DNA from: Oceaniovalibus sp. ACAM 378
GTDB lineage: Bacteria; Pseudomonadota; Alphaproteobacteria; Rhodobacterales; Rhodobacteraceae
Direction of reading: 5' to 3'
Assembly (NCBI RefSeq): GCF_008085915.1
Contig: NZ_VSJK01000003.1
Span: forward strand, 248,001 to 312,000
Length of the DNA stretch: 64,000 nucleotides
How positions within the stretch are numbered: position 1 is the first letter of the stretch; the number at the start of each line of letters is the position of its first letter. Both the position numbers and the translations under genes were made by a program. The notes under the pieces were generated by a model that was not told the DNA's origin, searched no databases, and saw only the letters and a list, made by a program, of their open reading frames with translations. Shown one piece after another: positions 1 to 64,000 of the stretch.

Positions 1-1372
1 CGGCCACGCCATTCTGCACACCCTTTACGGCCAGAGCCTGAAGGAAAAGGCAGAGTTCTATATCGAATATTTCGCCATCGACCTGATCATGTCCGAAGAC
101 GGGACCTGTCAGGGCGTTCTGTGCTGGAAGCTGGACGACGGCACGCTGCACCTGTTCGCGGCCAAGATGACGGTGCTGGCGACCGGCGGCTATGGCCGCG
201 CATATTTCAGCGCCACCAGTGCCCACACCTGCACCGGTGACGGCGGCGGGATGGCGGCGCGGGCCGGATTGCCGCTTCAGGATATGGAATTCGTGCAGTT
301 CCACCCCACCGGCATCTATGGCGCCGGTTGCCTGATTACCGAAGGCGCGCGGGGCGAGGGCGGTTACCTGACCAACTCCGAAGGCGAGCGGTTCATGGAA
401 CGCTACGCTCCGACCTACAAGGATCTGGCTTCGCGAGACGTGGTGTCGCGCTGCATGACCATGGAGATCCGCGAAGGGCGCGGCGTTGGCAAGGATGGCG
501 ATCACCTCCACTTGAACCTGAACCATCTGCCGAAAGAGGCGCTGAACCTTCGTCTGCCGGGGATTTCCGAATCCGCGCGCATCTTTGCCGGTGTCGACGT
601 GACCAAAGAGCCAATCCCGGTTTTGCCCACCGTTCACTATAACATGGGTGGCATCCCGACGAATTACTGGGGCGAAGTTCTGGCCCCCACCGCCGACAAA
701 CCCGACAACACAGCTCCGGGTCTGATGGCTGTGGGCGAAGCGGGCTGTGCATCGGTGCACGGCGCCAACCGGCTCGGCTCGAACAGCCTGATTGATCTTG
801 TGGTCTTTGGCCGTGCGGCCGCCATCCGCGCCGGCGAAGTGGTTGACCGCGAGAGCGCGATCCCGACCCCGAACCCCCGTTCGGTTCAGGCGGCGCTGAG
901 CCGTTTCGACGGGTTGCGCTATGCGAAAGGGCACGTGCCCACCGCAGAGTTGCGCCTTGAGATGCAAAGGACGATGCAGGCTGACGCCGCAGTGTTCCGC
1001 ACGAACAAGACGCTGGAAGAAGGTCGCGTCAAGATGATCGAGGTGGCCGCAAAACTGGGCGATCTCAAGGTGACCGACACTTCGATGATCTGGAACAGCG
1101 ATCTGATGGAGACGATGGAGTTGGAGAACCTGATGCCCAACGCCGTGGCCACGATCACGGCGGCGGCGGCGCGAAAGGAAAGCCGCGGCGCCCACGCGCA
1201 CGAGGATTATCCGGATCGCGACGATGTAAACTGGCGCAAGCACTCGCTGGTCTGGTTTCAGGGGAACGAGGCATCCTTGGGATACCGAGGCGTGCGCCTG
1301 CAACCCCTGACCAGCCACGACGAAGGTGGGATCGATCTGAAAAAGATCGAACCGAAAAAACGTGTCTATTGA
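1..1372 (+). CDS. sdhA: Succinate dehydrogenase flavoprotein subunit, 5'-truncated by the window
   Basis: Catalytic flavoprotein of respiratory complex II, oxidising succinate to fumarate on the cytoplasmic face of the inner membrane. The frame is already open at base 2 and gives about 456 residues of the C-terminal three quarters; the N-terminal FAD-binding segment lies outside. Visible family marks are HPTGIYGAG with the following TEGARGEGG and ASRDVVSR active-site segments, [10 protein letters not shown], and the flavin-binding [19 protein letters not shown] near two thirds of the fragment. The stop overlaps the next reading frame by 11 bases and sdhB follows 0.9 kb downstream, so this is the tail of a standard sdhCDAB operon. 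Confidence 0.97.
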
Positions 1373-1682
1373 TCGCGTTGTAAAACCCCGCCACGGTACA
1401 GCCCGGCTGATTGGCTGTGCTGCCTTGGCGGGATTTACGCTGCTGGCGGCCTGCGGTCCGGTATCGCCGCAATTGGCCGCGCGCCAATGCGAGGAACGTG
1501 CCCGACAGGCCGATGGCCCGTTTGGCGAAGTGGGCGTGGGGTTCGGAACCGGCGGTGCGAAAAGCCATATTGAACTTGGCGTGACCAGCGATTTCATTCG
1601 CGGGCGCGACCCCTACGAAGTTTATGACAGCTGCGTGCGCGAAAAGTCGGGGCAGGGCCCGATCCGGCCACTGGTCCTGTGA
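1362..1682 (+). CDS. Small lipoprotein-like protein between sdhA and sdhB
   Basis: Predicted 106-residue protein of unknown function. It begins with GTG inside the last codons of sdhA (11-base overlap, so translation is probably coupled). Its N-terminus is basic, then hydrophobic, and ends in LLAACG around residues 27-32, a good lipobox, so the mature protein is probably a lipid-anchored periplasmic polypeptide of about 75 residues with two further cysteines. Position inside the sdh operon suggests co-expression with complex II, but nothing in the sequence gives a catalytic role. I recognise no domain. Confidence 0.7.
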
Positions 1683-1928
1683 TGGAGGGCGTCGGGCCAA
1701 TCCATGCGGACGGGGGGATCCATGTGGCGATGGTTTTCGCCAAGGCTGGATTTTCCGGCGGAGTAGCGCCGGTTTCCCGGTCTGAACGGGCAGCGGTTGA
1801 ACCAGTTCAGGGTTGTCCCGCTTTATTCCGGAGAAGTGTCGATGAAACCGGAACAGGGAGCCGAGACATTGTTTAATACTCATGTGCCAATGGACGCGAC
1901 CACGCAAACGCAACAGGGGATGCGGCCA

Positions 1929-2240
1929 ATGACGAAACTCGCGGCGTTCCTTCTTCTGGCGCTGGCTGCCTGCACGCCAGCCTCACGCGATGATCTGACA
2001 CGCGCGGCGGCTAAAACCGCGATCCGTCCGATTCTGGCCGATAAACTGCCCGGCGTCCCGGTCGAACCCGCGATCGATTGCGTGATCGACAACGCCAATT
2101 CCAACGAACTGCTGTCGCTTGCGGCCGATTCCGTGACCGGCCCAACGGCAAGTACGAGACAGATCGTGACAACAATCGTGTCCCGAACCGGGACCATCCA
2201 ATGTCTGGCGACCCGTGGTCTGCCGGCGCTGCTGCGATAG
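1929..2240 (+). CDS. Second small lipoprotein upstream of sdhB
   Basis: Predicted 103-residue lipoprotein of unknown function. The open frame extends further upstream, but the ATG at 1929 is preferred: AGGGGA lies about 9 bases upstream, and from it the protein starts with a textbook signal ([15 protein letters not shown]) with the lipobox cysteine near residue 15. An in-frame ATG at 1920 is the alternative. The mature part is alanine-rich with two cysteines. It lies 16 bases before sdhB, so it is almost certainly in the same transcript. About 245 bases between it and the preceding lipoprotein gene hold no convincing gene. Confidence 0.7.
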
Positions 2241-2256
2241 AATAGAGGAGCCTGAT

Positions 2257-3036
2257 ATGGTGCAACTGACCCTGCCCAAGAACAGCCGGATCAAGACCGG
2301 CAAAACCTGGCCCAAACCCGAGGGTGCGACGAACACGCGCAAGTTCAGCATCTATCGCTGGAACCCGGATGATGCCGAAAATCCCCGCGTCGACACCTAT
2401 TTCGTCGACATGGACACCTGCGGTCCGATGGTTCTGGATGCGCTGATCAAGATCAAGAATGAAATCGACCCGACGCTGACCTTCCGTCGCTCCTGCCGCG
2501 AAGGCATCTGTGGCAGCTGTGCGATGAACATCGACGGCATCAACACCCTAGCCTGCATCTATGGCATGGACGAGATCAAGGGCGACGTCAAAATCTATCC
2601 CTTGCCGCACTTGCCTGTGGTCAAGGATCTGATCCCCGACCTGACGCATTTCTATGCTCAGCACGAATCGATCAAGCCTTGGCTGGAAACCAAGACCAAT
2701 GCCCCCGCCAAGGAATGGCGCCAGAGCATCGAGGACCGCAAAAAGCTCGATGGGCTATATGAATGCGTGATGTGCGCCTGCTGCTCAACCTCCTGCCCCT
2801 CCTATTGGTGGAACGGCGATCGCTATCTCGGACCGGCAGCGTTGCTCCATGCCTATCGTTGGATCATCGACAGCCGGGACGAGGCGACGCCCGAGCGGCT
2901 GGACGAGCTTGAGGATCCGTTCAAGCTGTATCGCTGCCACACGATCATGAACTGCGCCAAGACTTGCCCCAAGGGGCTGAACCCGGCGAAGGCGATTGGA
3001 TCGATCAAGCAGTTGATGCTCGAGCGTACCATCTGA
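2257..3036 (+). CDS. sdhB: Succinate dehydrogenase iron-sulfur subunit
   Basis: Iron-sulfur subunit of complex II, passing electrons from the flavin in SdhA to ubiquinone. The 259-residue length is normal. The ATG at 2257 has GAGGAG 7 bases upstream. Cluster ligands are all present: CREGICGSC plus a later Cys for the [2Fe-2S] centre in the N-terminal ferredoxin half, then [13 protein letters not shown] and [14 protein letters not shown] for the [4Fe-4S] and [3Fe-4S] centres in the C-terminal half. It is the last gene of the sdh operon here and is followed by a strong hairpin. Confidence 0.98.
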
Positions 3037-3079
3037 CGGCATATCCGACGGAAACGGCGGAGTTTTTAGCAGTAATATC

Positions 3080-3108
3080 CAACGGGTGGCGTATCGCGCC
3101 ACCCGTTG
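3080..3108 (+). terminator. Hairpin after sdhB
   Basis: A perfect 12-base inverted repeat (3080-3091 and 3097-3108, starting CAACGGGTGG) with a 5-base loop lies 44 bases after the sdhB stop. There is no uridine tract after it, so it may act as a transcript-end stabiliser or a Rho-assisted terminator rather than a classic intrinsic one. Confidence 0.55.
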
Positions 3109-3155
3109 CAGTGTGTTCCCGGATCCGATGATCCGGCCAGTCAGGAGTAGCGGTC

Positions 3156-4628
3156 ATGTTAAGGTCAGCGGGAATGCGTTTTCTGATCGTTGGGCTTTTG
3201 GCGTTGTTCATGTTTATCCCGCTGTTCTTCGTCGGCGAGATCGTGGGCGAGCGCGCGGATTACTCCCGCCGCACGATCGAGGAGGTCGGACAGGAATGGG
3301 GCGGGCGTCAGGTGATTGCCGGCCCGCGTCTGATCCTGCCGCTGGAGGGGCCACAAACCCGCAACGAACGCCGCGAAAAGATCGATCCTGTCACCGGCGA
3401 GCGGACATTCGAACAGGTCGCCGTGACCGAGATCCTGCGCCGTGGTGAGATCTATGTTTATCCACGCAGCTTTGACGCAACGATCAGCAGCGAAAGCGAG
3501 GTTCGGTCACGCGGGATCTTCGAGGTGCCGGTCTATACTGCCGTGGCGACCATGGGGTTCGATTTCGACGTGAGCGGTGCCGAGGCGCTGCTTGAGGACC
3601 GCGAGGCGATTCTCTGGGATGCGGCGGGGTTGGATGTGTCGCTGACATCGAACCGGGCATTGCGTGGCGCGGCCCGCCTGAGCACCGGCAAGACTGAATT
3701 GCCGCTGGAGCCTCGCGCCGGGGATGACATCGGCGGTATCACCGCCAACGTCGGCGATCCCCGTTCGCTGGGACGGATGGAACTGGTTCTTGGGTTCAAC
3801 GGAGCAGAGCAATTGATGATCGCGCCCGTGGGGCGGAACACGGTGTTGGAGATGACCAGCGACTGGCCCCATCCAAGCTTTACCGGCACCTTTCTGCCCG
3901 ATGGTTCCGAGGTCAGCGACGAAGGCTTTTCGGCCCGCTGGACCATTCCGCATCTGGCGCGCGGCCTGCCGCAACTGTCGCGTGACGACAACGACAGGAT
4001 CGCCCGGTCCGAAGCGATGGGCGTCCGGTTTTTCCAGCCCAACGACTTTTACCAGAAGGCTTACCGCGCTGCACGCTATGGCATACTGTTCATCGCACTG
4101 ACTTTCCTGTCGGTGCTGCTGATTGAAAACCGTCAGGGCAGGCCCGCGCACCCGGTACAGTATATTCTGATCGGGCTGGCGCAATCGGTGTTCGTGTTGC
4201 TGATGGTGGCCTATGCCGAACAGATCGGGTTTGGCGCGGCCTATGCCCTGTCGGCAGGTGCGACCGTGGTTCTTCTGTCGCTGTTTGGTGCCTGGGGGCT
4301 GAAACTCGGGCGCAGAACGCTGGTTCTCGCGCTGATGCTGACGGTTCTCTACGGCGTTCTGTACCTGATCTTGCAGAGTGCGGATTATGCGCTGCTGGCC
4401 GGATCCACTTTGGCGTTCGGAGCGTTGGCCGGAACAATGTATGCCACCCGGAACGAAGATTGGTATGGCCCGCCCAAGGATCCGACGAAGAAATCTGTCC
4501 GGGGTGGATTGTTCGGCGGGCGCACACCCGAAGCGCCACCCCCTTGGAGCGATTCCGGGACGGGTTCAGAAGACCGCGCCGGTTCCGCCAATCCAGCCGG
4601 GTCGCCGCCCCCGTCGCCCGGGAAATAG
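3156..4628 (+). CDS. creD: CreD-like inner membrane protein
   Basis: A 490-residue integral membrane protein of the CreD family. In enterobacteria creD belongs to the CreBC regulon; the biochemical role is not settled. The sequence shows one N-terminal membrane segment (about residues 7-27), a long periplasmic domain with the family pattern GRQVIAGPRLILPL around residue 50 and DLRSLGRMEL-type beta repeats, then a cluster of about five hydrophobic segments at roughly 310-430 and a polar, proline-rich tail. No creB or creC lies beside it, so regulation is unknown. A GGCCCGC hairpin at 4661-4681 follows the stop. The 290 bases to the next gene hold nothing I can support. Confidence 0.85.
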   Translation: MLRSAGMRFLIVGLLALFMFIPLFFVGEIVGERADYSRRTIEEVGQEWGGRQVIAGPRLILPLEGPQTRNERREKIDPVTGERTFEQVAVTEILRRGEIYVYPRSFDATISSESEVRSRGIFEVPVYTAVATMGFDFDVSGAEALLEDREAILWDAAGLDVSLTSNRALRGAARLSTGKTELPLEPRAGDDIGGITANVGDPRSLGRMELVLGFNGAEQLMIAPVGRNTVLEMTSDWPHPSFTGTFLPDGSEVSDEGFSARWTIPHLARGLPQLSRDDNDRIARSEAMGVRFFQPNDFYQKAYRAARYGILFIALTFLSVLLIENRQGRPAHPVQYILIGLAQSVFVLLMVAYAEQIGFGAAYALSAGATVVLLSLFGAWGLKLGRRTLVLALMLTVLYGVLYLILQSADYALLAGSTLAFGALAGTMYATRNEDWYGPPKDPTKKSVRGGLFGGRTPEAPPPWSDSGTGSEDRAGSANPAGSPPPSPGK

Positions 4629-4919
4629 ACCCGGAGGGTGGGGCGGTCGGACAACAGCGCGGCCCGCCTTGGCAGCGGGCCGACGTCATAACCGAGATGT
4701 TCCATGCCGGGTGATCGCGGGTGCTGATCAAGCCCGGCAAGGATGCGCGTCATATTCCGCCGATTGGCGGGAAGTGCCTGTCGCGATACTGCCTTTGCCT
4801 GCCGACGCCGGGATAGCTCACCGCCAGAGCCAGCGTCGCCGCCAAGGCGGGGCAAGGAGAGGATTGCAAGCCGCGCCGCGCCGGTCAATCTTTGATCCGA
4901 CATCGCTTTGGAGCCCGCC

Positions 4920-5762
4920 ATGACCCATCCCCCCCAAGATGCCTACGCCCGTCGTGCCGTGACGCCGGTGCTCTGTTATCCGCCCGAAACTCTGCCTGCG
5001 GTCGATCTGGACGGATATCTGCGCGCGCGAAACGGCGCTCCCTGCACCGCGCGAACGATTGTTCCGCCGCGTGATGCGCGCTGTTTCGATGTGAAGGCGG
5101 GGCAGGTGTTTCGCATTACCAGCGTTGATGGTCCGCAGGTTGGCGATCTGAACCTGTGGTCCGCGCAGGATGTTTCCGAACGGTTCTATTCTGGCAAGAC
5201 CCGCGCGCTGCATGGCACGCATCTGGATACCGGCGATCGGCTTTGGTCGTCGTTTCCACATTTGCGCCCCATGGCGACGATCATCGCCGATACGCTGGAG
5301 TGGTATGGATTCGACGAGTTCGGCGGTGGCGTTCATGATGTGATCGGCACGCGCTGCGATCCCTATACCGGTCGCCTGCTGTCGGGCGACGATTATCACC
5401 ATTGCTGCCATTCAAATCTGACCCGTGCCCTTGCCGATCACGCAGGGCTGACACTGCGCGAGGCCGAACCGCTGGTGCATGACGTGTTGAACGTGTTCAT
5501 GTGCACCGGTTTCCTGCGGGGGACGGGGCAATACTTTATGAAGGCGAGTCCGGTTCGGCCGGGCGATTACATCGAATTCTTTGCCGAGATCGATCTGGTC
5601 GGTGCACTCAGCGCCTGCCCGGGTGGCGATTGCAGTTCCGAACATTCCAGCGATACGGCGGTCTGTCACCCGTTACTGATCGAAGTGTATACGCCTGCAA
5701 CTCAGCCTTCCGGATGGGTTTCGCCTGCGCCCAGTGGCTATGACCGCAGTCACGGGCGGTGA
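4920..5762 (+). CDS. DUF1989 (urea carboxylase-associated) family protein
   Basis: A 280-residue cytosolic protein of the DUF1989 family, whose members often sit beside urea carboxylase, guanidine or amino-acid catabolism genes. Some homologues are annotated aminomethyltransferase-associated; the reaction is not established. I start it at the ATG at 4920. Conserved-looking features are GDLNLW near residue 75, HGTHLDTGDRLWS, the Cys/His cluster DDYHHCCHSN near residue 160 and CPGGDCS near the C-terminus, which could bind a metal. No urea carboxylase gene is in the window, but a urea-channel gene and a urea-releasing lyase occur 38 kb away. The link to urea is inference. Confidence 0.75.
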   Translation: MTHPPQDAYARRAVTPVLCYPPETLPAVDLDGYLRARNGAPCTARTIVPPRDARCFDVKAGQVFRITSVDGPQVGDLNLWSAQDVSERFYSGKTRALHGTHLDTGDRLWSSFPHLRPMATIIADTLEWYGFDEFGGGVHDVIGTRCDPYTGRLLSGDDYHHCCHSNLTRALADHAGLTLREAEPLVHDVLNVFMCTGFLRGTGQYFMKASPVRPGDYIEFFAEIDLVGALSACPGGDCSSEHSSDTAVCHPLLIEVYTPATQPSGWVSPAPSGYDRSHGR

Positions 5763-6390
5763 TTGCATCCCTTCTGTAGCTGTTCAGGTGTTTGGTCTGG
5801 CCGGGCGTGGTGCAATCCATCGCGAGTGGCACGATTCGGTCAACGCACATCGAATAGCGCTGGTTCCTCGATCGGGTGTGATATGGCGGAATATAATTCC
5901 CGCGCGATGACAACTCCGTGAAACGCTTGACGTTTCCCATTTTATATTCGACAGAAGCCCCGTTCGTATTACCTGTGATAGCGCGAAACTCGTCAAAGCG
6001 TTAGATACTCGGCGCGAGTGAATGATGGATCGCGTGGCGAGATTCCATATCAAGATACTGTTATGTGAACCGGCCGAAATCCGGTTGGAGAGGCTCTATT
6101 TCCCCCAGCTGCCAATTGGGGGCCGGTCCTCTGCGTGCGGTTATAAATGCGCGGCTGTCCAGCTATTGCAGTAGGCAATGGCTGCAATCCTGTTGCCGGG
6201 ACTTTCGAATACAGGTGGATTGAATCGCATCCGTTAGATGGCTGAAAAATCCGCTTGCAATTCCGATGGTTCAGCCGGCAAGAGAGAAGTCCGGTTGGTG
6301 GCAACGAAATCGGTGACGGCATTGCTGTAATGACCAGGCAGATTCTGCCTCGTGTCGGAATATAGCACACACAGCGAATTCTAATGGACT
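5763..6390. other. 628-base gene-free stretch
   Basis: No reading frame here has a plausible start, ribosome site and protein-like composition. The DNA is less GC-rich than its flanks. It contains short inverted repeats: GAAACG/CGTTTC at 5920-5936, AACCGG/CCGGTT near 6067-6084, and CCCCC/GGGGG around 6100-6125, which could be the terminator zone between the convergent DUF1989 and deoD genes. I see no tRNA or recognisable RNA gene. Confidence 0.5.
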
Positions 6391-7095
6391 TCAGGAAAAG
6401 GCGGCGGTCAGGGCGATTTCGACCATGTCGGCAAAGCTGTGTTCGCGGTCTTCGCTGGACAGCGCGTTGCCGGTGATCAGGTGGTCGCTGACCGTCAGCA
6501 CCGCCAACGCCCGGCGCTGGTGGCGGGCGGCAAGGTTGTACAACTCGGCAGTTTCCATTTCGACGGCCAGAATGCCGTGACGCGTCATCAATTCGTTCAG
6601 GTCGGGGCGATCATCATAGAACGCGTCCGACGAATAGACGCCTCCGACATGGGTTTTGACGTCAAGCGCTTCGGCGGCATGAAAAGCCGCATGAAGCAGG
6701 CCGAAATCAGCAGTCGGAGCAAAGTCCAGATCGCCGAAAATTCCGCGTGAGGGGGTGGACAGGGTTGTTGCCGACATGGCCAGCACCACGTCGCGCAGAC
6801 CCACCTGAGGCTGCATCCCGCCGGCCGAACCGATACGGACCAGCGTTTGTGCGCCATAGTCGCGGATCAGTTCATTCACATAGATCGAAAGCGAGGGCAT
6901 CCCCATCCCTGATCCGTGGATCGTAACGGGATGGCCCCGCCAAGTGCCGGTAAAGCCCAGCATACCGCGCACGCGATTGACGCAGACGGCATTGTCCAGA
7001 AAGGTCTTTGCCGCCCACTCGGCGCGCAGTGGGTCGCCCGGCAAGAGGACCGTTTCAGCAATCTGGCCCTGTTCGGCACCAATGTGAACGGTCAT
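6391..7095 (-). CDS. deoD: Purine nucleoside phosphorylase, DeoD type
   Basis: Cytosolic hexameric-type phosphorylase splitting purine (deoxy)nucleosides with phosphate into base and (deoxy)ribose-1-phosphate. The 234-residue protein from the ATG at 7095 follows E. coli DeoD closely in pattern: [11 protein letters not shown] phosphate loop near residue 17, [37 protein letters not shown] around residue 180 and TVSDH near 205. The open frame runs on upstream but that part is basic, low-complexity shadow sequence. It works in parallel with the unrelated trimeric-type phosphorylase at 17.8 kb. No deoA, deoB or deoC lies next to it. Confidence 0.95.
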
Positions 7096-7111
7096 TGCCG
7101 GGCTCCGAAAA

Positions 7112-7426
7112 TCAGATTTCGAACGCGTCGAGCGATTTGTTGTCCGCCAGAGCTTCTTTGATCCAGCCCGGTTGCCGACCGCGCCCGGTCCATGTCTGCG
7201 AGGCATCGGCGGGGTTGCGATATTTCGGTGGGTTCTTCTGACCCTTTTTCTTGGTCTTCTTTTCGGCTGACAGCAATTCTTCGAGGTCGAAACCATGTTC
7301 GGCGGCAATCGCGGCGGCAGCCTTGCGCGCTTCTGATTTACGACGTGTTTCCAGCGTTTCAAGTGCAGCCTCTACGGCATCGCGCATCGAAAGCAGTTCC
7401 TTGCGGGAGAGAGTATCAAGGTTCAT
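7112..7426 (-). CDS. H-NS family nucleoid-associated DNA-binding protein
   Basis: A 104-residue protein with the H-NS layout: an N-terminal coiled-coil oligomerisation segment (about residues 1-50, rich in Leu, Glu, Lys), a lysine-rich linker, and a C-terminal DNA-binding loop [12 protein letters not shown] near residue 80 that matches the TWxGRGRxPxW signature. In Rhodobacter the related HvrA/Spb proteins tune photosynthesis and nitrogen genes; the target here is unknown. The ATG at 7426 has TGGAGC just upstream and is preferred over an in-frame ATG 15 bases earlier. The upstream 178 bases are AT-rich, which would suit autoregulation. Confidence 0.92.
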
Positions 7427-7604
7427 TGGCGCTCCAATCATCTGTTTGCCCGGGAATTGAGCAAGTTTCTGAACGCGTTCTTTGCCATTTCAACCAAATT
7501 GGCAAGTAAAAAGAACTTGTAGCAGGAAATTGACCCGGTATCCGCCGATTGATGGTTATAACATCTATGTCATTTCTTATATGTCTCTGCTTGATTAGCA
7601 CTTC

Positions 7605-9575
7605 CTATTGAACAACAACGTGGGGTTGTTCAGCCAAGAGTACAAGATCCTCCATGATGCGATTCATCTCGAAATCTTTCGGAGTATAAATCCGGGCCAC
7701 CCCCATTGCTTTCAGGGTTCGTGAATCGGCATCGGGAATAATCCCGCCGACAACAACCGGAATTTGCCCCAATCCCTTCTCGCGCAGGAGTTTCAGCGTT
7801 TCCGCCACCAGTGGAATGTGACTGCCTGACAGAACCGAAATGCCGATCACATGCGCCTTCGTCCGGCGCGCCGAGTCGACAAGTTCGGCTGGGGTCATCC
7901 GGATCCCTTCATAGGTGATGTCGATGCCGCAATCCCGGGCTCTGGCGGCGATTTGTTCGGCGCCGTTCGAATGTCCGTCCAGCCCCGGTTTTCCGACCAG
8001 CAAGGACAAACGGCGGCCAAGCCGGGCGGATATGGCGTCAACCCGGGCGCGGATTTCGTCCAGCCCTTCGGTGCGGTTAGACGGGTTGCGCGATACGCCT
8101 GTCGGGCCGCGGTACTGGCCAAAGACCGCGCGGATCGCATCGCCCCATTCACCGGTCGTGGCGCCCGCCCGCGCCGCTGCAAGGCTCGGGGGCATGATGT
8201 TTGCCCCGGACGCGGCAGCGCGGCGCAGCTCGTCCAATGCCGCAGTGACCGCCACCGCGTCCCGTTTGGACCGCCAATCGTTCAGTCGTGAGATCTGGTC
8301 GGCCTCGGCGCCTGCGTCAGCGACCATGATCGCGCCTTCTCCGGCGGTCAGGGGCGACGGTTCGCCGCCGGTGAAGCGGTTGACGCCGACAACCGATGTG
8401 TCGCCGCGTTCGATGCCGGCAATCCGCTCACCATTGCTGTCGACCAGCCGGGATTTCATATATTCGATCGATTTGATCGCCCCGCCCATTCCGTCAAGCG
8501 TGGCCAGCTCGGCCCGTGCAGCCGTTTTCAAGGTTTCGACCCGCGCGGCAATCACCGGATTGCCATCGAACAGATCGCCGTATTCCAACAAATCCGTCTC
8601 ATAGGCCAGGATTTGTTGCGCGCGCAGCGACCATTGCTGATCCCAGGGCCGGGGCAGGCCCAACGCTTCATTCCAGGCGGGCAATTGCACCGCGCGGGCC
8701 CGGGCGTTCTTGCTCAACGTCACGGCCAGCATTTCAATCAGGATGCGATAAACGTTGTTCTCGGGCTGCTGTTCGGTCAGCCCCAGTGAATTGACCTGCA
8801 CCCCATAGCGGAAGCGCCGATATTTCGCATCCTCCACACCATAGCGATCAAGACAGATTTCATCCCACAGCTCGACAAAGGCGCGCATCTTGCACAGTTC
8901 CGTGACGAACCGGATCCCTGCGTTGACAAAGAACGAAATTCGTCCGACCATTTCGGGAAAGTCTTGCTCCGCCACTTTGCCTTTCAGGTCATCCAGAACC
9001 GCACAGGCCGTGGCCAGGGCAAAGGCAAGTTCCTGCTCCGGCGTCGCTCCTGCCTCTTGCAGATGATACGAGCAGACATTCATCGGGTTCCATTTTGGCA
9101 GGTGCTCGCGGGTGAAGGCCGCGACATCGGTTATCATTCGCAAAGAGGGTTCGGGCGGACAGATATAGGTGCCGCGCGACAGGTATTCCTTGATGATGTC
9201 GTTTTGCACCGTCCCCTGCAGGGCGGTGACATCCGCCCCCTGTTCCTCGGCCACCGCGATATACAGGGCCAACAGCCAGGGTGCCGTGGCGTTGATCGTC
9301 ATTGACGTGTTCATCTGTTCAAGCGGAATATCGGCAAACAGCGCGCGCATGTCGCCCAGATGGGCCACCGGTACGCCGACCTTGCCGACTTCGCCTCGGG
9401 CAAGCACATGATCGCTGTCATATCCTGTCTGAGTTGGCAGGTCGAAGGCGACGGAAAGCCCGGTTTGCCCTTTGCCCAGATTGCCGCGATACAGCGCATT
9501 CGACGCCGATGCCGTGGAGTGTCCGGCATAGGTGCGGAACAACCAAGGGCTATCTTTCGTCTCGTTTTGGGTCAT
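7605..9575 (-). CDS. ecm: Ethylmalonyl-CoA mutase
   Basis: Coenzyme B12-dependent mutase converting (2R)-ethylmalonyl-CoA to methylsuccinyl-CoA, a defining step of the ethylmalonyl-CoA pathway for acetyl-CoA assimilation. The 656-residue protein has the N-terminal TIM-barrel part (RTYAGHSTASASN, FDLPTQTGYDSD) and a C-terminal cobalamin domain with the base-off signature GLDGHSNGAEQ (Asp533 and His535) followed by GISVLSGSH and VVGGIIP. Domain order and length suit a single-chain Ecm/MeaA-type mutase rather than two-subunit methylmalonyl-CoA mutase. It diverges from the acyltransferase that precedes ccr, which is the usual neighbourhood in Rhodobacterales. TTGCGCAA and ATAACGTAA elements lie just upstream. 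Confidence 0.96.
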   Translation of the reverse strand: MTQNETKDSPWLFRTYAGHSTASASNALYRGNLGKGQTGLSVAFDLPTQTGYDSDHVLARGEVGKVGVPVAHLGDMRALFADIPLEQMNTSMTINATAPWLLALYIAVAEEQGADVTALQGTVQNDIIKEYLSRGTYICPPEPSLRMITDVAAFTREHLPKWNPMNVCSYHLQEAGATPEQELAFALATACAVLDDLKGKVAEQDFPEMVGRISFFVNAGIRFVTELCKMRAFVELWDEICLDRYGVEDAKYRRFRYGVQVNSLGLTEQQPENNVYRILIEMLAVTLSKNARARAVQLPAWNEALGLPRPWDQQWSLRAQQILAYETDLLEYGDLFDGNPVIAARVETLKTAARAELATLDGMGGAIKSIEYMKSRLVDSNGERIAGIERGDTSVVGVNRFTGGEPSPLTAGEGAIMVADAGAEADQISRLNDWRSKRDAVAVTAALDELRRAAASGANIMPPSLAAARAGATTGEWGDAIRAVFGQYRGPTGVSRNPSNRTEGLDEIRARVDAISARLGRRLSLLVGKPGLDGHSNGAEQIAARARDCGIDITYEGIRMTPAELVDSARRTKAHVIGISVLSGSHIPLVAETLKLLREKGLGQIPVVVGGIIPDADSRTLKAMGVARIYTPKDFEMNRIMEDLVLLAEQPHVVVQ

Positions 9576-9700
9576 TTCTGCCTCTTGCGCAATAATATTA
9601 CGTTATAGCGGTGATATGTGCAACTTCATTCCAATGTCAATCGCCGCGTTGCGGCATAGGGGGATTTACCGGCGACGCTGTTCCTGCCACGGTCGGTTCC

Positions 9701-11095
9701 ATGTTCACTACCGTTGAATTGCCGCTGTGGCTGTTGATCCTGATTGTGCTGTTTGCGGCGGTGACCTTTGCGACGCATTTTCTGAACCCGACTGTCCGCT
9801 GGTTCTTTCGCAACCGGGCCGAGCGTGTGGTGGCGCGGTTGAACGCGCGTCTTGACGTGCCGATCCAGCCCTTCAAGCTGGCGCGTCGGCACGACACCAT
9901 CCTGCGGCTGCTTTATGATCCTGCGGTTCTGGAGGCGGTGACCGCCCATGCGAAAGATACCGGAGTGCGCGAGGACGTGGCATTTTCCAATGCCGAGCGC
10001 TATGCGCGGGAAATCGTTCCGGCGTTCAGCGCCACCGCCTATTTCGGGTTTGCGATCCGGGCTGCGCGCTGGTTGTCGACGGCGTTGTTTCGGGTGCGAG
10101 TGCAGGACGGCAACACCGATCTGCTGCGCCGGATAGACCCCGAGGCAACGATCGTGTTCGTGATGAACCACCGCTCCAACATGGATTATGTTCTGGTGAC
10201 ATGGCTGGTCGGCGAGCGCAGCGCGCTGTCCTATGCCGTGGGAGAATGGGCGCGGGTCTGGCCGCTGTCATCGCTGATCCGGGCGATGGGGGCGTATTTC
10301 ATCCGCCGCCGGTCGCGTAACGCACTGTATCGTCGGGTTCTGGCGCGTTACGTTCAGATGGCGACCGAGGCAGGCGTGACCCAGGCAATGTTTCCCGAAG
10401 GCGGGCTCAGTCTGAGCGGTGCGGTCGGGCCGGCCAAGCTGGGACTGCTTAGCTATATCGTCGATGGGCGGGGCGACAGCGATGTGGTCTTCGTGCCCGT
10501 CGCGCTGAATTACGACAGGGTGATCGAGGACCGCATCCTGACCGAAACCGCATCACGGGGCGAGCGACGGTTCCGCGGCACATTTCTCAGCGGTTGCGGG
10601 TTTGCTCTGCGCTGGGGATTCAGGCGGATTACCGGTCAGGTGCGGCGATTTGGCTATGCGGCTGTGGCATTCGGGCGGCCTCTGGCGCTGTCCGGGTTCG
10701 CGGGCGAAGGTACGGCGCGGGTCGAGGATCTGTCGCGCGCGCTGATGGCCGAACTGCGCGGCGCGGTGCCGGTTCTGCCGGTCCCGCTGGCCTGCCTCGC
10801 GTTGCAACGGGCGGGCGGGCCGCTGTCCGAAGAAGAGTTGACGGCGCATATGGCCGAACTAGCGCAACAGATGCAGGCGCGCGATGCGCCCATGTGTGTT
10901 CAGTCACATCCCGATGACATGGACCCGCTTGCGATGCTGCGACTGCGCAAGATGGTCGTCGACACCGCGGCAGGGGTGGCAATTGCACCGGAAAAAGAGG
11001 CACTTGTGCGGTTTTATGCTGCCTCTGTTGCGCATCATCTGGATGATGCCGCGTTGCAACGAAATGCAAAAGATCCGACGGTCATCGAGACATAA
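9701..11095 (+). CDS. Membrane-bound glycerophosphate-type acyltransferase (PlsB/PlsC-like)
   Basis: Probable glycerol-3-phosphate or lysophosphatidate acyltransferase of the inner membrane. From the ATG at 9701 it is 464 residues with an N-terminal membrane segment (about residues 8-30). Family blocks are in order: NHRSNMDY (NHx4D catalytic motif) near residue 155, GAYFIRRR near 195, MFPEGGLSLSG near 230, then a valine-rich VFVPVALNYD block. The open frame extends to 9611 but those residues lack a signal and look like leader. The gene sits between the divergent ecm and downstream ccr; its substrate and any link to the pathway are not shown by the sequence. Confidence 0.85.
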   Translation: MFTTVELPLWLLILIVLFAAVTFATHFLNPTVRWFFRNRAERVVARLNARLDVPIQPFKLARRHDTILRLLYDPAVLEAVTAHAKDTGVREDVAFSNAERYAREIVPAFSATAYFGFAIRAARWLSTALFRVRVQDGNTDLLRRIDPEATIVFVMNHRSNMDYVLVTWLVGERSALSYAVGEWARVWPLSSLIRAMGAYFIRRRSRNALYRRVLARYVQMATEAGVTQAMFPEGGLSLSGAVGPAKLGLLSYIVDGRGDSDVVFVPVALNYDRVIEDRILTETASRGERRFRGTFLSGCGFALRWGFRRITGQVRRFGYAAVAFGRPLALSGFAGEGTARVEDLSRALMAELRGAVPVLPVPLACLALQRAGGPLSEEELTAHMAELAQQMQARDAPMCVQSHPDDMDPLAMLRLRKMVVDTAAGVAIAPEKEALVRFYAASVAHHLDDAALQRNAKDPTVIET

Positions 11096-11206
11096 AATTA
11101 CAAAAATGACCCTTGCGACATTGCATAGTTACCCCGCAAGCGATATCTGACGGTCAGAGGTCGCAACAATTCTGCATTGCGGCATGACTGAGCCCGGAGG
11201 TGCGCC

Positions 11207-12502
11207 ATGACGGCACTGGATTCCAAGACGCCGCCGATGGCCCATGACGCGGCCATCAAAGATCTCTATGAGGTCGGTGAAATTCCGCCCATGGGCCATC
11301 TGCCCGCGCAGATGCATGCCTGGGCGATCCGTCGCGACCGGCACGGCGAACCCGACACGTCGTTTCAGCTGGAAGTGGTCGATGTGAAACGCCCCGACAG
11401 CAACGAGGTTTGTGTGCTGGTGATGGCGGCAGGGGTGAATTACAATGGCGTCTGGGCCGGACTTGGCATCCCGATCAGCCCGTTCGACGTGCACAAGGCC
11501 GACTATCATATCGCCGGGTCCGACGCCGCCGGGATCGTTTGGGCGGTGGGTGACAAGGTGACCCGCTGGAAGGTGGGCGACGAGGTGGTCATCCACTGCA
11601 ACCAGGATGACGGCGACGACGAAGAATGTAACGGCGGCGATCCGATGTTTTCGCCCAGCCAGCGGATCTGGGGTTACGAAACTCCCGACGGATCATTCGC
11701 ACAGTTCACCACGGTGCAGTCGCAACAACTCATGCCGCGCCCGCGTCACCTGACCTGGGAAGAATCCGCCTGCTATACCCTGACGTTGGCGACCGCATAC
11801 CGCATGCTGTTCGGCCACCATCCGCATGAATTGAAGCCGGGCCAGAACGTGTTGGTCTGGGGGGCGTCCGGTGGGCTGGGATCCTATGCGATCCAGCTGA
11901 TCAACACCGCCGGGGCCAACGCCATCGGTGTGATTTCCGACGAGGATAAACGCGATTTCGTGATGTCGCTGGGTGCCAAGGGCGTGCTGAACCGCAAGGA
12001 TTTCAATTGCTGGGGGCAGATGCCGACGGTGAACACAGATGAGTATAAAGAGTGGTTCGCCGAGGTCAGGAAATTCGGCAAGGCAATCTGGGACATCACC
12101 GGAAAGGGCGTGAACGTCGATCTGGTGTTTGAACACCCGGGCGAGGCGACGTTTCCTGTGTCGGTCTTCGTGGTCAAGAAGGGCGGCATGGTGGTGATCT
12201 GCGCCGGGACAACAGGGTACAATCTGACGCTGGACGCGCGGTATCTGTGGATGCATCAGAAACGGGTGCAGGGCTCGCATTTTGCGCATCTGAAACAGGC
12301 GGCATCGGCGAACAAGCTGATGATCGAACGGCGGCTTGACCCCTGCATGTCCGAGGTTTTCGCCTGGGATGAAATCCCCGCAGCGCATGTCAAGATGCGG
12401 CGCAATGAACACAAACCCGGCAATATGGCGGTGTTGGTTCAGGCGCCGCGCACAGGATTGCGGACGCTGGAAGACGCGATCGAGGCACAGCGCGGGGTCT
12501 GA
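11207..12502 (+). CDS. ccr: Crotonyl-CoA carboxylase/reductase
   Basis: NADPH-dependent reductive carboxylation of crotonyl-CoA to (2S)-ethylmalonyl-CoA, the CO2-fixing signature enzyme of the ethylmalonyl-CoA pathway. The 431-residue medium-chain reductase has the N-terminal extension typical of Ccr, the nucleotide loop VLVWGASGGLGSYA near residue 210, and conserved HFAHLKQAASANKL and HIAGSDAAG-type blocks. GGAGG lies 6 bases before the ATG. A canonical terminator follows. The 110 bases upstream contain repeated TTGC/ATTGC words that could be regulatory. Confidence 0.97.
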   Translation: MTALDSKTPPMAHDAAIKDLYEVGEIPPMGHLPAQMHAWAIRRDRHGEPDTSFQLEVVDVKRPDSNEVCVLVMAAGVNYNGVWAGLGIPISPFDVHKADYHIAGSDAAGIVWAVGDKVTRWKVGDEVVIHCNQDDGDDEECNGGDPMFSPSQRIWGYETPDGSFAQFTTVQSQQLMPRPRHLTWEESACYTLTLATAYRMLFGHHPHELKPGQNVLVWGASGGLGSYAIQLINTAGANAIGVISDEDKRDFVMSLGAKGVLNRKDFNCWGQMPTVNTDEYKEWFAEVRKFGKAIWDITGKGVNVDLVFEHPGEATFPVSVFVVKKGGMVVICAGTTGYNLTLDARYLWMHQKRVQGSHFAHLKQAASANKLMIERRLDPCMSEVFAWDEIPAAHVKMRRNEHKPGNMAVLVQAPRTGLRTLEDAIEAQRGV

Positions 12503-12529
12503 TATCCCCCGGCCAAGCGCCGAATCATC

Positions 12530-12556
12530 AGGCCGCCCAAGGGCGGCCTTTTGTTT
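12530..12556 (+). terminator. Intrinsic terminator of ccr
   Basis: AGGCCGCC and GGCGGCCT (12530-12549) form a GC-rich stem with a tight loop, followed directly by TTTTGTTTT. It lies 27 bases after the ccr stop and matches a standard Rho-independent terminator. Confidence 0.9.
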
Positions 12557-12681
12557 TCCGTGCGATGCAAAACGAGCCCTCGCTATTTCTGGGGAGTTGA
12601 AATCTGCGAATATCGCCTGTCGGCTGATACATGCTAGGGTTGCATTAACCTTTGATTAAGAATTGCGCAGGAGAGTCAGCA

Positions 12682-12897
12682 ATGGCGAACGACTGGATAC
12701 TCGACGTGCTGGCAGACCTTAAACATTTCGCCGCCAAGAACGATCTTTCGGCCCTCGCAGCACAGCTGGAGCTTGCAGGTGCGGTGGCCGAGCGTGAAAT
12801 CACGTCGACCAAACTCCGGGCTCCGGCCCTGTCAGGACTGCATGCGGTCAATGCGCGAATGGTTCATCCAACGTTTGCAGGCGTCGACGACGCTTGA
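12682..12897 (+). CDS. Small protein preceding and overlapping the luxR-type gene
   Basis: A 71-residue acidic, helix-rich protein (MANDWILDVLADLKHFAAKN at its start) with AGGAGAG about 8 bases upstream of the ATG. Its last 56 bases overlap the start of the luxR-type regulator in another frame, so the two are likely translationally coupled. Composition and codon use fit a real gene rather than a shadow. I do not recognise a domain; a regulatory or partner role for the LuxR protein is only suggested by position. Confidence 0.65.
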   Translation: MANDWILDVLADLKHFAAKNDLSALAAQLELAGAVAEREITSTKLRAPALSGLHAVNARMVHPTFAGVDDA

Positions 12898-13555
12898 AGA
12901 TCTGAACTCGGCCATTCTCGACCTGCGCGACGGGTTCGGGATTGAACATCTTGTCTATCACTCGGTCAATTCTACCGGCGAACAATATGCCGCGCTGACT
13001 TATGGCGCGGATTGGGTCGCCCGCTATGTCACCGAAGACTATGCCCGGATCGATCCTGTCGTCGCCGGTTGTTACCGCCGCTTTCACCCTGTCGACTGGA
13101 AACAGCTTGACTGGACGTCCAAAGCTACCCGCAGTTTTCTGGGCGAAGCCAAGGACGCAGGTGTCGGCAATCAGGGGTATTCCCTGCCGATCCGCGGCCC
13201 CAGCGGACAATTCGCGCTCTTCACCATCAACCATCGCGCCACCGACGCCGAATGGGAATCCTATCGCGACGAACATCTGGATGATTTGATACTGCTGGCG
13301 CATTTCATGAATCAGAAGGCGCTGGAAATCGAGCGGGGCAGCGATCAGGTTCCGGCCCAAAAGCTGTCGCCGCGCGAAATCGATGCGCTGACCCTGCTGG
13401 CCACCGGGCTGAACCGTGCGCAGTCTGCGCAGACGCTGGCGATTTCAGAACACACGCTGCGGGTCTATATCGAAAGCGCGCGGTTCAAACTGGGCGCGAC
13501 AAACACCACCCATGCGGTCGCGCGGGCGCTATCACAGGGGCTGCTGGTCATCTGA
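12842..13555 (+). CDS. LuxR-type acyl-homoserine-lactone-responsive regulator
   Basis: Transcriptional regulator of about 237 residues with an N-terminal autoinducer-binding domain and a C-terminal LuxR helix-turn-helix. The ligand domain keeps the usual pattern: YGADWVARYVTEDYARIDPV (Trp, Tyr, Asp-Pro of the pocket), then a Phe/Trp stretch and GNQGYSLPIRGPSG. The HTH runs LSPREIDALTLLATGLNRAQ to ISEHTLRVYIESARFKLGA. I start it at the ATG at 12842 (AGGA just upstream); 12851 is equally possible. A cognate synthase gene follows 98 bases downstream, so this is a complete sensor/synthase pair. Confidence 0.92.
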   Translation: MRSMREWFIQRLQASTTLEDLNSAILDLRDGFGIEHLVYHSVNSTGEQYAALTYGADWVARYVTEDYARIDPVVAGCYRRFHPVDWKQLDWTSKATRSFLGEAKDAGVGNQGYSLPIRGPSGQFALFTINHRATDAEWESYRDEHLDDLILLAHFMNQKALEIERGSDQVPAQKLSPREIDALTLLATGLNRAQSAQTLAISEHTLRVYIESARFKLGATNTTHAVARALSQGLLVI

Positions 13556-13653
13556 TCCGTTAAAATTTGCGACATCCGCCGGTCGCGTAGGCAAGGGCGC
13601 GTTAACCACCGGCGGGGCATCCCGGACTCCACATTCATCGTGGAGGCAAAAGG

Positions 13654-14292
13654 ATGATCCGGTATCTTTTCGGCAATGCGCTGGCCCGTTACCCGCTGTT
13701 GCGCGACAGCATGTTCGCCGACCGCGCGGCACAGTTCCGAACCCGTCTGGGATGGGAGGTACCGGTAGACGCACGGGGGCACGAGCGGGATCAGTATGAT
13801 CCGTTGAATCCGCTTTATGTCATCTGGGAACGGCCCGACGGGCGGCACGGCGGATCGCTGCGTTATCTGCCGACCCTTGGGCGCACGATGCTGGGCGAAC
13901 ATTTCGCCCATCTGACGGGCGGTCCACCGATCCGTCACGCAGGGATTTGGGAATGTACGCGGTTCTGCATTTCCCCCGCGGCCAATCAGTCCGAAGGGCG
14001 TGTCTCGGCGGCGCTGATGCTGGGCGGGCTTGAGGTTGGGTTGAATCTGGGTCTTTCCCATGCGGTCGGAGTCTTCGACGCGCGGATGATGCGGATTTAC
14101 CGGCGGTTGGGCTGGCCCCCTGCCGTGCTGGGGCACGACGGGGCGGGGTGCGACGCGATCTGCGCCGGGCTCTGGGCGTTCACCGCCGATCTGCGGCCCG
14201 GATTGTTGGCTCGTGCGGGGCTGTCGGGTGAACTTTCGGCCCATTGGTATCGTCGTGCGTTTGGCGACGGGAAACTGGTTCTGGCGGCCTGA
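13654..14292 (+). CDS. LuxI-type acyl-homoserine lactone synthase
   Basis: Autoinducer synthase using S-adenosylmethionine and acyl-ACP. The 212-residue length is normal. All the classic invariant positions can be found: Arg24, Phe28, Trp34, acidic residues in the RDQYDPLNPLY block near 46-49, Arg70, Phe84, Glu100 and Arg103 (GIWECTRFCI). GGAGG sits 7 bases before the ATG. It follows the luxR-type gene in the same direction. An 8-base inverted repeat (13576-13583 and 13608-13615) lies between them but does not look like a typical lux box. The acyl chain specificity cannot be read from the sequence. Confidence 0.92.
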   Translation: MIRYLFGNALARYPLLRDSMFADRAAQFRTRLGWEVPVDARGHERDQYDPLNPLYVIWERPDGRHGGSLRYLPTLGRTMLGEHFAHLTGGPPIRHAGIWECTRFCISPAANQSEGRVSAALMLGGLEVGLNLGLSHAVGVFDARMMRIYRRLGWPPAVLGHDGAGCDAICAGLWAFTADLRPGLLARAGLSGELSAHWYRRAFGDGKLVLAA

Positions 14293-14322
14293 TGGTTCTG
14301 GGCATCCGGCGACGCCGCGCAT

Positions 14323-15879
14323 ATGGTCGCCGCCATGTCCTTGCCCGCTGAACGCCCCGCATCGCCCCCGCTTTCCGAAGATCAGGCCGACGCCTTCGAT
14401 CGGATCACCGAGATGCTGCGCGCTGCCGGAGTTGACCTCGATAACGAGGCGCTGACTCCTATGGCGGAAGGTGCGTCGCGGGTGCTGGCGGTGACGGGCA
14501 AAGCCGGTTCGGGCAAGACGATGTTGCTGGCCCGGCTGTTTCACGCGATTGCCGATGCGGGTGTCGATGTCGTTTCAGGCGACTGGGAGGGGCGTAAACG
14601 CAAGGATCGGCGCACCCTCGCGATTCTCGCGCCAACGAACAAGGCGGCCAGCGTGCTGCGCAACCGCGGCGTGCCTGCGACGACAATCCACCGCATCCTG
14701 TATACTCCGGTCTATGATCCTGAATATGAAAGGGTGGCCGAATGGCTGGCGGGAAATGGCGAACGGCCCACGATTGAGGGGTTGAGCGATATCGCGCTCG
14801 ACCGGGCTTGGGCGTTTTTCCAGACCAACAAATCCGTGCCGGGCGCACTGGCCACGGCGGGCGTCAGGGGCAGCGATTTCATCACCGGGTGGAAACGGCG
14901 CGAAGAGCCGCTGGATATCGGGCTGGTCGATGAATCCTCGATGTTGGACACGCGCCAGTTCGACGATCTTCAAGAGATTTTTCCCACCTTGATGCTGTTT
15001 GGCGATCCGGCACAGCTCGCCCCGGTCAAGCAATCGGGAGCGATGGTTTTCGATACGCTGGACCCGGCGAAAGTTCTGACGTTGAACCGTATCCACCGTC
15101 AGGATCTGGACAATCCGATTCTCGATCTGGCCCACGCGCTGGCCGACCCCGATCTGACCTATGACGCATTCGACCGGATGGTGCATGATGCGGCTGCCAG
15201 TGACCCCCGGGTCATTGTCGCCGGGCGGGTCGAGGCAAAGATGATGGCGCGTTCGCCTGTTCTGGTTTGGCGCAATGCCACGCGGATCCGGCTGATCCAT
15301 GCGTTTCGCGCCGCCTATGGCGCGCCTGCCGACGCTCTGTTGCCCGGTGAACCGCTGATCTGCGACGGGCTTGAACTGCCGCTGAAACACCGCAAGAAAC
15401 GGATTGATCTTGAGGCCCGGGGGCTGATCAAAGGCGCGCAGGTGATCTTTCTTGGCGAAGGGCGCAAGCCGGGGTTTTCGCGTCTGCATGTCATGGGCGC
15501 CGAAGAACCGCAGGTCAGCGCCGCCAGTATCGTCAAGATCGAGATGCCGGACGAAGAAGAACCGTTCATCCCCTTTGCGGCCCGTATGGGCGCGACGTTT
15601 CTGCATGGCGCGGCGGTGACGATCCACAAGGCGCAGGGCAGCCAGTGGCCCGACGTGCAGGTCTTTGCGCCCGACCTTTCCGCCGCCGCCTGGACAGGTC
15701 GCAACGAGGCGGGCGTGGATTTGTGGAAACGCCTCGCCTATGTCGCCATCACCCGTGCGGAAGAACGTTTGTTCTGGGTGGTGCGCAATCGTCTGGCGCT
15801 GCCGGACGCGCCGCTGGGGATAGATGATCTGACCGCTCCGGCCGCACCTTTGACGCTGCAAGGCGAAGGCGAGGTCTGA
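14323..15879 (+). CDS. RecD-like ATP-dependent DNA helicase
   Basis: A 518-residue superfamily 1 helicase of the RecD/AAA_30 type. Motif I TGKAGSGKT is at residues 58-66, then LAPTNKAASVLR, motif II LVDESSMLD near 205, motif III FGDPAQLAPVKQSG, an arginine-rich NRIHRQD block, and the UvrD-like C-terminal motifs TIHKAQGSQWPDVQVF and YVAITRAEERLFW near 430-475. It lacks the long N-terminal domain of RecD2, so it is a compact form found on its own in alphaproteobacteria. ATG at 14323 or 14335 could serve as start; neither has a strong ribosome site. A role in repair or recombination is inferred from the family. Confidence 0.85.
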   Translation: MVAAMSLPAERPASPPLSEDQADAFDRITEMLRAAGVDLDNEALTPMAEGASRVLAVTGKAGSGKTMLLARLFHAIADAGVDVVSGDWEGRKRKDRRTLAILAPTNKAASVLRNRGVPATTIHRILYTPVYDPEYERVAEWLAGNGERPTIEGLSDIALDRAWAFFQTNKSVPGALATAGVRGSDFITGWKRREEPLDIGLVDESSMLDTRQFDDLQEIFPTLMLFGDPAQLAPVKQSGAMVFDTLDPAKVLTLNRIHRQDLDNPILDLAHALADPDLTYDAFDRMVHDAAASDPRVIVAGRVEAKMMARSPVLVWRNATRIRLIHAFRAAYGAPADALLPGEPLICDGLELPLKHRKKRIDLEARGLIKGAQVIFLGEGRKPGFSRLHVMGAEEPQVSAASIVKIEMPDEEEPFIPFAARMGATFLHGAAVTIHKAQGSQWPDVQVFAPDLSAAAWTGRNEAGVDLWKRLAYVAITRAEERLFWVVRNRLALPDAPLGIDDLTAPAAPLTLQGEGEV

Positions 15880-16003
15880 TCCGGGGAAACCCGGTCGCCA
15901 CATAGCCACGTGACGGCATCACGACAGCAGACAAGACCGCTTTGAAATCCGCCGCAAGATCGCGCAACCCGACCCGACAATCTGCGGCTCAGGTCGTCCC
16001 GCC

Positions 16004-16759
16004 TTAGTTGCGGACGTATCGGAAGACAGCGGAGGCGCCCCAGCCCGCCGCGATGGCGATAAACAGCGACAGCAGCCCGTACAGATAAGGCTGTTCATAG
16101 GCGAGAGCGTGGAGAAAACGCTCCATCCCCACCTTGCGCACAAAAATCACCGTCTCGTATTGGCTGATCACCTGTTTGTCCCGCAACAGCAGGAAGCGCA
16201 CGGCATAGTTCCCCTCGACCAGATTTGCCGGCAGGCTGACCGACGTATTGAACAGGGTATCCGAGGTCAGCTCGACCGCACCTTCATTCATCTGATAGCG
16301 TTTCGATTCGGTGCGGATTCTGATCAGCGCCTCGGTGAACGCATCGCCGTCTACGCCCTGATCCGCCATCCCGGCGAAAATCGCGCTGCGCACCGAAATA
16401 CGGTGCAGCAGGTCGGTATCTTCGCTCACAAGCTCGGAGATCGGTGCGCTGGTCGACACGGCGTAAAGCGTTGGTGCGCTTTGCACCCCCAGCGCGTCGA
16501 CGTTGACCCAGATCGGCCCGACTTTTTCCTTGCGCCGCACAGTCAGCGCCTCGTCCGGGCCTGACACGGTGATGATGACACCCAGCTCGGTTGAATAGTC
16601 GATCGCCTGCTGCCGTTTGATCGCGCCAAAGATCAGGATTTCGGATCCGTCAAAGTTGGTGCTGATCGAGATTTGTCGCTGGCTCAGTCCGGCCACCACT
16701 TCCTCGGCACGGACGGGCAGGGCGCAGAGCGTCAACAGGATCAGCAGCCGCAGGATCAA
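16004..16759 (-). CDS. TIGR02186 family transmembrane protein
   Basis: A 251-residue exported protein with a Sec signal (ILRLLILLTLCALPVRA), a mainly beta periplasmic domain, and one C-terminal membrane anchor (LYGLLSLFIAIAAGWGA). It belongs to an alphaproteobacterial family found next to TauE/SafE exporters. I place the start at a TTG at 16759 because its TTGA overlaps the stop of the upstream exporter gene, a purine-rich GGGGGGACGG precedes it, and the signal peptide then begins at residue 2; the longer frame would put coding sequence inside the exporter. Function unknown, probably a partner of the exporter. Confidence 0.8.
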   Translation of the reverse strand: MILRLLILLTLCALPVRAEEVVAGLSQRQISISTNFDGSEILIFGAIKRQQAIDYSTELGVIITVSGPDEALTVRRKEKVGPIWVNVDALGVQSAPTLYAVSTSAPISELVSEDTDLLHRISVRSAIFAGMADQGVDGDAFTEALIRIRTESKRYQMNEGAVELTSDTLFNTSVSLPANLVEGNYAVRFLLLRDKQVISQYETVIFVRKVGMERFLHALAYEQPYLYGLLSLFIAIAAGWGASAVFRYVRN

Positions 16760-17670
16760 TTTCCGTCCCCCCGGCCCAGTGAATAAAGTTCTGACGGCAT
16801 GAGCAGAAGGTCGAGCGCCAGTTTGCCACAAACCAGCAGGACCAGCCCGGCGAGCAGGATGCGCAGCTGCTCTGCCTTCATCTTTAACCCGATGCGGGTG
16901 CCGATCTGTGCGCCGATCACACCGCCCACAAGCAGCAGAACCGCCAGCACGATGTCGACGGTGTTGTTGGTGACCGCGTGCAGCATGGTGGTGAAGGCTG
17001 TGACAAAAATAATCTGGAACAGCGATGTGCCGATCACCACCTTGGTCGGCATCCCCAGAAGATAAATCATCGCCGGCACCATGAGGAACCCGCCGCCAAC
17101 CCCCATGATCGCCGACAGCACCCCCACCAGAAGCCCGACCAGCAGCGGCGGAATGACCGAGATATACAGCCCCGATTTGCGGAACTTGATCTTCATCGGC
17201 AGATTATGCACCCAATTGTGCTTATGCCGGGTGATCAGCGTGCCCTTGCGGGACCTGCGAATGGCATTCACCGACTCGATCAGCATCAGGAAGCCAACGA
17301 TACCCAAAAGCACGACATAGGACAGGTTGACCAACAGATCGACCTGACCCAGCGCGCGCAGCATGTTGAAAACCTGCACCCCAAGCAGGGATCCGGCCAG
17401 CCCCCCGGCCAGCAAGACGCTACCCATCCGCATATCGACGGTTTTTCGCTTGAGATGGGCGAGAAGGGCCGAAAACGACGATGCGACGATCTGATTGACC
17501 GATGTTGCCACGGCAACCGCAGGCGGGATGCCGATAAAGAACAGCAGCGGCGTGATCAGAAATCCGCCGCCAACCCCGAACATTCCCGACAAAACACCGA
17601 CCAATCCGCCGACACCCAAGAGCAGGAATGCATTGACCGATACTTCGGCGATTGGCAGGTAGATTTGCAT
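16756..17670 (-). CDS. TauE/SafE family sulfite/anion exporter
   Basis: A 304-residue multi-pass permease with the two-fold repeat of the family: GVLSGMFGVGGGFLITPLL near residue 27 and GVLSAIMGVGGGFLMVPA near 185, separated by a cytoplasmic loop and followed by further hydrophobic segments. Homologues export sulfite or sulfonate-derived anions; the substrate here is not defined. It overlaps the TIGR02186 gene by a TTGA junction, so the pair forms an operon on the minus strand. Confidence 0.9.
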   Translation of the reverse strand: MQIYLPIAEVSVNAFLLLGVGGLVGVLSGMFGVGGGFLITPLLFFIGIPPAVAVATSVNQIVASSFSALLAHLKRKTVDMRMGSVLLAGGLAGSLLGVQVFNMLRALGQVDLLVNLSYVVLLGIVGFLMLIESVNAIRRSRKGTLITRHKHNWVHNLPMKIKFRKSGLYISVIPPLLVGLLVGVLSAIMGVGGGFLMVPAMIYLLGMPTKVVIGTSLFQIIFVTAFTTMLHAVTNNTVDIVLAVLLLVGGVIGAQIGTRIGLKMKAEQLRILLAGLVLLVCGKLALDLLLMPSELYSLGRGDGN

Positions 17671-17823
17671 GGGCTCACATAGACCGCGTTAGGTGGGCAG
17701 AGCAACGGCGACTTTCAAGCCAGTGCGCGTTTTCAATAGGGCCAGTTTTTCACCGGGCGAGCGCGCACACCGGGTTTCGCCATCGTTAAAAGGTTGGCCG
17801 ATTGCGGATGCGATGGCCATCCG

Positions 17824-18630
17824 TCACGACAGGTCGCGCAGGAACCGGCGCAGCACCCGCTCCAGTTTCGCCGCGCCGATGGGCGCCATGGCCTTGGTGT
17901 GTTCGTGGCTGATCGATTCATCGCTCATTCCGGCGGCCATGTTGGTGATGGTCGAAATCGCGGCGACCTTCAGCCCAAGAAACCGAGCCAGAATGGTTTC
18001 CGGCACGGTGGACATGCCCACGGCATCGGCGCCCAGAATACGGATCGCGTTGATCTCGGCGGGTGTTTCAAACGATGGGCCGGAATACCAGGCATAGACA
18101 CCCTGATCCAGATCGACACCTTCACCGCTTGCCGCGTCCAGCAAGGCCTGACGCAGGTCGGGATCATAGGCATCTTTCATCGGCACGAACCGCGCATCGG
18201 TGGCTTCGCCGATCAGCGGGTTCAGGCCGGAAAAATTGATATGGTCGGTCAGACACATCAGGCTGCCGGTGACCATGTCAGGCTGCAAGGATCCAGCCGC
18301 ATTGGTGACGATCAACGACCCGGCGCCCAGCCCCTTGAGCACCTCAATTGGCAGGCGCATGGCATCGGCCCGCCCGGATTCATAGTAATGCGACCGACCG
18401 CCAAACACCGCGACCTGCACGCCCTCAAGCGCGCCGATCACCAGTTTCGGATTATGGCCGGATACACCGGCGTGGGGAAAACCCGGCAGCTCGTCATAGT
18501 CAATCGCCACCCCGTCGACCGCATCGGCCAGATGACCCAGCCCCGACCCAAGGATCAGGCCAAACCGCACGTCGGTGTCCCCGGCACGGTCACGGATGAT
18601 ACGGACCAGATCGTCAGCGTTCTTTGACAT
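17824..18630 (-). CDS. Purine nucleoside phosphorylase, trimeric PunA/XapA type
   Basis: Cytosolic phosphorylase for inosine, guanosine or xanthosine. The 268-residue protein from the ATG at 18630 (GGAGAGG just upstream) carries GLILGSGLGHLAD phosphate-binding near residue 25, GRSHYYESG near 80, VTNAAGSLQPD near 115, the GPSFETPAEI block near 190, VGMSTVPE near 210 and ITNMAAG near 235. It is the last gene of the nucleoside ABC importer cluster and overlaps the permease stop by 17 bases, so imported purine nucleosides are probably cleaved here. It is unrelated in fold class to the DeoD at 6.4 kb. Confidence 0.93.
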   Translation of the reverse strand: MSKNADDLVRIIRDRAGDTDVRFGLILGSGLGHLADAVDGVAIDYDELPGFPHAGVSGHNPKLVIGALEGVQVAVFGGRSHYYESGRADAMRLPIEVLKGLGAGSLIVTNAAGSLQPDMVTGSLMCLTDHINFSGLNPLIGEATDARFVPMKDAYDPDLRQALLDAASGEGVDLDQGVYAWYSGPSFETPAEINAIRILGADAVGMSTVPETILARFLGLKVAAISTITNMAAGMSDESISHEHTKAMAPIGAAKLERVLRRFLRDLS

Positions 18631-19582
18631 AAGCCTCTCCTCCTGCGCGCGGCGGAATCGCCTTGCCCACAAACCCCGCCAGGATCACCACGGTCAGGAT
18701 ATAGGGCAGCGCCTGCATCAGTTGCGCGGGCACCGAAATGCCCAACAATTCGATTGATTGATACCGGTTGCCGATCGCGTCAAGCAGCCCGAACAAAAGA
18801 CAGGCACCCAGCGCATACCAAGGCCGCCACTTGGCAAAGATCAGCGCCGCCAATGCGATGAAACCGCGCCCCGCCGTCATGTCGCGCACAAATCCGGCCG
18901 CAAGACCCGTCGCCAGATACGCCCCCGCAATCCCGCACAGGACTCCGGCGATCAGCACTGCCGAATAGCGCAACCGTACAACCGATATGCCAGCCGTATC
19001 CACCGCGCCGGGGTTTTCGCCCACCGCCCGCAGCCGCAGCCCGAACCGGGTGCGAAACAGAATATACCACGTCAGCGGCACCATCGCGAAAGCGACATAG
19101 ACCAGTATCGAATGACCCGAGATCATACCACCATAGACCGGCCCAAGCACCGGCACACCGGCCAGCGCATCGGCGTATGGCAGGGTGATCGGCTCGAACC
19201 GCCCGCTGCCATAGTCAAGCGGCGGTGTGCGCCCCCCTTGGTTGAACCAATCGCGGGCGATCAGCACCGTCATCCCTGAAGCCAGAAAATTCAGCGCCAC
19301 GCCGGATATAAGCTGATCGCCGCGAAACGTGATCGAGGCGATGCCGTGGATCAGCGCGAACACCATCGAGGCCGCGATCCCGGCCAGCAGGCCCAGCCAG
19401 ACCGATCCGGTCGAAGCCGCCACCGCGGCAGAAAAGAACGCGGCGACCAGCATCTTGGCCTCCAGCCCGATATCGAACACTCCGGCGCGTTCGCTGAACA
19501 GTCCGGCCAAACAGGCCAGCAGCAGCGGCGTCGCCAGCCGGATCGTGGAATCGAGGATCTGGATCAGGGTGTTGAGGTCCAT
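18614..19582 (-). CDS. Nucleoside ABC transporter permease (second)
   Basis: A 322-residue inner-membrane permease of the BPD_transp_2 type used by nucleoside importers such as Bacillus NupQ. It has about eight to nine hydrophobic segments; recognisable blocks are ERAGVFDIGLEAKMLVAA near residue 30 and RAVGENPGAVDTAGI near 185, the latter being the cytoplasmic coupling loop. It sits 67 bases after the first permease and overlaps the phosphorylase gene. Confidence 0.92.
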   Translation of the reverse strand: MDLNTLIQILDSTIRLATPLLLACLAGLFSERAGVFDIGLEAKMLVAAFFSAAVAASTGSVWLGLLAGIAASMVFALIHGIASITFRGDQLISGVALNFLASGMTVLIARDWFNQGGRTPPLDYGSGRFEPITLPYADALAGVPVLGPVYGGMISGHSILVYVAFAMVPLTWYILFRTRFGLRLRAVGENPGAVDTAGISVVRLRYSAVLIAGVLCGIAGAYLATGLAAGFVRDMTAGRGFIALAALIFAKWRPWYALGACLLFGLLDAIGNRYQSIELLGISVPAQLMQALPYILTVVILAGFVGKAIPPRAGGEAYVKER

Positions 19583-19649
19583 TGTCAGTATCCGCCGTCT
19601 TCTGGATTGAACTGTCTCATATGCCGCTCAGGCAGGAAAACCCCGATCA

Positions 19650-20753
19650 TCATTCCGCCGCCGCTCCGGGGGCGGGTCTGCGACCCAGCCGCAGAAACGC
19701 GCCCTCGACCGGTCCGCGCACCATGTTGTCCAGCGCGCCGGTAAACAGGATCACCAGCGCCTGAATCACCAGCACCATTTCCCGCGGAACGTTGGTTTCA
19801 AACTCCAATTCGGCCCCACCCTGATACAGCGCACCGAACAGCACGGCCGCGATCAGCACCCCCACCGGATGCGACCGCCCCATCAGCGCCACGGCAATGC
19901 CGACGAATCCGGCTCCCAGCACATTGTCCTGCAACAGGCGCTGTGCTTCGCCCTGAACGGCGTTGACGCCCATCAATCCCGCAAGAGCGCCCGAGATCAG
20001 CATGACGATCATCGTGATCCGAAACGGTGAAATTCCGGCATAGATCGCCGCCGGTTCCGACTGGCCATAGGCGCGGATTTCATAACCAAGCCGCGTGCGC
20101 CACAACATCAGCCAGATCAGGAAACAGGCGATCAGCGCGAGGACAAAAGACACATTCAACGGCGAGCGGGCAAAATTGATCCCCAGCATGTCAAAGACAT
20201 CCCGTGCGTTGGGCAGGAATGTACCGGCCGGAAAACGCGGGCTTTCCGGTGCCATCCCGGGTGCCTTCAACGCACCGAGCAGAAGATACACCAGCAACGC
20301 ATAGGCGATATAGTTGAACATGATTGTCGTGATCACGATATGGCTGCCGCGCCGCGCCTGAAGATAGGCCGGGATCGCCGCCCATGCCGCGCCGAACAGC
20401 GCGCCACCAAGAATCGAGAACGGCAGCACCAGCGTCCAATGCGGCCAAGGCAGCGCCAGACATACCAGCGCCACGCCCAGCGCCCCCAGTTGCGCCTGCC
20501 CCTCGCCGCCGATGTTGAATAGACGCGCATGAAACGCCACCGCCACCGCCAGCCCGGTAAAGATAAAGTTCGTGGCATAAAACAGTGTATAGCCCCAGCC
20601 ATAGGTTGAACCGACGGCGCCTTTCACCATGATCTTCATGGCGTTTACCGGATCTTCACCAATCAGCAGTACGACAAGGCCCGACACGAATAGGGCAAGG
20701 AACAGATTGATCAGCGGGATAAGAACAACGTCGGCCCATTTGGGAAGGATCAT
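19650..20753 (-). CDS. Nucleoside ABC transporter permease (first)
   Basis: A 367-residue inner-membrane permease paired with the next gene to form the channel of the nucleoside importer (NupP-like). It shows about ten hydrophobic segments, the early block FNIGGEGQAQLGALG near residue 80 and the coupling loop RAYGQSEPAAIYAGI near 230. Its start overlaps the stop of the ATPase gene by 4 bases (ATGA), so translation is coupled. Confidence 0.92.
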   Translation of the reverse strand: MILPKWADVVLIPLINLFLALFVSGLVVLLIGEDPVNAMKIMVKGAVGSTYGWGYTLFYATNFIFTGLAVAVAFHARLFNIGGEGQAQLGALGVALVCLALPWPHWTLVLPFSILGGALFGAAWAAIPAYLQARRGSHIVITTIMFNYIAYALLVYLLLGALKAPGMAPESPRFPAGTFLPNARDVFDMLGINFARSPLNVSFVLALIACFLIWLMLWRTRLGYEIRAYGQSEPAAIYAGISPFRITMIVMLISGALAGLMGVNAVQGEAQRLLQDNVLGAGFVGIAVALMGRSHPVGVLIAAVLFGALYQGGAELEFETNVPREMVLVIQALVILFTGALDNMVRGPVEGAFLRLGRRPAPGAAAE

Positions 20754-22339
20754 GGCTTTGCCCCGACGGTGTGGCCCAGATTGGCCGCGACTTCCTGCAC
20801 CGGAACATCCCGATCGGTGTCGGTGATACCTGCCATCATCAGCCCCAGTTCGCGTTCATTTGTCTCATGCGGCAGACGCTCGCCCATGATCCGCCCGTCG
20901 AACATCACCGCAATCCGATCGGATAGAGACAGGATCTCGTCCAACTCGACAGAGACCATCAGCACGGCCTTGCCGGCATCGCGCAGCGCGACGATCTGCT
21001 GGTGGATGAATTCGATGGCGCCGATATCCACCCCCCGCGTCGGCTGCCCGATGAGCAAAAGGTCGGGATTGCGTTCCAACTCGCGGGCGATGACGAGTTT
21101 TTGCTGGTTGCCGCCGGAAAAGTTCTTGGCCGTCTGCCAGCAGTCGGCGGGGCGCACATCGAACTTGGCAATCTTCGCCTCGGTATCCCGGCGCAGCGCG
21201 TCGTTGTCCATCAATAGGCCGCGATTGTACTTCGGATCGTGGTGATAGCCGAAACCGACATTTTCCCAGGCAAAAAAATCCAGAATCAGACCCTCGCGGT
21301 GGCGATCTTCGGGGACATGGGCGATGCCCCTTGCGCGCCGGGTGCCTGCGTCAGAATGTTTGCCAGTCAGATCGATCTCTTCGCCGTTCAAAGTGATCCG
21401 CCCGGTGCCCGTCCGGATGCCGCCCAGAACCTGAAGCAGTTCGGACTGTCCGTTGCCCGCCACCCCGGCAATGCCAAGAATTTCGCCCGCCCGCACATTC
21501 AGCGACACGCCGCGCAGCCGTTCGACCCCCTTGTCATCAACCACACGCAGGTTATCCACCGACAGAACGGTCTTTCCCGGCTTTGCAGGCACCTTGTCGA
21601 CACGCAGCAGAACCTTGCGCCCGACCATCAGTTCGGCCAGCAGTTCGGGCGATGTTTCGGCGGTTTTTACGGTCGCTGTCATTTCGCCGCGCCGCATGAC
21701 CGAAACGGTGTCAGTGACCTCCATGATCTCGCGCAGCTTGTGGGTGATCAGGATGATCGTCTTGCCCTGCGCCCGCAGCCCTTCGAGGATGCGGAACAGA
21801 TGGTCGGCCTCGGCGGGGGTCAGAACGCCGGTGGGTTCGTCAAGGATGAGGATTTCGGCCTGCCGATACAGTGCCTTGAGGATCTCGACACGCTGCTGCA
21901 TGCCCACGCCCAGATCCTGAATCAGCGCATCGGGATCGACGTTCAGCTCGTATTCCGCCGCCAGTTCGGTCAGCAGTTTGCGCGCCTTGGCCAGTGAGGG
22001 CGTCAGCCAGGCCCCTTCTTCGGCACCCAGAACCACATTCTCCAGAACGGTGAAATTCTCGACCAGCTTGAAGTGCTGGAACACCATGCCGATGCCCGCC
22101 GCAATCGCGGCCTGACTGTCGGGGATGGCGGTCTTTTTGCCGCCGATGAAGATTTCGCCCGCGTCTGCCTTGTAGAACCCGTAAAGGATGCTCATCAGCG
22201 TGGATTTTCCCGCGCCGTTTTCCCCGATGATGCCGTGGATCGTGCCCGGCATCACGCGGATGTTGATATCCTTGTTCGCCTGAACCGGACCGAAGGCTTT
22301 TGAAATGCCTTTCAGTTCGATGGCGGGGGCGGTTGTCAT
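20750..22339 (-). CDS. Nucleoside ABC transporter ATP-binding protein (two ABC domains)
   Basis: A 529-residue tandem ATPase powering nucleoside uptake. The first domain has Walker A GENGAGKST near residue 40, a degenerate signature and Walker B LILDEPTGVLTP near 165. The second domain has the altered P-loop GVAGNGQSE near 295 and an intact signature SGGNQQK near 405. This asymmetry is normal for the RbsA/NupO class. The ATG at 22339 is chosen over an upstream in-frame ATG, because MTTAPAIELKGI matches the normal N-terminus. It lies immediately after the small 112-residue gene. Confidence 0.94.
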   Translation of the reverse strand: MTTAPAIELKGISKAFGPVQANKDINIRVMPGTIHGIIGENGAGKSTLMSILYGFYKADAGEIFIGGKKTAIPDSQAAIAAGIGMVFQHFKLVENFTVLENVVLGAEEGAWLTPSLAKARKLLTELAAEYELNVDPDALIQDLGVGMQQRVEILKALYRQAEILILDEPTGVLTPAEADHLFRILEGLRAQGKTIILITHKLREIMEVTDTVSVMRRGEMTATVKTAETSPELLAELMVGRKVLLRVDKVPAKPGKTVLSVDNLRVVDDKGVERLRGVSLNVRAGEILGIAGVAGNGQSELLQVLGGIRTGTGRITLNGEEIDLTGKHSDAGTRRARGIAHVPEDRHREGLILDFFAWENVGFGYHHDPKYNRGLLMDNDALRRDTEAKIAKFDVRPADCWQTAKNFSGGNQQKLVIARELERNPDLLLIGQPTRGVDIGAIEFIHQQIVALRDAGKAVLMVSVELDEILSLSDRIAVMFDGRIMGERLPHETNERELGLMMAGITDTDRDVPVQEVAANLGHTVGAKP

Positions 22340-22340
22340 C

Positions 22341-22679
22341 CTACATGACCTTTCGACATTTGACCGAGCTGATGGCATCGGCAGACAGGCCCTCGATCAT
22401 CATCTGGCCCATGTCGGAAAGCGCCGACACTGTCGCGATCGGCTGCCCGGTCTGATCCAGAGCCACGCATTGATAAATCGCGCCCGGCTCGCCGATAGAT
22501 TCGATAACGGCCATGCCGAATTGATCGTAGGCGCGCACGGTTTTAACGCCGCCGTCGGCCTGAAAGCTGATCGTTTCCCCAATGGCCAGAGTCGCACCAA
22601 AGGCGGCTCCGACTGCGAGGGAGGTTCCCATGGCGGGGGCGGCCACATCGGACCGCCCCTTGTTACCCTGCGAAATCAT
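22341..22679 (-). CDS. Small conserved-position protein inside the nucleoside importer operon
   Basis: A 112-residue protein of unknown function. Its start ATG overlaps the stop of the binding-protein gene in a TGATG junction and it ends one base before the ATPase start, so it is embedded in the operon with coupled translation. The N-terminal 30 residues are small and hydrophobic without a clear signal; the rest is predicted beta-rich with two cysteines. I recognise no domain. It may be a small transporter accessory protein, on position only. Confidence 0.6.
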   Translation of the reverse strand: MISQGNKGRSDVAAPAMGTSLAVGAAFGATLAIGETISFQADGGVKTVRAYDQFGMAVIESIGEPGAIYQCVALDQTGQPIATVSALSDMGQMMIEGLSADAISSVKCRKVM

Positions 22680-23671
22680 CAGCTCGCGGGGCAGCTGTCG
22701 TCCGAGGTATAGTCGTGCACGGTGATTTCGCCCGACATGATCTTGGCTTTCGCGTCTTCAACGGCTTTGACCATCTCTTCGGACACCAGATCCTTGTTGT
22801 TATCGTCCATGGCGTAACCCACGCCGTCATTCGCCAGACCCAGCGCGTTGATGCCGGGCTTGAAACCCTCTGCGCCACCTTCAAAAACGGCATAGACGGC
22901 GTTATCGACCCGTTTCAGCATCGAGGTCAAAACCGAGCCGGGGTGCAGATAGTTCTGGTTGGAGTCCACCCCGATGGACAGGATGCCTTCGTCCTTGGCG
23001 GCCTGAAGAACGCCGACACCGGTGCCCCCTGCGGCGGCATAGACCACGTCAGACCCCTGGGAGACCTGCGCCTTGGTCAGCTCCGCGCCCTTGACCGGAT
23101 CGTTCCAGGCCGATGGCGTGGTGCCGGTCATGTTCTGGATCACGGTGATTTCCGGGTTGGCCGATTTCGCGCCCTGCACGTAGCCGCAGGCGAATTTGCG
23201 GATCAGCGGAACGTCCATGCCACCGACGAACGACACCGTGCCGGATTTCGACGCCATGGCGGCCATCACACCGACCAGAAAGCTGCCCTCGTGTTCGGCA
23301 AATACGATGGACTGCACGTTGGGCTGATCGACGACCATGTCGACAATCGCAAAGCTGACATCGGGATAATCGGGTGCGATCTTTTCCAGGGTCGATGCGT
23401 TGGCAAACCCCAGAACGACAATTGGGTTGGCACCCCGTTCGGCCATGCGGCGCATCGTCTGTTCACGCTGCGCCTCGGACTGAAGTTCGGTTTCCACATA
23501 CTCGCCGCCGGTATCCTCGACCCATTTCTGAGCACCGGTATAGGCGGATTCATTGAAGGATTTGTCGAACTTGCCGCCCAGATCGATGATCAGGCCGGGG
23601 TCGGCCAAAGCGGCACCGGCGGACAGGGCCAGCGCGGCCGTCGCGCCAAGAAATTTGTGCATAGGGGTCAT
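22679..23671 (-). CDS. BMP family nucleoside-binding protein (ABC substrate binding)
   Basis: Periplasmic binding protein of the Bmp/PnrA family that captures nucleosides for the ABC importer downstream. From the ATG at 23671 (GGGAG upstream) it is about 330 residues with a Sec signal (MHKFLGATAALALSAGAALA) and the typical GGKFDKSFNESAYTGA start, VLGFANA near residue 95, VGGMDVPLIRKFACGY near 165 and AGGTGVGVLQAAK near 230. No lipobox cysteine is present, so it should be soluble in the periplasm. It is the first gene of the operon. Confidence 0.93.
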   Translation of the reverse strand: MTPMHKFLGATAALALSAGAALADPGLIIDLGGKFDKSFNESAYTGAQKWVEDTGGEYVETELQSEAQREQTMRRMAERGANPIVVLGFANASTLEKIAPDYPDVSFAIVDMVVDQPNVQSIVFAEHEGSFLVGVMAAMASKSGTVSFVGGMDVPLIRKFACGYVQGAKSANPEITVIQNMTGTTPSAWNDPVKGAELTKAQVSQGSDVVYAAAGGTGVGVLQAAKDEGILSIGVDSNQNYLHPGSVLTSMLKRVDNAVYAVFEGGAEGFKPGINALGLANDGVGYAMDDNNKDLVSEEMVKAVEDAKAKIMSGEITVHDYTSDDSCPAS

Positions 23672-23824
23672 AGGGCTCTCCCGGATGTTGTTTTTGCGGG
23701 CACGGATCGTTTTATGCCCGGACATTGGAATAAGGCCGCAGGGCATGGCAGGGGTCAACCTGTATTTGTAATGTGGCGTGGCGCGATCAGGCAAAGACCG
23801 CAGAAACACGCATCTGACCGAGCG

Positions 23825-24295
23825 TCACTCTGCGGAAAGCAGACGTGCCATCAGCAAGGCATCAACGGGCGCGGAACCGGTCGTGCGATAATAGCCGGGC
23901 CGGCGTCCGGTCACCGTATATCCTGCGGCACAATAGAGCGCGCGGGCCGGGGCGTTGTTCTCAGCAACTTCGAGAAATGCGGTCGCAGCCCCCCGGGCCA
24001 GAGCTGCGGTTTCGAATGCCGACAGGGCTGCGCGGGCCAGCCCCTGCCTGCGGTAATCCGGGTGGGTTGCAAGGGTCAGCAACTCGGCCTCGTCCAGTAT
24101 CACACGGCCAAGGGCAAACGCCTGCGCCGCACCGGTGACAAATGTGCCCGGAAAGGACAGGAGCGAGGCAAATTCCGCCACGCTCCAGGGGCGGGGCAGG
24201 ATCATCGCGGCGGCATGTATGGTGGCAAGCGTTTCGGGGGGGAAGTCGCGCGCGGCTGGATCGTCGATTTGTCGCGCTGCGCCTTTTCTCGTCAC
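23825..24295 (-). CDS. rimI: GNAT acetyltransferase, RimI-like
   Basis: A 156-residue N-acetyltransferase. The acetyl-CoA loop is at LLTLATHPDYRRQGLARAAL (about residues 72-91), followed by FLEVAENNAPARALYCAAGY, both typical of RimI, which acetylates the N-terminal alanine of ribosomal protein S18. It overlaps tsaB by 4 bases; the tsaB-rimI linkage is common and supports the assignment. Confidence 0.85.
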   Translation of the reverse strand: MTRKGAARQIDDPAARDFPPETLATIHAAAMILPRPWSVAEFASLLSFPGTFVTGAAQAFALGRVILDEAELLTLATHPDYRRQGLARAALSAFETAALARGAATAFLEVAENNAPARALYCAAGYTVTGRRPGYYRTTGSAPVDALLMARLLSAE

Positions 24296-24993
24296 GGCAG
24301 GATAACCGGCGCCGGATCGCGCGGCGGGGCCGCATCGGGTGCACGGATATAAAGCGGGGCAGGGCGCGGTTGAGGCGTCGCCATCCGATCAGCAGTGATT
24401 TGGGCAATCAGCCCGGCGGCCTTGGGCCATGGGACGGACGCATCACGATAAATGGCAGAAGGCTTGTCGGCCTGCGCCATCAATAAGGCAATGTCGTGTG
24501 CATTTTCGCCCAAAATCACCGTGCCGGTTAGATCGTCCAGAACCGGCGCGACGTCGGGATCTGTCATCGCAATGGCGGCGCCCCGATGCCGTCCGTCAAG
24601 CAGTTCCTGAAGGTAATAGCCACCCCGGTGGGGCAGCGAGATCAGATGCCGTGACTCAGCGGTGCGGGCACTTGCGCGGTGCAGGATTTCAAACCCCGAT
24701 ACGCCGATCGCAGGCACGCCAAGCCCCAGCGCCAACCCCCGCGCCGCCGAGACGGCAATGCGGATCCCGGTGAAATTTCCCGGACCGATGCCTACGCCGA
24801 TACCATCCAAATCCGCCCAGACTGCTCCGTGATCGTCGAGCACATCGCCAAGCAGCCCGATCAGCCGTTCGCCCTGACCCTTGGCCATTTCCTCATAACG
24901 CTGGGCGACAATTCTGCCACCCGAAAGAAGTGCGGCCGCGCAATGCGCGACCGACGTATCGAATGCCAGAATGGTGGGCTCAGACGGTAACAT
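24292..24993 (-). CDS. tsaB: tRNA threonylcarbamoyladenosine biosynthesis protein TsaB
   Basis: A 233-residue protein of the TsaB/YeaZ family, the scaffold partner of TsaD in making t6A at position 37 of ANN-decoding tRNAs. Visible motifs are ILAFDTSVAHCAAAL at the N-terminus and GVGIGPGNFTGIRIAVSAARGLA near residue 65. Its start overlaps the stop of the NifU-like gene (TGATG), and it overlaps rimI, so the three genes form one coupled operon. Confidence 0.93.
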   Translation of the reverse strand: MLPSEPTILAFDTSVAHCAAALLSGGRIVAQRYEEMAKGQGERLIGLLGDVLDDHGAVWADLDGIGVGIGPGNFTGIRIAVSAARGLALGLGVPAIGVSGFEILHRASARTAESRHLISLPHRGGYYLQELLDGRHRGAAIAMTDPDVAPVLDDLTGTVILGENAHDIALLMAQADKPSAIYRDASVPWPKAAGLIAQITADRMATPQPRPAPLYIRAPDAAPPRDPAPVILP

Positions 24994-25556
24994 CAGGCAG
25001 CGACTGGACGCACCTCGACCACTTCGGGGATATAGTGGCGCAGCAGATTCTCGATCCCCATTTTCAAGGTCAGGGTCGAAGACGGACAGCCAGCGCAGGC
25101 GCCCATCATGTGCAGATAGACGATGCCACGGTCGAAACCGTGAAACGTGATGTCGCCACCATCCTGTGCCACAGCGGGGCGCACACGGGTGTCGAGCAGT
25201 TCTTTGATCTGGCCGACGATGGCGGCGTCTGGTCCGTCGTGGGCCGCGTGGCCGCCCGGTGCCGGCGTTTCACCGTCGAGCGCAGCTGCGCCGGACTGGA
25301 AATGCTCCATGATGGCACCAAGGATCGCGGGTTTGATATGTTCCCATGCCACTGCTTCGCCCTTGGTCACCGTCACGAAATCGGAACCAAGGAAGACGCC
25401 TGTCACGCCGTCGACCGCAAAAATGCGCTGCGCAAGAGGCGATGAAGCACCCGAGTCGGGCGTGGGGAAATCGGCGGTTCCGGTGTCCAGCACGGTCTGG
25501 CCGGGCAGGAACTTCAGTGTCGCCGGATTTGGAGTGGATTCGGTCTGGATAAACAT
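24993..25556 (-). CDS. NifU-like iron-sulfur carrier (Nfu type)
   Basis: A 187-residue Fe-S carrier with an N-terminal Nfu_N domain (MFIQTESTPNPATLKFLPG, residues 1-19) and a C-terminal NifU domain carrying the cluster motif GACAGCPSS near residue 150. Such proteins deliver [4Fe-4S] clusters to apo-enzymes. It is the first gene of an nfu-tsaB-rimI operon on the minus strand. Confidence 0.93.
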   Translation of the reverse strand: MFIQTESTPNPATLKFLPGQTVLDTGTADFPTPDSGASSPLAQRIFAVDGVTGVFLGSDFVTVTKGEAVAWEHIKPAILGAIMEHFQSGAAALDGETPAPGGHAAHDGPDAAIVGQIKELLDTRVRPAVAQDGGDITFHGFDRGIVYLHMMGACAGCPSSTLTLKMGIENLLRHYIPEVVEVRPVAA

Positions 25557-26082
25557 TGGCGCACCTTTCGCATGACTGTCTTGATATGCGCCCTGGTGGG
25601 CCGTTTGTCAACGTTTGGAACGATTCTAAATTGGCGGGTTCAGCGACGGAAACCCGGCGGAAGCGCGCCCGGGGCATCGACCAGAGGCGAGACGTGCGAC
25701 ACTCGGGCAAGGGCACGCAGGGCGAGAGCCGTTTGCGACGCCTGCCCGGCAATCGGCTCATCGACTGTACGCTGGATCGCCGATCGGGAAAACCGGTCAA
25801 AGTGGCACCCTAAGACGTCGCGAGAACCGCGAGCGGGCGGCCGCCAGCCAACGTCAGCGCACTGCAATCGGTCGCCTCGCAAAAACGGTGATAAATTTGG
25901 CGGGTTAACCGAAATCGCCAGTGGTGCCCCGGGGGCGGGGTGACCACCTGTTCAGGCAGGGCTGCGGCAAAGGTGTGCCAGATCGGTCCGGCGCAGACGC
26001 GCGGCAAGATACAACGCTATGCGTTTATCGAAACCGTCGTGCCATTCCCCGCGCGCCACCTTTTTAGCCAACAGCAGGCGGA
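25557..26082. other. 526-base stretch with only fragmentary coding signal
   Basis: No complete gene can be supported here. On the minus strand just after the usp stop there is a short frame (about 26062 down to 25944) reading LLAKKVARGEWHDGFDKRIA and on for some 20 residues, preceded by GGAGG but with only TTG or CTG starts. Two other minus frames further down are protein-like but lack starts. This could be a tiny gene or a decayed one. I found no RNA gene. Confidence 0.4.
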
Positions 26083-26538
26083 TTACGTCACCGCCTCCAG
26101 CCGCTCCTTGCTCAGTTCGCCGGGGACGATGGTTATGGGCACCGAAAGTTCTCCGGCAGCGCGGGTCAATTGGGTCACCAACGGACCGGGGCCGCCGCTG
26201 TCGGCAGAAGCGCCCAGCACCAGCACGCCCACCTCCCCGTCTTCCTTGATCAGATTGAGGATCTCGGAAACCGCCTCGCCCTCACGGATCACCAGTTCGG
26301 GTTCGACCCCCTGCCGGTCACGCATCCATTTGGCATAAACCTCATAGTGGGCAATGATCCGTTCTCTTGCCTCTTGGCGCATGATGTCGCCCACACCGAC
26401 CCAATGGTTGAAATCTTCGGGCGGAATCACGGCGAGGATAACCACCCCGCCCCCCGTCCGGGCTGCGCGCATGGCGGCGAACCGCATGGCGTTCAGACAT
26501 TCGCGGCTGTCGTCCAGCACGACGAGAAACTTGCGCAT
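26083..26538 (-). CDS. Universal stress protein (UspA family)
   Basis: A 151-residue single-domain UspA protein from the ATG at 26538, which has AGGGAG upstream. It begins KFLVVLDDSRECLNA and ends with the ATP-binding type loop LVLGASADSGGPGPLVTQL near residue 110, although the classical GxxGxxxxxxxG spacing is altered. Role is general stress or nucleotide sensing. It is a separate family member from the one at 59.4 kb. Confidence 0.88.
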   Translation of the reverse strand: MRKFLVVLDDSRECLNAMRFAAMRAARTGGGVVILAVIPPEDFNHWVGVGDIMRQEARERIIAHYEVYAKWMRDRQGVEPELVIREGEAVSEILNLIKEDGEVGVLVLGASADSGGPGPLVTQLTRAAGELSVPITIVPGELSKERLEAVT

Positions 26539-26625
26539 CAGGCGCTCCCTGTTCATTCGGCGGAACAATGGCGCAGGCAGGGCGGGCTGTCCACGCCAAT
26601 ATGCGCGGCAAATGGTCGGGTCCGT

Positions 26626-27483
26626 TCAGAGCGAATGCGCCCAATCCCAATACAATTCGCGTGCGCGTTTGGTGACGGGGCCGATCTGATACTGGCGGTT
26701 TTCGAATGCGGTGACCGGCGTTACCTTGGACATGTTGCCGGTCATGAATACTTCGTCCGCCTGGTCGAAATCGGCAAAGGCCAGTACGGTTTCGTGAACC
26801 TTCATTCCGTCGGCCCGCAGGTTGACCATATGCCGGGCACGGGTGATCCCGGCCAGAAATGTGCCGTTGGCGATGGGGGTGAACACCTCGCCGTCCTTCA
26901 CCATGAACACATTGGCGGTCGCCGATTCGGCCACATTCCCCAAGGCATCGGCCACCAGAGCGTTCGCAAATCCACGCGCCTTGGCCTCGGCCAGCATCCT
27001 TGCGTTGTTGGGATAGAGGCAGGCAGCTTTGGCGTTGACGACGCTACTTTCCAATACCGGACGGCGGAACCTTGTGAGGCACAGGGTTGCCGACTGGTCG
27101 GGCGCAGCCATTGGGATTTCCTCAAGGCAGATGCAAAACCCTGTTCCCGCGCCGGGCACAATGGCAGAATAACCGCAGTCGGTGGCCCAATACATTGGCC
27201 GGATATAAACGGCAGCGTTTTTCGGATAGACGGCCAGACCTTCCCAAATCAGCGCCACCATGTCTTCGGGGCTGATCGTGGGGTTGACCATCAGCGCCTC
27301 GGCGGACCGGTTCACCCGCTGGCAATGGGCCAGAAGATCGGGCGCGACACCATCGAAATACCGCGCACCGTCAAACACTCCGGAGCCCAGCCACGCGCCG
27401 TGATCTGCCGCCTTGATGACCGCAACATCACCGTCGTGCCATGCGCCCTGGAAATATGTGCGGATGTTTGTGCCGGTCGCCAT
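26626..27483 (-). CDS. ilvE: Branched-chain amino acid aminotransferase (class IV)
   Basis: PLP enzyme of 285 residues from the ATG at 27483, transferring amino groups between 2-oxoglutarate/glutamate and the branched-chain pairs. Fold-type IV features are present: HGAWLGSGVFDGARYFDG near residue 30, VNAKAACLYPNNARMLAEAK (catalytic Lys) near 155, and ALGNVAESATANVFMV near 190. Substrate choice among class IV enzymes (branched-chain, D-amino acid, aminodeoxychorismate lyase) is not certain from motifs, but length and pattern favour IlvE. Confidence 0.85.
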   Translation of the reverse strand: MATGTNIRTYFQGAWHDGDVAVIKAADHGAWLGSGVFDGARYFDGVAPDLLAHCQRVNRSAEALMVNPTISPEDMVALIWEGLAVYPKNAAVYIRPMYWATDCGYSAIVPGAGTGFCICLEEIPMAAPDQSATLCLTRFRRPVLESSVVNAKAACLYPNNARMLAEAKARGFANALVADALGNVAESATANVFMVKDGEVFTPIANGTFLAGITRARHMVNLRADGMKVHETVLAFADFDQADEVFMTGNMSKVTPVTAFENRQYQIGPVTKRARELYWDWAHSL

Positions 27484-27588
27484 GTCTGCCCCCTGATGCT
27501 GATAGGGGCAGTTAACACCGGCGACGCGGCATGGTCCAGATGGGGCGGGCAAGGCGAGGCGCGGTTGAGACAGCAACGGGAACGCAAA

Positions 27589-27615
27589 ACGGGCAGGCTT
27601 TGGCGGCCTGCCCGT
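27589..27615 (-). terminator. Terminator after the DUF1127 gene
   Basis: A perfect 10-base stem (27589-27598 and 27606-27615, ACGGGCAGGC) with a 7-base loop lies 31 bases beyond the DUF1127 stop. On the minus strand it is followed by TTTGCGTT, a weak uridine tract. Confidence 0.65.
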
Positions 27616-27646
27616 TCAGGGGTGTGCAAAAGCGGCGTCAGGCAGA

Positions 27647-27808
27647 TCAGACGCCATAGACAGATTGCCGGGCGATCTTTGCCGCGTCACCGGGAAAGAT
27701 ACCAAGGTCAAGAGCGACATCGGTGTTGAGGCGAGATAGTTCGGCAACCGTGCGACGGTATGCGATGCGGCGCGCGGCGGCGGCGCGGATGGCGTGGATC
27801 AGTTTCAT
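27647..27808 (-). CDS. DUF1127 small basic protein
   Basis: A 53-residue arginine-rich protein ending in the DUF1127 pattern (AELSRLNTDVALDLGI). The ATG at 27808 has AGGA upstream; the open frame extends further but the upstream part is not protein-like. Proteins of this family in Rhodobacter (CcaF1) and Agrobacterium are stress-linked RNA-binding or metabolism-tuning factors. No CCUCCUCCC small RNAs follow it here; a terminator does. Confidence 0.88.
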   Translation of the reverse strand: MKLIHAIRAAAARRIAYRRTVAELSRLNTDVALDLGIFPGDAAKIARQSVYGV

Positions 27809-28117
27809 CTTCGTATCCTGTGGTTCGTCGTAAGGCGTTTCGCTTACAGGATGTGAGATGGATGTTATGTTAGCGCCAGACAACGCCCCAAATTCGAAGG
27901 CTGCCATGCAAATGCTGCAATGCGGCGAGCGGGGGTGCCAAGCATGTGGATTTTGTAGTTTAAGCTTGGGAAACACCGCTCGGCGAGGATCTGTGGGCAC
28001 CGATCCTCTGGACGACCGGTGAAGCAAGATGACTCTTCAGAGAAACGAGCCGTTCCAATGCACAGTCATCTTGCTCCGGGATCGGGTAAACTACTTACGT
28101 CAACGTCCGGGCAATGT
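27809..28117. repeat. 309-base intergenic region with two inverted repeats
   Basis: Between gap and the DUF1127 gene there is no gene. A perfect 12-base inverted repeat (AGCAAGATGACT at 28023-28034, complement at 28064-28075) encloses 29 bases, and a second 7-base repeat (27985-27991 and 28002-28008, GAGGATC) encloses 10. The first may end the gap transcript; the rest probably holds the DUF1127 promoter. No uridine tract follows either stem. Confidence 0.55.
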
Positions 28118-29119
28118 TCAGATCAGCTTGCCCATCGCCACGGCAGTGTCGGCCATACGGTTGGAGAAGCCCCATTCGTTGTCATACCAAGTCAGGATGC
28201 GGCACAGGCTGCCTTCCATGACTTTGGTCTGATCCATGTGGAAGACGCTGGAGTGGGGATTGTGGTTGAAATCGATGCTGACCAGCGGTTCATCGGTATA
28301 GCCAAGGATGCCTTTCATCGCGCCATCAGCAGCGGCGCGGATCGCGTCGTTGATTTCCTGTACAGATGTGTCGCGCGATGCTTCGAACGTCAGATCGACA
28401 ACCGAGACGTTGGGGGTGGGTACGCGGATCGCGACACCGTCAAGCTTGCCGTTCAATTCGGGCAGGACAAGACCCACCGCCTTGGCGGCGCCGGTGCTGG
28501 TCGGGATCATGCTGAGAGCGGCGGCGCGGGCGCGGTACAGGTCGCTGTGCATCGTATCCAGCGTCGGCTGATCGCCGGTATAGCTGTGGATCGTGGTCAT
28601 GAACCCACGCTTGATGCCGATTGTGTCGTTCAGCACCTTGGCCACCGGCGACAGGCAGTTGGTGGTGCAGGACGCGTTGGACACTACGATATCGTCAGCG
28701 GTCAGCACATCATGGTTGACGCCATAGACGATGGTTTTGTCCGCGCCGGCCCCGGGGGCCGAAATCAGCACGCGCTTTGATCCGTTTTCCAGATGCGCGG
28801 CGCATTTTTCCTTGGTGGTGAAGATGCCGGTACACTCCAGGACGATGTCGACATCGCCCCAGGGAAGGTCGGCGGGATTGCGGATCGCCGTGACCCTGAT
28901 CGGGCCGCGACCCACGTCGATTGTGTTTTCGGTTGTTGTCACCGTTGCGGGAAACCGGCCATGGACCGAGTCATAACGCAGCAGGTGGGCGTTGGTTTCG
29001 ACCGGGCCCAGATCGTTGATTGCCACCACCTCAATGTCGGTCCGGCCGGATTCTATGATTGCACGCAGTATGTTACGCCCAATACGGCCAAAGCCATTGA
29101 TTGCTACCTTGACGGTCAT
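28118..29119 (-). CDS. gap: Type I glyceraldehyde-3-phosphate dehydrogenase
   Basis: Cytosolic NAD(P)-dependent glycolytic/gluconeogenic enzyme, 333 residues. NAD-binding [10 protein letters not shown] at the N-terminus, catalytic [12 protein letters not shown] near residue 150, [20 protein letters not shown] near 210 and [12 protein letters not shown] near 310. A small membrane-protein gene lies upstream on the same strand. The transketolase gene is 2 kb away on the same strand with a plus-strand kinase in between, so they are not one operon. Confidence 0.98.
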
Positions 29120-29224
29120 GAAAGCTCTCCTTTGCTGGTCGGGGCGCGAAGCGGTCCGCCCCCCGGCGGGGTTGGCGCCACAATGTCTATTTCCGGTCAG
29201 CAGTCAACTCCACCGACCCGAAGC

Positions 29225-29365
29225 TCAGCGCCAAAAGGCGATATATCGCACCAGATCCGCCATCTTGCGTCCCAGATACAGCATTGCCCCCGAGTCAAAC
29301 CACAGGTCCACCCCGATCAGCACAAGAACCACAGAGGCAAGCCCGATAGCGGTCGTGTTGGTCAT
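29225..29365 (-). CDS. 46-residue single-span membrane protein upstream of gap
   Basis: A short frame starting at the ATG at 29365 encodes 46 residues: about twenty hydrophobic residues (AIGLASVVLVLIGVDLWF), then an amphipathic basic half ending IAFWR. It reads in the same direction as gap, 105 bases upstream, so co-transcription is likely. The FLARK/GRKM...YIAFWR pattern looks like a small conserved gap-linked protein I have seen in Rhodobacterales, but I cannot confirm that here. Function unknown. Confidence 0.65.
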   Translation of the reverse strand: MTNTTAIGLASVVLVLIGVDLWFDSGAMLYLGRKMADLVRYIAFWR

Positions 29366-29465
29366 TTTGCGCGTTTAATCATGGTAGAGGTCCGCCTTTG
29401 CGCGCAACATGGCCCGGCCCGGTCCGCCGGGCAACATGAAATTCGGCCAAAGCAAGGGGGCGGTG

Positions 29466-29891
29466 ATGGGTGCGCGGATGGACAGGGTCTTGATCGTGCT
29501 GGGGCGCTGCCTGATAGCGCTGTTGTTCGTCGCGGGCGCGCTGCAAAAGGCGCTGGACCCGGCGCAGGTTTCAGATCTGTTGACGGGCAAGGGGCTGCCC
29601 GGCTGGCTGGTCTGGCCTGCGCTGGTGTTCAACGGGGCTGCGGCACTGGCGCTGATCCTCGGGATATGGCTGCGGTGGGTGGCCATCGCATTGGCAATAT
29701 ACTGCCTGTTTACCAGCTGGTTCCATTTTATTCCGGACGATGGCTGGCAAATGTCTATCTTTATCAAGAACTGGGCGATCGCCGGGGGCTTGCTGGTACT
29801 GGCAGGACATGCGGGGCGGATGGCGCAAATTGGGGCGGATGGACCAGGTGCCGCAAGGTCAACCGATCGTCCATTGCCGCTGGAAAGCTGA
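29466..29891 (+). CDS. DoxX family membrane protein
   Basis: A 141-residue protein with four hydrophobic segments and the family start LIVLGRCLIALLFVAGALQK. DoxX proteins are linked to quinone or thiol redox systems; the role here is not defined. The ATG at 29466 has AAGGGGG 7 bases upstream and is preferred over an in-frame start 57 bases earlier. Confidence 0.82.
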   Translation: MGARMDRVLIVLGRCLIALLFVAGALQKALDPAQVSDLLTGKGLPGWLVWPALVFNGAAALALILGIWLRWVAIALAIYCLFTSWFHFIPDDGWQMSIFIKNWAIAGGLLVLAGHAGRMAQIGADGPGAARSTDRPLPLES

Positions 29892-29936
29892 ACGTATAAA
29901 GTTCTAATCTTCTTAGTTTGGGCAGGCGTCGGCACC

Positions 29937-31061
29937 ATGAAAATTGCGGCAACCGAAACCAGCTCGCAAGAAGCGCGCCTGATTGTGCTTGGCGAGTATG
30001 ATATACTCGATTCCCGACCAGAACAGAGCTTTGACGATATCGCAGCTTTGGCCGCAGAAATCTGTGATGCGCCGATTGCGCTGGTCAGCCTGATCGATTC
30101 AGACCGCCAGTGGTTCAAGGCCCGCGTCGGCATGCAGCCTTCGCAGACCCCGCTGGATAAATCGATTTGCGTGCATGCCATTCATGCTGACGAAATGGTT
30201 GAAATTCCCGATACGCTCAACGATGCGCGGTCTTCAGGCAATCTGTTGTGCGTCGACGATCCGGGCATTCGGTTTTATGCCGGGGCACAGTTGCGGTCGG
30301 CAACCGGGGTTGCGATTGGCATGCTGTGCGTTCTGGACTATCGCCCGCGCAGGCTGACCCCGGTGCAGCGCGATATGCTGGCAGCTCTGGCGCGGCAGGT
30401 CGTGACGCAGCTCGAATTGCGCAAGGCCCTGCGCGAGGCGGAAGTTCTGCGTCAAGAGGTCGATCACCGGGTCAAGAATTCGCTGCAATCGGTGGCCGCG
30501 CTGACCCGGCTTCATTCCCGTTCGGGGGTTTCCGAGGAAGTCAAAACAGCGCTGGGCACCGTGGTGCGACGGATCGAAACGGTGGCGTCGCTGCACGAAC
30601 AGCTTTACCGCACGAATGCCACGGATCGCATTGATCTGGCCCGGTATTTGACGAATGTCGCCGGGTCGATTCAGGGATTTCGCCCGGATCATGTGGCGCT
30701 TAAGTTGGATATCGAACCCTACCAACTTGATTCACGCCGCGCGGCGGCGGTGGCGGTGCTGGTGAATGAGTTTATCCAGAATTCGATCACCCATGCCTTT
30801 CCCGACGCGCGGGCCGGGCGGATCGACGTTCGCGGACACAGGGACAAAGCCTCGCAAGTCGAAGGCGGCCAGTATGTCCTGACCCTTGCGGATGACGGAA
30901 TCGGGTTTCCTGTGGATCACCGACGCGACGGCGGGCTGGGGCTGCCGGTGATCGAGGCGTCCTGTGCTCAGCTTGGTGGCACCTATCATCGGCTTGAGGC
31001 GGCGCAGGGCACGGTGGCCGAAGTTCGTATACCGCTTGAACAGGTCGCGCAGACGGTCTGA
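29937..31061 (+). CDS. GAF domain sensor histidine kinase, HisKA_2/HWE type
   Basis: A 374-residue soluble sensor kinase. Residues about 10-165 form a GAF domain (LDSRPEQSFDDIAALAAEIC, DRQWFKARVG, GVAIGMLCVLD). The phosphoacceptor is in EVDHRVKNSLQSVAALTRLH near residue 178, the HisKA_2 form seen in general-stress and light-responsive alphaproteobacterial kinases. The ATPase part has VLVNEFIQNSITHAFP (N box) near 275, LADDGIGFP and GGLGLPVIEA. No membrane segment, and no response regulator gene lies next to it, so its partner is elsewhere. Confidence 0.9.
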   Translation: MKIAATETSSQEARLIVLGEYDILDSRPEQSFDDIAALAAEICDAPIALVSLIDSDRQWFKARVGMQPSQTPLDKSICVHAIHADEMVEIPDTLNDARSSGNLLCVDDPGIRFYAGAQLRSATGVAIGMLCVLDYRPRRLTPVQRDMLAALARQVVTQLELRKALREAEVLRQEVDHRVKNSLQSVAALTRLHSRSGVSEEVKTALGTVVRRIETVASLHEQLYRTNATDRIDLARYLTNVAGSIQGFRPDHVALKLDIEPYQLDSRRAAAVAVLVNEFIQNSITHAFPDARAGRIDVRGHRDKASQVEGGQYVLTLADDGIGFPVDHRRDGGLGLPVIEASCAQLGGTYHRLEAAQGTVAEVRIPLEQVAQTV

Positions 31062-31068
31062 AATGCAA

Positions 31069-31098
31069 TTCGGGCGCGCCTTGCATGGCACGCCCGAA
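31069..31098. terminator. Bidirectional hairpin between the kinase and tkt
   Basis: A 12-base inverted repeat with one mismatch (31069-31080 and 31087-31098, TTCGGGCG core) lies between the convergent stops. It is followed on the plus strand by AAAAAT and on the minus strand by TTGCATTT, so it may serve both genes weakly. Confidence 0.55.
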
Positions 31099-31122
31099 AA
31101 AATGCAAAGCTGAATGCCGCCC

Positions 31123-33141
31123 TTAGCCCAACAGGGCCTTTACCTTGGCGACCGTCGCTTCAGCCGTGATGCCGAACTGTTCGTACAGCTCTTCCGCCGG
31201 GGCCGAAGCGCCAAAGCCGTGCATGCCGACAAAATCGGCCTTGTCCTTCTTTCCGCCTTCGCCAAACAGCCAGCGGTCCCAGCCAAAACGCACACCGGCC
31301 TCAATTGCGACGCGGACAGGTCCGGGGGGCAGGGTGCGGCGGCGATAGGTGTCGTCCTGTGCCTCGAACAGTTCCCAGCAGGGCATCGATACGACCCGGG
31401 TGCCGATGCCTTCGGCCTCGAGCAGGTCACGGGCCGCCAGCGCCACTGACACTTCCGACCCGGTTGCCATCAGGATCACCTGCCGCTTTGCCTGCGCGTC
31501 AGCCAGCACATAGGCACCTTTGGCGGTCAGGTTCGCGTTCTTATGCTCGGTCCGCACAGTGGGCAGGTTCTGACGGCTCAGCGCCAGAACCGCAGGCGTG
31601 CCGGTGGACGAAAGGGCGATTTCCCACGCCTCGGCAGTTTCGATGGAATCTGCGGGACGGAAGATGTTGATATCCGGGGTCGCACGCAGCATTGCCAGAT
31701 GTTCCACCGGCTGGTGTGTCGGTCCGTCTTCGCCAAGACCGATGGAATCGTGGGTCATCACATAGACGACGGGCGCTTTCATCAGTGCCGACAGCCGCAT
31801 CGCGGGCCGTGCGTAATCGGTGAAACACATGAAGGTGCCGCCATAGGGACGTACACCGCCATGCAGCGCCATACCGTTCATCGCCGAGGCCATGCCATGT
31901 TCGCGGATGCCATAGTGAAGGTAACGCCCGCGCCGGTCTGATGCATCGAAAATGCCCAGATCGGCGGTCAGCGTATTGTTCGAGCCCGTCAGGTCAGCCG
32001 AGCCGCCGATGGTTTCCGGCATGATTGGGTTCACCACCTCAAGCACCATTTCGCTGCTCTTGCGGGTGGCCACCTTGGGCGCGGATTCGCTGAGTTGTTT
32101 TTTCAGCGCACGGATCGTCGCGGTCAGCTTTTTCGGCGGATCCATCGAAAACATGCGGTTGAACAGCATCTGCCGGCCATCGCTGAGATCGGCAAGCCGC
32201 GCCGTCCATTCGGTATGCACCACGTCACCCTGTGCGCCGACCTCGGCCCACCATTTACGGATATCGTCGGGGATTTCGAATGGTGAGTGGTCCCAGCCGT
32301 AAGCCTCGCGGGTGTCGGCGATAAGTTTGTCGCCGGTCAGCGCGCCGTGGCCTTTCGACGTGTCCTGAGCGGAACTTCCAAGGGCAATATGGGTCTTGCA
32401 GGCAATCATCGACGGCTGGTTCGCGGCCTTGGCCGCGGTGATCGCAGCATCGATTGCTTCGGGGTCGTGGCCGTCACATTCCTGCACATGCCAGCCGCTG
32501 GCGGCGAACCGCTTCAACTGATCGGTGCGGTCGGTCATGTCGACGGTGCCGTCGATCGTGATGTTGTTGTTGTCCCAGAACACGATCAGCTTGCCCAGTT
32601 TCTGGAACCCGGCCAGCGAGATCGCCTCCTGGCTGATGCCCTCCATCAGGCAGCCGTCGCCCGCGATGACATAGGTATGGTGATCGATGATCTTCTTGCC
32701 GAACCTGGCGCGCAGGGATTCTTCGGCGATGGCGAAACCAACCGAATTGCCCAGACCCTGACCCAGCGGTCCGGTCGTGGTTTCGATTCCCTTGGCGTGG
32801 CCGTATTCCGGGTGCCCGGCTGTGATCGCGCCCCACTGGCGGAAGTTCTTCAACTGCTCCAGCGTCATGTCGGCATAGCCGGTCAGGTGCAGCAACCCGT
32901 ACAGCAGCATCGATCCATGACCCGCAGACAGGATGAACCGGTCACGGTCAGGCCAGTCGGGGTTCGCCGCGCTGAACTTCAGATGGCGCGAAAACAGGAC
33001 CGTGGCGACATCGGCCATACCCATCGGCATGCCCGTGTGCCCTGAGTTTGCGGCGGCAACGGCATCCATGGCCAGAAACCGAAGCGCGGCGGCGCGATTC
33101 CAATGATCGGGTGCGCGTTCGCGCAGGCTGGCGATGTCCAT
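31123..33141 (-). CDS. tkt: Transketolase
   Basis: Thiamine-diphosphate enzyme of the pentose phosphate pathway, 672 residues. Markers are [13 protein letters not shown] near residue 35, the cofactor motif [13 protein letters not shown] near 158 with the following [22 protein letters not shown] near 115, and the pyrimidine-domain [19 protein letters not shown] near 415 and [20 protein letters not shown] near 475. Single gene with its own promoter presumably in the 270-base gap upstream, which contains no other gene. Confidence 0.97.
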
Positions 33142-33415
33142 GTCGTTTCCTCTGGCGGCCTGTCGGGAGATGTCCCGGATGGCCCGGGTGATAGCAGCCC
33201 TGACGTCAAGATCAAGCGCGCTGACCCGGTCTGGTTGTGCCCGGTCAGGCGGAACGCCGGGCAGACCGGGCCTGAGAGGTGCGCAAGATGGCCAATTTGC
33301 CGCTTGGGGGATGAAATCGGGTTTGACTTGGGGTTAAATGCCCGGAATCCCAACGGGGGTGATTCGCGGTCCATGGCCCGAATCGGCAGGTGCGGCATAA
33401 AGCAAGGAAGACCCA

Positions 33416-33877
33416 ATGAAGGACATGACCGAGTTGGAGCGCCGGATAGCCGCTGCGCTGGACCGGATCGCGACCCACGCCGGCTCGCTTTATCCGGCGC
33501 GCCCAGAACCTGAGCCCGCCGCCGAAGTGGACGACGGCCTGCCCCCCGCCGCCGATCTGCTGGCCGAGCTTGAAGCCGAGCGGGACGTGACCGCCCAGCT
33601 TGAGGAACGGGTGCGCGCAATCAAGGAGCGGCAGGATACAAAGGTGAGTGCGCTGGAAACCGATCTCGCCGCCGCCCACAACAGGATTGCCGCACTGGAA
33701 GAGGAAAACACCGGGTTGCGGGACGCGCCGCCAGCAACTGCACAAGGGGCGGATGACACCGGGGCGCTGCGTTCAGAGCTTGAGGCACTGCGCGCAACCC
33801 GCGCCGCCGAACGAGACGAGATCGAGGCACTGCTGGCCGAACTGAAACCCATCGTCGAGGAGAGTGCCGGTGCCTGA
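33416..33877 (+). CDS. Coiled-coil protein upstream of zapA
   Basis: A 153-residue, acidic, alanine/glutamate-rich protein. Residues about 45-150 form heptad-like coiled coil (LAELEAERDVTAQLEERVRA and beyond). It overlaps zapA by 8 bases, so translation is coupled. A role in division or ZapA assembly is suggested by position and by the frequent presence of such a coiled-coil gene before alphaproteobacterial zapA; no enzymatic motif is present. Confidence 0.75.
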   Translation: MKDMTELERRIAAALDRIATHAGSLYPARPEPEPAAEVDDGLPPAADLLAELEAERDVTAQLEERVRAIKERQDTKVSALETDLAAAHNRIAALEEENTGLRDAPPATAQGADDTGALRSELEALRATRAAERDEIEALLAELKPIVEESAGA

Positions 33878-34286
33878 GATCAAAATCACCATTGGCGGTC
33901 GCGTCTTTGACGTGGCCTGTCAGGAGGGCGAAGAGCACTATCTTCAGTCCGCCGCGCGGATGCTGGATACCGAAGCAGCGGCTCTGGTCGGTCAGATCGG
34001 CCGCCTGCCCGAAAGCCGAATGTTGCTGATGGCCGGATTGATGCTGGCCGACAAGACCGCCGGAATGGAGGAACAGGTGCGCGCCACGGATCGCCAGCTG
34101 CGCCATACCGAGGAACAACTGGCTCGTGCCGAGGCCGAGGTCAGCGCGTTGCGTAACGCGCCGCCCCCCGCCGCTGAACGGGTCGAGGTGCCGGTGATCC
34201 CGGCCTCAGTCATCGATTCGCTTGCCGAAATGGCAGCCCGGGCCGAATCGATTGCTGACAGCGTCGAAGAACGGGCGAACTCATGA
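33870..34286 (+). CDS. zapA: Cell division protein ZapA
   Basis: A 138-residue FtsZ-ring stabiliser. The N-terminus IKITIGGRVFDVACQEGEE matches the ZapA globular head, followed by LLMAGLMLADKTAGMEEQ and a coiled coil. I choose the GTG at 33870 because GAGGAG (33857-33862) sits 7 bases upstream; a GTG at 33864 would be only one base from it. It overlaps the next gene by an ATGA junction. I looked for 6S RNA, often downstream of alphaproteobacterial zapA, and did not find it. Confidence 0.88.
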   Translation: MPEIKITIGGRVFDVACQEGEEHYLQSAARMLDTEAAALVGQIGRLPESRMLLMAGLMLADKTAGMEEQVRATDRQLRHTEEQLARAEAEVSALRNAPPPAAERVEVPVIPASVIDSLAEMAARAESIADSVEERANS

Positions 34287-34627
34287 TCCGTTCCGTTTTG
34301 ATTTGTGGATTGATGTTGGGGGCAGAGGCCGCACAGGCGGATATAAAATCGGCTGATGTGAAGATGGCCGAATATATCTGCGACCGCGATGTGCGGCTGT
34401 CGGTGGTCTATATCAACAGCGATGGTCCCGAAGCCTTTGCGGTCATGCAGATCGAAGGCCGGTTGGTCGCGCTTGAGACTGTTCGGTCGGGGTCAGGCGC
34501 GCTCTATGCCGAGATCGGGAAGAACGACACCGGCTATAACTGGTTCACCAAGGGCGATGAGGCGCTTTTGGGCCATGGCAACACCGAAGGCACAACAATC
34601 CTGCCGGGCTGCCACACAGCGGGTTAG
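34283..34627 (+). CDS. MliC-like C-type lysozyme inhibitor
   Basis: A 114-residue exported protein with a Sec signal (MIRSVLICGLMLGAEAAQA) and the MliC pattern: AEYICDRDVRLSVVYINSDG, then SGSGALYAEI, NWFTKGDEALL and a final Cys pairing with the first. MliC proteins block host C-type lysozyme in the periplasm. No lipobox, so periplasmic rather than lipid-anchored. Translation is coupled to zapA. Confidence 0.82.
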   Translation: MIRSVLICGLMLGAEAAQADIKSADVKMAEYICDRDVRLSVVYINSDGPEAFAVMQIEGRLVALETVRSGSGALYAEIGKNDTGYNWFTKGDEALLGHGNTEGTTILPGCHTAG

Positions 34628-34633
34628 GGTGTG

Positions 34634-34654
34634 GCGCCGCCCCGGGGGCGGCGC
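34634..34654. terminator. GC-rich hairpin between convergent MliC and grxD genes
   Basis: GCGCCGCCC (34634-34642) and GGGCGGCGC (34646-34654) form a 9-base stem with a 3-base loop just after the MliC stop and 9 bases from the grxD stop. There is no uridine tract on either side; likely a shared transcript end. Confidence 0.6.
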
Positions 34655-34662
34655 ACATCGAT

Positions 34663-35022
34663 TCAGACGTTGGCTTCGCGGATCTTGTCGGCGGCAACCT
34701 TGTCGAAGGTCACACCCTTTTCGGTGAACAGCGTGTCCAGCTCGCCCGACATGGTCATTTCGGTGATGATGTCGCAGCCTCCGACGAATTCGCCTTTGAC
34801 GTAAAGCTGCGGGATCGTCGGCCAGTCCGAGAAATTCTTGATGCCCTGACGGATGCCTTCGTCTGCCAGCACGTTGACGTCGGCAAATTCAACGCCCATG
34901 AAATTCAGCACCCCCGCCACGCGGGATGAAAAACCGCACTGCGGCATGGACTTGGTGCCTTTCATGAACAGCACGACGTCATTGCTGGTCACGGTCTCTT
35001 TGATGGTTTCCTCAGATGTCAT
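34663..35022 (-). CDS. grxD: Monothiol glutaredoxin Grx4/GrxD
   Basis: A 119-residue monothiol glutaredoxin with active site CGFS ([10 protein letters not shown] near residue 28), [19 protein letters not shown] and the glutathione-binding tail. It binds [2Fe-2S] clusters and partners BolA proteins in iron-sulfur trafficking; a bolA gene lies just upstream on the same strand, which fits. Confidence 0.96.
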
Positions 35023-35158
35023 TTCTGTCGGTCCTTCGTTGTTTTTCAGTGGTTGATCCGACGCATCTGGCGCCAGTATTCAAATCCTTGTCTTGTGAAC
35101 CCCGCCGTGTCCCCGCACCAGAACCGGGCGGATAACGTCTTGGACGGGGCGGCACCCC

Positions 35159-35398
35159 TCAGAGCGCGCGTGTGGTAAGCGCCAGCGCGTGCAACTCACC
35201 GGTCGAGCCATCCATCCGGCCTTTCAGCGCGGCATAGACGGCGCGCTGCTGCTGCACCCGGTTCATGCCAGCAAAGGACGCATCGACGACCTCGGCCGCA
35301 TAGTGATTTCCGTCGCCTCGCAGATCGGTGATGGTGATCTGTGCATCTGGAAAGGTCTCGCGGATCAAATCTTCGATTTCTTGCGCCTGCATTGCCAT
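35159..35398 (-). CDS. BolA family protein
   Basis: A 79-residue BolA protein with DLRGDGNHYAAEVVDASFAG near residue 25 and RVQQQRAVYAALKGRM, ending in ALTTRAL. The short form resembles IbaG/BolA2, partner of monothiol glutaredoxin in a [2Fe-2S] complex. grxD follows 136 bases downstream on the same strand. Confidence 0.93.
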   Translation of the reverse strand: MAMQAQEIEDLIRETFPDAQITITDLRGDGNHYAAEVVDASFAGMNRVQQQRAVYAALKGRMDGSTGELHALALTTRAL

Positions 35399-35467
35399 AT
35401 CGGGTATCCTCCGGCTTTTGAATCCTATCTATGGCCTGTGCCGAGGCGCTTCAAGTTCGATGATGGA

Positions 35468-36301
35468 TCAGTCGGAGTCCTGTTCGCACAACCCTGCGAT
35501 GGCGCGCTTTACCTGCTCGCCCAGAGATGCGGTCTTTTCCAGAATTTCGGCCGCTTTCAGAAAATCCAGTGGGCGATAATCGGCAACGGGCGGGCGCATC
35601 AGGACAGTCTTGGGAAAGGCAGCCGCCTGTGCCCGGGCGATTGTTGCCTGCATCATCTGGCTGGCGGCATACATCGCGTCGATCTTGCCCGGCTTGATGC
35701 CCGGTTCGCCGCCCGGCCCGCCTGACACATCCACGGCGATTGCATGATCCGCCCGCCCCTGAATCTGGCCCAGCGGGCAGGGGTCGGTTGAACTTCCGTC
35801 GATGTGGTAACGGTTGCCGATCTTCACCGGCAGGAACACCGCCGGCATCGCAGCAGATGCGGCAAGAGGCGGGCGCAGGAGGCCAGTGTCGAACACGGCG
35901 CTGGCGCAGGCATAATAGTCGGTGGTCACGACGCGCAACGGGATCGTCAACGCCTCGAACGTTTCGGGAATGGTGCGGGGCAGAAAGACGGTCAGGATGG
36001 CTTCAAGGTTGAACTCACCGATCCGCGGGCCACCATCGGCAAGAAAGCTTTTGACGCTGTTCGGGCGCACCTTGAACACATCACCGATCAGGCGGAACCT
36101 GTCGTTCACCGTGCCGATCACCCACTCGCGGATTTCCCTGCCCGACATCCCGGCACAATAGGCGGCGCCGATAAGCGCACCCATGGAGGTGCCTGCGATC
36201 AGCGCCGGTTTGAGGCCCAGTTCGTCGAATGCCTCAAGCGCGTGAATATGCGCCAGACCACGGGCACCGCCCGCGCCCAGAGCAAGACCTATCGTCGCCA
36301 T
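35468..36301 (-). CDS. Patatin-like phospholipase (RssA type)
   Basis: A 277-residue cytosolic serine hydrolase. Oxyanion loop [11 protein letters not shown] at residues 8-18, nucleophile elbow GTSMG near residue 38, and the catalytic Asp in [11 protein letters not shown] near 170 (DGS instead of the common DGA). Lipid acyl hydrolase activity is expected from the family; the substrate is unknown. Confidence 0.9.
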
Positions 36302-36319
36302 GATCCACCTTTCCAGCGG

Positions 36320-36649
36320 TCACTCGGCGTATGGTGCGCGGTGGTGAATGCGGTGGTCAATATCGGCATCCTGAGCGAAAGCCATCATCACAATGGGCGG
36401 CAAGACGGGTGCTGTCGGCCCCGGTCCAGTTTGGCGGGTGGTGACGGCAACCCAGAGCCGAACATAGTCAGGCCCGTAATAGGCGTGGCCATAGCCATCG
36501 GGTGCAGTATTGGCCAGCGCCATGTCGACGGCCAGCAGAAACCGCGTGACCAAGCCAGCCGGTGCCGGTGGGCAGTGGTCGCGCAAATTGCGGCACCCGT
36601 GTGCAACAAGACCCCACAATGCCGCCTGCAAAGGCAGGGATGCGATCAT
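36320..36649 (-). CDS. Small protein coupled to the EamA gene, possibly a truncated hydrolase tail
   Basis: A 109-residue frame whose ATG overlaps the EamA stop (TAATG), so it is probably translated. It has no signal or motif I can name with confidence. The block APDGYGHAYYGPDYVRLWVAVT resembles the end of the large alpha/beta-hydrolase family Abhydrolase_9, which would make this a remnant of a bigger gene. That resemblance is from memory. The C-terminus is histidine-rich. Confidence 0.45.
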   Translation of the reverse strand: MIASLPLQAALWGLVAHGCRNLRDHCPPAPAGLVTRFLLAVDMALANTAPDGYGHAYYGPDYVRLWVAVTTRQTGPGPTAPVLPPIVMMAFAQDADIDHRIHHRAPYAE

Positions 36650-37608
36650 TAACGACCCCCACGCCTGCGCCGGGGCGCGGCGGTCGAGGTGTCAGCATGG
36701 CCTTCGCGGTGGAAGATATAGATACCTGACCCAAGGATAATCGAAATGCCGATCCATGTGAGTGTATCCGGCAGATCGCCAAACACAAGAAACCCCATCG
36801 CCGTCGCGGTGACGATCTCAAGATACTGGAACGGCGCAAGGGCAGTGGCATCTGCCGAGCGATAGGCCTCGGCGATTAGGACAAAAGTGATGGCGGCGAC
36901 CAATCCGGCACTCAGGACAAGGCCCCAGACCCGAAGATCACCGGCTGGCGGTGTCAGGTTCTCGATACCCGCCACATGCATTCCGCCAACCAGCACCAGC
37001 AGCGCCAGCATTGCATAAATCGTCGCGCCGCACTGTACCGTCAGGCTGGATCGGGTGCGCGAGGCGCGTTTGAGAACGATCATGTTCAGCGCATAGACAA
37101 ATGCTGAAATCAGCGGCAGGACCGTGACCCAGCCATAGGATGAGAACCCGGGCCGGATCACGATCAGCGCACCGACCAGCCCGACGCCCACGGCGATCAG
37201 CCGGCGCGGACCGGCCCTTTCACCCAGCAACGGCCCGGCCAGCAGCGTCAGGATCAGCGGTTCGACAAAGAAAATCGCGATGGCGGTCGCAATCGGCATC
37301 GACTGGAAGGCGAAAATCAGGCTGGTCATCGAAATCACCATCAAGCCGCCCGACAGCGCGACAACCGGCGAAAACATCGCTCCGCGCAAACGGCGGCGCA
37401 TGATGAAGGCCAGAGGCACCAGAAACAGTGCCTGCGCCAGAACCCGCCACATGCCCACGCTGACCGGGTGCATCGAACCCGTCAGCAGTTTGATGAACGT
37501 GTCGCCAAGCGGCAGCATCAACATGGCCACGATCATGCAAATCATTCCGGCATTCGGTTTGATGGATGGCAGTGGAACTGTGGGGAAAACGATCTGCGTC
37601 TGGCTCAT
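36649..37608 (-). CDS. EamA/DMT family transporter
   Basis: A 319-residue drug/metabolite transporter with ten hydrophobic segments in two EamA repeats; the second repeat carries PLISAFVYALNMIVLKRA and ATALAPFQYLEIVTATAMGF. Substrate unknown; homologues export amino acids or metabolites. The 240 bases upstream contain an AT-rich TTTTTTATCCTG patch likely to hold its promoter and no other gene. Confidence 0.9.
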   Translation of the reverse strand: MSQTQIVFPTVPLPSIKPNAGMICMIVAMLMLPLGDTFIKLLTGSMHPVSVGMWRVLAQALFLVPLAFIMRRRLRGAMFSPVVALSGGLMVISMTSLIFAFQSMPIATAIAIFFVEPLILTLLAGPLLGERAGPRRLIAVGVGLVGALIVIRPGFSSYGWVTVLPLISAFVYALNMIVLKRASRTRSSLTVQCGATIYAMLALLVLVGGMHVAGIENLTPPAGDLRVWGLVLSAGLVAAITFVLIAEAYRSADATALAPFQYLEIVTATAMGFLVFGDLPDTLTWIGISIILGSGIYIFHREGHADTSTAAPRRRRGGR

Positions 37609-37847
37609 TGCGATACCTCATCACATTCGGACCGAGGGTGAACTCGGTCAAAATCCGGGCGTACAGGATAAAAAAGGAGGGCAAGGCCACAGGGCACGAC
37701 GCCATCGTGCGATTTGCCTTGAGGCCCCCATATCGCCGGGTATCACGTCGGTCAATGAAACCCCGGGCATGTCGGCCATGCAGTCGAAACATGGCTTGCC
37801 GGATCAGGTCAAAGGCGCGTCTGTGTGCGTGTTGGCTGGGCTGATAA

Positions 37848-38264
37848 TTACTGGCGGGCGGTGATCGTTTTGCCGTCGGCGGTGTGCAGGATCAAGGCGC
37901 CGGTGTCATTGAACGCGTATCCGGTGACCCTGGACAGCGCTGTGAGCAGGCGTTGTTCCTGAGTCATCAGCGCCGGGGCGCAAAGCTTTTTGGTGGCGCC
38001 GATGTCTTCGATCACCAACGCGCCCTCAGATTCTGTCCATGCGGCAAATATCCGGTTGCATGTTCCGTGGCCGGTCAGTTTTCCATCGGGCGTGAACAGC
38101 AGATTTTCCGGGCTTTTGTCGATGACACCATGGCCGGTGATATCTTCGATATGCCAGGGGTCACCGATCAGCGGCGACAGCCTCTTTTGCGCCAGTACGT
38201 CGGCCCCCGGCACAAGGGCGGACGCCAGAGCGACGATGAAAGCGGTTCTGCAACGCCGGTTCAT
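37848..38264 (-). CDS. META domain (HslJ-like) exported protein
   Basis: A 138-residue protein with a Sec signal (TAFIVALASALVPGADVLAQ) and one META domain: WHIEDITGHGV, LTGHGTCNRIFAAW near residue 65, KKLCAPALMTQEQRLLTAL near 92. HslJ-type META proteins are periplasmic or lipid-linked and associated with envelope stress. Function otherwise unknown. Confidence 0.85.
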   Translation of the reverse strand: MNRRCRTAFIVALASALVPGADVLAQKRLSPLIGDPWHIEDITGHGVIDKSPENLLFTPDGKLTGHGTCNRIFAAWTESEGALVIEDIGATKKLCAPALMTQEQRLLTALSRVTGYAFNDTGALILHTADGKTITARQ

Positions 38265-38364
38265 ATCAGCGTCTCTTCGTTCCTGCGTCCCGGTTGCCGG
38301 TCAGAATTCGGGCCCTGCCGGGAATACCGGGGGCCATATCCGTTTGCGAGATGAAACACAAAGT

Positions 38365-38387
38365 CCCGCCCGCCAGTGGCGGACGGG
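38365..38387 (-). terminator. Hairpin after puuD
   Basis: CCCGCCCGCC (38365-38374) and GGCGGACGGG (38378-38387) form a 10-base stem with one non-canonical pair and a 3-base loop, 13 bases beyond the puuD stop. On the minus strand it is followed by ACTTTGTGTTT. Confidence 0.65.
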
Positions 38388-38399
38388 GTGTCGTGGCGA

Positions 38400-39644
38400 T
38401 CAGGAGGCGTCGGCAACGTCCCGTCCGGCGCTGTTGAACCAGACGCGGATCTTGGCGCGGTCCTCTGCTGGCAATTCGGTGATATTTGCCGGGGGCATGG
38501 CGTGGGAGACCCCCGCCTGAAGATAGATCTGGCGCGCCTCGCGGGTGATGTCCTTGATGGTTTCAAGGTGCACGCCCTTGGGCGCCTGATGGATTCCTTC
38601 CCACACCGGTTCGCGGGCGTGGCACATGGAGCAGCGGCCCATCACGATGTCCTGCACCTCGTCGAACCCGGCGGTGCTGGCATACATCTGTTCGCGCGCC
38701 GTCAGCTCCTGCGCCTCAAGCGCATCATAATCGCCGTCCCAGGTGTTTGCGGTCGACAGCCAGGCCAGCAGGATGAACAGCACGATCGTCGCAAGGATTG
38801 TCCAGTTCGGAACCGGCTTGCGCATGTGCATCGTGTTGAAATAATGCCGGATCGTCACCCCGATCAGGAACACCAGCGCCGCGATGATCCAGCTGTATTC
38901 CGTGGCAAACGCCAGCGGATAGTGGTTCGACAGCATCAGGAACAACACCGGCAACGTCAGATAGTTGTTATGCGTGCTGCGCAGTTTCGCGATCTTGCCA
39001 TACTTCGGATCGGGCGTGCGCCCGGCCTTGAGATCAGCCACCACAACCCGTTGATTTGGCATGATGATAAAGAACACATTGGCCGTCATGATCGTGGCGG
39101 TGAAGGCCCCCAGATGCAAAAGTGCGGCGCGCCCGGTGAAGATCTGGTGATACCCCCAGGACATGACCACCAGGATGACGAACAGCAGCAGCATCAGCGC
39201 CGTGGGCGTTTCGCCCAGCGGGGATTTGCACAGGAAGTCATAGCAGATCCAGCCAATGGTCAGCGAGCCGGCGGAGATCAGGATCGCTTGCCAGACAGCC
39301 AGATCGGCCTTTGCGGGGTCAATCAGGAACAGTTCGGCACCGACCCAATAGACGATCATCAGCAGCGCCGCGCCGGAAATCCAGGTCCAATAGCTTTCCC
39401 ATTTGAACCAGATCAGATGCTCGGGCATCGCTGCGGGGGCGACCAGATATTTCTGGATGTGATAGAATCCACCGCCGTGTACCTGCCATTCTTCTCCATC
39501 GGCCGGGCCCTTGATATTGCGGTTCAGGCCAAGATCGAGCGCGACGAAATAAAACGACGAACCGATCCAGGCGACAGCGGTGATGACATGCAGCCAGCGC
39601 ACCGCAAAGGCGAACCAGTCCCACATGATGGCGAGATCGTACAT
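38400..39644 (-). CDS. puuD: Membrane urate oxidase with cytochrome c domain (PuuD)
   Basis: Oxidises urate to 5-hydroxyisourate, passing electrons to the respiratory chain instead of oxygen. The 414-residue protein has about eight membrane segments (first at WLHVITAVAWIGSSFYFVAL, residues 18-37) forming the DUF989 domain, then a C-terminal cytochrome c domain with haem motif CSMCH at 338-342 and a Met ligand in HAMPP near 383. ACGGAGG lies upstream of the ATG. It diverges from a LysR regulator and begins the purine catabolism block; the product is used by UraH 1 kb away. Confidence 0.95.
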   Translation of the reverse strand: MYDLAIMWDWFAFAVRWLHVITAVAWIGSSFYFVALDLGLNRNIKGPADGEEWQVHGGGFYHIQKYLVAPAAMPEHLIWFKWESYWTWISGAALLMIVYWVGAELFLIDPAKADLAVWQAILISAGSLTIGWICYDFLCKSPLGETPTALMLLLFVILVVMSWGYHQIFTGRAALLHLGAFTATIMTANVFFIIMPNQRVVVADLKAGRTPDPKYGKIAKLRSTHNNYLTLPVLFLMLSNHYPLAFATEYSWIIAALVFLIGVTIRHYFNTMHMRKPVPNWTILATIVLFILLAWLSTANTWDGDYDALEAQELTAREQMYASTAGFDEVQDIVMGRCSMCHAREPVWEGIHQAPKGVHLETIKDITREARQIYLQAGVSHAMPPANITELPAEDRAKIRVWFNSAGRDVADAS

Positions 39645-39742
39645 GATCGAGAACCTCCGTGCATTTATCCGGCGACACTATCCAAGTATCGATTATCAGA
39701 CTATGTTTTCATTCAGCAAGCAGCGTCAAAGAAAACCGAACA

Positions 39743-40651
39743 ATGTCTTATCTCGATAACATCCGCACCTTTGTCCGGGTCTATGAACTGGGCAGCATGT
39801 CCGCCGCTGCCCGGGATCAGCGACTCTCGCCCGCTGTGGTGTCGGCGCGGATGACCCAGCTTGAGCAGCATCTTGGGGTGCGGTTGTTCCAGCGGACCAC
39901 CCGCAGCCTGTCGCCGACAGAGCAAGGGCAGATTTTTTACGAAGGGGCCTGTGCGGTTCTGGATTCGGTGGAAGATGCCGAGGCGGGCGTGGCCAATATC
40001 ACCGACAACCCCCGCGGCACATTGCATATTGCCGCGCCTTTGGGCATCGGGCGGCGGCTGATCGCGCCCAATATGCCGGACTTCGCCGAAAGCTATCCGC
40101 AGGTTACGGTCCGGCTGAGGTCAAGCGACCGAAAGGTCGATCTGACGGCAGAGGGTCTGGATGTGGCGTTCTTTCTCGGCCGTCCCGAGGATTCGAACCT
40201 GCGCATTCGCAAGATAGCCGATTGCCCCCGGGTTCTGTGCGCCAGTCCGGAATATATCGCGCGCCACGGGCACCCGGTCTCGGGCGAAGCCATCGACCGC
40301 GGGCAGCACAACTGTCTGAACCTGCGTTTTCCCGGAGCGACCGAGTTCCAGTGGAATCTGGAGACACCTGACGGCCCCCGCCGGTTCGAGGTGCACGGCC
40401 GGTTCGAAAGCGACGATGGCGATGTCCTGACCAACTGGGCGTTGGACGGCGCGGGAATCGTCATGAAACCGGTGTTCGAGATTGCTGAACATCTGGCCAG
40501 CGGCGCCTTGGTCCGCGTGGTCGAAGACACGCCACCCCTGCCGGTGCAGGTGGCGTGTCTTTACGCACACAGGCGGCATCAGGACCCCAAGTCGCGGCTG
40601 TTCATGGAATTCATGATCGCGCGGATGACCCCGGCTCTGAACGTGGTCTGA
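39743..40651 (+). CDS. LysR-type regulator next to the urate genes
   Basis: A 302-residue LysR regulator with the N-terminal winged helix (FVRVYELGSMSAAARDQRLS, RLFQRTTRSLSPTEQG) and a LysR substrate domain. It diverges from puuD over 98 bases and converges on uraH, so it is a good candidate for control of urate breakdown, with urate or a ureide as inducer. The divergent region has an ATCGAT core and T-N11-A spacing near 39690-39705. The target assignment is inference from position. Confidence 0.88.
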   Translation: MSYLDNIRTFVRVYELGSMSAAARDQRLSPAVVSARMTQLEQHLGVRLFQRTTRSLSPTEQGQIFYEGACAVLDSVEDAEAGVANITDNPRGTLHIAAPLGIGRRLIAPNMPDFAESYPQVTVRLRSSDRKVDLTAEGLDVAFFLGRPEDSNLRIRKIADCPRVLCASPEYIARHGHPVSGEAIDRGQHNCLNLRFPGATEFQWNLETPDGPRRFEVHGRFESDDGDVLTNWALDGAGIVMKPVFEIAEHLASGALVRVVEDTPPLPVQVACLYAHRRHQDPKSRLFMEFMIARMTPALNVV

Positions 40652-40669
40652 AGGTGGCCTGAACGGGGA

Positions 40670-41023
40670 TCAGCTGCCGCGATAGGTCGAGTAGCCGAAG
40701 GGCGAAAGCAGCAGCGGCACATGGTAGTGGCTTTGTTCCGACATACCGAACCGCAGCGGGATCACATCCAGAAACCGCGGGTTTTCCGGTGTGACGCCAC
40801 AAGCATCCAGATAGGCGCCCGCATGAAACACCAGTTCATAGGTGCCGGTGGCAAATTCGCCCTCTGGCAGGATCTGGCTGTCGGTGCGCCCGTCGTCATT
40901 GGTGGTCAGTGTGCGCAAGAGCGTGCGAACCTCGCCCTTTATCGAAAAAAGCTCAATCTTCATATCTTGTGCCGGGCAACCGCGTGCGGTGTCCAGAACG
41001 TGGGTTGTCAGATATCCGGGCAT
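40670..41023 (-). CDS. uraH: 5-Hydroxyisourate hydrolase (transthyretin-like)
   Basis: A 117-residue enzyme hydrolysing 5-hydroxyisourate to OHCU, the step after PuuD. It begins [17 protein letters not shown], has [31 protein letters not shown] at the end; the C-terminal YRGS tetrapeptide is the family signature. The ATG at 41023 is preferred to the longer frame. It diverges from puuE-uraD over 141 bases. Confidence 0.96.
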
Positions 41024-41110
41024 GGGCTGTCCTTTCAAGAATATTGCCTGTGTGCACCGGGCGCGCGCGGGGCGGAACCGATCTTCGCGCATGGGTCTTT
41101 TCGGATTTTA

Positions 41111-41143
41111 TTGACAATCCCGCCCGACTAATTGGTCTATCAT
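41111..41143 (+). promoter_or_regulatory. Candidate promoter of the puuE-uraD gene
   Basis: TTGACA at 41111-41116 is a consensus -35 box; GTCTAT (41135-41140) or TATCAT (41138-41143) could be the -10, with spacing of 18 or 21. AATTGGTCTATCATC overlaps it and could be an operator. The puuE ATG with AGGAGAA is 22 bases further on. Confidence 0.45.
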
Positions 41144-41164
41144 CGGCAGACACAGGAGAACCAA

Positions 41165-42574
41165 ATGAACCGTTATCCCCGCGACATGCAAGGCCATGGG
41201 GCCGAAACACCTGACCCGAAATGGCCGAATGGTGCCAAGATCGCCGTACAGCTTGTGCTGAACTATGAAGAGGGCGGTGAAAACTGCATTCTTCACGGGG
41301 ATGCCGCCTCTGAGGCGTTCCTGTCTGAAATCGTCGGGGCCGCGCAATGGCCGGGACAACGCCACGCGAACATGGAATCGATCTATGAATACGGCTCGCG
41401 GGCCGGGTTCTGGCGTTTGCACCGGATGCTCAAGGATCTGCCGATCACCGTCTATGGCGTGGCCACCGCGCTTGCCCGTTCGCCCGAACAGGTGGCGGCG
41501 ATGATCGCGGCGGATTGGGAAATGGCGTCGCACGGGCTGAAATGGGTCGAGCATAAGGACATGCCCGAGGATCAGGAGCGCACCGCAATCGCTGAGGCAA
41601 TCGCCCTGCACACCGAAGTCGTCGGCGCGCCGCCGCGTGGATGGTATTGCGGGCGGTCATCGGAAAACACCATCCGCCTTGCCGCAGAAACCGGGCAGTT
41701 TGCCTATGTCGCTGATGCTTATGCCGACGATCTGCCGTATTGGAGCGAGTTCGGCGAAAGGGATCAGTTGATCGTGCCCTATACGCTGGATTGCAACGAC
41801 ATGCGGTTCGCGACGCCACAGGGGTTCAACTCGGGCGATCAGTTTTTCAGCTATCTGCGCGATTCCTTCGACACGCTGTACCGCGAAGGCTGCGAAGGCG
41901 CGCCAAAGATGCTGTCTGTCGGTCTGCACTGCCGTCTGGTCGGTCGTCCGGGCCGCGCCGAGGCGCTGCGCCGGTTCATCGAACATGTGAAATCTCACGA
42001 CGGCGTCTGGTTCGCCACGCGCGAACAGATCGCCGATCATTGGGCAAAAGTGCATCCGCACCAGCGTCACGAACGGCCGAGCGAAATGGACAAGGCCCGC
42101 TTTGTCGAACTCTATGGGTCGATCTTTGAGCATTCGCCCTGGATTGCCGAAGGTGCCCATGACGGCGAACTTGGCGCGGCGCATGACACCGCTGTCGGGC
42201 TGCACAATGCCCTGTCGCGGGTGTTTCGCCGGGCCGATGACAAACAGCGGCTTGGCGTGCTGACCGCGCACCCCGATCTGGCAGGCAAGTTGGCTGCGGC
42301 CAAGCAGCTGACTTCGGAATCGACCGCCGAACAGGCCGGTGCCGGGCTGGACATGCTGACCGACGCGGAGCGTGCAAGCTTTACCGAACTGAATGAAGCC
42401 TACGTTGCCCGAAACGGTTTTCCCTTCATCATCGCCGTGCGCGACCATGACAAGGCCAGCATCCTTGCGGCCTTCAAGCGGCGGCTGGATCAGGACCGTG
42501 ACACCGAATTCGCCGAGGCTCGTCGTCAGGTTGAACGGATCGCACTGCACCGGCTGAAGGCGGTTCTGCCATGA
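41165..42574 (+). CDS. puuE: Fused allantoinase (PuuE) and OHCU decarboxylase (UraD)
   Basis: Bifunctional 469-residue protein. Residues 1-300 are the PuuE-type polysaccharide-deacetylase allantoinase (GAKIAVQLVLNYEEGGEN near 23, EYGSRAGFWRL near 75, ASHGLKW near 121, RSSENTIRLAAETG near 164), opening allantoin to allantoate. Residues about 308-469 are UraD (FVELYGSIFEHSPW, TAHPDLAGKLA with the probable catalytic His near 369, EQAGAGLDMLT, RNGFPFI near 417), which decarboxylates OHCU to (S)-allantoin. The ATG at 41165 has ACAGGAG upstream. The last 4 bases overlap allA. The fusion channels three consecutive steps with UraH. Confidence 0.95.
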   Translation: MNRYPRDMQGHGAETPDPKWPNGAKIAVQLVLNYEEGGENCILHGDAASEAFLSEIVGAAQWPGQRHANMESIYEYGSRAGFWRLHRMLKDLPITVYGVATALARSPEQVAAMIAADWEMASHGLKWVEHKDMPEDQERTAIAEAIALHTEVVGAPPRGWYCGRSSENTIRLAAETGQFAYVADAYADDLPYWSEFGERDQLIVPYTLDCNDMRFATPQGFNSGDQFFSYLRDSFDTLYREGCEGAPKMLSVGLHCRLVGRPGRAEALRRFIEHVKSHDGVWFATREQIADHWAKVHPHQRHERPSEMDKARFVELYGSIFEHSPWIAEGAHDGELGAAHDTAVGLHNALSRVFRRADDKQRLGVLTAHPDLAGKLAAAKQLTSESTAEQAGAGLDMLTDAERASFTELNEAYVARNGFPFIIAVRDHDKASILAAFKRRLDQDRDTEFAEARRQVERIALHRLKAVLP

Positions 42575-43068
42575 AGAACGCCGAAATGACCCGCACCATC
42601 ACCGCGCAACCGCTGAGTGCTGCGGCATTCGCCCCTTTTGGCGAGGTTCTGGAAGTGTCGGGTGATCCTGACAAACTGATCAACGCCGGGCTGTGTGGCC
42701 GGTTTCACGATCGCGCCCGGCTTGACTTTGCCCAAGGCCGCGCCGGGATCAGCATCTTTGATGCCACGCCCCGGTCGCTGCCCCATAGACTTGACCTGCT
42801 TGAGCGCCACCCAGACGGCTCTCAGGCCTTTTTGCCGATGCACCAGAACCCCTGGCTTGTCATCGTCGCGACCGATCCCGACGCCACGCCGCTCGCCTTT
42901 CTGGTGGCACCGGGGCAGGGGGTCAATCTGCACCGGGGAACATGGCACGGAGTTCTGACACCGCTGCACGCCCCCGGACTTTTCGCCGTGATCGATCGGA
43001 TCGGCGATGGTGCCAACCTGGAAGAACGCAGGATCGAGCCACCGTGGATCGTGACTGAACCAACCTGA
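42571..43068 (+). CDS. allA: Ureidoglycolate lyase
   Basis: A 165-residue cupin-like enzyme splitting (S)-ureidoglycolate into glyoxylate and urea. Markers are TAQPLSAAAFAPFGEVLE-type start, INAGLCGRFHDRARLDF near residue 35, LERHPDGSQAFLPM near 75, VNLHRGTWHGVLTPL near 120. Its ATG overlaps the puuE-uraD stop (ATGA). The glyoxylate it makes is the substrate of the bhc operon 6.4 kb downstream. Confidence 0.95.
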   Translation: MKNAEMTRTITAQPLSAAAFAPFGEVLEVSGDPDKLINAGLCGRFHDRARLDFAQGRAGISIFDATPRSLPHRLDLLERHPDGSQAFLPMHQNPWLVIVATDPDATPLAFLVAPGQGVNLHRGTWHGVLTPLHAPGLFAVIDRIGDGANLEERRIEPPWIVTEPT

Positions 43069-43095
43069 AGCCGCCGCCAAATAGGAACTGGCGCC

Positions 43096-43441
43096 CCTGA
43101 CAACAGGTCGGCAGAGATCATCCCGATCGAGGTTCTCGGCGGCGGCGTGATCGTCATGTTCGCCATGGTCGTGGCCGCAGGTCTCTCGATGCGGTCGAAT
43201 GGGGCATGGAATTGTCGCACCATGGTGATCTTTTTCGGTCGGTCTGGGTCTGCCGCTTGAACCCAACGCGGTGCAGTATCTTCCCGACGGGGTGCGGGTG
43301 CTGATGGTGGCGGGTCTTCTGCCCCTGAATCTTGTCCTTCCCGAAGAGCTGGCGGATGAGGACGTCGCGCGCGGCCTGTCCGGTTACGGCACCTATCGTC
43401 ATCCGCCCGAGGATGCGGTGCTGGTAACCGCACGCGCCTGA
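43096..43441 (+). pseudogene. Remnant of an NCS2 (xanthine/uric acid) permease
   Basis: Two reading frames carry the C-terminal part of a nucleobase permease. Frame one (43117 on) reads IPIEVLGGGVIVMFAMVVAA and GLSM, then WNCRTMVIFF; after the T run at 43231-43235 the similarity moves one frame and reads SVGLGLPLEPNAVQYLPDGV, VLMVAGLLP, LNLVLPEELADED, ending with a stop at 43439. About ten residues between GLLP and LNLVLP usual in the family are missing, and roughly the first two thirds of the gene are gone. It therefore has a frameshift, an internal deletion and 5' truncation. It is not a copy of the intact permease at 44.9 kb, whose sequence differs. Confidence 0.8.
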
Positions 43442-43516
43442 TCGCGACTTTTGATTGACGCTGTGGCCTCTGCCGCTTACGGGCGGGGGCCGTTTCCTTT
43501 TTCAGGATTGCCGGGA

Positions 43517-44266
43517 ATGTATGATCTCATCCTTCTCATGGGGGCCGCCTTTGCGGCTGGAATCGTCAATACCATCGCCGGTGGTGGCACGTTTCTGACG
43601 TTTCCGGCGCTGGTTCTGACCGGAATGCCACCGATCCTTGCCAATGCGACCAGTGCGGTGGCGGTGTTTCCCGGATATCTGGGCGGCGTCGTCGGATTCC
43701 GCGCCGAAATCGCGCAACTGGATCGCCGCCGCCTGATGCTCATGACTGCTACCGCGCTGCTGGGTGGAATGGCGGGGGGGCTGCTGTTGCTTGTGTCATC
43801 GGATGCGGCATTTGCGGCGATCGTGCCCTTCCTGTTGATCGGAGCAACGGCGGTCTTTGTCTGGGGCGACTGGCTGCGCGCGTGGCTGGGGCGTTCGGCG
43901 CGGAGCGTTACGCCGTTCGGCGCGGTGGGGCTGTTTCTTGTTTCGCTCTATGGCGGGTATTTCAACGGCGGGCTGGGGATCGTCCTGCTGGCGCTGTTTA
44001 CCATGTGGGGGATGGCCGACATTCACCAGATGAACGGCCTGAAGAACGCGATGTCCTTTGCGGTGTCGGCAGTTTCGGTGGCGGTCTTTGCCCTGGCCGG
44101 GCTGGTGGCCTGGCCACAGGCGCTGGCGATGATGGTCGCGGCGACGGTCGGGGGCTATGCCGGGGCACCGTTGTCGCGCCTGTTGCCGCGCGCCGCGGTG
44201 CGCGCAGGGATTGCGCTGGCCGGGTTTGGTACGGGCGCGGTGTTCCTGTGGCGGCTGATCGCCTGA
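43517..44266 (+). CDS. TSUP/TauE-SafE family permease
   Basis: A 249-residue membrane protein with the family repeat AAGIVNTIAGGGTFLTFPAL near residue 14 and YGGYFNGGLGIVLLALF near 155, and about eight hydrophobic segments. The substrate is unknown; in this setting it might move an organic acid or anion from ureide metabolism, but that is only position. The ATG at 43517 has AGGA upstream; the longer frame is not needed. Confidence 0.85.
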   Translation: MYDLILLMGAAFAAGIVNTIAGGGTFLTFPALVLTGMPPILANATSAVAVFPGYLGGVVGFRAEIAQLDRRRLMLMTATALLGGMAGGLLLLVSSDAAFAAIVPFLLIGATAVFVWGDWLRAWLGRSARSVTPFGAVGLFLVSLYGGYFNGGLGIVLLALFTMWGMADIHQMNGLKNAMSFAVSAVSVAVFALAGLVAWPQALAMMVAATVGGYAGAPLSRLLPRAAVRAGIALAGFGTGAVFLWRLIA

Positions 44267-44270
44267 GCGG

Positions 44271-44783
44271 TCAACCAAAGCCGTTCAGGATCAGCACCCC
44301 CGGCAACCAGCCGGTGAACACGCCCGCCAGACCGGTCGCCAGAGCGACGGCACGGCTGATCGGAGCGCGCAGCGCCAGCGCCACGAAATACAACACCCAA
44401 AGCCCCGACCACGTCAGCCAGCTCAGGCCAAGCCACAGGGCGAAGGCGCTGTCTGCATCCGCCACCTCGCGCCAGGCCACGGGCAGGACGGTGATCGCCA
44501 CGAACAGGCTGAACCAACCCAGCCCGCGCCCGTCGCCTCCGGTCAGCCGGTTCCACGCCACCCAAAGATAGGTGATCGCGAACAGCAGCGTCATCGCCGC
44601 GGCTGCGATGGAAGTGTCATCGGCACCGGGGCCAAGGGCCATATATCCCGCGACCACCGCCGCAATGGTTCCGCTGGCCAGATTGATCGGTACGATTTCA
44701 CGGGAATCGATCTGGTCGGCCATCCACAATGAATTCAGGCATAAGACGGCACCGACATAAAGCAGCACGAGACCCGTCAACAT
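44271..44783 (-). CDS. AmiS/UreI family urea or amide channel
   Basis: A 170-residue protein with six to seven membrane segments and the family blocks LLYVGAVLCLNSLWM near the N-terminus, EIVPINLASG near 29, FAITYLWVAWNRLTG near 68 and GLGWFSLFVAI near 86. UreI/AmiS proteins conduct urea or short amides. AllA upstream releases urea, so urea export, uptake or recycling is a natural role. No urease genes are in the window. Confidence 0.88.
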   Translation of the reverse strand: MLTGLVLLYVGAVLCLNSLWMADQIDSREIVPINLASGTIAAVVAGYMALGPGADDTSIAAAAMTLLFAITYLWVAWNRLTGGDGRGLGWFSLFVAITVLPVAWREVADADSAFALWLGLSWLTWSGLWVLYFVALALRAPISRAVALATGLAGVFTGWLPGVLILNGFG

Positions 44784-44878
44784 CGAACACTCCGATCAGG
44801 GGAATTTGCAAGGGTGGTCTAAAACGCACACGGCCCGGCGCAGATCGCACCGGGCCGCCTGTTGGTCAGGTGCCGCTA

Positions 44879-46387
44879 TCAGTGGGCGCCATCAGAGGCC
44901 AGAGCGGAGGCGCGGGCCTCTTCCTCGGCATTGGCGCTGGTGCCGTTGAAAATGGCGTTCAGCGCGACGGCCCAGATCGAGGCAAGCAGGATGCCGCTTT
45001 CGATCAGCGGGTGCCAGGCATGGGGCAGGTGCATCTTGAAGTCAGGTGCGATCAGCGGGATCATCCCGGCGCCCAGCGAAATGGCGACGATCAACCCATT
45101 GAACTTGTTCACCTTGAAATCGACAGCGCCGAGGATGCGAACACCCGTGGCCGCGACCATTCCGAACATCACCAGACCCGCACCGCCCAGAACCGCGACC
45201 GGCAAGGCCTCGACAATGGCACCCATCTTGGGGATCAGGCCGAGCACGATCATGATCGCGCCACCCATGACGCAGACATAGCGTGACCGGATGCCCGTTA
45301 CCCCCACAAGACCGACGTTCTGGCTGAACGAGGTATAGGGGAAGGTGTTGAACAACCCACCGATCAGCGTGCCCAGACCATCGGTGCGCAGACCGGCGGA
45401 CAGGCTGGTGCGCTCCAGTTTCTTGCCGCACATGTCAGACAAGGCCAGGAACATGCCCGTGGATTCGATCATCACGACAATCATCACCAGCGTCATGGTA
45501 ATGATCATGACCGGATCAAAGATCGGCAGACCAAAGTGGAACGGGGTGATGATGGCGAACCACTTGGCGGTGCCGACATGTTCGAATTGCATCAGGCCCA
45601 TGGCCCCGGCGGCAACTGCGCCGACAATGATGCCCAGCAGCACCGCGATGTTGGACCAGAAACCGCGGGCGAACTTCATCACGCCGATGATCGTGAACAG
45701 CACAAGAAACGCGATCCCCATGCTTTGCACTGTGGCATAGTTGGGGTTTTCCACTGATGGCGCGATATTCAATCCCTCCGGAATCGCGGGGATAGCGCCC
45801 GCGTCAAGCATCCCGCGTACCTCTTTGAGCCAGGCCAGATGTTCCGGATTGACGATCTTTGGTGCGGTCGGGCCGACAGGCAAGCCGAAGATCCAGTTGA
45901 TACCGATGCGCATCAGGGTCACGCCGATGACCAGAATGATCGTGCCGGTCACAACCGGTGGAAAAAACCGCAACATCCGGCTGACCAGCGGGGCGATCAG
46001 CATGGCGATGATACCGGCACCGATAATTGCACCGAAAATCATCCGCGCCCCTTCCGTGCCGGGGTTGGCGGCGCCGATGGCAACCATCGGGCCGACCGAC
46101 GCAAAGGTCACGCCCATCATGACCGGAAGTTTGACACCGAAATATTTAGAGGCCCCCAGCGATTGGATGATCGTCACGACGCCGCAGACGAAGAGGTCGG
46201 CGGAAATCAGGAAGGCGACATCGGGCGGCGACAGGCCCAGCACACGCCCGACAATAAGCGGCACCGCGATGGCGCCAGCATACATGACAAGAACGTGTTG
46301 CAGGCCAAGCGTAAACAGTTTTGGCCCGGGGATTCTTTCGTTGACCGGATCGTGGTGCGGCATATTCTCGTCAGATGTCACTGACAT
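44879..46387 (-). CDS. NCS2 nucleobase permease, probably uric acid/xanthine
   Basis: A 502-residue nucleobase:cation symporter-2 with 12-14 membrane segments. Signature stretches are LQHVLVMYAGAIAVPLIVG near residue 29, VKLPVMMGVTFASVGPM near 85, the substrate-site region MIESTGMFLALSDMCG near 308, and FPYTSFSQNVGLVGVTGI near 350. The QHVLVMYAGAIAVP and SQNVG motifs are those of the xanthine/urate branch (XanQ, UacT) rather than the uracil branch. Location between urate-degrading genes and the bhc operon supports urate uptake. Confidence 0.92.
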   Translation of the reverse strand: MSVTSDENMPHHDPVNERIPGPKLFTLGLQHVLVMYAGAIAVPLIVGRVLGLSPPDVAFLISADLFVCGVVTIIQSLGASKYFGVKLPVMMGVTFASVGPMVAIGAANPGTEGARMIFGAIIGAGIIAMLIAPLVSRMLRFFPPVVTGTIILVIGVTLMRIGINWIFGLPVGPTAPKIVNPEHLAWLKEVRGMLDAGAIPAIPEGLNIAPSVENPNYATVQSMGIAFLVLFTIIGVMKFARGFWSNIAVLLGIIVGAVAAGAMGLMQFEHVGTAKWFAIITPFHFGLPIFDPVMIITMTLVMIVVMIESTGMFLALSDMCGKKLERTSLSAGLRTDGLGTLIGGLFNTFPYTSFSQNVGLVGVTGIRSRYVCVMGGAIMIVLGLIPKMGAIVEALPVAVLGGAGLVMFGMVAATGVRILGAVDFKVNKFNGLIVAISLGAGMIPLIAPDFKMHLPHAWHPLIESGILLASIWAVALNAIFNGTSANAEEEARASALASDGAH

Positions 46388-46450
46388 GATTGGGTCTCCT
46401 CCCCAGTGTGAAAAACTATCTTGCTGTTAAAGTCTGTCTGGCCCGGTGCC

Positions 46451-48730
46451 TCAGCCATAGCTGGACACCGGCATTCCGGCGAGCGCGGCCATGTTCAGAA
46501 GGCCGCGCACTGTCACGCCGGGGGTGACGATATGCGCGCGGTTGCCCATACCCATCAGGATCGGCCCAACCTCAAGCCCGTCTGCCACCGATTTCAGGAT
46601 GTTGCGCGTCGCGCCTGCCGCGTCGGTGTTGGTATAGACCAGCACGTTGGCCTTTCCGGTCAGGCGGCTGCCCGGGAAAAGACGTTCGCGCAGATCCGGG
46701 TCAAGTGCGGCGTCGGTGTGCATCTCGCCCTCATATTCAAACCCGGTATCGGTGGCATCGAGCAAGGCCAGCGCATCGCGTGCCACCCGGCCTGAACGGC
46801 TGTCGAGGTTGCCGAACTGGCTGCCCGAACACAGGGCCACCTTGGGTTTGATCCCAAAGCGTTTCACATGGCGCGCGGCGGCGATCATCGTTTCAGCCAG
46901 TTGCCGCGCATCGGGTTCGGTGTTGACATGGGTGTCGGCGATGAACAGCGGCCCCTTGTCCAGGATCATCAGCGACAGTGCCCCGGCCGGGTGCAAATCG
47001 TCGTTCGCCAGGATCTGCTGGATGTAATTCAGGTGCCACAGGTACTGACCCACAGTGCCGCAGATCATGCTGTCCGCCTCGCCCCGGTGGACCATCGTCG
47101 CGGCGATGGCGGTGGAGTTGGTGCGCAGGATCGCCTTGGCCAGATCGGGGGTGACACCCTTGCGCTGCATGATGGCGTGATAGCTGCCCCAGTAATCCCG
47201 GTATCTTGCGTCGCTTTCAGGGTTCACCAGTTCGAAATGCTCACCGGCCCGCACCGAAAGCCCCTCACGCTCGATCCGTTGTTCGATCACCTCGGGGCGG
47301 CCGACAAGGATGGCGGTTTCGCTCAGCTCTTCGGTCATTGACTGAACGGTACGCAGCACACGGGGTTCTTCGCCCTCGGCAAACACGATGCGGCGCTGTT
47401 CCTTGCGCGCGGCCATGAAAACCGGCCGCATGATCAGGGCCGAGCGATAGACCTGAGTTTGCAGGCTTTTGCCGTAGGCCTCCAGATCAATCTCGCGTGT
47501 CGCCACGCCGCTTTCGATGGCCGCTTTGGCCACAGCCACAGCGATGGTCGGCAAAAGCCGGGGGTCAAAGGGTTTCGGGATCAGGTATTCCGGGCCAAAC
47601 GCGAGCCGTTCGCCCTGATATGCCGCACCCAGTTCGGCGCTGGCCGGCGCGCGGGCAAGCCCGGCAATCGCTTCGACACAGGCGACTTTCATCGCGTCGT
47701 TGATCTCGGTCGCGCCGGAATCCAGCGCGCCGCGAAAGATGAACGGGAAGCACAACACGTTGTTCACCTGGTTCGGATAATCGCTGCGCCCTGTGGCAAT
47801 CAGCGCCTCGGGGGAAACCTCGCGTACCAGCTCGGGCATGATTTCGGGTGTTGGATTGGCCAGCGCAAAGATGATCGGATGGGCGGCCATCTTTTTGACC
47901 ATCTCCTGCGTCAGCAGGCCGGGGCCAGAGACGCCAAGAAACAGGTCGGCGCCCTCCATCGCATCCATCACGCTGCGCATCTCGGTATTGCGCGCGAATT
48001 CTGCCTTCTCTGCGGTCAGGTTGTTGCGCGAGGTGTGCACCACTCCCTTGGAATCCAGCATGGTGATGTTTTCCTTCTGGACCCCCATCACCATCATCAT
48101 CTTCAGGCAGGCAATACCGGCGGCCCCGGCGCCCAATGCGACGACCTTGATATCCTCGAACCGCTTGTTCGCCACCAGCAGCGCGTTGGTGGCGGCGGCG
48201 GCGGCAACGATGGCAGTGCCGTGCTGGTCGTCGTGAAAGACCGGGATGCCCATCCGTTCACGGCAGATCCGTTCGACGATGAAACAGTCGGGGGCCTTGA
48301 TGTCTTCGAGATTTATCGCGCCGAATGTCGGCTCCAGACGGCAGACCAGATCGGCCAGCTTTTCGGGGTCGGTCTCGTTCACTTCGATATCGAAACAATC
48401 GATCCCGGCGAATTTCTTGAACAGGACCGCCTTGCCCTCCATCACCGGTTTGGACGCCTGCGCGCCGATGTCGCCCAGACCCAGAACCGCGGTGCCATTG
48501 GTGATCACCGCGACCAGATTGCCCTTCGCGGTATAGCGGAAGGCTTCCTGTGCGTTCTTCTCGATTTCCAGACAGGCTTCGGCCACGCCGGGGGAATAGG
48601 CGCGGCTCAGGTCGCGCCCGGTCGCCATTGGCTTGGTCGCCCGGATCTCGAGCTTTCCGGGCCGGGGGAATTCGTGATAATCCAGTGCGGCCTGGCGTTC
48701 AGTGGCCTTTTTGGTGTCTTCTGGTGACAT
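46451..48730 (-). CDS. maeB: NADP-dependent malic enzyme with phosphotransacetylase-like domain
   Basis: Oxidative decarboxylation of malate to pyruvate. The 759-residue hybrid form has the malic enzyme domain at residues 1-430 ([44 protein letters not shown] near 170, [14 protein letters not shown] near 198) and a phosphotransacetylase-like domain at about 440-759 without expected transferase activity. AGGAGAATTGAG precedes the ATG. It lies between the urate permease and the bhc operon on the same strand and could drain C4 acids made by the cycle. The 287 bases upstream hold an ATAACGTAA word and no gene. Confidence 0.96.
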
Positions 48731-49017
48731 CTCAATTCTCCTGTTGCGGCTTTTTTTATATTCTTACGTTATGCCAAAGCGTCTGGCAGTTCATCAAAAC
48801 CGGCGTCTTCAGCAAAACCACCGGCTGCTGCTTGGGTTCGGGACTGCGCAGCACTGTGGGGCCCGAGAAGGCGAGGGCGTGCCACGGGAAGTCGCCCCCG
48901 TTCCGTTGATTTTGTCAAAGAGCCTGCGCGCGCGATCGGTCGATGAGGTCGTGACGTCCGGCAAGGCCCGACCGATGCGCCCAAGCGCGACGGTGCGATG
49001 GCTTTGCCGGTTCTGCA

Positions 49018-49983
49018 TTAAAAATCGACTTCGATTGCAATGCCTTTTTCCACGGCCAGATCGACAACCGCTGACGCAACTGCCAGATCCTGAAGCCCGA
49101 CACCCGTGCCATCGAACAGGGTGATTTCGTCATCTGACGTGCGGCCCGCGTGGCTGCCGTTGATCACGGCGCCCAGTTCGGTGATGTCTTCGCGACGGAT
49201 CGACAGGTCCAGCATGGCGTGCTGGCATTCGCCGATGGTGATCGACTGGGCGATTTCGTCGGTGAACAGGGTCGCGTGGCCGATCAGGGCGGTATCGACC
49301 TCCATCTTGCCTTTGGTATCCGTGCCCATACAGGCGATATGGGTGCCCGGTTTCACCTGATCGTGGGTCAGGATCGGATCGATGCTGGAGGTGATGGTGA
49401 CGATCACATCGGCCTGCGCCCCCAGTTGTTCGACCGTGACGGATTCGAACGCGAGGCCCAGACCTTCGGCGACTTTGCGCAGCCCATCGAGTTTCTCGGG
49501 CGAGCGGTTCCAGGCCACGACCTTTTCGAAATTCCGTTGTGCAGCGACGGCGCGCAACTGGAACGCCGCCTGATGGCCCGCGCCGATGATGCCAAGCACC
49601 TTTGCGTCCCTGCGCGCCAGATGCGCGACCGAAACCGCTGCGGCGGCGGCAGTGCGCAGAGCGGTCAACAGGTTGCCCCCGACGACGGCGCGGCATTTGC
49701 CAGTGTCGGCATCAAACAGGAACACGGTGGACTGGTGGTTGGTCAGCCCCTTTGCCGCATTGCCCGGCCAATAGCCGCCGGATTTCAACCCGAGATCCAG
49801 CGCCGCCCGGTCGAACCCTGACTTGAATCCGTACAGCGCATCGGCATGGCCGATCGCTTCGCGGATCACCGGAAAGTTGTATGCGGATTTCGCAGCCATC
49901 GAGGCGAAGACCTTTTCAACCGCGTCAAAGCTGGCTTCGGGGGTGATAAGATCGGCAATGGCGGCTTCGGGAACGATGTACAT
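49018..49983 (-). CDS. bhcD: Iminosuccinate reductase BhcD
   Basis: Reduces iminosuccinate to L-aspartate, closing the beta-hydroxyaspartate cycle. The 321-residue protein belongs to the ornithine cyclodeaminase/mu-crystallin family: TLRTAAAAAVSVAHLARRDA leading to the Rossmann loop GIIGAGHQAAFQLRAV near residue 128, ACMGTDTKGKMEVD near 215. The ATG at 49983 has AAGGA upstream. It is the last gene of bhcABCD and is separated from bhcC by 98 bases with a large hairpin. Assignment rests on the family plus the full gene order. Confidence 0.93.
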   Translation of the reverse strand: MYIVPEAAIADLITPEASFDAVEKVFASMAAKSAYNFPVIREAIGHADALYGFKSGFDRAALDLGLKSGGYWPGNAAKGLTNHQSTVFLFDADTGKCRAVVGGNLLTALRTAAAAAVSVAHLARRDAKVLGIIGAGHQAAFQLRAVAAQRNFEKVVAWNRSPEKLDGLRKVAEGLGLAFESVTVEQLGAQADVIVTITSSIDPILTHDQVKPGTHIACMGTDTKGKMEVDTALIGHATLFTDEIAQSITIGECQHAMLDLSIRREDITELGAVINGSHAGRTSDDEITLFDGTGVGLQDLAVASAVVDLAVEKGIAIEVDF

Positions 49984-50007
49984 GGGGAATCCTTCATGGT
50001 TGGCGTC

Positions 50008-50058
50008 GGCACCCCCGGGCCCCGTTGCCGGGGCCTCCTCCCGAGCTCCGGGGGTGCC
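50008..50058 (-). promoter_or_regulatory. Branched hairpin between bhcC and bhcD
   Basis: An 11-base outer stem (50008-50018 with 50048-50058, GGCACCCCCGG) encloses an inner 6-base hairpin (50019-50024 with 50029-50034, GCCCCG) with a 4-base loop. It sits in the minus-strand transcript between the bhcC stop and the bhcD start without a following uridine tract there, so it looks like an mRNA processing or stability element. On the plus strand it is followed by TGTTTTTG. Confidence 0.6.
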
Positions 50059-50081
50059 TGTTTTTGTGGTGAAGCTTCGGC

Positions 50082-51242
50082 TCAATATGCCTTGCCGCGG
50101 GCCGAGACCGGCCACAGGGTTTCCACCTTGCCGCCGCGTACGCCGACATACCAGTCATGCACGTTGCAGGTCGGATCGCAGTGACCCGGCACCAGCCGCA
50201 GCTTTTCGTTGATCTTCAGCACGCCATCGGGGTCGGCGACGACGCCATGCTCATCAGAACACTTGATGTATTTCACATCGTCGCGGCCAAAGATGAACGG
50301 CAGACCACTGTCCACCGATTGCGCCTTGAGGCCGGCATCGACGACGGCCAGATGCGGTTTGGCGTGGCTCATCACACTGGTCAGGATGAACAGCGCATTT
50401 TCCCATTCGCCTGCGTCGATCCGGTTGCCGTCCTTATCATGGATGCGGCCATAGTCGGCATCCATGAAGGCATAGGAACCGCACTGCAATTCGTTATAAA
50501 CGCCTGAATTGCTTTCGAAATAGTACGATCCGGTGCCGCCGCCCGACACGAATTCAGGCTTCAGCCCGATTTCGGTCAGTGCGTCCACGGCATCCTTGAC
50601 CTGTGCGATGGCGGCATCCAGCTTGATCTTACGCTCATCAAAACTGTCGATATGCTGCATTGCGCCCTGATAGGCCTGAATACCGGTGAACTTCAGTCCC
50701 TCGGCGGCATCGATTGCCTTGGCGATTTCCAAGACTGCGGCGGTTGTCGTCACGCCGCAACGTCCAGCGCCGCAATCGATCTCGATAAAGCAATGGATCG
50801 TCGTGCCATGCTTGACCGCCGCCGCCGAAAGATCGGCCACATTCGTCACGTCATCGATACAGACGGTAATCTTCGAGCCGCGCTTGGGCAGGCGGGCCAG
50901 ACGGTCGATCTTGGCCGGATCGCGGACCTGATTGGACACCAGAACGTCCTTGATCCCGCCACGCACAAAAACTTCGGCTTCGCTCACCTTCTGACAGCAA
51001 ACGCCGACTGCACCGCCCAGTTCTTCCTGCAGCTTTTGCACGTCGACCGATTTGTGCATCTTGCCATGCGACCGGTGGCGCATGCCATGGGCCTTGGCAT
51101 AGTGGCCCATCTTCTTGATGTTGCGCTCCAGTGCATCCAGATCCAAAATCAGGCAGGGCGTCTGAATGTCGGCTTCGTCCATGCCGGGAACGGCGGGAAC
51201 GTCATAGCCTACTTCGAGGTCATCATAGTTGATATCTTTCAA
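50082..51242 (-). CDS. bhcC: Beta-hydroxyaspartate aldolase BhcC
   Basis: Joins glycine and glyoxylate to (2R,3S)-beta-hydroxyaspartate. The 386-residue PLP enzyme is of the D-threonine aldolase (fold-type III) family: QTPCLILDLDALERNIKKM near residue 36, MRHRSHGKMHKSVDVQKLQ near 60 (PLP lysine), EIDCGAGRCG near 160, VSGGGTGSYYFES near 225, and the metal ligands in SDEHGVV and PGHCDPTCN near 330-365. The start is TTG at 51242: AGGAG lies just upstream, no in-frame ATG occurs near the family N-terminus, and the upstream gene stop overlaps the ribosome site. Confidence 0.95.
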   Translation of the reverse strand: MKDINYDDLEVGYDVPAVPGMDEADIQTPCLILDLDALERNIKKMGHYAKAHGMRHRSHGKMHKSVDVQKLQEELGGAVGVCCQKVSEAEVFVRGGIKDVLVSNQVRDPAKIDRLARLPKRGSKITVCIDDVTNVADLSAAAVKHGTTIHCFIEIDCGAGRCGVTTTAAVLEIAKAIDAAEGLKFTGIQAYQGAMQHIDSFDERKIKLDAAIAQVKDAVDALTEIGLKPEFVSGGGTGSYYFESNSGVYNELQCGSYAFMDADYGRIHDKDGNRIDAGEWENALFILTSVMSHAKPHLAVVDAGLKAQSVDSGLPFIFGRDDVKYIKCSDEHGVVADPDGVLKINEKLRLVPGHCDPTCNVHDWYVGVRGGKVETLWPVSARGKAY

Positions 51243-51253
51243 GGTCTTAGCTC

Positions 51254-52240
51254 CTAATGCTGCATCCAGGGCAATTTGCCCAGATCGACGTTTCCGCCAG
51301 TGATGACGACGCCGACGCGCTTGCCGGCAAAGACTTCGGGGTTTCTGAGGATTACGGCCAGCGGGACGGCGCTGCTGGATTCCATCACAATTTTCATACG
51401 TTGCCAAGTCAGGCGCATCGCATCGATAATCTCTTGATCGCTTGCCGTCAGGATGTCGGTGACGTGGGTCTTGACGAAATGCCAGGTCAGTTCTTTCAGC
51501 GGCACCTTGAGCCCGTCTGCGACGGTTTCCGGGGCATCGTCGGCGATGATGTGACCGGCCCTGAAAGACCGGGCCGCATCGTCAGCCTGATCCGGTTCGG
51601 CGGCATAGATCCGGACGTCGGGCGCAATGGTGGACAGGGTCAGGCAAGTCCCCGAGATCATCCCGCCGCCACCGATCGGCGCGATCACAGCGTCAAGACC
51701 GCCGCCGTGATCCTGCTCCATCTGTTCCAGCAGTTCGCGCGAACAGGTTGCCTGACCCGCAATCACCCGAGGGTCGTTATAGGGATGCACAAAATCAGCC
51801 CCGGTTTCTTCCTGGACACGGGCGAAATATTCCTCGCGGCTGGTGGTCGAGGGTTCGCATTCCGTCACGATGCCGCCGTATCCTTTGACCGCATCTTTTT
51901 TGGCCTGAGGCGCCGTGCGCGGCATCACAACGTGGCACGGAATGCCGCGCCGACCGGCCGCATAGGCGAGTGACAGCGCGTGATTACCGCTGGAATGGGT
52001 CGCAACACCGTTTTTCGCCATTTCATCCGAAAGACCGAACACCGCATTGGATGCGCCGCGCACCTTGAACGCGCCGGCCTTCTGGAAATTCTCGCACTTG
52101 AAGAACAGTTGCGCACCGGTCAGGGCGTTCAGATAGGACGAAGTCAGAACCGGTGTGCGATGAATATGCGGGCAAACGCGATCGTGCGCCTCGATCACGT
52201 CGTCCCATGTGGGGATGATCATTCCGTTAACGTCTTTCAT
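51254..52240 (-). CDS. bhcB: Beta-hydroxyaspartate dehydratase BhcB
   Basis: PLP enzyme dehydrating beta-hydroxyaspartate to iminosuccinate. The 328-residue threonine/serine-dehydratase-like protein has KCENFQKAGAFKVRGASNA with PLP-binding Lys59, HSSGNHALSLAYAA near 84, the phosphate loop PIGGGGMISG near 190 and VVITGGNVDL near the end. It overlaps bhcA by 4 bases and is followed at once by bhcC. By sequence alone it could be a threonine dehydratase; the operon fixes the role. Confidence 0.94.
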   Translation of the reverse strand: MKDVNGMIIPTWDDVIEAHDRVCPHIHRTPVLTSSYLNALTGAQLFFKCENFQKAGAFKVRGASNAVFGLSDEMAKNGVATHSSGNHALSLAYAAGRRGIPCHVVMPRTAPQAKKDAVKGYGGIVTECEPSTTSREEYFARVQEETGADFVHPYNDPRVIAGQATCSRELLEQMEQDHGGGLDAVIAPIGGGGMISGTCLTLSTIAPDVRIYAAEPDQADDAARSFRAGHIIADDAPETVADGLKVPLKELTWHFVKTHVTDILTASDQEIIDAMRLTWQRMKIVMESSSAVPLAVILRNPEVFAGKRVGVVITGGNVDLGKLPWMQH

Positions 52241-53427
52241 TCTGCAGCAGCCTTTTTCTGGGCATTGTCGCGGCGATAGAAATTTTGCGCCGCGGCAACG
52301 CCCGAACCCAGTTTGATATCAAGCCCCAGGTCGACCATCACCATTTCAGCAACACCCAGACCCGAAAGCATCATTGCGTCGGTCAGCGAACCGAGATGGC
52401 CGATCCGGAAAACCTTGCCTGCGACTTCGCCCAGACCGACGCCAAATGCCATACCGTAATCGCGCGCCGCGACGGTGACGATATCGGTGGCGTCGAACCC
52501 TTTGGGCGTGCAGATCGCTGAAACGCTGTCGGAATACAGCTCGGGGGATGCCGCGCAGAGCTTCAGGCCCCAGGCGTCGACAGCGCGTCGCACCCCGGTG
52601 GCGATACGGGTGTGACGGGCCAGAACGTTGTCCAGACCTTCGGCCTCGATCAATTCAATCGACAGTTTCAGACCGTTCAACAGGCCAACCGGCGGCGTAT
52701 AGGGATAGGCATTGTTGGCATAGCCTTTGGCCATGTCGCGGATGTCGAAAAAGGTGCGCGGCAGGGTCGCGGTATCAATCGCCTTCATCGCCTTGTCGGA
52801 AAATCCGACGATTGCCAGACCGGCGGGCAGCATAAAGCCTTTTTGCGATCCGGTGACGGCAATATCGACGCCCCAATCGTCCATCCGGAAATCCATCGAC
52901 CCGATCGAGCTGACGCCATCGACAAACAGCATCGCGGGGTGTTTGGCGGCATCCAGAGCGCGGCGCACCGCAGCGATGTCTGATTTCACACCGGTCGCGG
53001 TTTCGTTGTGGGTGGCCAGCACGACCTTGATCGAATGGGATTTGTCGGCCTTCAGGGCCTCTTCGTATTTGTCGGCAGGCAGACCCTCACCCCAAGGGGT
53101 TTCGACAATCTGCACGTCCAGTTGATGACGCTGGCACATGTCGATCCAGCGGTGGCTGAACATGCCGTTGCGCGCGGCCAGAACCTTGTCCCCGGGGGAC
53201 AGCGTGTTGGTCAGCGCGGTTTCCCAGCCGCCGGTGCCCGTGGAGGGGAAGATGAAAATCTTTGCGCTTTCGGATTTCAGGATACGGCGCACGCCATCGA
53301 GGCAGGGATGCAGGATCTTGCCAAACACGGGCGACCGGTGGTCAATCGTCGGCATATAGCAGGCTTGGCGGATCGCCTCGGGCATGTTGGTCGGGCCGGG
53401 AATGAAAACTGGGTTCTGAAAGCTCAT
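52237..53427 (-). CDS. bhcA: Aspartate-glyoxylate aminotransferase BhcA
   Basis: Transfers the amino group of aspartate to glyoxylate, giving oxaloacetate and glycine. The 396-residue class V aminotransferase has IPGPTNMPEAIR at the start, PSTGTGGWETALTN near 61, ATHNETATGV near 138, VDGVSSIGS near 169 and PLP Lys196 in TGSQKGFM. Length and motifs are shared with serine-glyoxylate aminotransferases; the bhcABCD order and bhcR next door support BhcA. First gene of the operon, divergent from bhcR. Confidence 0.95.
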   Translation of the reverse strand: MSFQNPVFIPGPTNMPEAIRQACYMPTIDHRSPVFGKILHPCLDGVRRILKSESAKIFIFPSTGTGGWETALTNTLSPGDKVLAARNGMFSHRWIDMCQRHQLDVQIVETPWGEGLPADKYEEALKADKSHSIKVVLATHNETATGVKSDIAAVRRALDAAKHPAMLFVDGVSSIGSMDFRMDDWGVDIAVTGSQKGFMLPAGLAIVGFSDKAMKAIDTATLPRTFFDIRDMAKGYANNAYPYTPPVGLLNGLKLSIELIEAEGLDNVLARHTRIATGVRRAVDAWGLKLCAASPELYSDSVSAICTPKGFDATDIVTVAARDYGMAFGVGLGEVAGKVFRIGHLGSLTDAMMLSGLGVAEMVMVDLGLDIKLGSGVAAAQNFYRRDNAQKKAAAE

Positions 53428-53485
53428 GTCGTCCTCCGTCAGGTTGGGTTGCCCCTACGATAAGTCCAACCGCCATGTTCTCCTA

Positions 53486-53558
53486 GTTTTCTGAAAAAGT
53501 TTTCCGTTTCCGAATTTTCCCAATTCATGCCATGTTATCAAGGTACTGAATTTTTCAA
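53486..53558. promoter_or_regulatory. Divergent bhcA/bhcR control region with IclR-like palindromes
   Basis: The 171 bases between the divergent genes are AT-rich. TTTTC-TGA-AAAAGTTTTCC at 53487-53505 contains overlapping GAAAA/TTTTC repeats, and TGAATTTTTCA at 53547-53557 is a perfect 4-base dyad with a 3-base centre. These resemble the A/T-rich dyads bound by IclR-family proteins and are candidate BhcR sites. Confidence 0.5.
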
Positions 53559-53598
53559 CTCGGTCTACCCGGATCATCAGATAAATTGGCAGGACCTT

Positions 53599-54459
53599 AT
53601 GGATTTCGCAAAGAATGACGGGCCCGGTTCCCCAGCAGCGACACCGCGCAAGGCGCGAGGGCGTCCGCGCGGGTTCAATGACAGCACCGAACAGAACACG
53701 ATCAAGTCGCTGGACCGTGCGATGACCCTGCTGGCCCGCCTGTCGGACCTTGAGGGGGCGACCCTGACCGGTCTGGCCGATGATCTGGGCGAGTCGCCAT
53801 CGACCCTGTACCGGGTGCTGACCACCTTGCAGGCCCACAGCATTGTCGAGACTGATGACAGCGATCAGACTTGGCACATCGGTCCGGGCGCGTTTCTGAT
53901 CGGGTCGGCGTTCTTGCGACGCACCAGCCTGATTGACCGATCCCGCCCCGCCTTGCGGCATTTGATGCGCGACAGCGGTGAGACGGCCAATTTGGGAATT
54001 CTGAACGAAGGTCAGGTGCTGTTTGTCAGTCAGGTGGAAACCCGCGCGCCGATCCGTGCGTTCTTTCCGCCCGGCACACGGTCTGCGCTGCATGCATCAG
54101 GCATCGGCAAGGTGCTTATGGCGGATATGGATGACGCCAGCCTTGCGCTTCTGATTGCTGCCGGGCTGCCACGCTACACTGAAAATACCCTGACCGAAGG
54201 CGATGCCCTGATCCGGGATATGGAAGTGATCCGGGCGCGCGGATATTCGCTGGACGACGAAGAGCGTAACGAGGGTATGCGATGTATCGCTGCCCCGGTG
54301 CGCAATGCCCATGACGAGGTGGTGGCGGGTCTGTCGTTGTCGGGGCCGACGGGGCGGGTCACCACCGCCCGCATCCCCGAACTTGCGTCACTTGTGGTCG
54401 CCGCAGCCGAAAGTGTGACCCGCGGCCTTGGCGGCCACCCCTCAGCGACGGGTCAGTGA
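53599..54459 (+). CDS. bhcR: IclR-family regulator BhcR
   Basis: A 286-residue IclR regulator: N-terminal winged HTH (IKSLDRAMTLLARLSDLEGA, LGESPSTLYRVLTTLQAHSI) and C-terminal effector domain (GETANLGILNEGQVLFVSQV, LHASGIGKVLMADM, DDEERNEGMRCIAAPV). BhcR in Paracoccus controls bhcABCD and senses glyoxylate; divergence from bhcA here matches that arrangement. The ATG at 53599 has AGGA upstream; the longer frame adds unlikely residues. Its 3' end overlaps the ureidoglycine aminohydrolase gene by 18 bases, tail to tail. Confidence 0.93.
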   Translation: MDFAKNDGPGSPAATPRKARGRPRGFNDSTEQNTIKSLDRAMTLLARLSDLEGATLTGLADDLGESPSTLYRVLTTLQAHSIVETDDSDQTWHIGPGAFLIGSAFLRRTSLIDRSRPALRHLMRDSGETANLGILNEGQVLFVSQVETRAPIRAFFPPGTRSALHASGIGKVLMADMDDASLALLIAAGLPRYTENTLTEGDALIRDMEVIRARGYSLDDEERNEGMRCIAAPVRNAHDEVVAGLSLSGPTGRVTTARIPELASLVVAAAESVTRGLGGHPSATGQ

Positions 54460-55275
54460 CAGGGCGGCGTGGCGGTTCACATCCTTGTACAGCAGATAGC
54501 GGAACGGCCCCGGGCCGCCAGCATAACAGGCCTGCGGGCAGAAGGCGCGCAGCCACATGAAATCGCCGGCCTCAACCTCGACCCAGTCCTTGTTCAGGGC
54601 ATAGACCGCCTTGCCTTGCAGCACGTACAGCCCGTGTTCCATCACATGGGTTTCCAGAAACGGGATCACGCCGCCCGGTTGCAGGGTGACGATGGTAACA
54701 TGCATGTCGTGGCGCAGATCGCCCGGATCGACAAAGCGCGTCGTTGCCCATGCGCCGTTGGTGTCGGGCATGACATATGGCGCGATGTCCTGTTCATTCA
54801 GGATCAGCGGCTCGGGCTTTTCAATCCCCGGTGCGGCTTCATAGGCCTTGCGAACCCAGTGGAACCGGGTCACCGCATCGGTGTTGTTGCGCAATGACCA
54901 GTCGGCGCCTGCAGGGATATAGGCATATCCGCCCTCAGTCAGCGCGTGGGCTGTGCCGCCGATGGTCAGGGTGAACCCGCCCTCGACGACGAACAACACG
55001 CCCTGCGCGCCATCATCGGCTTCCGGGCGATCGCTGCCGCCGCCGGGTTGGACCTCCATGATGTATTGCGAGAACGTCTCGGCGAAACCGGTCATCGGGC
55101 GGGCAATGATCCACAGGCGCGTGGCGTCCCAGTGGGGCAGGGCGCTGGTGGTGATATCGCGCATCGTGCCATGTGGAATCACGGCATAGGCATCGGTGAA
55201 CACCGCACGTCCGGTCAGAAGATCGGTTTGCGGAGGATGGCCGCCGGTGGGGGCGAAATACTTGGGCGCGGTCAT
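54442..55275 (-). CDS. allE: (S)-Ureidoglycine aminohydrolase (bicupin)
   Basis: Hydrolyses (S)-ureidoglycine to ureidoglycolate and ammonia. The 277-residue protein has two cupin repeats; the first around QPGGGSDRPEADDGAQGVLF (residues 76-95), the second around LQPGGVIPFLETHVMEHGLY near 200 with the metal-binding Glu/His set, and KDWVEVEAGDFMWLRAFCPQ near 230. This matches plant and bacterial UGHY/YlbA. It makes the substrate of AllA 11 kb away while sitting beside bhcR, tying ureide breakdown to the glyoxylate regulator. Confidence 0.93.
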   Translation of the reverse strand: MTAPKYFAPTGGHPPQTDLLTGRAVFTDAYAVIPHGTMRDITTSALPHWDATRLWIIARPMTGFAETFSQYIMEVQPGGGSDRPEADDGAQGVLFVVEGGFTLTIGGTAHALTEGGYAYIPAGADWSLRNNTDAVTRFHWVRKAYEAAPGIEKPEPLILNEQDIAPYVMPDTNGAWATTRFVDPGDLRHDMHVTIVTLQPGGVIPFLETHVMEHGLYVLQGKAVYALNKDWVEVEAGDFMWLRAFCPQACYAGGPGPFRYLLYKDVNRHAALSLTRR

Positions 55276-55414
55276 GGTGCTCTCCGATACATGGGTCTGG
55301 CGCCATCATCGCGATGTTCGCAACCGGTGACAGGGATATAATTTAACAAGTTCTTTCGGTTATTTTTGAAGAAACAGCAGGGCACAGCACAGGCCTGCGG
55401 CAACCCGGCCAGCC

Positions 55415-55441
55415 GCGCTCCCTTCCTTGGATAGGGAGCGC
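55415..55441 (-). terminator. Hairpin after purL
   Basis: GCGCTCCC (55415-55422) and GGGAGCGC (55434-55441) form a perfect 8-base stem with an 11-base loop, 5 bases beyond the purL stop. There is no uridine tract on the minus strand; on the plus strand GTTTTC follows. Confidence 0.55.
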
Positions 55442-55445
55442 GTTT

Positions 55446-57638
55446 TCAGTAAAGCGTCTGATCCGGAAAGACGGCGGCAGCGAACCCTGAACGATACAGG
55501 GCCGAAAGCGTGGCAAGGGGGGCTGCGACCGCGCCAAGGCGGACTTCGTCGCCGCCGAAACGGCCCACGGTCACGACGGTAACCCCCGCTGCGGAGGCAT
55601 GTGCCATCAGCGCCTCGGCGGCGTCAAAGCCGCAGGCCACCAGATAGCGCGCCTGATCCTCGCCGAACAGCGAACCCGTGTCGGTGCTGTCAAGCGTGAG
55701 ACCGATGCCCGCCGCTTCGGCCAATTCGAAAGCCGCCAGAGCCAGCCCGCCATCACCAAGATCGGTTGCGGCGTTCAGCCATTGGCGGTTGTCATGCAGG
55801 AAAGCGGCGTTGCGCCGTTCGGCGTCGAAATCCACGGGCGGTGCGTCGCCTTCGGCCCGGGCGAACATTTCGGCCAGCAGGGCGGATTGGCCAAGGTGGC
55901 CGGTGGTGTCGCCGATCACAACGGCATAATCGCCCTCAAGCGGGTGCCCGGCGATCAGATCTTCCGGCGATCCGATCAGACCGACCGCGCCGATGGTGGG
56001 GGTGGGGAGGATGCCGGTCCCGTCGGTTTCATTATACAGCGACACGTTGCCCGAAACGATCGGCATGCCAAGGGCCGTGCAGGCCGCGCCGATGCCTTCG
56101 ATCGCGCCGACCAGCTGACCCATGATCTCGGGCTTTTCGGGGTTGCCGAAGTTCAGGTTGTCGGTGGCCGCCAGCGGGGTTGCACCCACGGCGATCAGGT
56201 TGCGGTATGCCTCGGCCACGGCCTGTTTGCCGCCCTCGACCGGGTTGGCCATCACATAGCGCGGTGTGACATCCGAGGTGAAAGCGATCATCCGGTCGGT
56301 GCCGTGCACCCGGATCACCCCGGCACCCAGCCCCGGCGTGCGTAATGTGTCGCCCATCACCTGCGTGTCGTACTGCTCGTATACCCATTGTTTCGCCGCA
56401 TAGTTGGGCGAAATGATCAACGCGCGCAGCCCCTCCATCGGGTCGATGTCGAGCGTTTCGGTAAACGGTTCGGCGGCGGGGGTCGGCACCCATGGGCGGT
56501 CATATTCGGGTGCATTGCCCGACAGGGCCTTCAGCGGCAGATCGGCTTTGACCTCGCCGTTCAGCATCACCAGAAACCGGTCTTCCGCGATGGTTTCGCC
56601 GACAATGGCAAAATCGAGATCCCATTTGTCGAATACCGCCTTCGCCTCGGCCTCTTTCTCGGGACGCAGGACCATCAACATGCGTTCCTGCGACTCGCTC
56701 AGCATCATTTCATAGGCGGTCATGCCGGTTTCGCGCACCGGCACTTTTTCAAGGTCAAGCCGCACGCCAAGGTTGCCCTTGTCGCCCATTTCAACCGCCG
56801 AACAGGTCAGACCCGCCGCGCCCATATCCTGAATCGAGATCACGGCGCCGGTCGCCATCAGCTCCAGCGTCGCCTCCATCAGCCGCTTTTCGGTGAATGG
56901 ATCACCCACTTGCACGGTCGGGCGCTTTTCCTCGATGGTGTCGTCGAATTCCGCCGATGCCATGGTTGCACCGCCGACCCCGTCGCGCCCGGTCTTGGCC
57001 CCAAGGTAGACGACCGGCATTCCGACGCCGGATGCGGCAGAATAAAAGATCGCATCCGCCTCGGCGATTCCGGCGGCAAAGGCGTTTACCAGACAGTTGC
57101 CGTCATAGGCGGCGTGAAACCGCACTTCGCCACCAACCGTCGGCACACCGAAACAATTGCCGTATCCGCCCACACCGGCAACCACACCGGTGACAAGCTG
57201 TGCGGTCTTGGGGTGCTCGGGGCGTCCGAACGACAGTGCGTTCATTGCTGCCACGGGACGCGCGCCCATGGTAAAGACATCGCGCAGAATGCCGCCCACA
57301 CCCGTCGCCGCGCCCTGGTAGGGCTCGATGTAACTGGGGTGGTTGTGGCTTTCCATCTTGAACACCAGCGCCAGCTTGCGCCCGTCCGGCCCGTCGCCGA
57401 TATCGACGACTCCGGCATTTTCGCCCGGCCCGCAGATCACCTGTGGCCCGGTGGTGGGCAGGGTGCGCAACCACTTCTTTGACGATTTATAGGAACAGTG
57501 CTCATTCCACATGGCGGAAAAAATGCCCAGTTCGGTGAACGTCGGAGTGCGCCCGATAATGTCGAGAACGCGCGCATATTCGTCAGGCTTGAGCCCGTGC
57601 GCAGCGATCAGATCGTCGGAAATGGCTGGTTCTTGCAT
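55446..57638 (-). CDS. purL: Phosphoribosylformylglycinamidine synthase subunit PurL
   Basis: ATP-dependent FGAM synthase large subunit of de novo purine synthesis, 730 residues, the small-PurL form that needs PurS and PurQ (not in the window). Markers are [18 protein letters not shown] near residue 44, [20 protein letters not shown] near 90, [12 protein letters not shown]-type loop near 275 and [20 protein letters not shown] near 500. GAGGGA precedes the ATG. Its place beside purine breakdown genes may be chance. Confidence 0.97.
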
Positions 57639-57773
57639 GGTCGTCCCTCGCAGCTTGCTGATCTTCTAGTCGCTGCGGCGGGCAGGGGGAAGGCCGGGTT
57701 GGCCCTGTTCAACCAGAAGGGCGCAGATTGTTGTGCTGTGACCGAGATTGATCCTGCAGGGTATGCAGTCGAG

Positions 57774-57798
57774 AAAAGGGCGCCCATACAGGGCGCCC
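57774..57798 (-). terminator. Intrinsic terminator of the AGCS symporter gene
   Basis: GGGCGCCC occurs twice (57778-57785 and 57791-57798) around a 5-base loop; the word is its own complement so it forms an 8-base stem. On the minus strand TTTTCTC follows directly. It lies 38 bases after the symporter stop. Confidence 0.8.
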
Positions 57799-57835
57799 CA
57801 TCCGTGAATATGGATATTTCGTCAGGCCGGTGCGG

Positions 57836-59401
57836 TCAGTGGAACCGTTTGATCGCGCCGGACTTCAGCCGCTCATTATACGACGCCAGTTCGCGCCTTA
57901 CGATCGGCATCAGAACATAGAGCGCACTGATATTGACCACGGCCATGGCAAAGATCGCCGCATCCGAGAAATCGATCACCGGACCAAGACTGGCCGCCGC
58001 GCCGATCACCACAAAGATGCAGAAGATCACCTTGAACAGCAGTTCTGTCGTCTTGCCTTCGCCAAACAGATAGGTCCAGGCCTTAAGCCCATAGTATGAC
58101 CACGAAATCATCGTCGAGAAGGCGAAGAGAATCACCGCAACGGCCAGAACATAGGGGAACCACGAAAACCCGGTGGCAAAGGCCGCCGAGGTCAGGGCAA
58201 CGCCGCTGACGTCGCCCACCGTCGCGATAGAGGTTCCAGCTTCGTTCAGGACGAAAAGTCCGGTCTCCGGGTCCGTGATCAGCGTGCCGGAAATCGTGAT
58301 CACCAGCGCAGTCATCGTGCAGATCACCACGGTGTCGATGAACGGTTCGAGCAGCGACACATAGCCTTCGGTCACCGGCTCTTTTGTGCGGACCGCACTG
58401 TGCGCGATGGCCGCCGAGCCGACACCGGCCTCATTCGAAAATGCGGCCCGCTTGAACCCCTGAATAAGCGCACCGACGAACCCGCCCGCAACGCCAAGCC
58501 CGGTGAAGGCCCCAGCAAAGATCGCGCCAAAGGCCGCGCCGATCTGATCGTAATTCACCAGCAGGATAATGAGCGCCGCGCCGACATACAGGATGCCCAT
58601 GAACGGCACGACCTTTTCGGTGACCCGTGCGATGGATTTGATCCCGCCGACGATCACGGCAAACACCACACCGGCAAAGATGATTCCGGTGATCCAGCCC
58701 GGGAAATCACCCACGATACCCTCGATCTGCGCATGGGCCTGATTGGCCTGAAACATGTTTCCGCCCCCCAGAGAGCCAAGAATGCAGAAGATCGAAAACA
58801 CCACAGCAAGAAATCTGCCACCCGGTTTGCCCCGTTCCGCAAACCCCTTTTTCATATAGTACATCGGGCCACCCGACACGGTGCCGTCCGGGTATTCGTT
58901 GCGGTATTTCACGCCCAACGTACATTCGGTGAACTTTGTCGCCATGCCAAGAAGACCGGCAAGGATCATCCAAAAGGTCGCCCCCGGCCCGCCGATGCCC
59001 ACGGCCACCGCCACGCCGGCGATATTGCCCAGCCCGACAGTCCCGGACAGTGCGGTGGTCAGCGCCTGAAAATGGCTGACCTCGCCCGCGTCGTTCGGAT
59101 CAGAGTAATCGCCCCGCACAAGTTCGATGGAATGCCAGAAGCCGCGCAGCTGGATCAACCCAAAATACACAGTAAAGATTGAGGCCGCGACGACCAGCCA
59201 AAGGACGATCCACGGAAAGGACGTGCCGGGCAGCGGGGCGAAGATCAGGTTGACGAAGGGTCCGGTTACCGTGGCAAAGACGTTGTTTACCTGTTGATCA
59301 ATGCTCATCGCCTCGGGGGGCGCGGCGGTTTGCGCCATCGATACAGTGACAGACGCGGCCCAGAGGGCGGGCGCCACAAGGGCGAGTGTTTTGCGATTCA
59401 T
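57836..59401 (-). CDS. Sodium:alanine (AGCS) symporter
   Basis: A 521-residue alanine or glycine:cation symporter with a signal-like N-terminal segment and about ten to eleven membrane spans. Family blocks are [21 protein letters not shown] near residue 115, [10 protein letters not shown] near 185, [19 protein letters not shown] near 325. Imports alanine, glycine or D-alanine with sodium. Glycine uptake would feed the bhc cycle, but substrate choice is not readable here. Confidence 0.93.
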
Positions 59402-59410
59402 GATGTTTCC

Positions 59411-59848
59411 TCAAGCCACGACTGTCACGGGAACGGGTGCGCTCATCACCAGACTTGCAGTGGCGCTGCCCATGAAACGCTGCACGAATCCACCCTCAGA
59501 CATGCGCGCGACGATGATTTGCGCGGCGCCTTCGTCGGTGGCGGTGCGAATCAGGCTTTCGGCAACATCGCCGTGGCGCACCAGACCGCGTGCCGAAAAT
59601 CCGGCGTCGGTCAGTTCCTTGACGGCCGGATCGACAATGCGGCTGAGGGCGGCCGCGATTTCTTCTTTGCGGCGTTTGTGACGCTGTTCATTTTCCTCGG
59701 CGGTCTGGAAGCTGAACGGTGACCATTCAATGACATACACGACGAGCAATTCGCAGTCGCCGATAAGTGTCGCAAGCTGTTTGGCATGTTTGACGGCGCG
59801 TTCACCCGTTGCCGTGCCGTCGAGCCCGATAAGCAGTGTCGTTGGCAT
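59411..59848 (-). CDS. Universal stress protein (UspA family)
   Basis: A 145-residue UspA protein: TTLLIGLDGTATGERAVKHA at the start, LVRHGDVAESLIRTATDEGA near 85, and an ATP-binding loop variant near ARMSEGGFVQRFMGSATASL (residues 109-128). It lies 9 bases before the AGCS symporter in the same direction of transcription and is probably co-transcribed with it. Confidence 0.9.
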   Translation of the reverse strand: MPTTLLIGLDGTATGERAVKHAKQLATLIGDCELLVVYVIEWSPFSFQTAEENEQRHKRRKEEIAAALSRIVDPAVKELTDAGFSARGLVRHGDVAESLIRTATDEGAAQIIVARMSEGGFVQRFMGSATASLVMSAPVPVTVVA

Positions 59849-60156
59849 TATTGACCCTCGCTGTTGTTCTTTTTTCAGGGGAACTGGCGCCAGGCGGGAC
59901 GGCGTGGCGTCGATCCCTTGGCGAGAATTACGCGCGAATAAGCGTTTTCGGTCAAGAAATTTATCGAAAACGGGCGATCAGGCCGAGAGTCGGCGATTGC
60001 GAAAAGCGTCTGCATCGCCGGCGGTGGCGTTTCAGTCGAAAAGACGGGCCAGCGCGGAACGGTGCACCATGCTGCACGATTCCATTACATCCGCGAATCG
60101 GTCGAAATGTCGATTTGTCAGGGTGCGTGGGATGCGACCGTCGTTCGCCGCAGCGC

Positions 60157-60185
60157 AAAAAAAAGGCCGAGCACGAAGCTCGGCC
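60157..60185 (-). terminator. Strong intrinsic terminator
   Basis: Eight-base perfect stem with a 5-base loop followed by eight uridines on the minus strand, about 140 bases beyond the LysR stop. It ends the candidate small RNA and possibly the regulator transcript. The remaining bases from 59849 to 60156 hold no gene I can support. Confidence 0.92.
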
Positions 60186-60235
60186 AAGTCCAACAGGGAG
60201 GTAGAAGGCTGGGAAAAATGCCCCGCTGCCTTCTG
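60157..60235 (-). ncRNA. Candidate small RNA downstream of the LsrB-type regulator
   Basis: On the minus strand a perfect terminator (8-base stem GGCCGAGC/GCTCGGCC at 60165-60185, then eight T at 60157-60164) closes a compact structured segment. A 5' hairpin pairs AGAAGGC with GCCTTCT (60228-60234 and 60203-60209) and an inner GGG with CCC, and the linker between the two hairpins exposes ACCTCCCTG (60195-60202 region), an anti-Shine-Dalgarno motif. TTGAAA (60265-60270) with a 17-base spacer to a poor -10 (TAACTC) would start it near 60235. This layout, next to a LsrB/VtlR-type gene, resembles AbcR-class RNAs. An alternative is simply the 3' end of the regulator mRNA. Confidence 0.6.
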
Positions 60236-60323
60236 ATTGGGGAGTTAGTCCTGACCCGGATAGGTTTCAAGGCGTATCCGAAAGTTCGTGCGCATTGCTG
60301 ATATGCACTCTGCGCATGTCTAT

Positions 60324-61241
60324 CTAAGCTTGCGCGAGTGCGGCATCTTCTTCGCGCTGACGCTGGCGATAGGTTGACAGCTCTTCGATCAGAAAATCGC
60401 GGAAGGCGTGGATCCGCTTGGATTGACGCAGTTCTTCGGGATAGGCGAGGAAAACGGGCACTTCGGCAGACTCGAATTCCGGCAGAACCCGCACCATCGT
60501 CGGAAAATCCTCGATTATATAATCGGGCAGGACGCCGATCCCCAGATTGTTCAGAACGGCCTGAAGCACGCCGAAATAGTTGTTGATGGTCAGCAATGAA
60601 GGACTGTCATAGGCCATCAGTTCCTGCACCATATACGCGCCCGCGCTGACCTGTGCCGAGGTGGTATTCTGACAGATCAGGCGGTGCTGACCAATATCGG
60701 AAAGCCGCTTGGGCGTGCCATTCTTTGCCAGATAGTCCGGCGAGGCGAACAGGCGCATGCGCACCGCGAACAACCGCTTGCGGATCAGATCGGCCTGACT
60801 GGGTTCTTTCATCCGGATCGCAAGGTCGGCTTCGCGCATCGGCAGGTTCAACACCCTTTCATCGAGAATCAGATCGATTTTCAGATCGGGGTATTTTTCG
60901 AACAGTGCCGGCAATCGCGGCGCCAGCCACAGCGAGCCGAAACCGGTTGTTGTGGTCACGCGCAGTTCTCCGAACACCTCTTCTTCGCTGTCTTTGATCC
61001 GCGCCGTCGCCGTATCCACCCGCCGCGCCATAGATTTGGTCGCATCGTGCAGCAATTCGCCCTGTTCCGTCAGAATCAGCCCCCGGGCATGCCGGTGAAA
61101 CAAGGTTGTGTTTAACACTTCTTCCAGCGCGCGAATCTGGCGCGACACCGCCGATTGCGACAGGTGCAACACCTCGCCAGCGTGAGTCAGGCTGCCCGCA
61201 TCTGCGACAGCGTGAAATATTCTGAGCTTATCCCAGTCCAT
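60324..61241 (-). CDS. LysR-type regulator of the LsrB/VtlR group
   Basis: A 305-residue LysR protein. The start MDWDKLRIFHAVADAGSLTH and HRHARGLILTEQGELLHDAT near residue 50 are the pattern of LsrB (Sinorhizobium) and VtlR (Brucella), regulators of redox balance and small RNA genes. The effector domain follows with several cysteine positions seen in redox-sensing members not clearly conserved here. It diverges from the indolepyruvate oxidoreductase gene across 159 bases and may control it. Confidence 0.9.
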   Translation of the reverse strand: MDWDKLRIFHAVADAGSLTHAGEVLHLSQSAVSRQIRALEEVLNTTLFHRHARGLILTEQGELLHDATKSMARRVDTATARIKDSEEEVFGELRVTTTTGFGSLWLAPRLPALFEKYPDLKIDLILDERVLNLPMREADLAIRMKEPSQADLIRKRLFAVRMRLFASPDYLAKNGTPKRLSDIGQHRLICQNTTSAQVSAGAYMVQELMAYDSPSLLTINNYFGVLQAVLNNLGIGVLPDYIIEDFPTMVRVLPEFESAEVPVFLAYPEELRQSKRIHAFRDFLIEELSTYRQRQREEDAALAQA

Positions 61242-61341
61242 AGAGCACCATTCCGATCGGAGTTAGCGCGAACGCTTTGCCACCTGTTAGCGGCTCAGTA
61301 GCATGCATTGCAAAGAAACGGAAAACGCGAATAGGATTTTG

Positions 61342-61362
61342 TAGGTCAGCAATTTTGACCTA
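61342..61362. promoter_or_regulatory. 21-base palindrome in the lysR/indolepyruvate oxidoreductase intergenic region
   Basis: TAGGTCA (61342-61348) and TGACCTA (61356-61362) form a perfect 7-base inverted repeat with a 7-base spacer, 39 bases before the ATG at 61401. Size and spacing suit a dimeric regulator. It does not match the T-N11-A rule of LysR sites exactly, so an Lrp-type or other protein is equally possible. Confidence 0.55.
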
Positions 61363-61400
61363 GGTTATAGGTATGGGCAACTGACCGGGAGGGACAGGAG

Positions 61401-64000
61401 ATGCGGCAGGATGTAACACTTCATGATCGCTATGACCTCGGGAAATCCGGGGTTCTGCTGAACGGCACTCAGGCTCTGGTGCGGCTGATGCTGATGCAAA
61501 AGGCCCGCGACCGGGCGGCAGGGCTGAACACCGGCGGTTATGTCACCGGCTATCGCGGATCGCCTTTGGGCGCAGTCGACATTGTGATGGGGCAGGCGGC
61601 ATCGGTTCTGACCGCCGCCGATATCGTGTTTCAGCCCGGTTTGAACGAGGATCTCGCCGCCACCGCTCTTTGGGGCACGCAGCAGGCCGAATTGCGCGGC
61701 GAAGGCCGGTTCGATGGCGTGTTCGGATTGTGGTACGGTAAGGGACCGGGGGTTGATCGTTCGGGCGACGTGATGCGCCACGCCAATATGGCCGGCACTT
61801 CGCCACATGGCGGTGTCCTGATGGCGATGGGCGACGATCACACCGGCGAATCATCCACCGTCTGTCATCAGTCCGACTGGGCCATGGTTGACGCCTATAT
61901 GCCGGTCCTGTCGCCCGCCGGGGTGCAGGAAATCCTCGACTATGGGCTATATGGCTTTGCTTTATCGCGGTTTTCGGGGCTTTGGGCGGGCCTGAAGCTG
62001 ATGAAGGACACGGTCGAAGTCACCAGCGTCATCGATGGCAGCCCTGACCGCATGTCCTTTGTGACACCCGAGTTCGAGATGCCTGCAGGCGGGTTGAACA
62101 TCCGTCTCGGCGATCACTGGATCCCGCAGGAAGCGCGGGTCATCGACCACAAACGATTCGCCGCCGAGGCATTTGCCAAGGCCAACAGGATTGACCGGCG
62201 CATGCACGGTAAATCGGGGGCGAAAATCGGCTTTGTCGCGGCGGGAAAGAACTGGCTCGACCTGACGCATGCCCTGACGCTGTTGGGGCTCGACGAGGCC
62301 GAATGTCAGCGGCTTGGCATCACCACCTATAAGATCGGGCAGGCGTTTCCGCTGGATATGGAGTCGTTCCACGATTGGGCCGAAGGGCTGGATCTGATCG
62401 TGGTGGTCGAGGAAAAGCGCAAGCTGATCGAGGTGCAGATCAAAGAGGCGATCTTTGACGACCGGCAGGGGCGCCGCGTCTGGGGTTGGCGTATGGGCAC
62501 CACCCACGGGCCGGAACTGTTCCCGACGCGGTTCGCGCTGGACCCGGTGATGATCGCCGAAAAGCTGGGCAAGATTCTGATCGATGAAGGCCGGCGCACC
62601 GATGCTCTGGAAGGTGCGCTGTCCCGTCTGGGCGAATCGCGCCGCGCCGATAATGCCGACGATATCGCGTCTCGCCTGCCGTATTTCTGTTCGGGGTGTC
62701 CGCACAATACGTCAACCAAGGTGCCTGAGGGGTCGCGCGCCTATGCCGGGATCGGCTGTCACTTTATGGCGCAATGGATGGACCGCGAAACCGCCGGTTT
62801 CACCCATATGGGCGGCGAGGGAGCGAACTGGGTGGGCGAGGCGCCGTTTTCCACTCGCGGCCATGTGTTCCAGAACCTCGGCGACGGAACCTATAACCAT
62901 TCGGGCGTGCAGGCGATCCGCTTTGCGCTGATGGCGGGCACCACGATCACTTATAAAATCCTTTATAACGATGCAGTTGCGATGACCGGTGGTCAGCCGA
63001 ACGACGGCGGGCTGACCGCGGAACAGATCGTGGCCGAGGTTCGGGCGATGGGCGTGAAATCCGTTGCTGTGGTTCACGATGAAAAAGAGGAAGTGGACCT
63101 GTCCGGTTTCCCCAAAGGCGTGCAGATCGCCGAGCGGGCCGACCTTTTGTCAATTCAAAAGGAGTACGCGCAGAAAACGGGTGTCAGCGTTATCGTCTAT
63201 ATTCAGACCTGTGCCGCTGAGAAACGCCGTCGCCGCAAGCGTGGTCAGTTTCCCGACCCGGACAAACGCGTGTTCATCAACACCGACGTCTGCGAAGGCT
63301 GCGGCGATTGCGGCGTTCAATCCAACTGTGTCTCACTGGTTCCGGTGGAAACCGAACTGGGGCGCAAGCGGGCGATCGACCAATCGTCCTGCAATAAGGA
63401 TTACAGTTGTATCAAGGGGTTCTGCCCCTCTTTTGTAACCATAGAAGGGGCGGAAATCCGGCGTGAGGCGACGGCTGAAGTGGATATCGGCATCTTGCCT
63501 GATCCCGTTTTGCCAGAGATCCGCGGCACCCATAACGTCGTCGTAACCGGTGTTGGCGGCACCGGTGTGGTGACCATCGGTGCGATCATGGCCATGGCGG
63601 CGCATCTGGATGGCAAGGGGGCCGGCATGATGGAAATGGCCGGCCTTGCGCAAAAAGGCGGCGCGGTCCACATCCATTGCCGCATCGCGAATTCCCCAAA
63701 GGATATCAGTGCGATCCGCGTGGCGACAGGAGAGTGTGACACGCTGATCGGCGGCGATCTTGTGGTGTCCGCCGGAGCAAGAACCATCGGATTGATGAAA
63801 CCCGGAGCCTCGGGCGGTGTGGTCAACAGCCACGAGATCATCACCGGCGATTTCACCCGTGATATCGAGTTCCGCATTCCGTCCGACCGGCTCTCGCTTG
63901 CTTTGGAGTCTCGGTTGAAGAACCGGCTGCAAATGTTTGATGCGACTGAACTTTCCGGGACTCTTATGGGCGATACGATCTTTTCGAATATGATGGTGTT
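61401..64000 (+). CDS. Fused indolepyruvate ferredoxin oxidoreductase, 3'-truncated by the window
   Basis: Oxidative decarboxylation of aryl or branched 2-oxo acids to acyl-CoA with ferredoxin. The open frame runs from ATG 61401 (GGACAGGAG upstream) to the window end, about 866 residues of the usual 1,150. Order: N-terminal alpha-type domain (NGTQALVRLMLMQKARDRA, GYVTGYRGSPLG near residue 50), TPP domain (CSGCPHNTSTKVPEG near 430, GGEGANWVGEAPF near 475), a cysteine-rich Fe-S part (CEGCGDCGVQSNC near 630 and a later C-x-K-G-F-C block) and the start of the gamma domain (VTGVGGTGVVTIG near 715). This is the large single-chain form common in proteobacteria. Confidence 0.95.
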   Translation, partial: MRQDVTLHDRYDLGKSGVLLNGTQALVRLMLMQKARDRAAGLNTGGYVTGYRGSPLGAVDIVMGQAASVLTAADIVFQPGLNEDLAATALWGTQQAELRGEGRFDGVFGLWYGKGPGVDRSGDVMRHANMAGTSPHGGVLMAMGDDHTGESSTVCHQSDWAMVDAYMPVLSPAGVQEILDYGLYGFALSRFSGLWAGLKLMKDTVEVTSVIDGSPDRMSFVTPEFEMPAGGLNIRLGDHWIPQEARVIDHKRFAAEAFAKANRIDRRMHGKSGAKIGFVAAGKNWLDLTHALTLLGLDEAECQRLGITTYKIGQAFPLDMESFHDWAEGLDLIVVVEEKRKLIEVQIKEAIFDDRQGRRVWGWRMGTTHGPELFPTRFALDPVMIAEKLGKILIDEGRRTDALEGALSRLGESRRADNADDIASRLPYFCSGCPHNTSTKVPEGSRAYAGIGCHFMAQWMDRETAGFTHMGGEGANWVGEAPFSTRGHVFQNLGDGTYNHSGVQAIRFALMAGTTITYKILYNDAVAMTGGQPNDGGLTAEQIVAEVRAMGVKSVAVVHDEKEEVDLSGFPKGVQIAERADLLSIQKEYAQKTGVSVIVYIQTCAAEKRRRRKRGQFPDPDKRVFINTDVCEGCGDCGVQSNCVSLVPVETELGRKRAIDQSSCNKDYSCIKGFCPSFVTIEGAEIRREATAEVDIGILPDPVLPEIRGTHNVVVTGVGGTGVVTIGAIMAMAAHLDGKGAGMMEMAGLAQKGGAVHIHCRIANSPKDISAIRVATGECDTLIGGDLVVSAGARTIGLMKPGASGGVVNSHEIITGDFTRDIEFRIPSDRLSLALESRLKNRLQMFDATELSGTLMGDTIFSNMMV

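What the first reader, a model, noticed from the sequence alone, without database searches (positions are those of the whole stretch)
38400..55275. Purine ureide breakdown and the beta-hydroxyaspartate cycle form one 17-kb block
The sequence shows puuD, uraH, puuE-uraD, allA, a urate-type NCS2 permease, a UreI/AmiS channel, maeB, bhcDCBA, bhcR and ureidoglycine aminohydrolase within 17 kb. Known chemistry: AllA yields glyoxylate, and BhcABCD convert two glyoxylate to oxaloacetate with loss of ammonia but no CO2. The inference is a dedicated route from urate to C4 acids, where purines serve as carbon as well as nitrogen, instead of burning glyoxylate by the glycerate pathway. The cycle was described for glycolate use; a purine input coupled by gene order would be a new context.
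Basis: partly seen in the sequence, partly recalled or inferred. Interest (0 to 1): 0.85.

Follow-up and report, generated by a model that had tools for sequence, protein, structure and literature searches.

The report
Purine breakdown beside glyoxylate-assimilating cycle
In many Rhodobacteraceae the genes that break purines down to glyoxylate sit next to the genes of a carbon-saving cycle that turns glyoxylate into building blocks, which suggests that these bacteria can use purines as carbon and not only as nitrogen.

Summary
In detail: puuD, uraH, a puuE-uraD fusion, allA, an NCS2 permease, an AmiS/UreI channel, maeB, bhcDCBA, bhcR and an allantoate/ureidoglycine cupin lie in 38400-55275. 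The linkage recurs. Of 120 genera of the family (one genome each), 47 have bhcA over its cut-off; 22 of these have puuD, allA or the cupin within 25 kb of it, but glycolate oxidase glcF is that close in 1 of 46. The linked state needs 12 changes on a BhcA tree. Best reading: the beta-hydroxyaspartate cycle is this cluster's glyoxylate-assimilation module, as gcl is for allantoin in Pseudomonas aeruginosa (PMC12694930). Limits: no clear BhcR-type operator on the purine genes; 0 of 5 same-genus genomes show the linkage; 70 of 116 puuD genomes lack bhcA over the cut-off; malate synthase G is in 114 of 120. 'Dedicated' is unproven. New variant of a known kind; flux and expression untested.

The parts
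38400..39644 (-). puuD, membrane urate oxidase with C-terminal haem-c motif
   Evidence: PF06181 439.5 bits; CSMCH at residue 338
39659..40651 (+). LysR-family regulator, likely local regulator of the purine genes (role inferred from place)
   Evidence: PF00126 and PF03466; no NCBIfam cut-off reached
40670..41092 (-). uraH, hydroxyisourate hydrolase
   Evidence: TIGR02962 over cut-off
41132..42574 (+). puuE-uraD fusion: allantoinase and OHCU decarboxylase
   Evidence: TIGR03212 and TIGR03164 over cut-off
42571..43068 (+). allA, ureidoglycolate lyase, the step that yields glyoxylate
   Evidence: NF002952 263.3 vs 260
43451..44266 (+). TauE/SafE-family membrane protein, role unknown
   Evidence: PF01925
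44271..44783 (-). AmiS/UreI channel, probably for urea
   Evidence: PF02293 171.4 bits
44879..46387 (-). NCS2 permease, xanthine/urate type
   Evidence: TIGR03173 496 vs 414
46451..48730 (-). maeB, malic enzyme with PTA-like domain; possible C4 to C3 outlet
   Evidence: PF00390, PF03949, PF01515; NF009501 below cut-off
49018..50115 (-). bhcD, iminosuccinate reductase (true start probably near 49983)
   Evidence: NF045643 567 vs 500; matches 6rqa
50082..51407 (-). bhcC, 3-hydroxyaspartate aldolase (ORF limits; the true start is downstream of the ORF start, near 51240)
   Evidence: NF045642 765 vs 690; matches 6qkb
51254..52240 (-). bhcB, beta-hydroxyaspartate dehydratase
   Evidence: NF045641 592 vs 550
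52237..53427 (-). bhcA, aspartate-glyoxylate aminotransferase
   Evidence: NF045640 743 vs 650
53491..53507 (.). putative BhcR operator (palindrome), a weak match in the window
53527..54459 (+). bhcR, IclR-type activator (ORF limits; true start probably 53599)
   Evidence: NF045644 374 vs 350, from residue 40 of the ORF; translation
54442..55275 (-). bicupin, allantoate/ureidoglycine hydrolase, tail to tail with bhcR
   Evidence: NF040771 499.5 vs 350, NF008373 520 vs 445

Best explanation
The block is a purine-ureide catabolic cluster with the beta-hydroxyaspartate cycle as its glyoxylate-assimilation module. Shown by sequence families: PuuD, UraH, UraD and PuuE to take urate to allantoate, a cupin for allantoate to ureidoglycolate, AllA to release glyoxylate and urea, BhcABCD and BhcR for two glyoxylate to oxaloacetate, MaeB as a possible outlet to pyruvate, a permease and a urea-type channel. 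Inferred: that ureide-derived glyoxylate flows into the cycle, induces it through BhcR, and lets cells use purines as carbon. The coupling seen is neighbourhood and a shared metabolite, not a shared operator. The same cycle probably also serves glycolate made by an unlinked glycolate oxidase.
For: Gene identities. Linkage in 22 of 47 genera, in 59 of 80 named loci (51 of the 64 with at least 8 kb on both sides) and in 2 of 15 out-of-family genomes. Recurrent neighbours found without prior choice are largely purine genes, including xdhA, xdhB, xdhC and guanine deaminase. glcF linked in 1 of 46. Gcl in 0 of 120. Linked state needs at least 12 changes on the BhcA tree, 5 forced by starred branches. 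maeB in 18 of 18 and amiS in 14 of 14 named loci that have them run in the same direction as bhcABCD. BhcR of Paracoccus denitrificans responds to glyoxylate itself and activates bhc (PMC11323563, passages). In P. aeruginosa the gcl counterpart is needed for growth on allantoin as sole carbon source (PMC12694930).
Against: 25 of 47 bhcA genera show no linkage, some of them cut by contig ends. 0 of 5 same-genus genomes show it. 70 of 116 puuD genomes lack bhcA over the cut-off. Malate synthase G is in 114 of 120. glcF is in 46 of 47 bhcA genomes, and one out-of-family locus has it beside bhc (L144). The BhcR-type motif was at 0 of 45 cupin, 28 allA, 23 puuD, 27 lysR, 18 maeB, 20 ncs2 and 14 amiS upstream regions. 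No expression or growth data.
Confidence: 0.74

Rival explanations
1. The cycle serves glycolate, as described, and its place beside the purine genes is inherited neighbourhood without flux; ureide glyoxylate is burned through malate synthase, malic enzyme and pyruvate dehydrogenase.
For: glcF in 46 of 47 bhcA genomes; malate synthase G in 114 of 120, own genome included, and beside bhc and the cupin in G007; most purine degraders lack bhc; no clear shared operator; growth on glycolate and glyoxylate needs bhcR in P. denitrificans (PMC11323563, passages); L144 has glcF beside bhc.
Against: Neighbourhood alone would have to persist or recur in 22 of 47 genera with many rearrangements, while glcF stays unlinked in 45 of 46.
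Confidence: 0.17
2. Purines are used for nitrogen only; the cycle beside them removes toxic glyoxylate, and its carbon contribution is incidental.
For: Urease alpha in 102 of 120 genomes, own included; AmiS/UreI channel in the block; high nitrogen to carbon ratio of purines (general knowledge).
Against: maeB and other carbon-side genes recur beside bhc; malate synthase could already remove glyoxylate.
Confidence: 0.09

Closest known systems
Beta-hydroxyaspartate cycle of Paracoccus denitrificans (bhcABCD-bhcR)
   Same: Same four enzymes and BhcR over equivalog cut-offs; divergent bhcR-bhcA layout with a palindrome between them (PMC11323563 passages).
   Different: There studied for glycolate and glyoxylate; here embedded among purine-ureide genes.
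Allantoin-inducible gcl cluster of Pseudomonas aeruginosa PA1498-PA1502
   Same: A glyoxylate-assimilation module tied to purine/allantoin breakdown and needed for growth on allantoin (PMC12694930, abstract and passages).
   Different: Chemistry is Gcl/GlxR with loss of CO2 and a shared regulator UgmR; here BhcABCD, and no shared operator was shown.
E. coli allantoin regulon with gcl under AllR
   Same: A glyoxylate-sensing IclR-family regulator governs allantoin and glyoxylate genes (PMC11323563 passages).
   Different: AllR binds both the gcl and the all promoters; the BhcR-type motif was not clearly seen at purine genes.
SAR11 purine catabolism with PuuD
   Same: PuuD-type urate oxidation with glyoxylate proposed as the carbon product (PMC11698098 passages).
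   Different: The word hydroxyaspartate does not occur in that text.

Membership tests
Beta-hydroxyaspartate cycle | bhcA, bhcB, bhcC, bhcD together | tested here: met
   All four over NCBIfam equivalog cut-offs and contiguous
Beta-hydroxyaspartate cycle | divergent IclR-type regulator BhcR | tested here: met
   NF045644 374 vs 350
Beta-hydroxyaspartate cycle | conversion of glyoxylate to oxaloacetate by the proteins | not testable with these tools
   needs enzyme assays
Urate to glyoxylate (ureide) pathway | enzymes for each step from urate to glyoxylate | tested here: met
   PuuD, UraH, UraD, PuuE, AllA by family. The allantoate step rests on the cupin: it is in 110 of the 112 allA genomes and in 0 of the 8 without allA; G068, one of the 2 exceptions, has a classical allantoicase, G064 has neither
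Ureide-coupled glyoxylate-assimilation regulon (UgmR or AllR style) | glyoxylate-assimilation genes beside ureide genes | tested here: met
   22 of 47 genera
Ureide-coupled glyoxylate-assimilation regulon (UgmR or AllR style) | one regulator binding both gene sets | tested here: inconclusive
   motif at 72 of 80 bhcA upstreams; 0 at cupin, allA, puuD, lysR; 1 of 23 puuE and 1 of 26 uraH, reached by 4-5% of permuted motifs; laxer scan 4 of 26 and 1 of 27
Ureide-coupled glyoxylate-assimilation regulon (UgmR or AllR style) | induction by and need for growth on ureides | not testable with these tools
   needs expression and mutants
Glycerate pathway (Gcl) | glyoxylate carboligase gene in the genome | tested here: not met
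   0 of 120 genomes, own included; E. coli control positive

The most novel reading that the evidence does not exclude
In Rhodobacteraceae the beta-hydroxyaspartate cycle is at root the carbon outlet of purine breakdown, repeatedly regained or moved together with ureide genes, and glycolate is a second use of the same module; purines released by plankton would then feed C4 carbon directly into a family that lacks the glycerate route.
Probability: 0.3. Interest if true: 0.78.

Novelty: new variant of a known kind. Interest (0 to 1): 0.6.

Why it matters
The cycle is presented as a route for glycolate. Gene order here points to a second input, purines, which is coupled by genome position far more often than glycolate oxidase is, in a family where no Gcl was found. 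If true, purines are net C4 carbon as well as nitrogen for these bacteria, and carbon and nitrogen budgets of plankton-derived purines should change. It is directly testable with one deletion strain and one labelled substrate.

Tried and rejected
Rejected or undecided: a BhcR regulon over the purine genes. With 200-bp upstreams and a threshold of 9, eight genes (cupin, allA, puuD, lysR, maeB, ncs2, amiS, bhcD) gave 0 hits and puuE and uraH 1 each, which 4.3% and 4.7% of 300 permuted motifs reach. A laxer scan (300 bp, local base composition) gave 134 hits in 1.6 Mb: 114 at bhcA/bhcR, 4 of 26 before puuE, 1 of 27 before uraH, 15 elsewhere. I count it as inconclusive for puuE/uraH and negative for the rest.

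Rejected: co-occurrence of bhc and purine genes as evidence; puuD (116 of 120) and allA (112 of 120) are too common.

Uninformative: glcD at E 1e-150 gave 0 of 120, a bar these genomes do not reach; replaced by glcF, searched only in the 47 bhcA genomes.

Rejected: a recent island by base composition; GC is 0.59-0.63 along the block as elsewhere in the window, and the window has no tRNA.

Rejected as cycle members: BhcA-like proteins of 50-58% identity in L153-L165 (13 loci), none with a bhcB, bhcC or bhcD match in the fetched stretch; two of them (L153, L154) pass the BhcA cut-off, so that cut-off is not perfectly specific. In the family sample, 44 of 47 fetched loci show bhcA, B, C and D; L106 and L136 are cut by contig ends, L134 (G031) shows bhcA and bhcR only.

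Rows dropped or qualified: the linkage count uses the 47 genomes over the bhcA cut-off; 7 of the 54 genomes have only weaker matches and were left out. G105 has no purine genes. Short contigs cut G109, G094, G037, G038, G115 and others. Coordinates were copied by hand into the script. The 80 named loci are the best 80 of 475, so biased to the window's kin. In the Gcl search only the 10 best first-look candidates were scored in some genomes.

Terminator and promoter scan: numbers as in shuffles (14 vs 14.5 and 4 vs 4.8), so weak evidence on operon limits.

Literature: nine searches showed no held paper that reports bhc beside purine genes; I read listings, abstract starts and passages, not whole papers. 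PMC11323563 says in general terms that glyoxylate also arises from purine bases and allantoin. The 2019 Nature paper on the cycle is not held, so I cannot exclude that it shows this gene order.
Full report
What is there. The segment 38400-55275 holds puuD(-), a LysR gene(+), uraH(-), a puuE-uraD fusion(+), allA(+), TauE/SafE(+), AmiS/UreI(-), an NCS2 permease(-), maeB(-), bhcD, bhcC, bhcB, bhcA(-), bhcR(+) and a bicupin(-), with purL next. The four cycle enzymes and BhcR pass their NCBIfam equivalog cut-offs; AllA passes narrowly. PuuD carries a CSMCH motif near its C terminus, as expected of the cytochrome-c type of urate oxidase (type recalled). BhcC and BhcD align nearly end to end with the solved chains 6qkb (D-3-hydroxyaspartate aldolase) and 6rqa (iminosuccinate reductase); the best solved match of BhcA is a serine-glyoxylate aminotransferase, 6pk1, and of the cupin a 'glyoxylate-induced protein', 1sq4.

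The allantoate step. The protein also passes NF040771, bifunctional allantoicase/(S)-ureidoglycine aminohydrolase. In 120 genera the cupin is in 110 of the 112 genomes with allA and in 0 of the 8 without; of the two exceptions, G068 has a classical allantoicase (PF03561, found in 3 of 120, not in the own genome) and G064 has neither. So the cupin is the likely allantoate enzyme, with G064 unexplained. AllC was not searched.

Is the neighbourhood more than chance? I searched one genome per genus for 120 genera of the window's family, all at least 95% complete. The family is given by code; the titles are mostly Rhodobacteraceae genera, as I recall them. bhcA over cut-off 47; puuD 116; allA 112; cupin 110; urease alpha 102; malate synthase G 114; Gcl 0. 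glcF, searched only in the 47 bhcA genomes, is in 46. Within 25 kb of bhcA lie allA in 20 of 46, puuD in 18 of 46, the cupin in 17 of 44, any of the three in 22 of 47, glcF in 1 of 46, malate synthase in 1 of 46, ureC in 0 of 43. Random placement would give about 1.2% per marker, kinship ignored. Draft assemblies may hide some linkage.

Named genomes. Of 80 bhcA loci in named records (best 80 of 475), 59 carry at least one purine-catabolism gene in the fetched stretch of up to 10 kb on each side; of the 64 with at least 8 kb on both sides, 51 do. The cupin lies on the bhcR side of bhcA in 43 of the 74 loci that show bhcD. Clustering called ORFs without prior choice gave neighbour families in at least 6 loci that are largely purine genes: cupin, puuE-uraD, uraH, allA, puuD, a second xanthine-type permease, xdhA, xdhB, xdhC, guanine deaminase; also LysR, maeB, a GAPDH, a dihydrolipoyl dehydrogenase, AmiS, TauE, an unnamed permease, and three clusters that look like antisense ORFs. 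Glycolate oxidase is not among them. A search with ORFs of a glcF locus against L009-L165 hit only L144, an out-of-family locus, where it lies right beside bhc; that one case is against my reading.

History. A quick BhcA tree of 61 rows (25 labelled linked, among them the second copy of G061, whose cupin is a fragment) needs at least 12 changes of the linked state, 5 forced by starred branches, against 19.7 in shuffles: clustered, but not a single event. The purine cassette stands in either orientation to bhc (L023, L063 and L083 against the majority). In L116, L130, L137 and L152 the cupin lies between allA and puuE; in the window's type it lies beyond bhcR, so that bhc sits inside the purine genes. 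Outside the family, 2 of the 15 genomes with bhcA over the cut-off show the linkage (L150, L152); 11 of these 15 also show bhcB, C and D. Five same-genus genomes have BhcA 72-75% identical to the window's, form their own group (SH-aLRT 99), and show no purine gene in the fetched stretch, up to 9.4 kb on each side but only about 1 kb on the bhcR side of L171. The window's nearest rows in the tree are of other genera (G055, 86%). So the window's bhc locus is of another lineage than its genus-mates', by transfer or differential loss. Whether the purine genes moved with it was not tested.

Regulation. A palindrome TTGAAAA-N3-TTTTCAA was found de novo in the bhcR-bhcA gap. At a low threshold 46 of 81 regions (80 loci plus the window) have two sites, centred near -70 and -140 from bhcA, 32 have one, 3 none; the window has one weak site. 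This fits the two-site idea for BhcR in PMC11323563 (passages). The motif is absent from most purine upstreams, with weak hits near puuE/uraH in a few loci. bhcABCD, maeB, the permease and the channel run in one direction; the scan put a terminator-like hairpin between permease and channel and none in the gaps before that, but such sites are no more frequent than in shuffles. Co-transcription of bhc with maeB and the permease is possible, not shown.

How it most likely works. Urate is imported or made, opened to allantoate, converted to ureidoglycolate by the cupin and split by AllA into glyoxylate and urea. Glyoxylate acts on BhcR and enters BhcABCD: two glyoxylate give one oxaloacetate with carbon and nitrogen conserved (PMC8166194, passages). 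MaeB can give pyruvate. Urea goes to urease, which is on contig C25 of the own genome. Enzyme identities are shown by family; flux, induction and growth are inferred.

Comparison. P. aeruginosa couples allantoin to a gcl cluster and needs it for growth on allantoin as sole carbon source (PMC12694930, abstract and passages). The block here is the counterpart with other chemistry. PMC11323563 already notes that glyoxylate arises from purines and allantoin. Nine searches showed no held paper reporting the gene linkage; the 2019 description of the cycle is not held.

Against the reading. 70 of 116 puuD genomes lack bhcA over the cut-off; malate synthase is in 114 of 120; glcF accompanies bhc, mostly unlinked, in 46 of 47; 25 of 47 bhcA genera show no linkage. 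I hold 'glyoxylate-assimilation module of purine breakdown in linked strains' at 0.74 and the bolder 'at root a purine module' at 0.3.

Noticed in passing
window 17824-23809: BMP/PnrA-type nucleoside ABC transporter (22679-23809, 20750-22378, 19650-20753, 18614-19582) with a purine-nucleoside phosphorylase (17824-18672), all on the minus strand, about 15 kb from the urate block; it may feed it.
   Followed up: partly
window 6391-12502: DeoD-type purine-nucleoside phosphorylase (6391-7362) beside ethylmalonyl-CoA pathway genes: a methylmalonyl-CoA-mutase-like protein (7605-9575) and crotonyl-CoA carboxylase/reductase (11207-12502).
   Followed up: no
window, L089-L092: No xdhA, xdhB or xdhC match in the window or in contig C54 208001-248000 and 312001-352000, although xdh genes lie beside bhc in some relatives. 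Not searched elsewhere in the genome.
   Followed up: partly
L153-L165: BhcA-like aminotransferases (50-58% identical) without bhcB, C or D nearby, two of them over the BhcA cut-off: perhaps a second family of unknown role.
   Followed up: no
L134 (genome G031): bhcA over the cut-off with bhcR but no bhcB, C or D match in the fetched stretch.
   Followed up: no
L095 and L096 (genome G061): Two bhc clusters in one genome, each with a cupin gene beside bhcR; the second cupin is a fragment.
   Followed up: no
upstream of bhcA, 80 loci and the window: Two conserved palindromes about 70 bp apart between bhcR and bhcA in 46 of 81 regions; candidate sites for the two-site model of BhcR.
   Followed up: partly
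genome G007, contig C1 57524-63019: Malate synthase G next to the cupin and bhcA, a second glyoxylate sink at the same locus.
   Followed up: no
genome G064: puuD and allA but neither the cupin nor a classical allantoicase, so its allantoate step is open.
   Followed up: no
window 12773-13555: LuxR-type regulator with autoinducer-binding domain.
   Followed up: no
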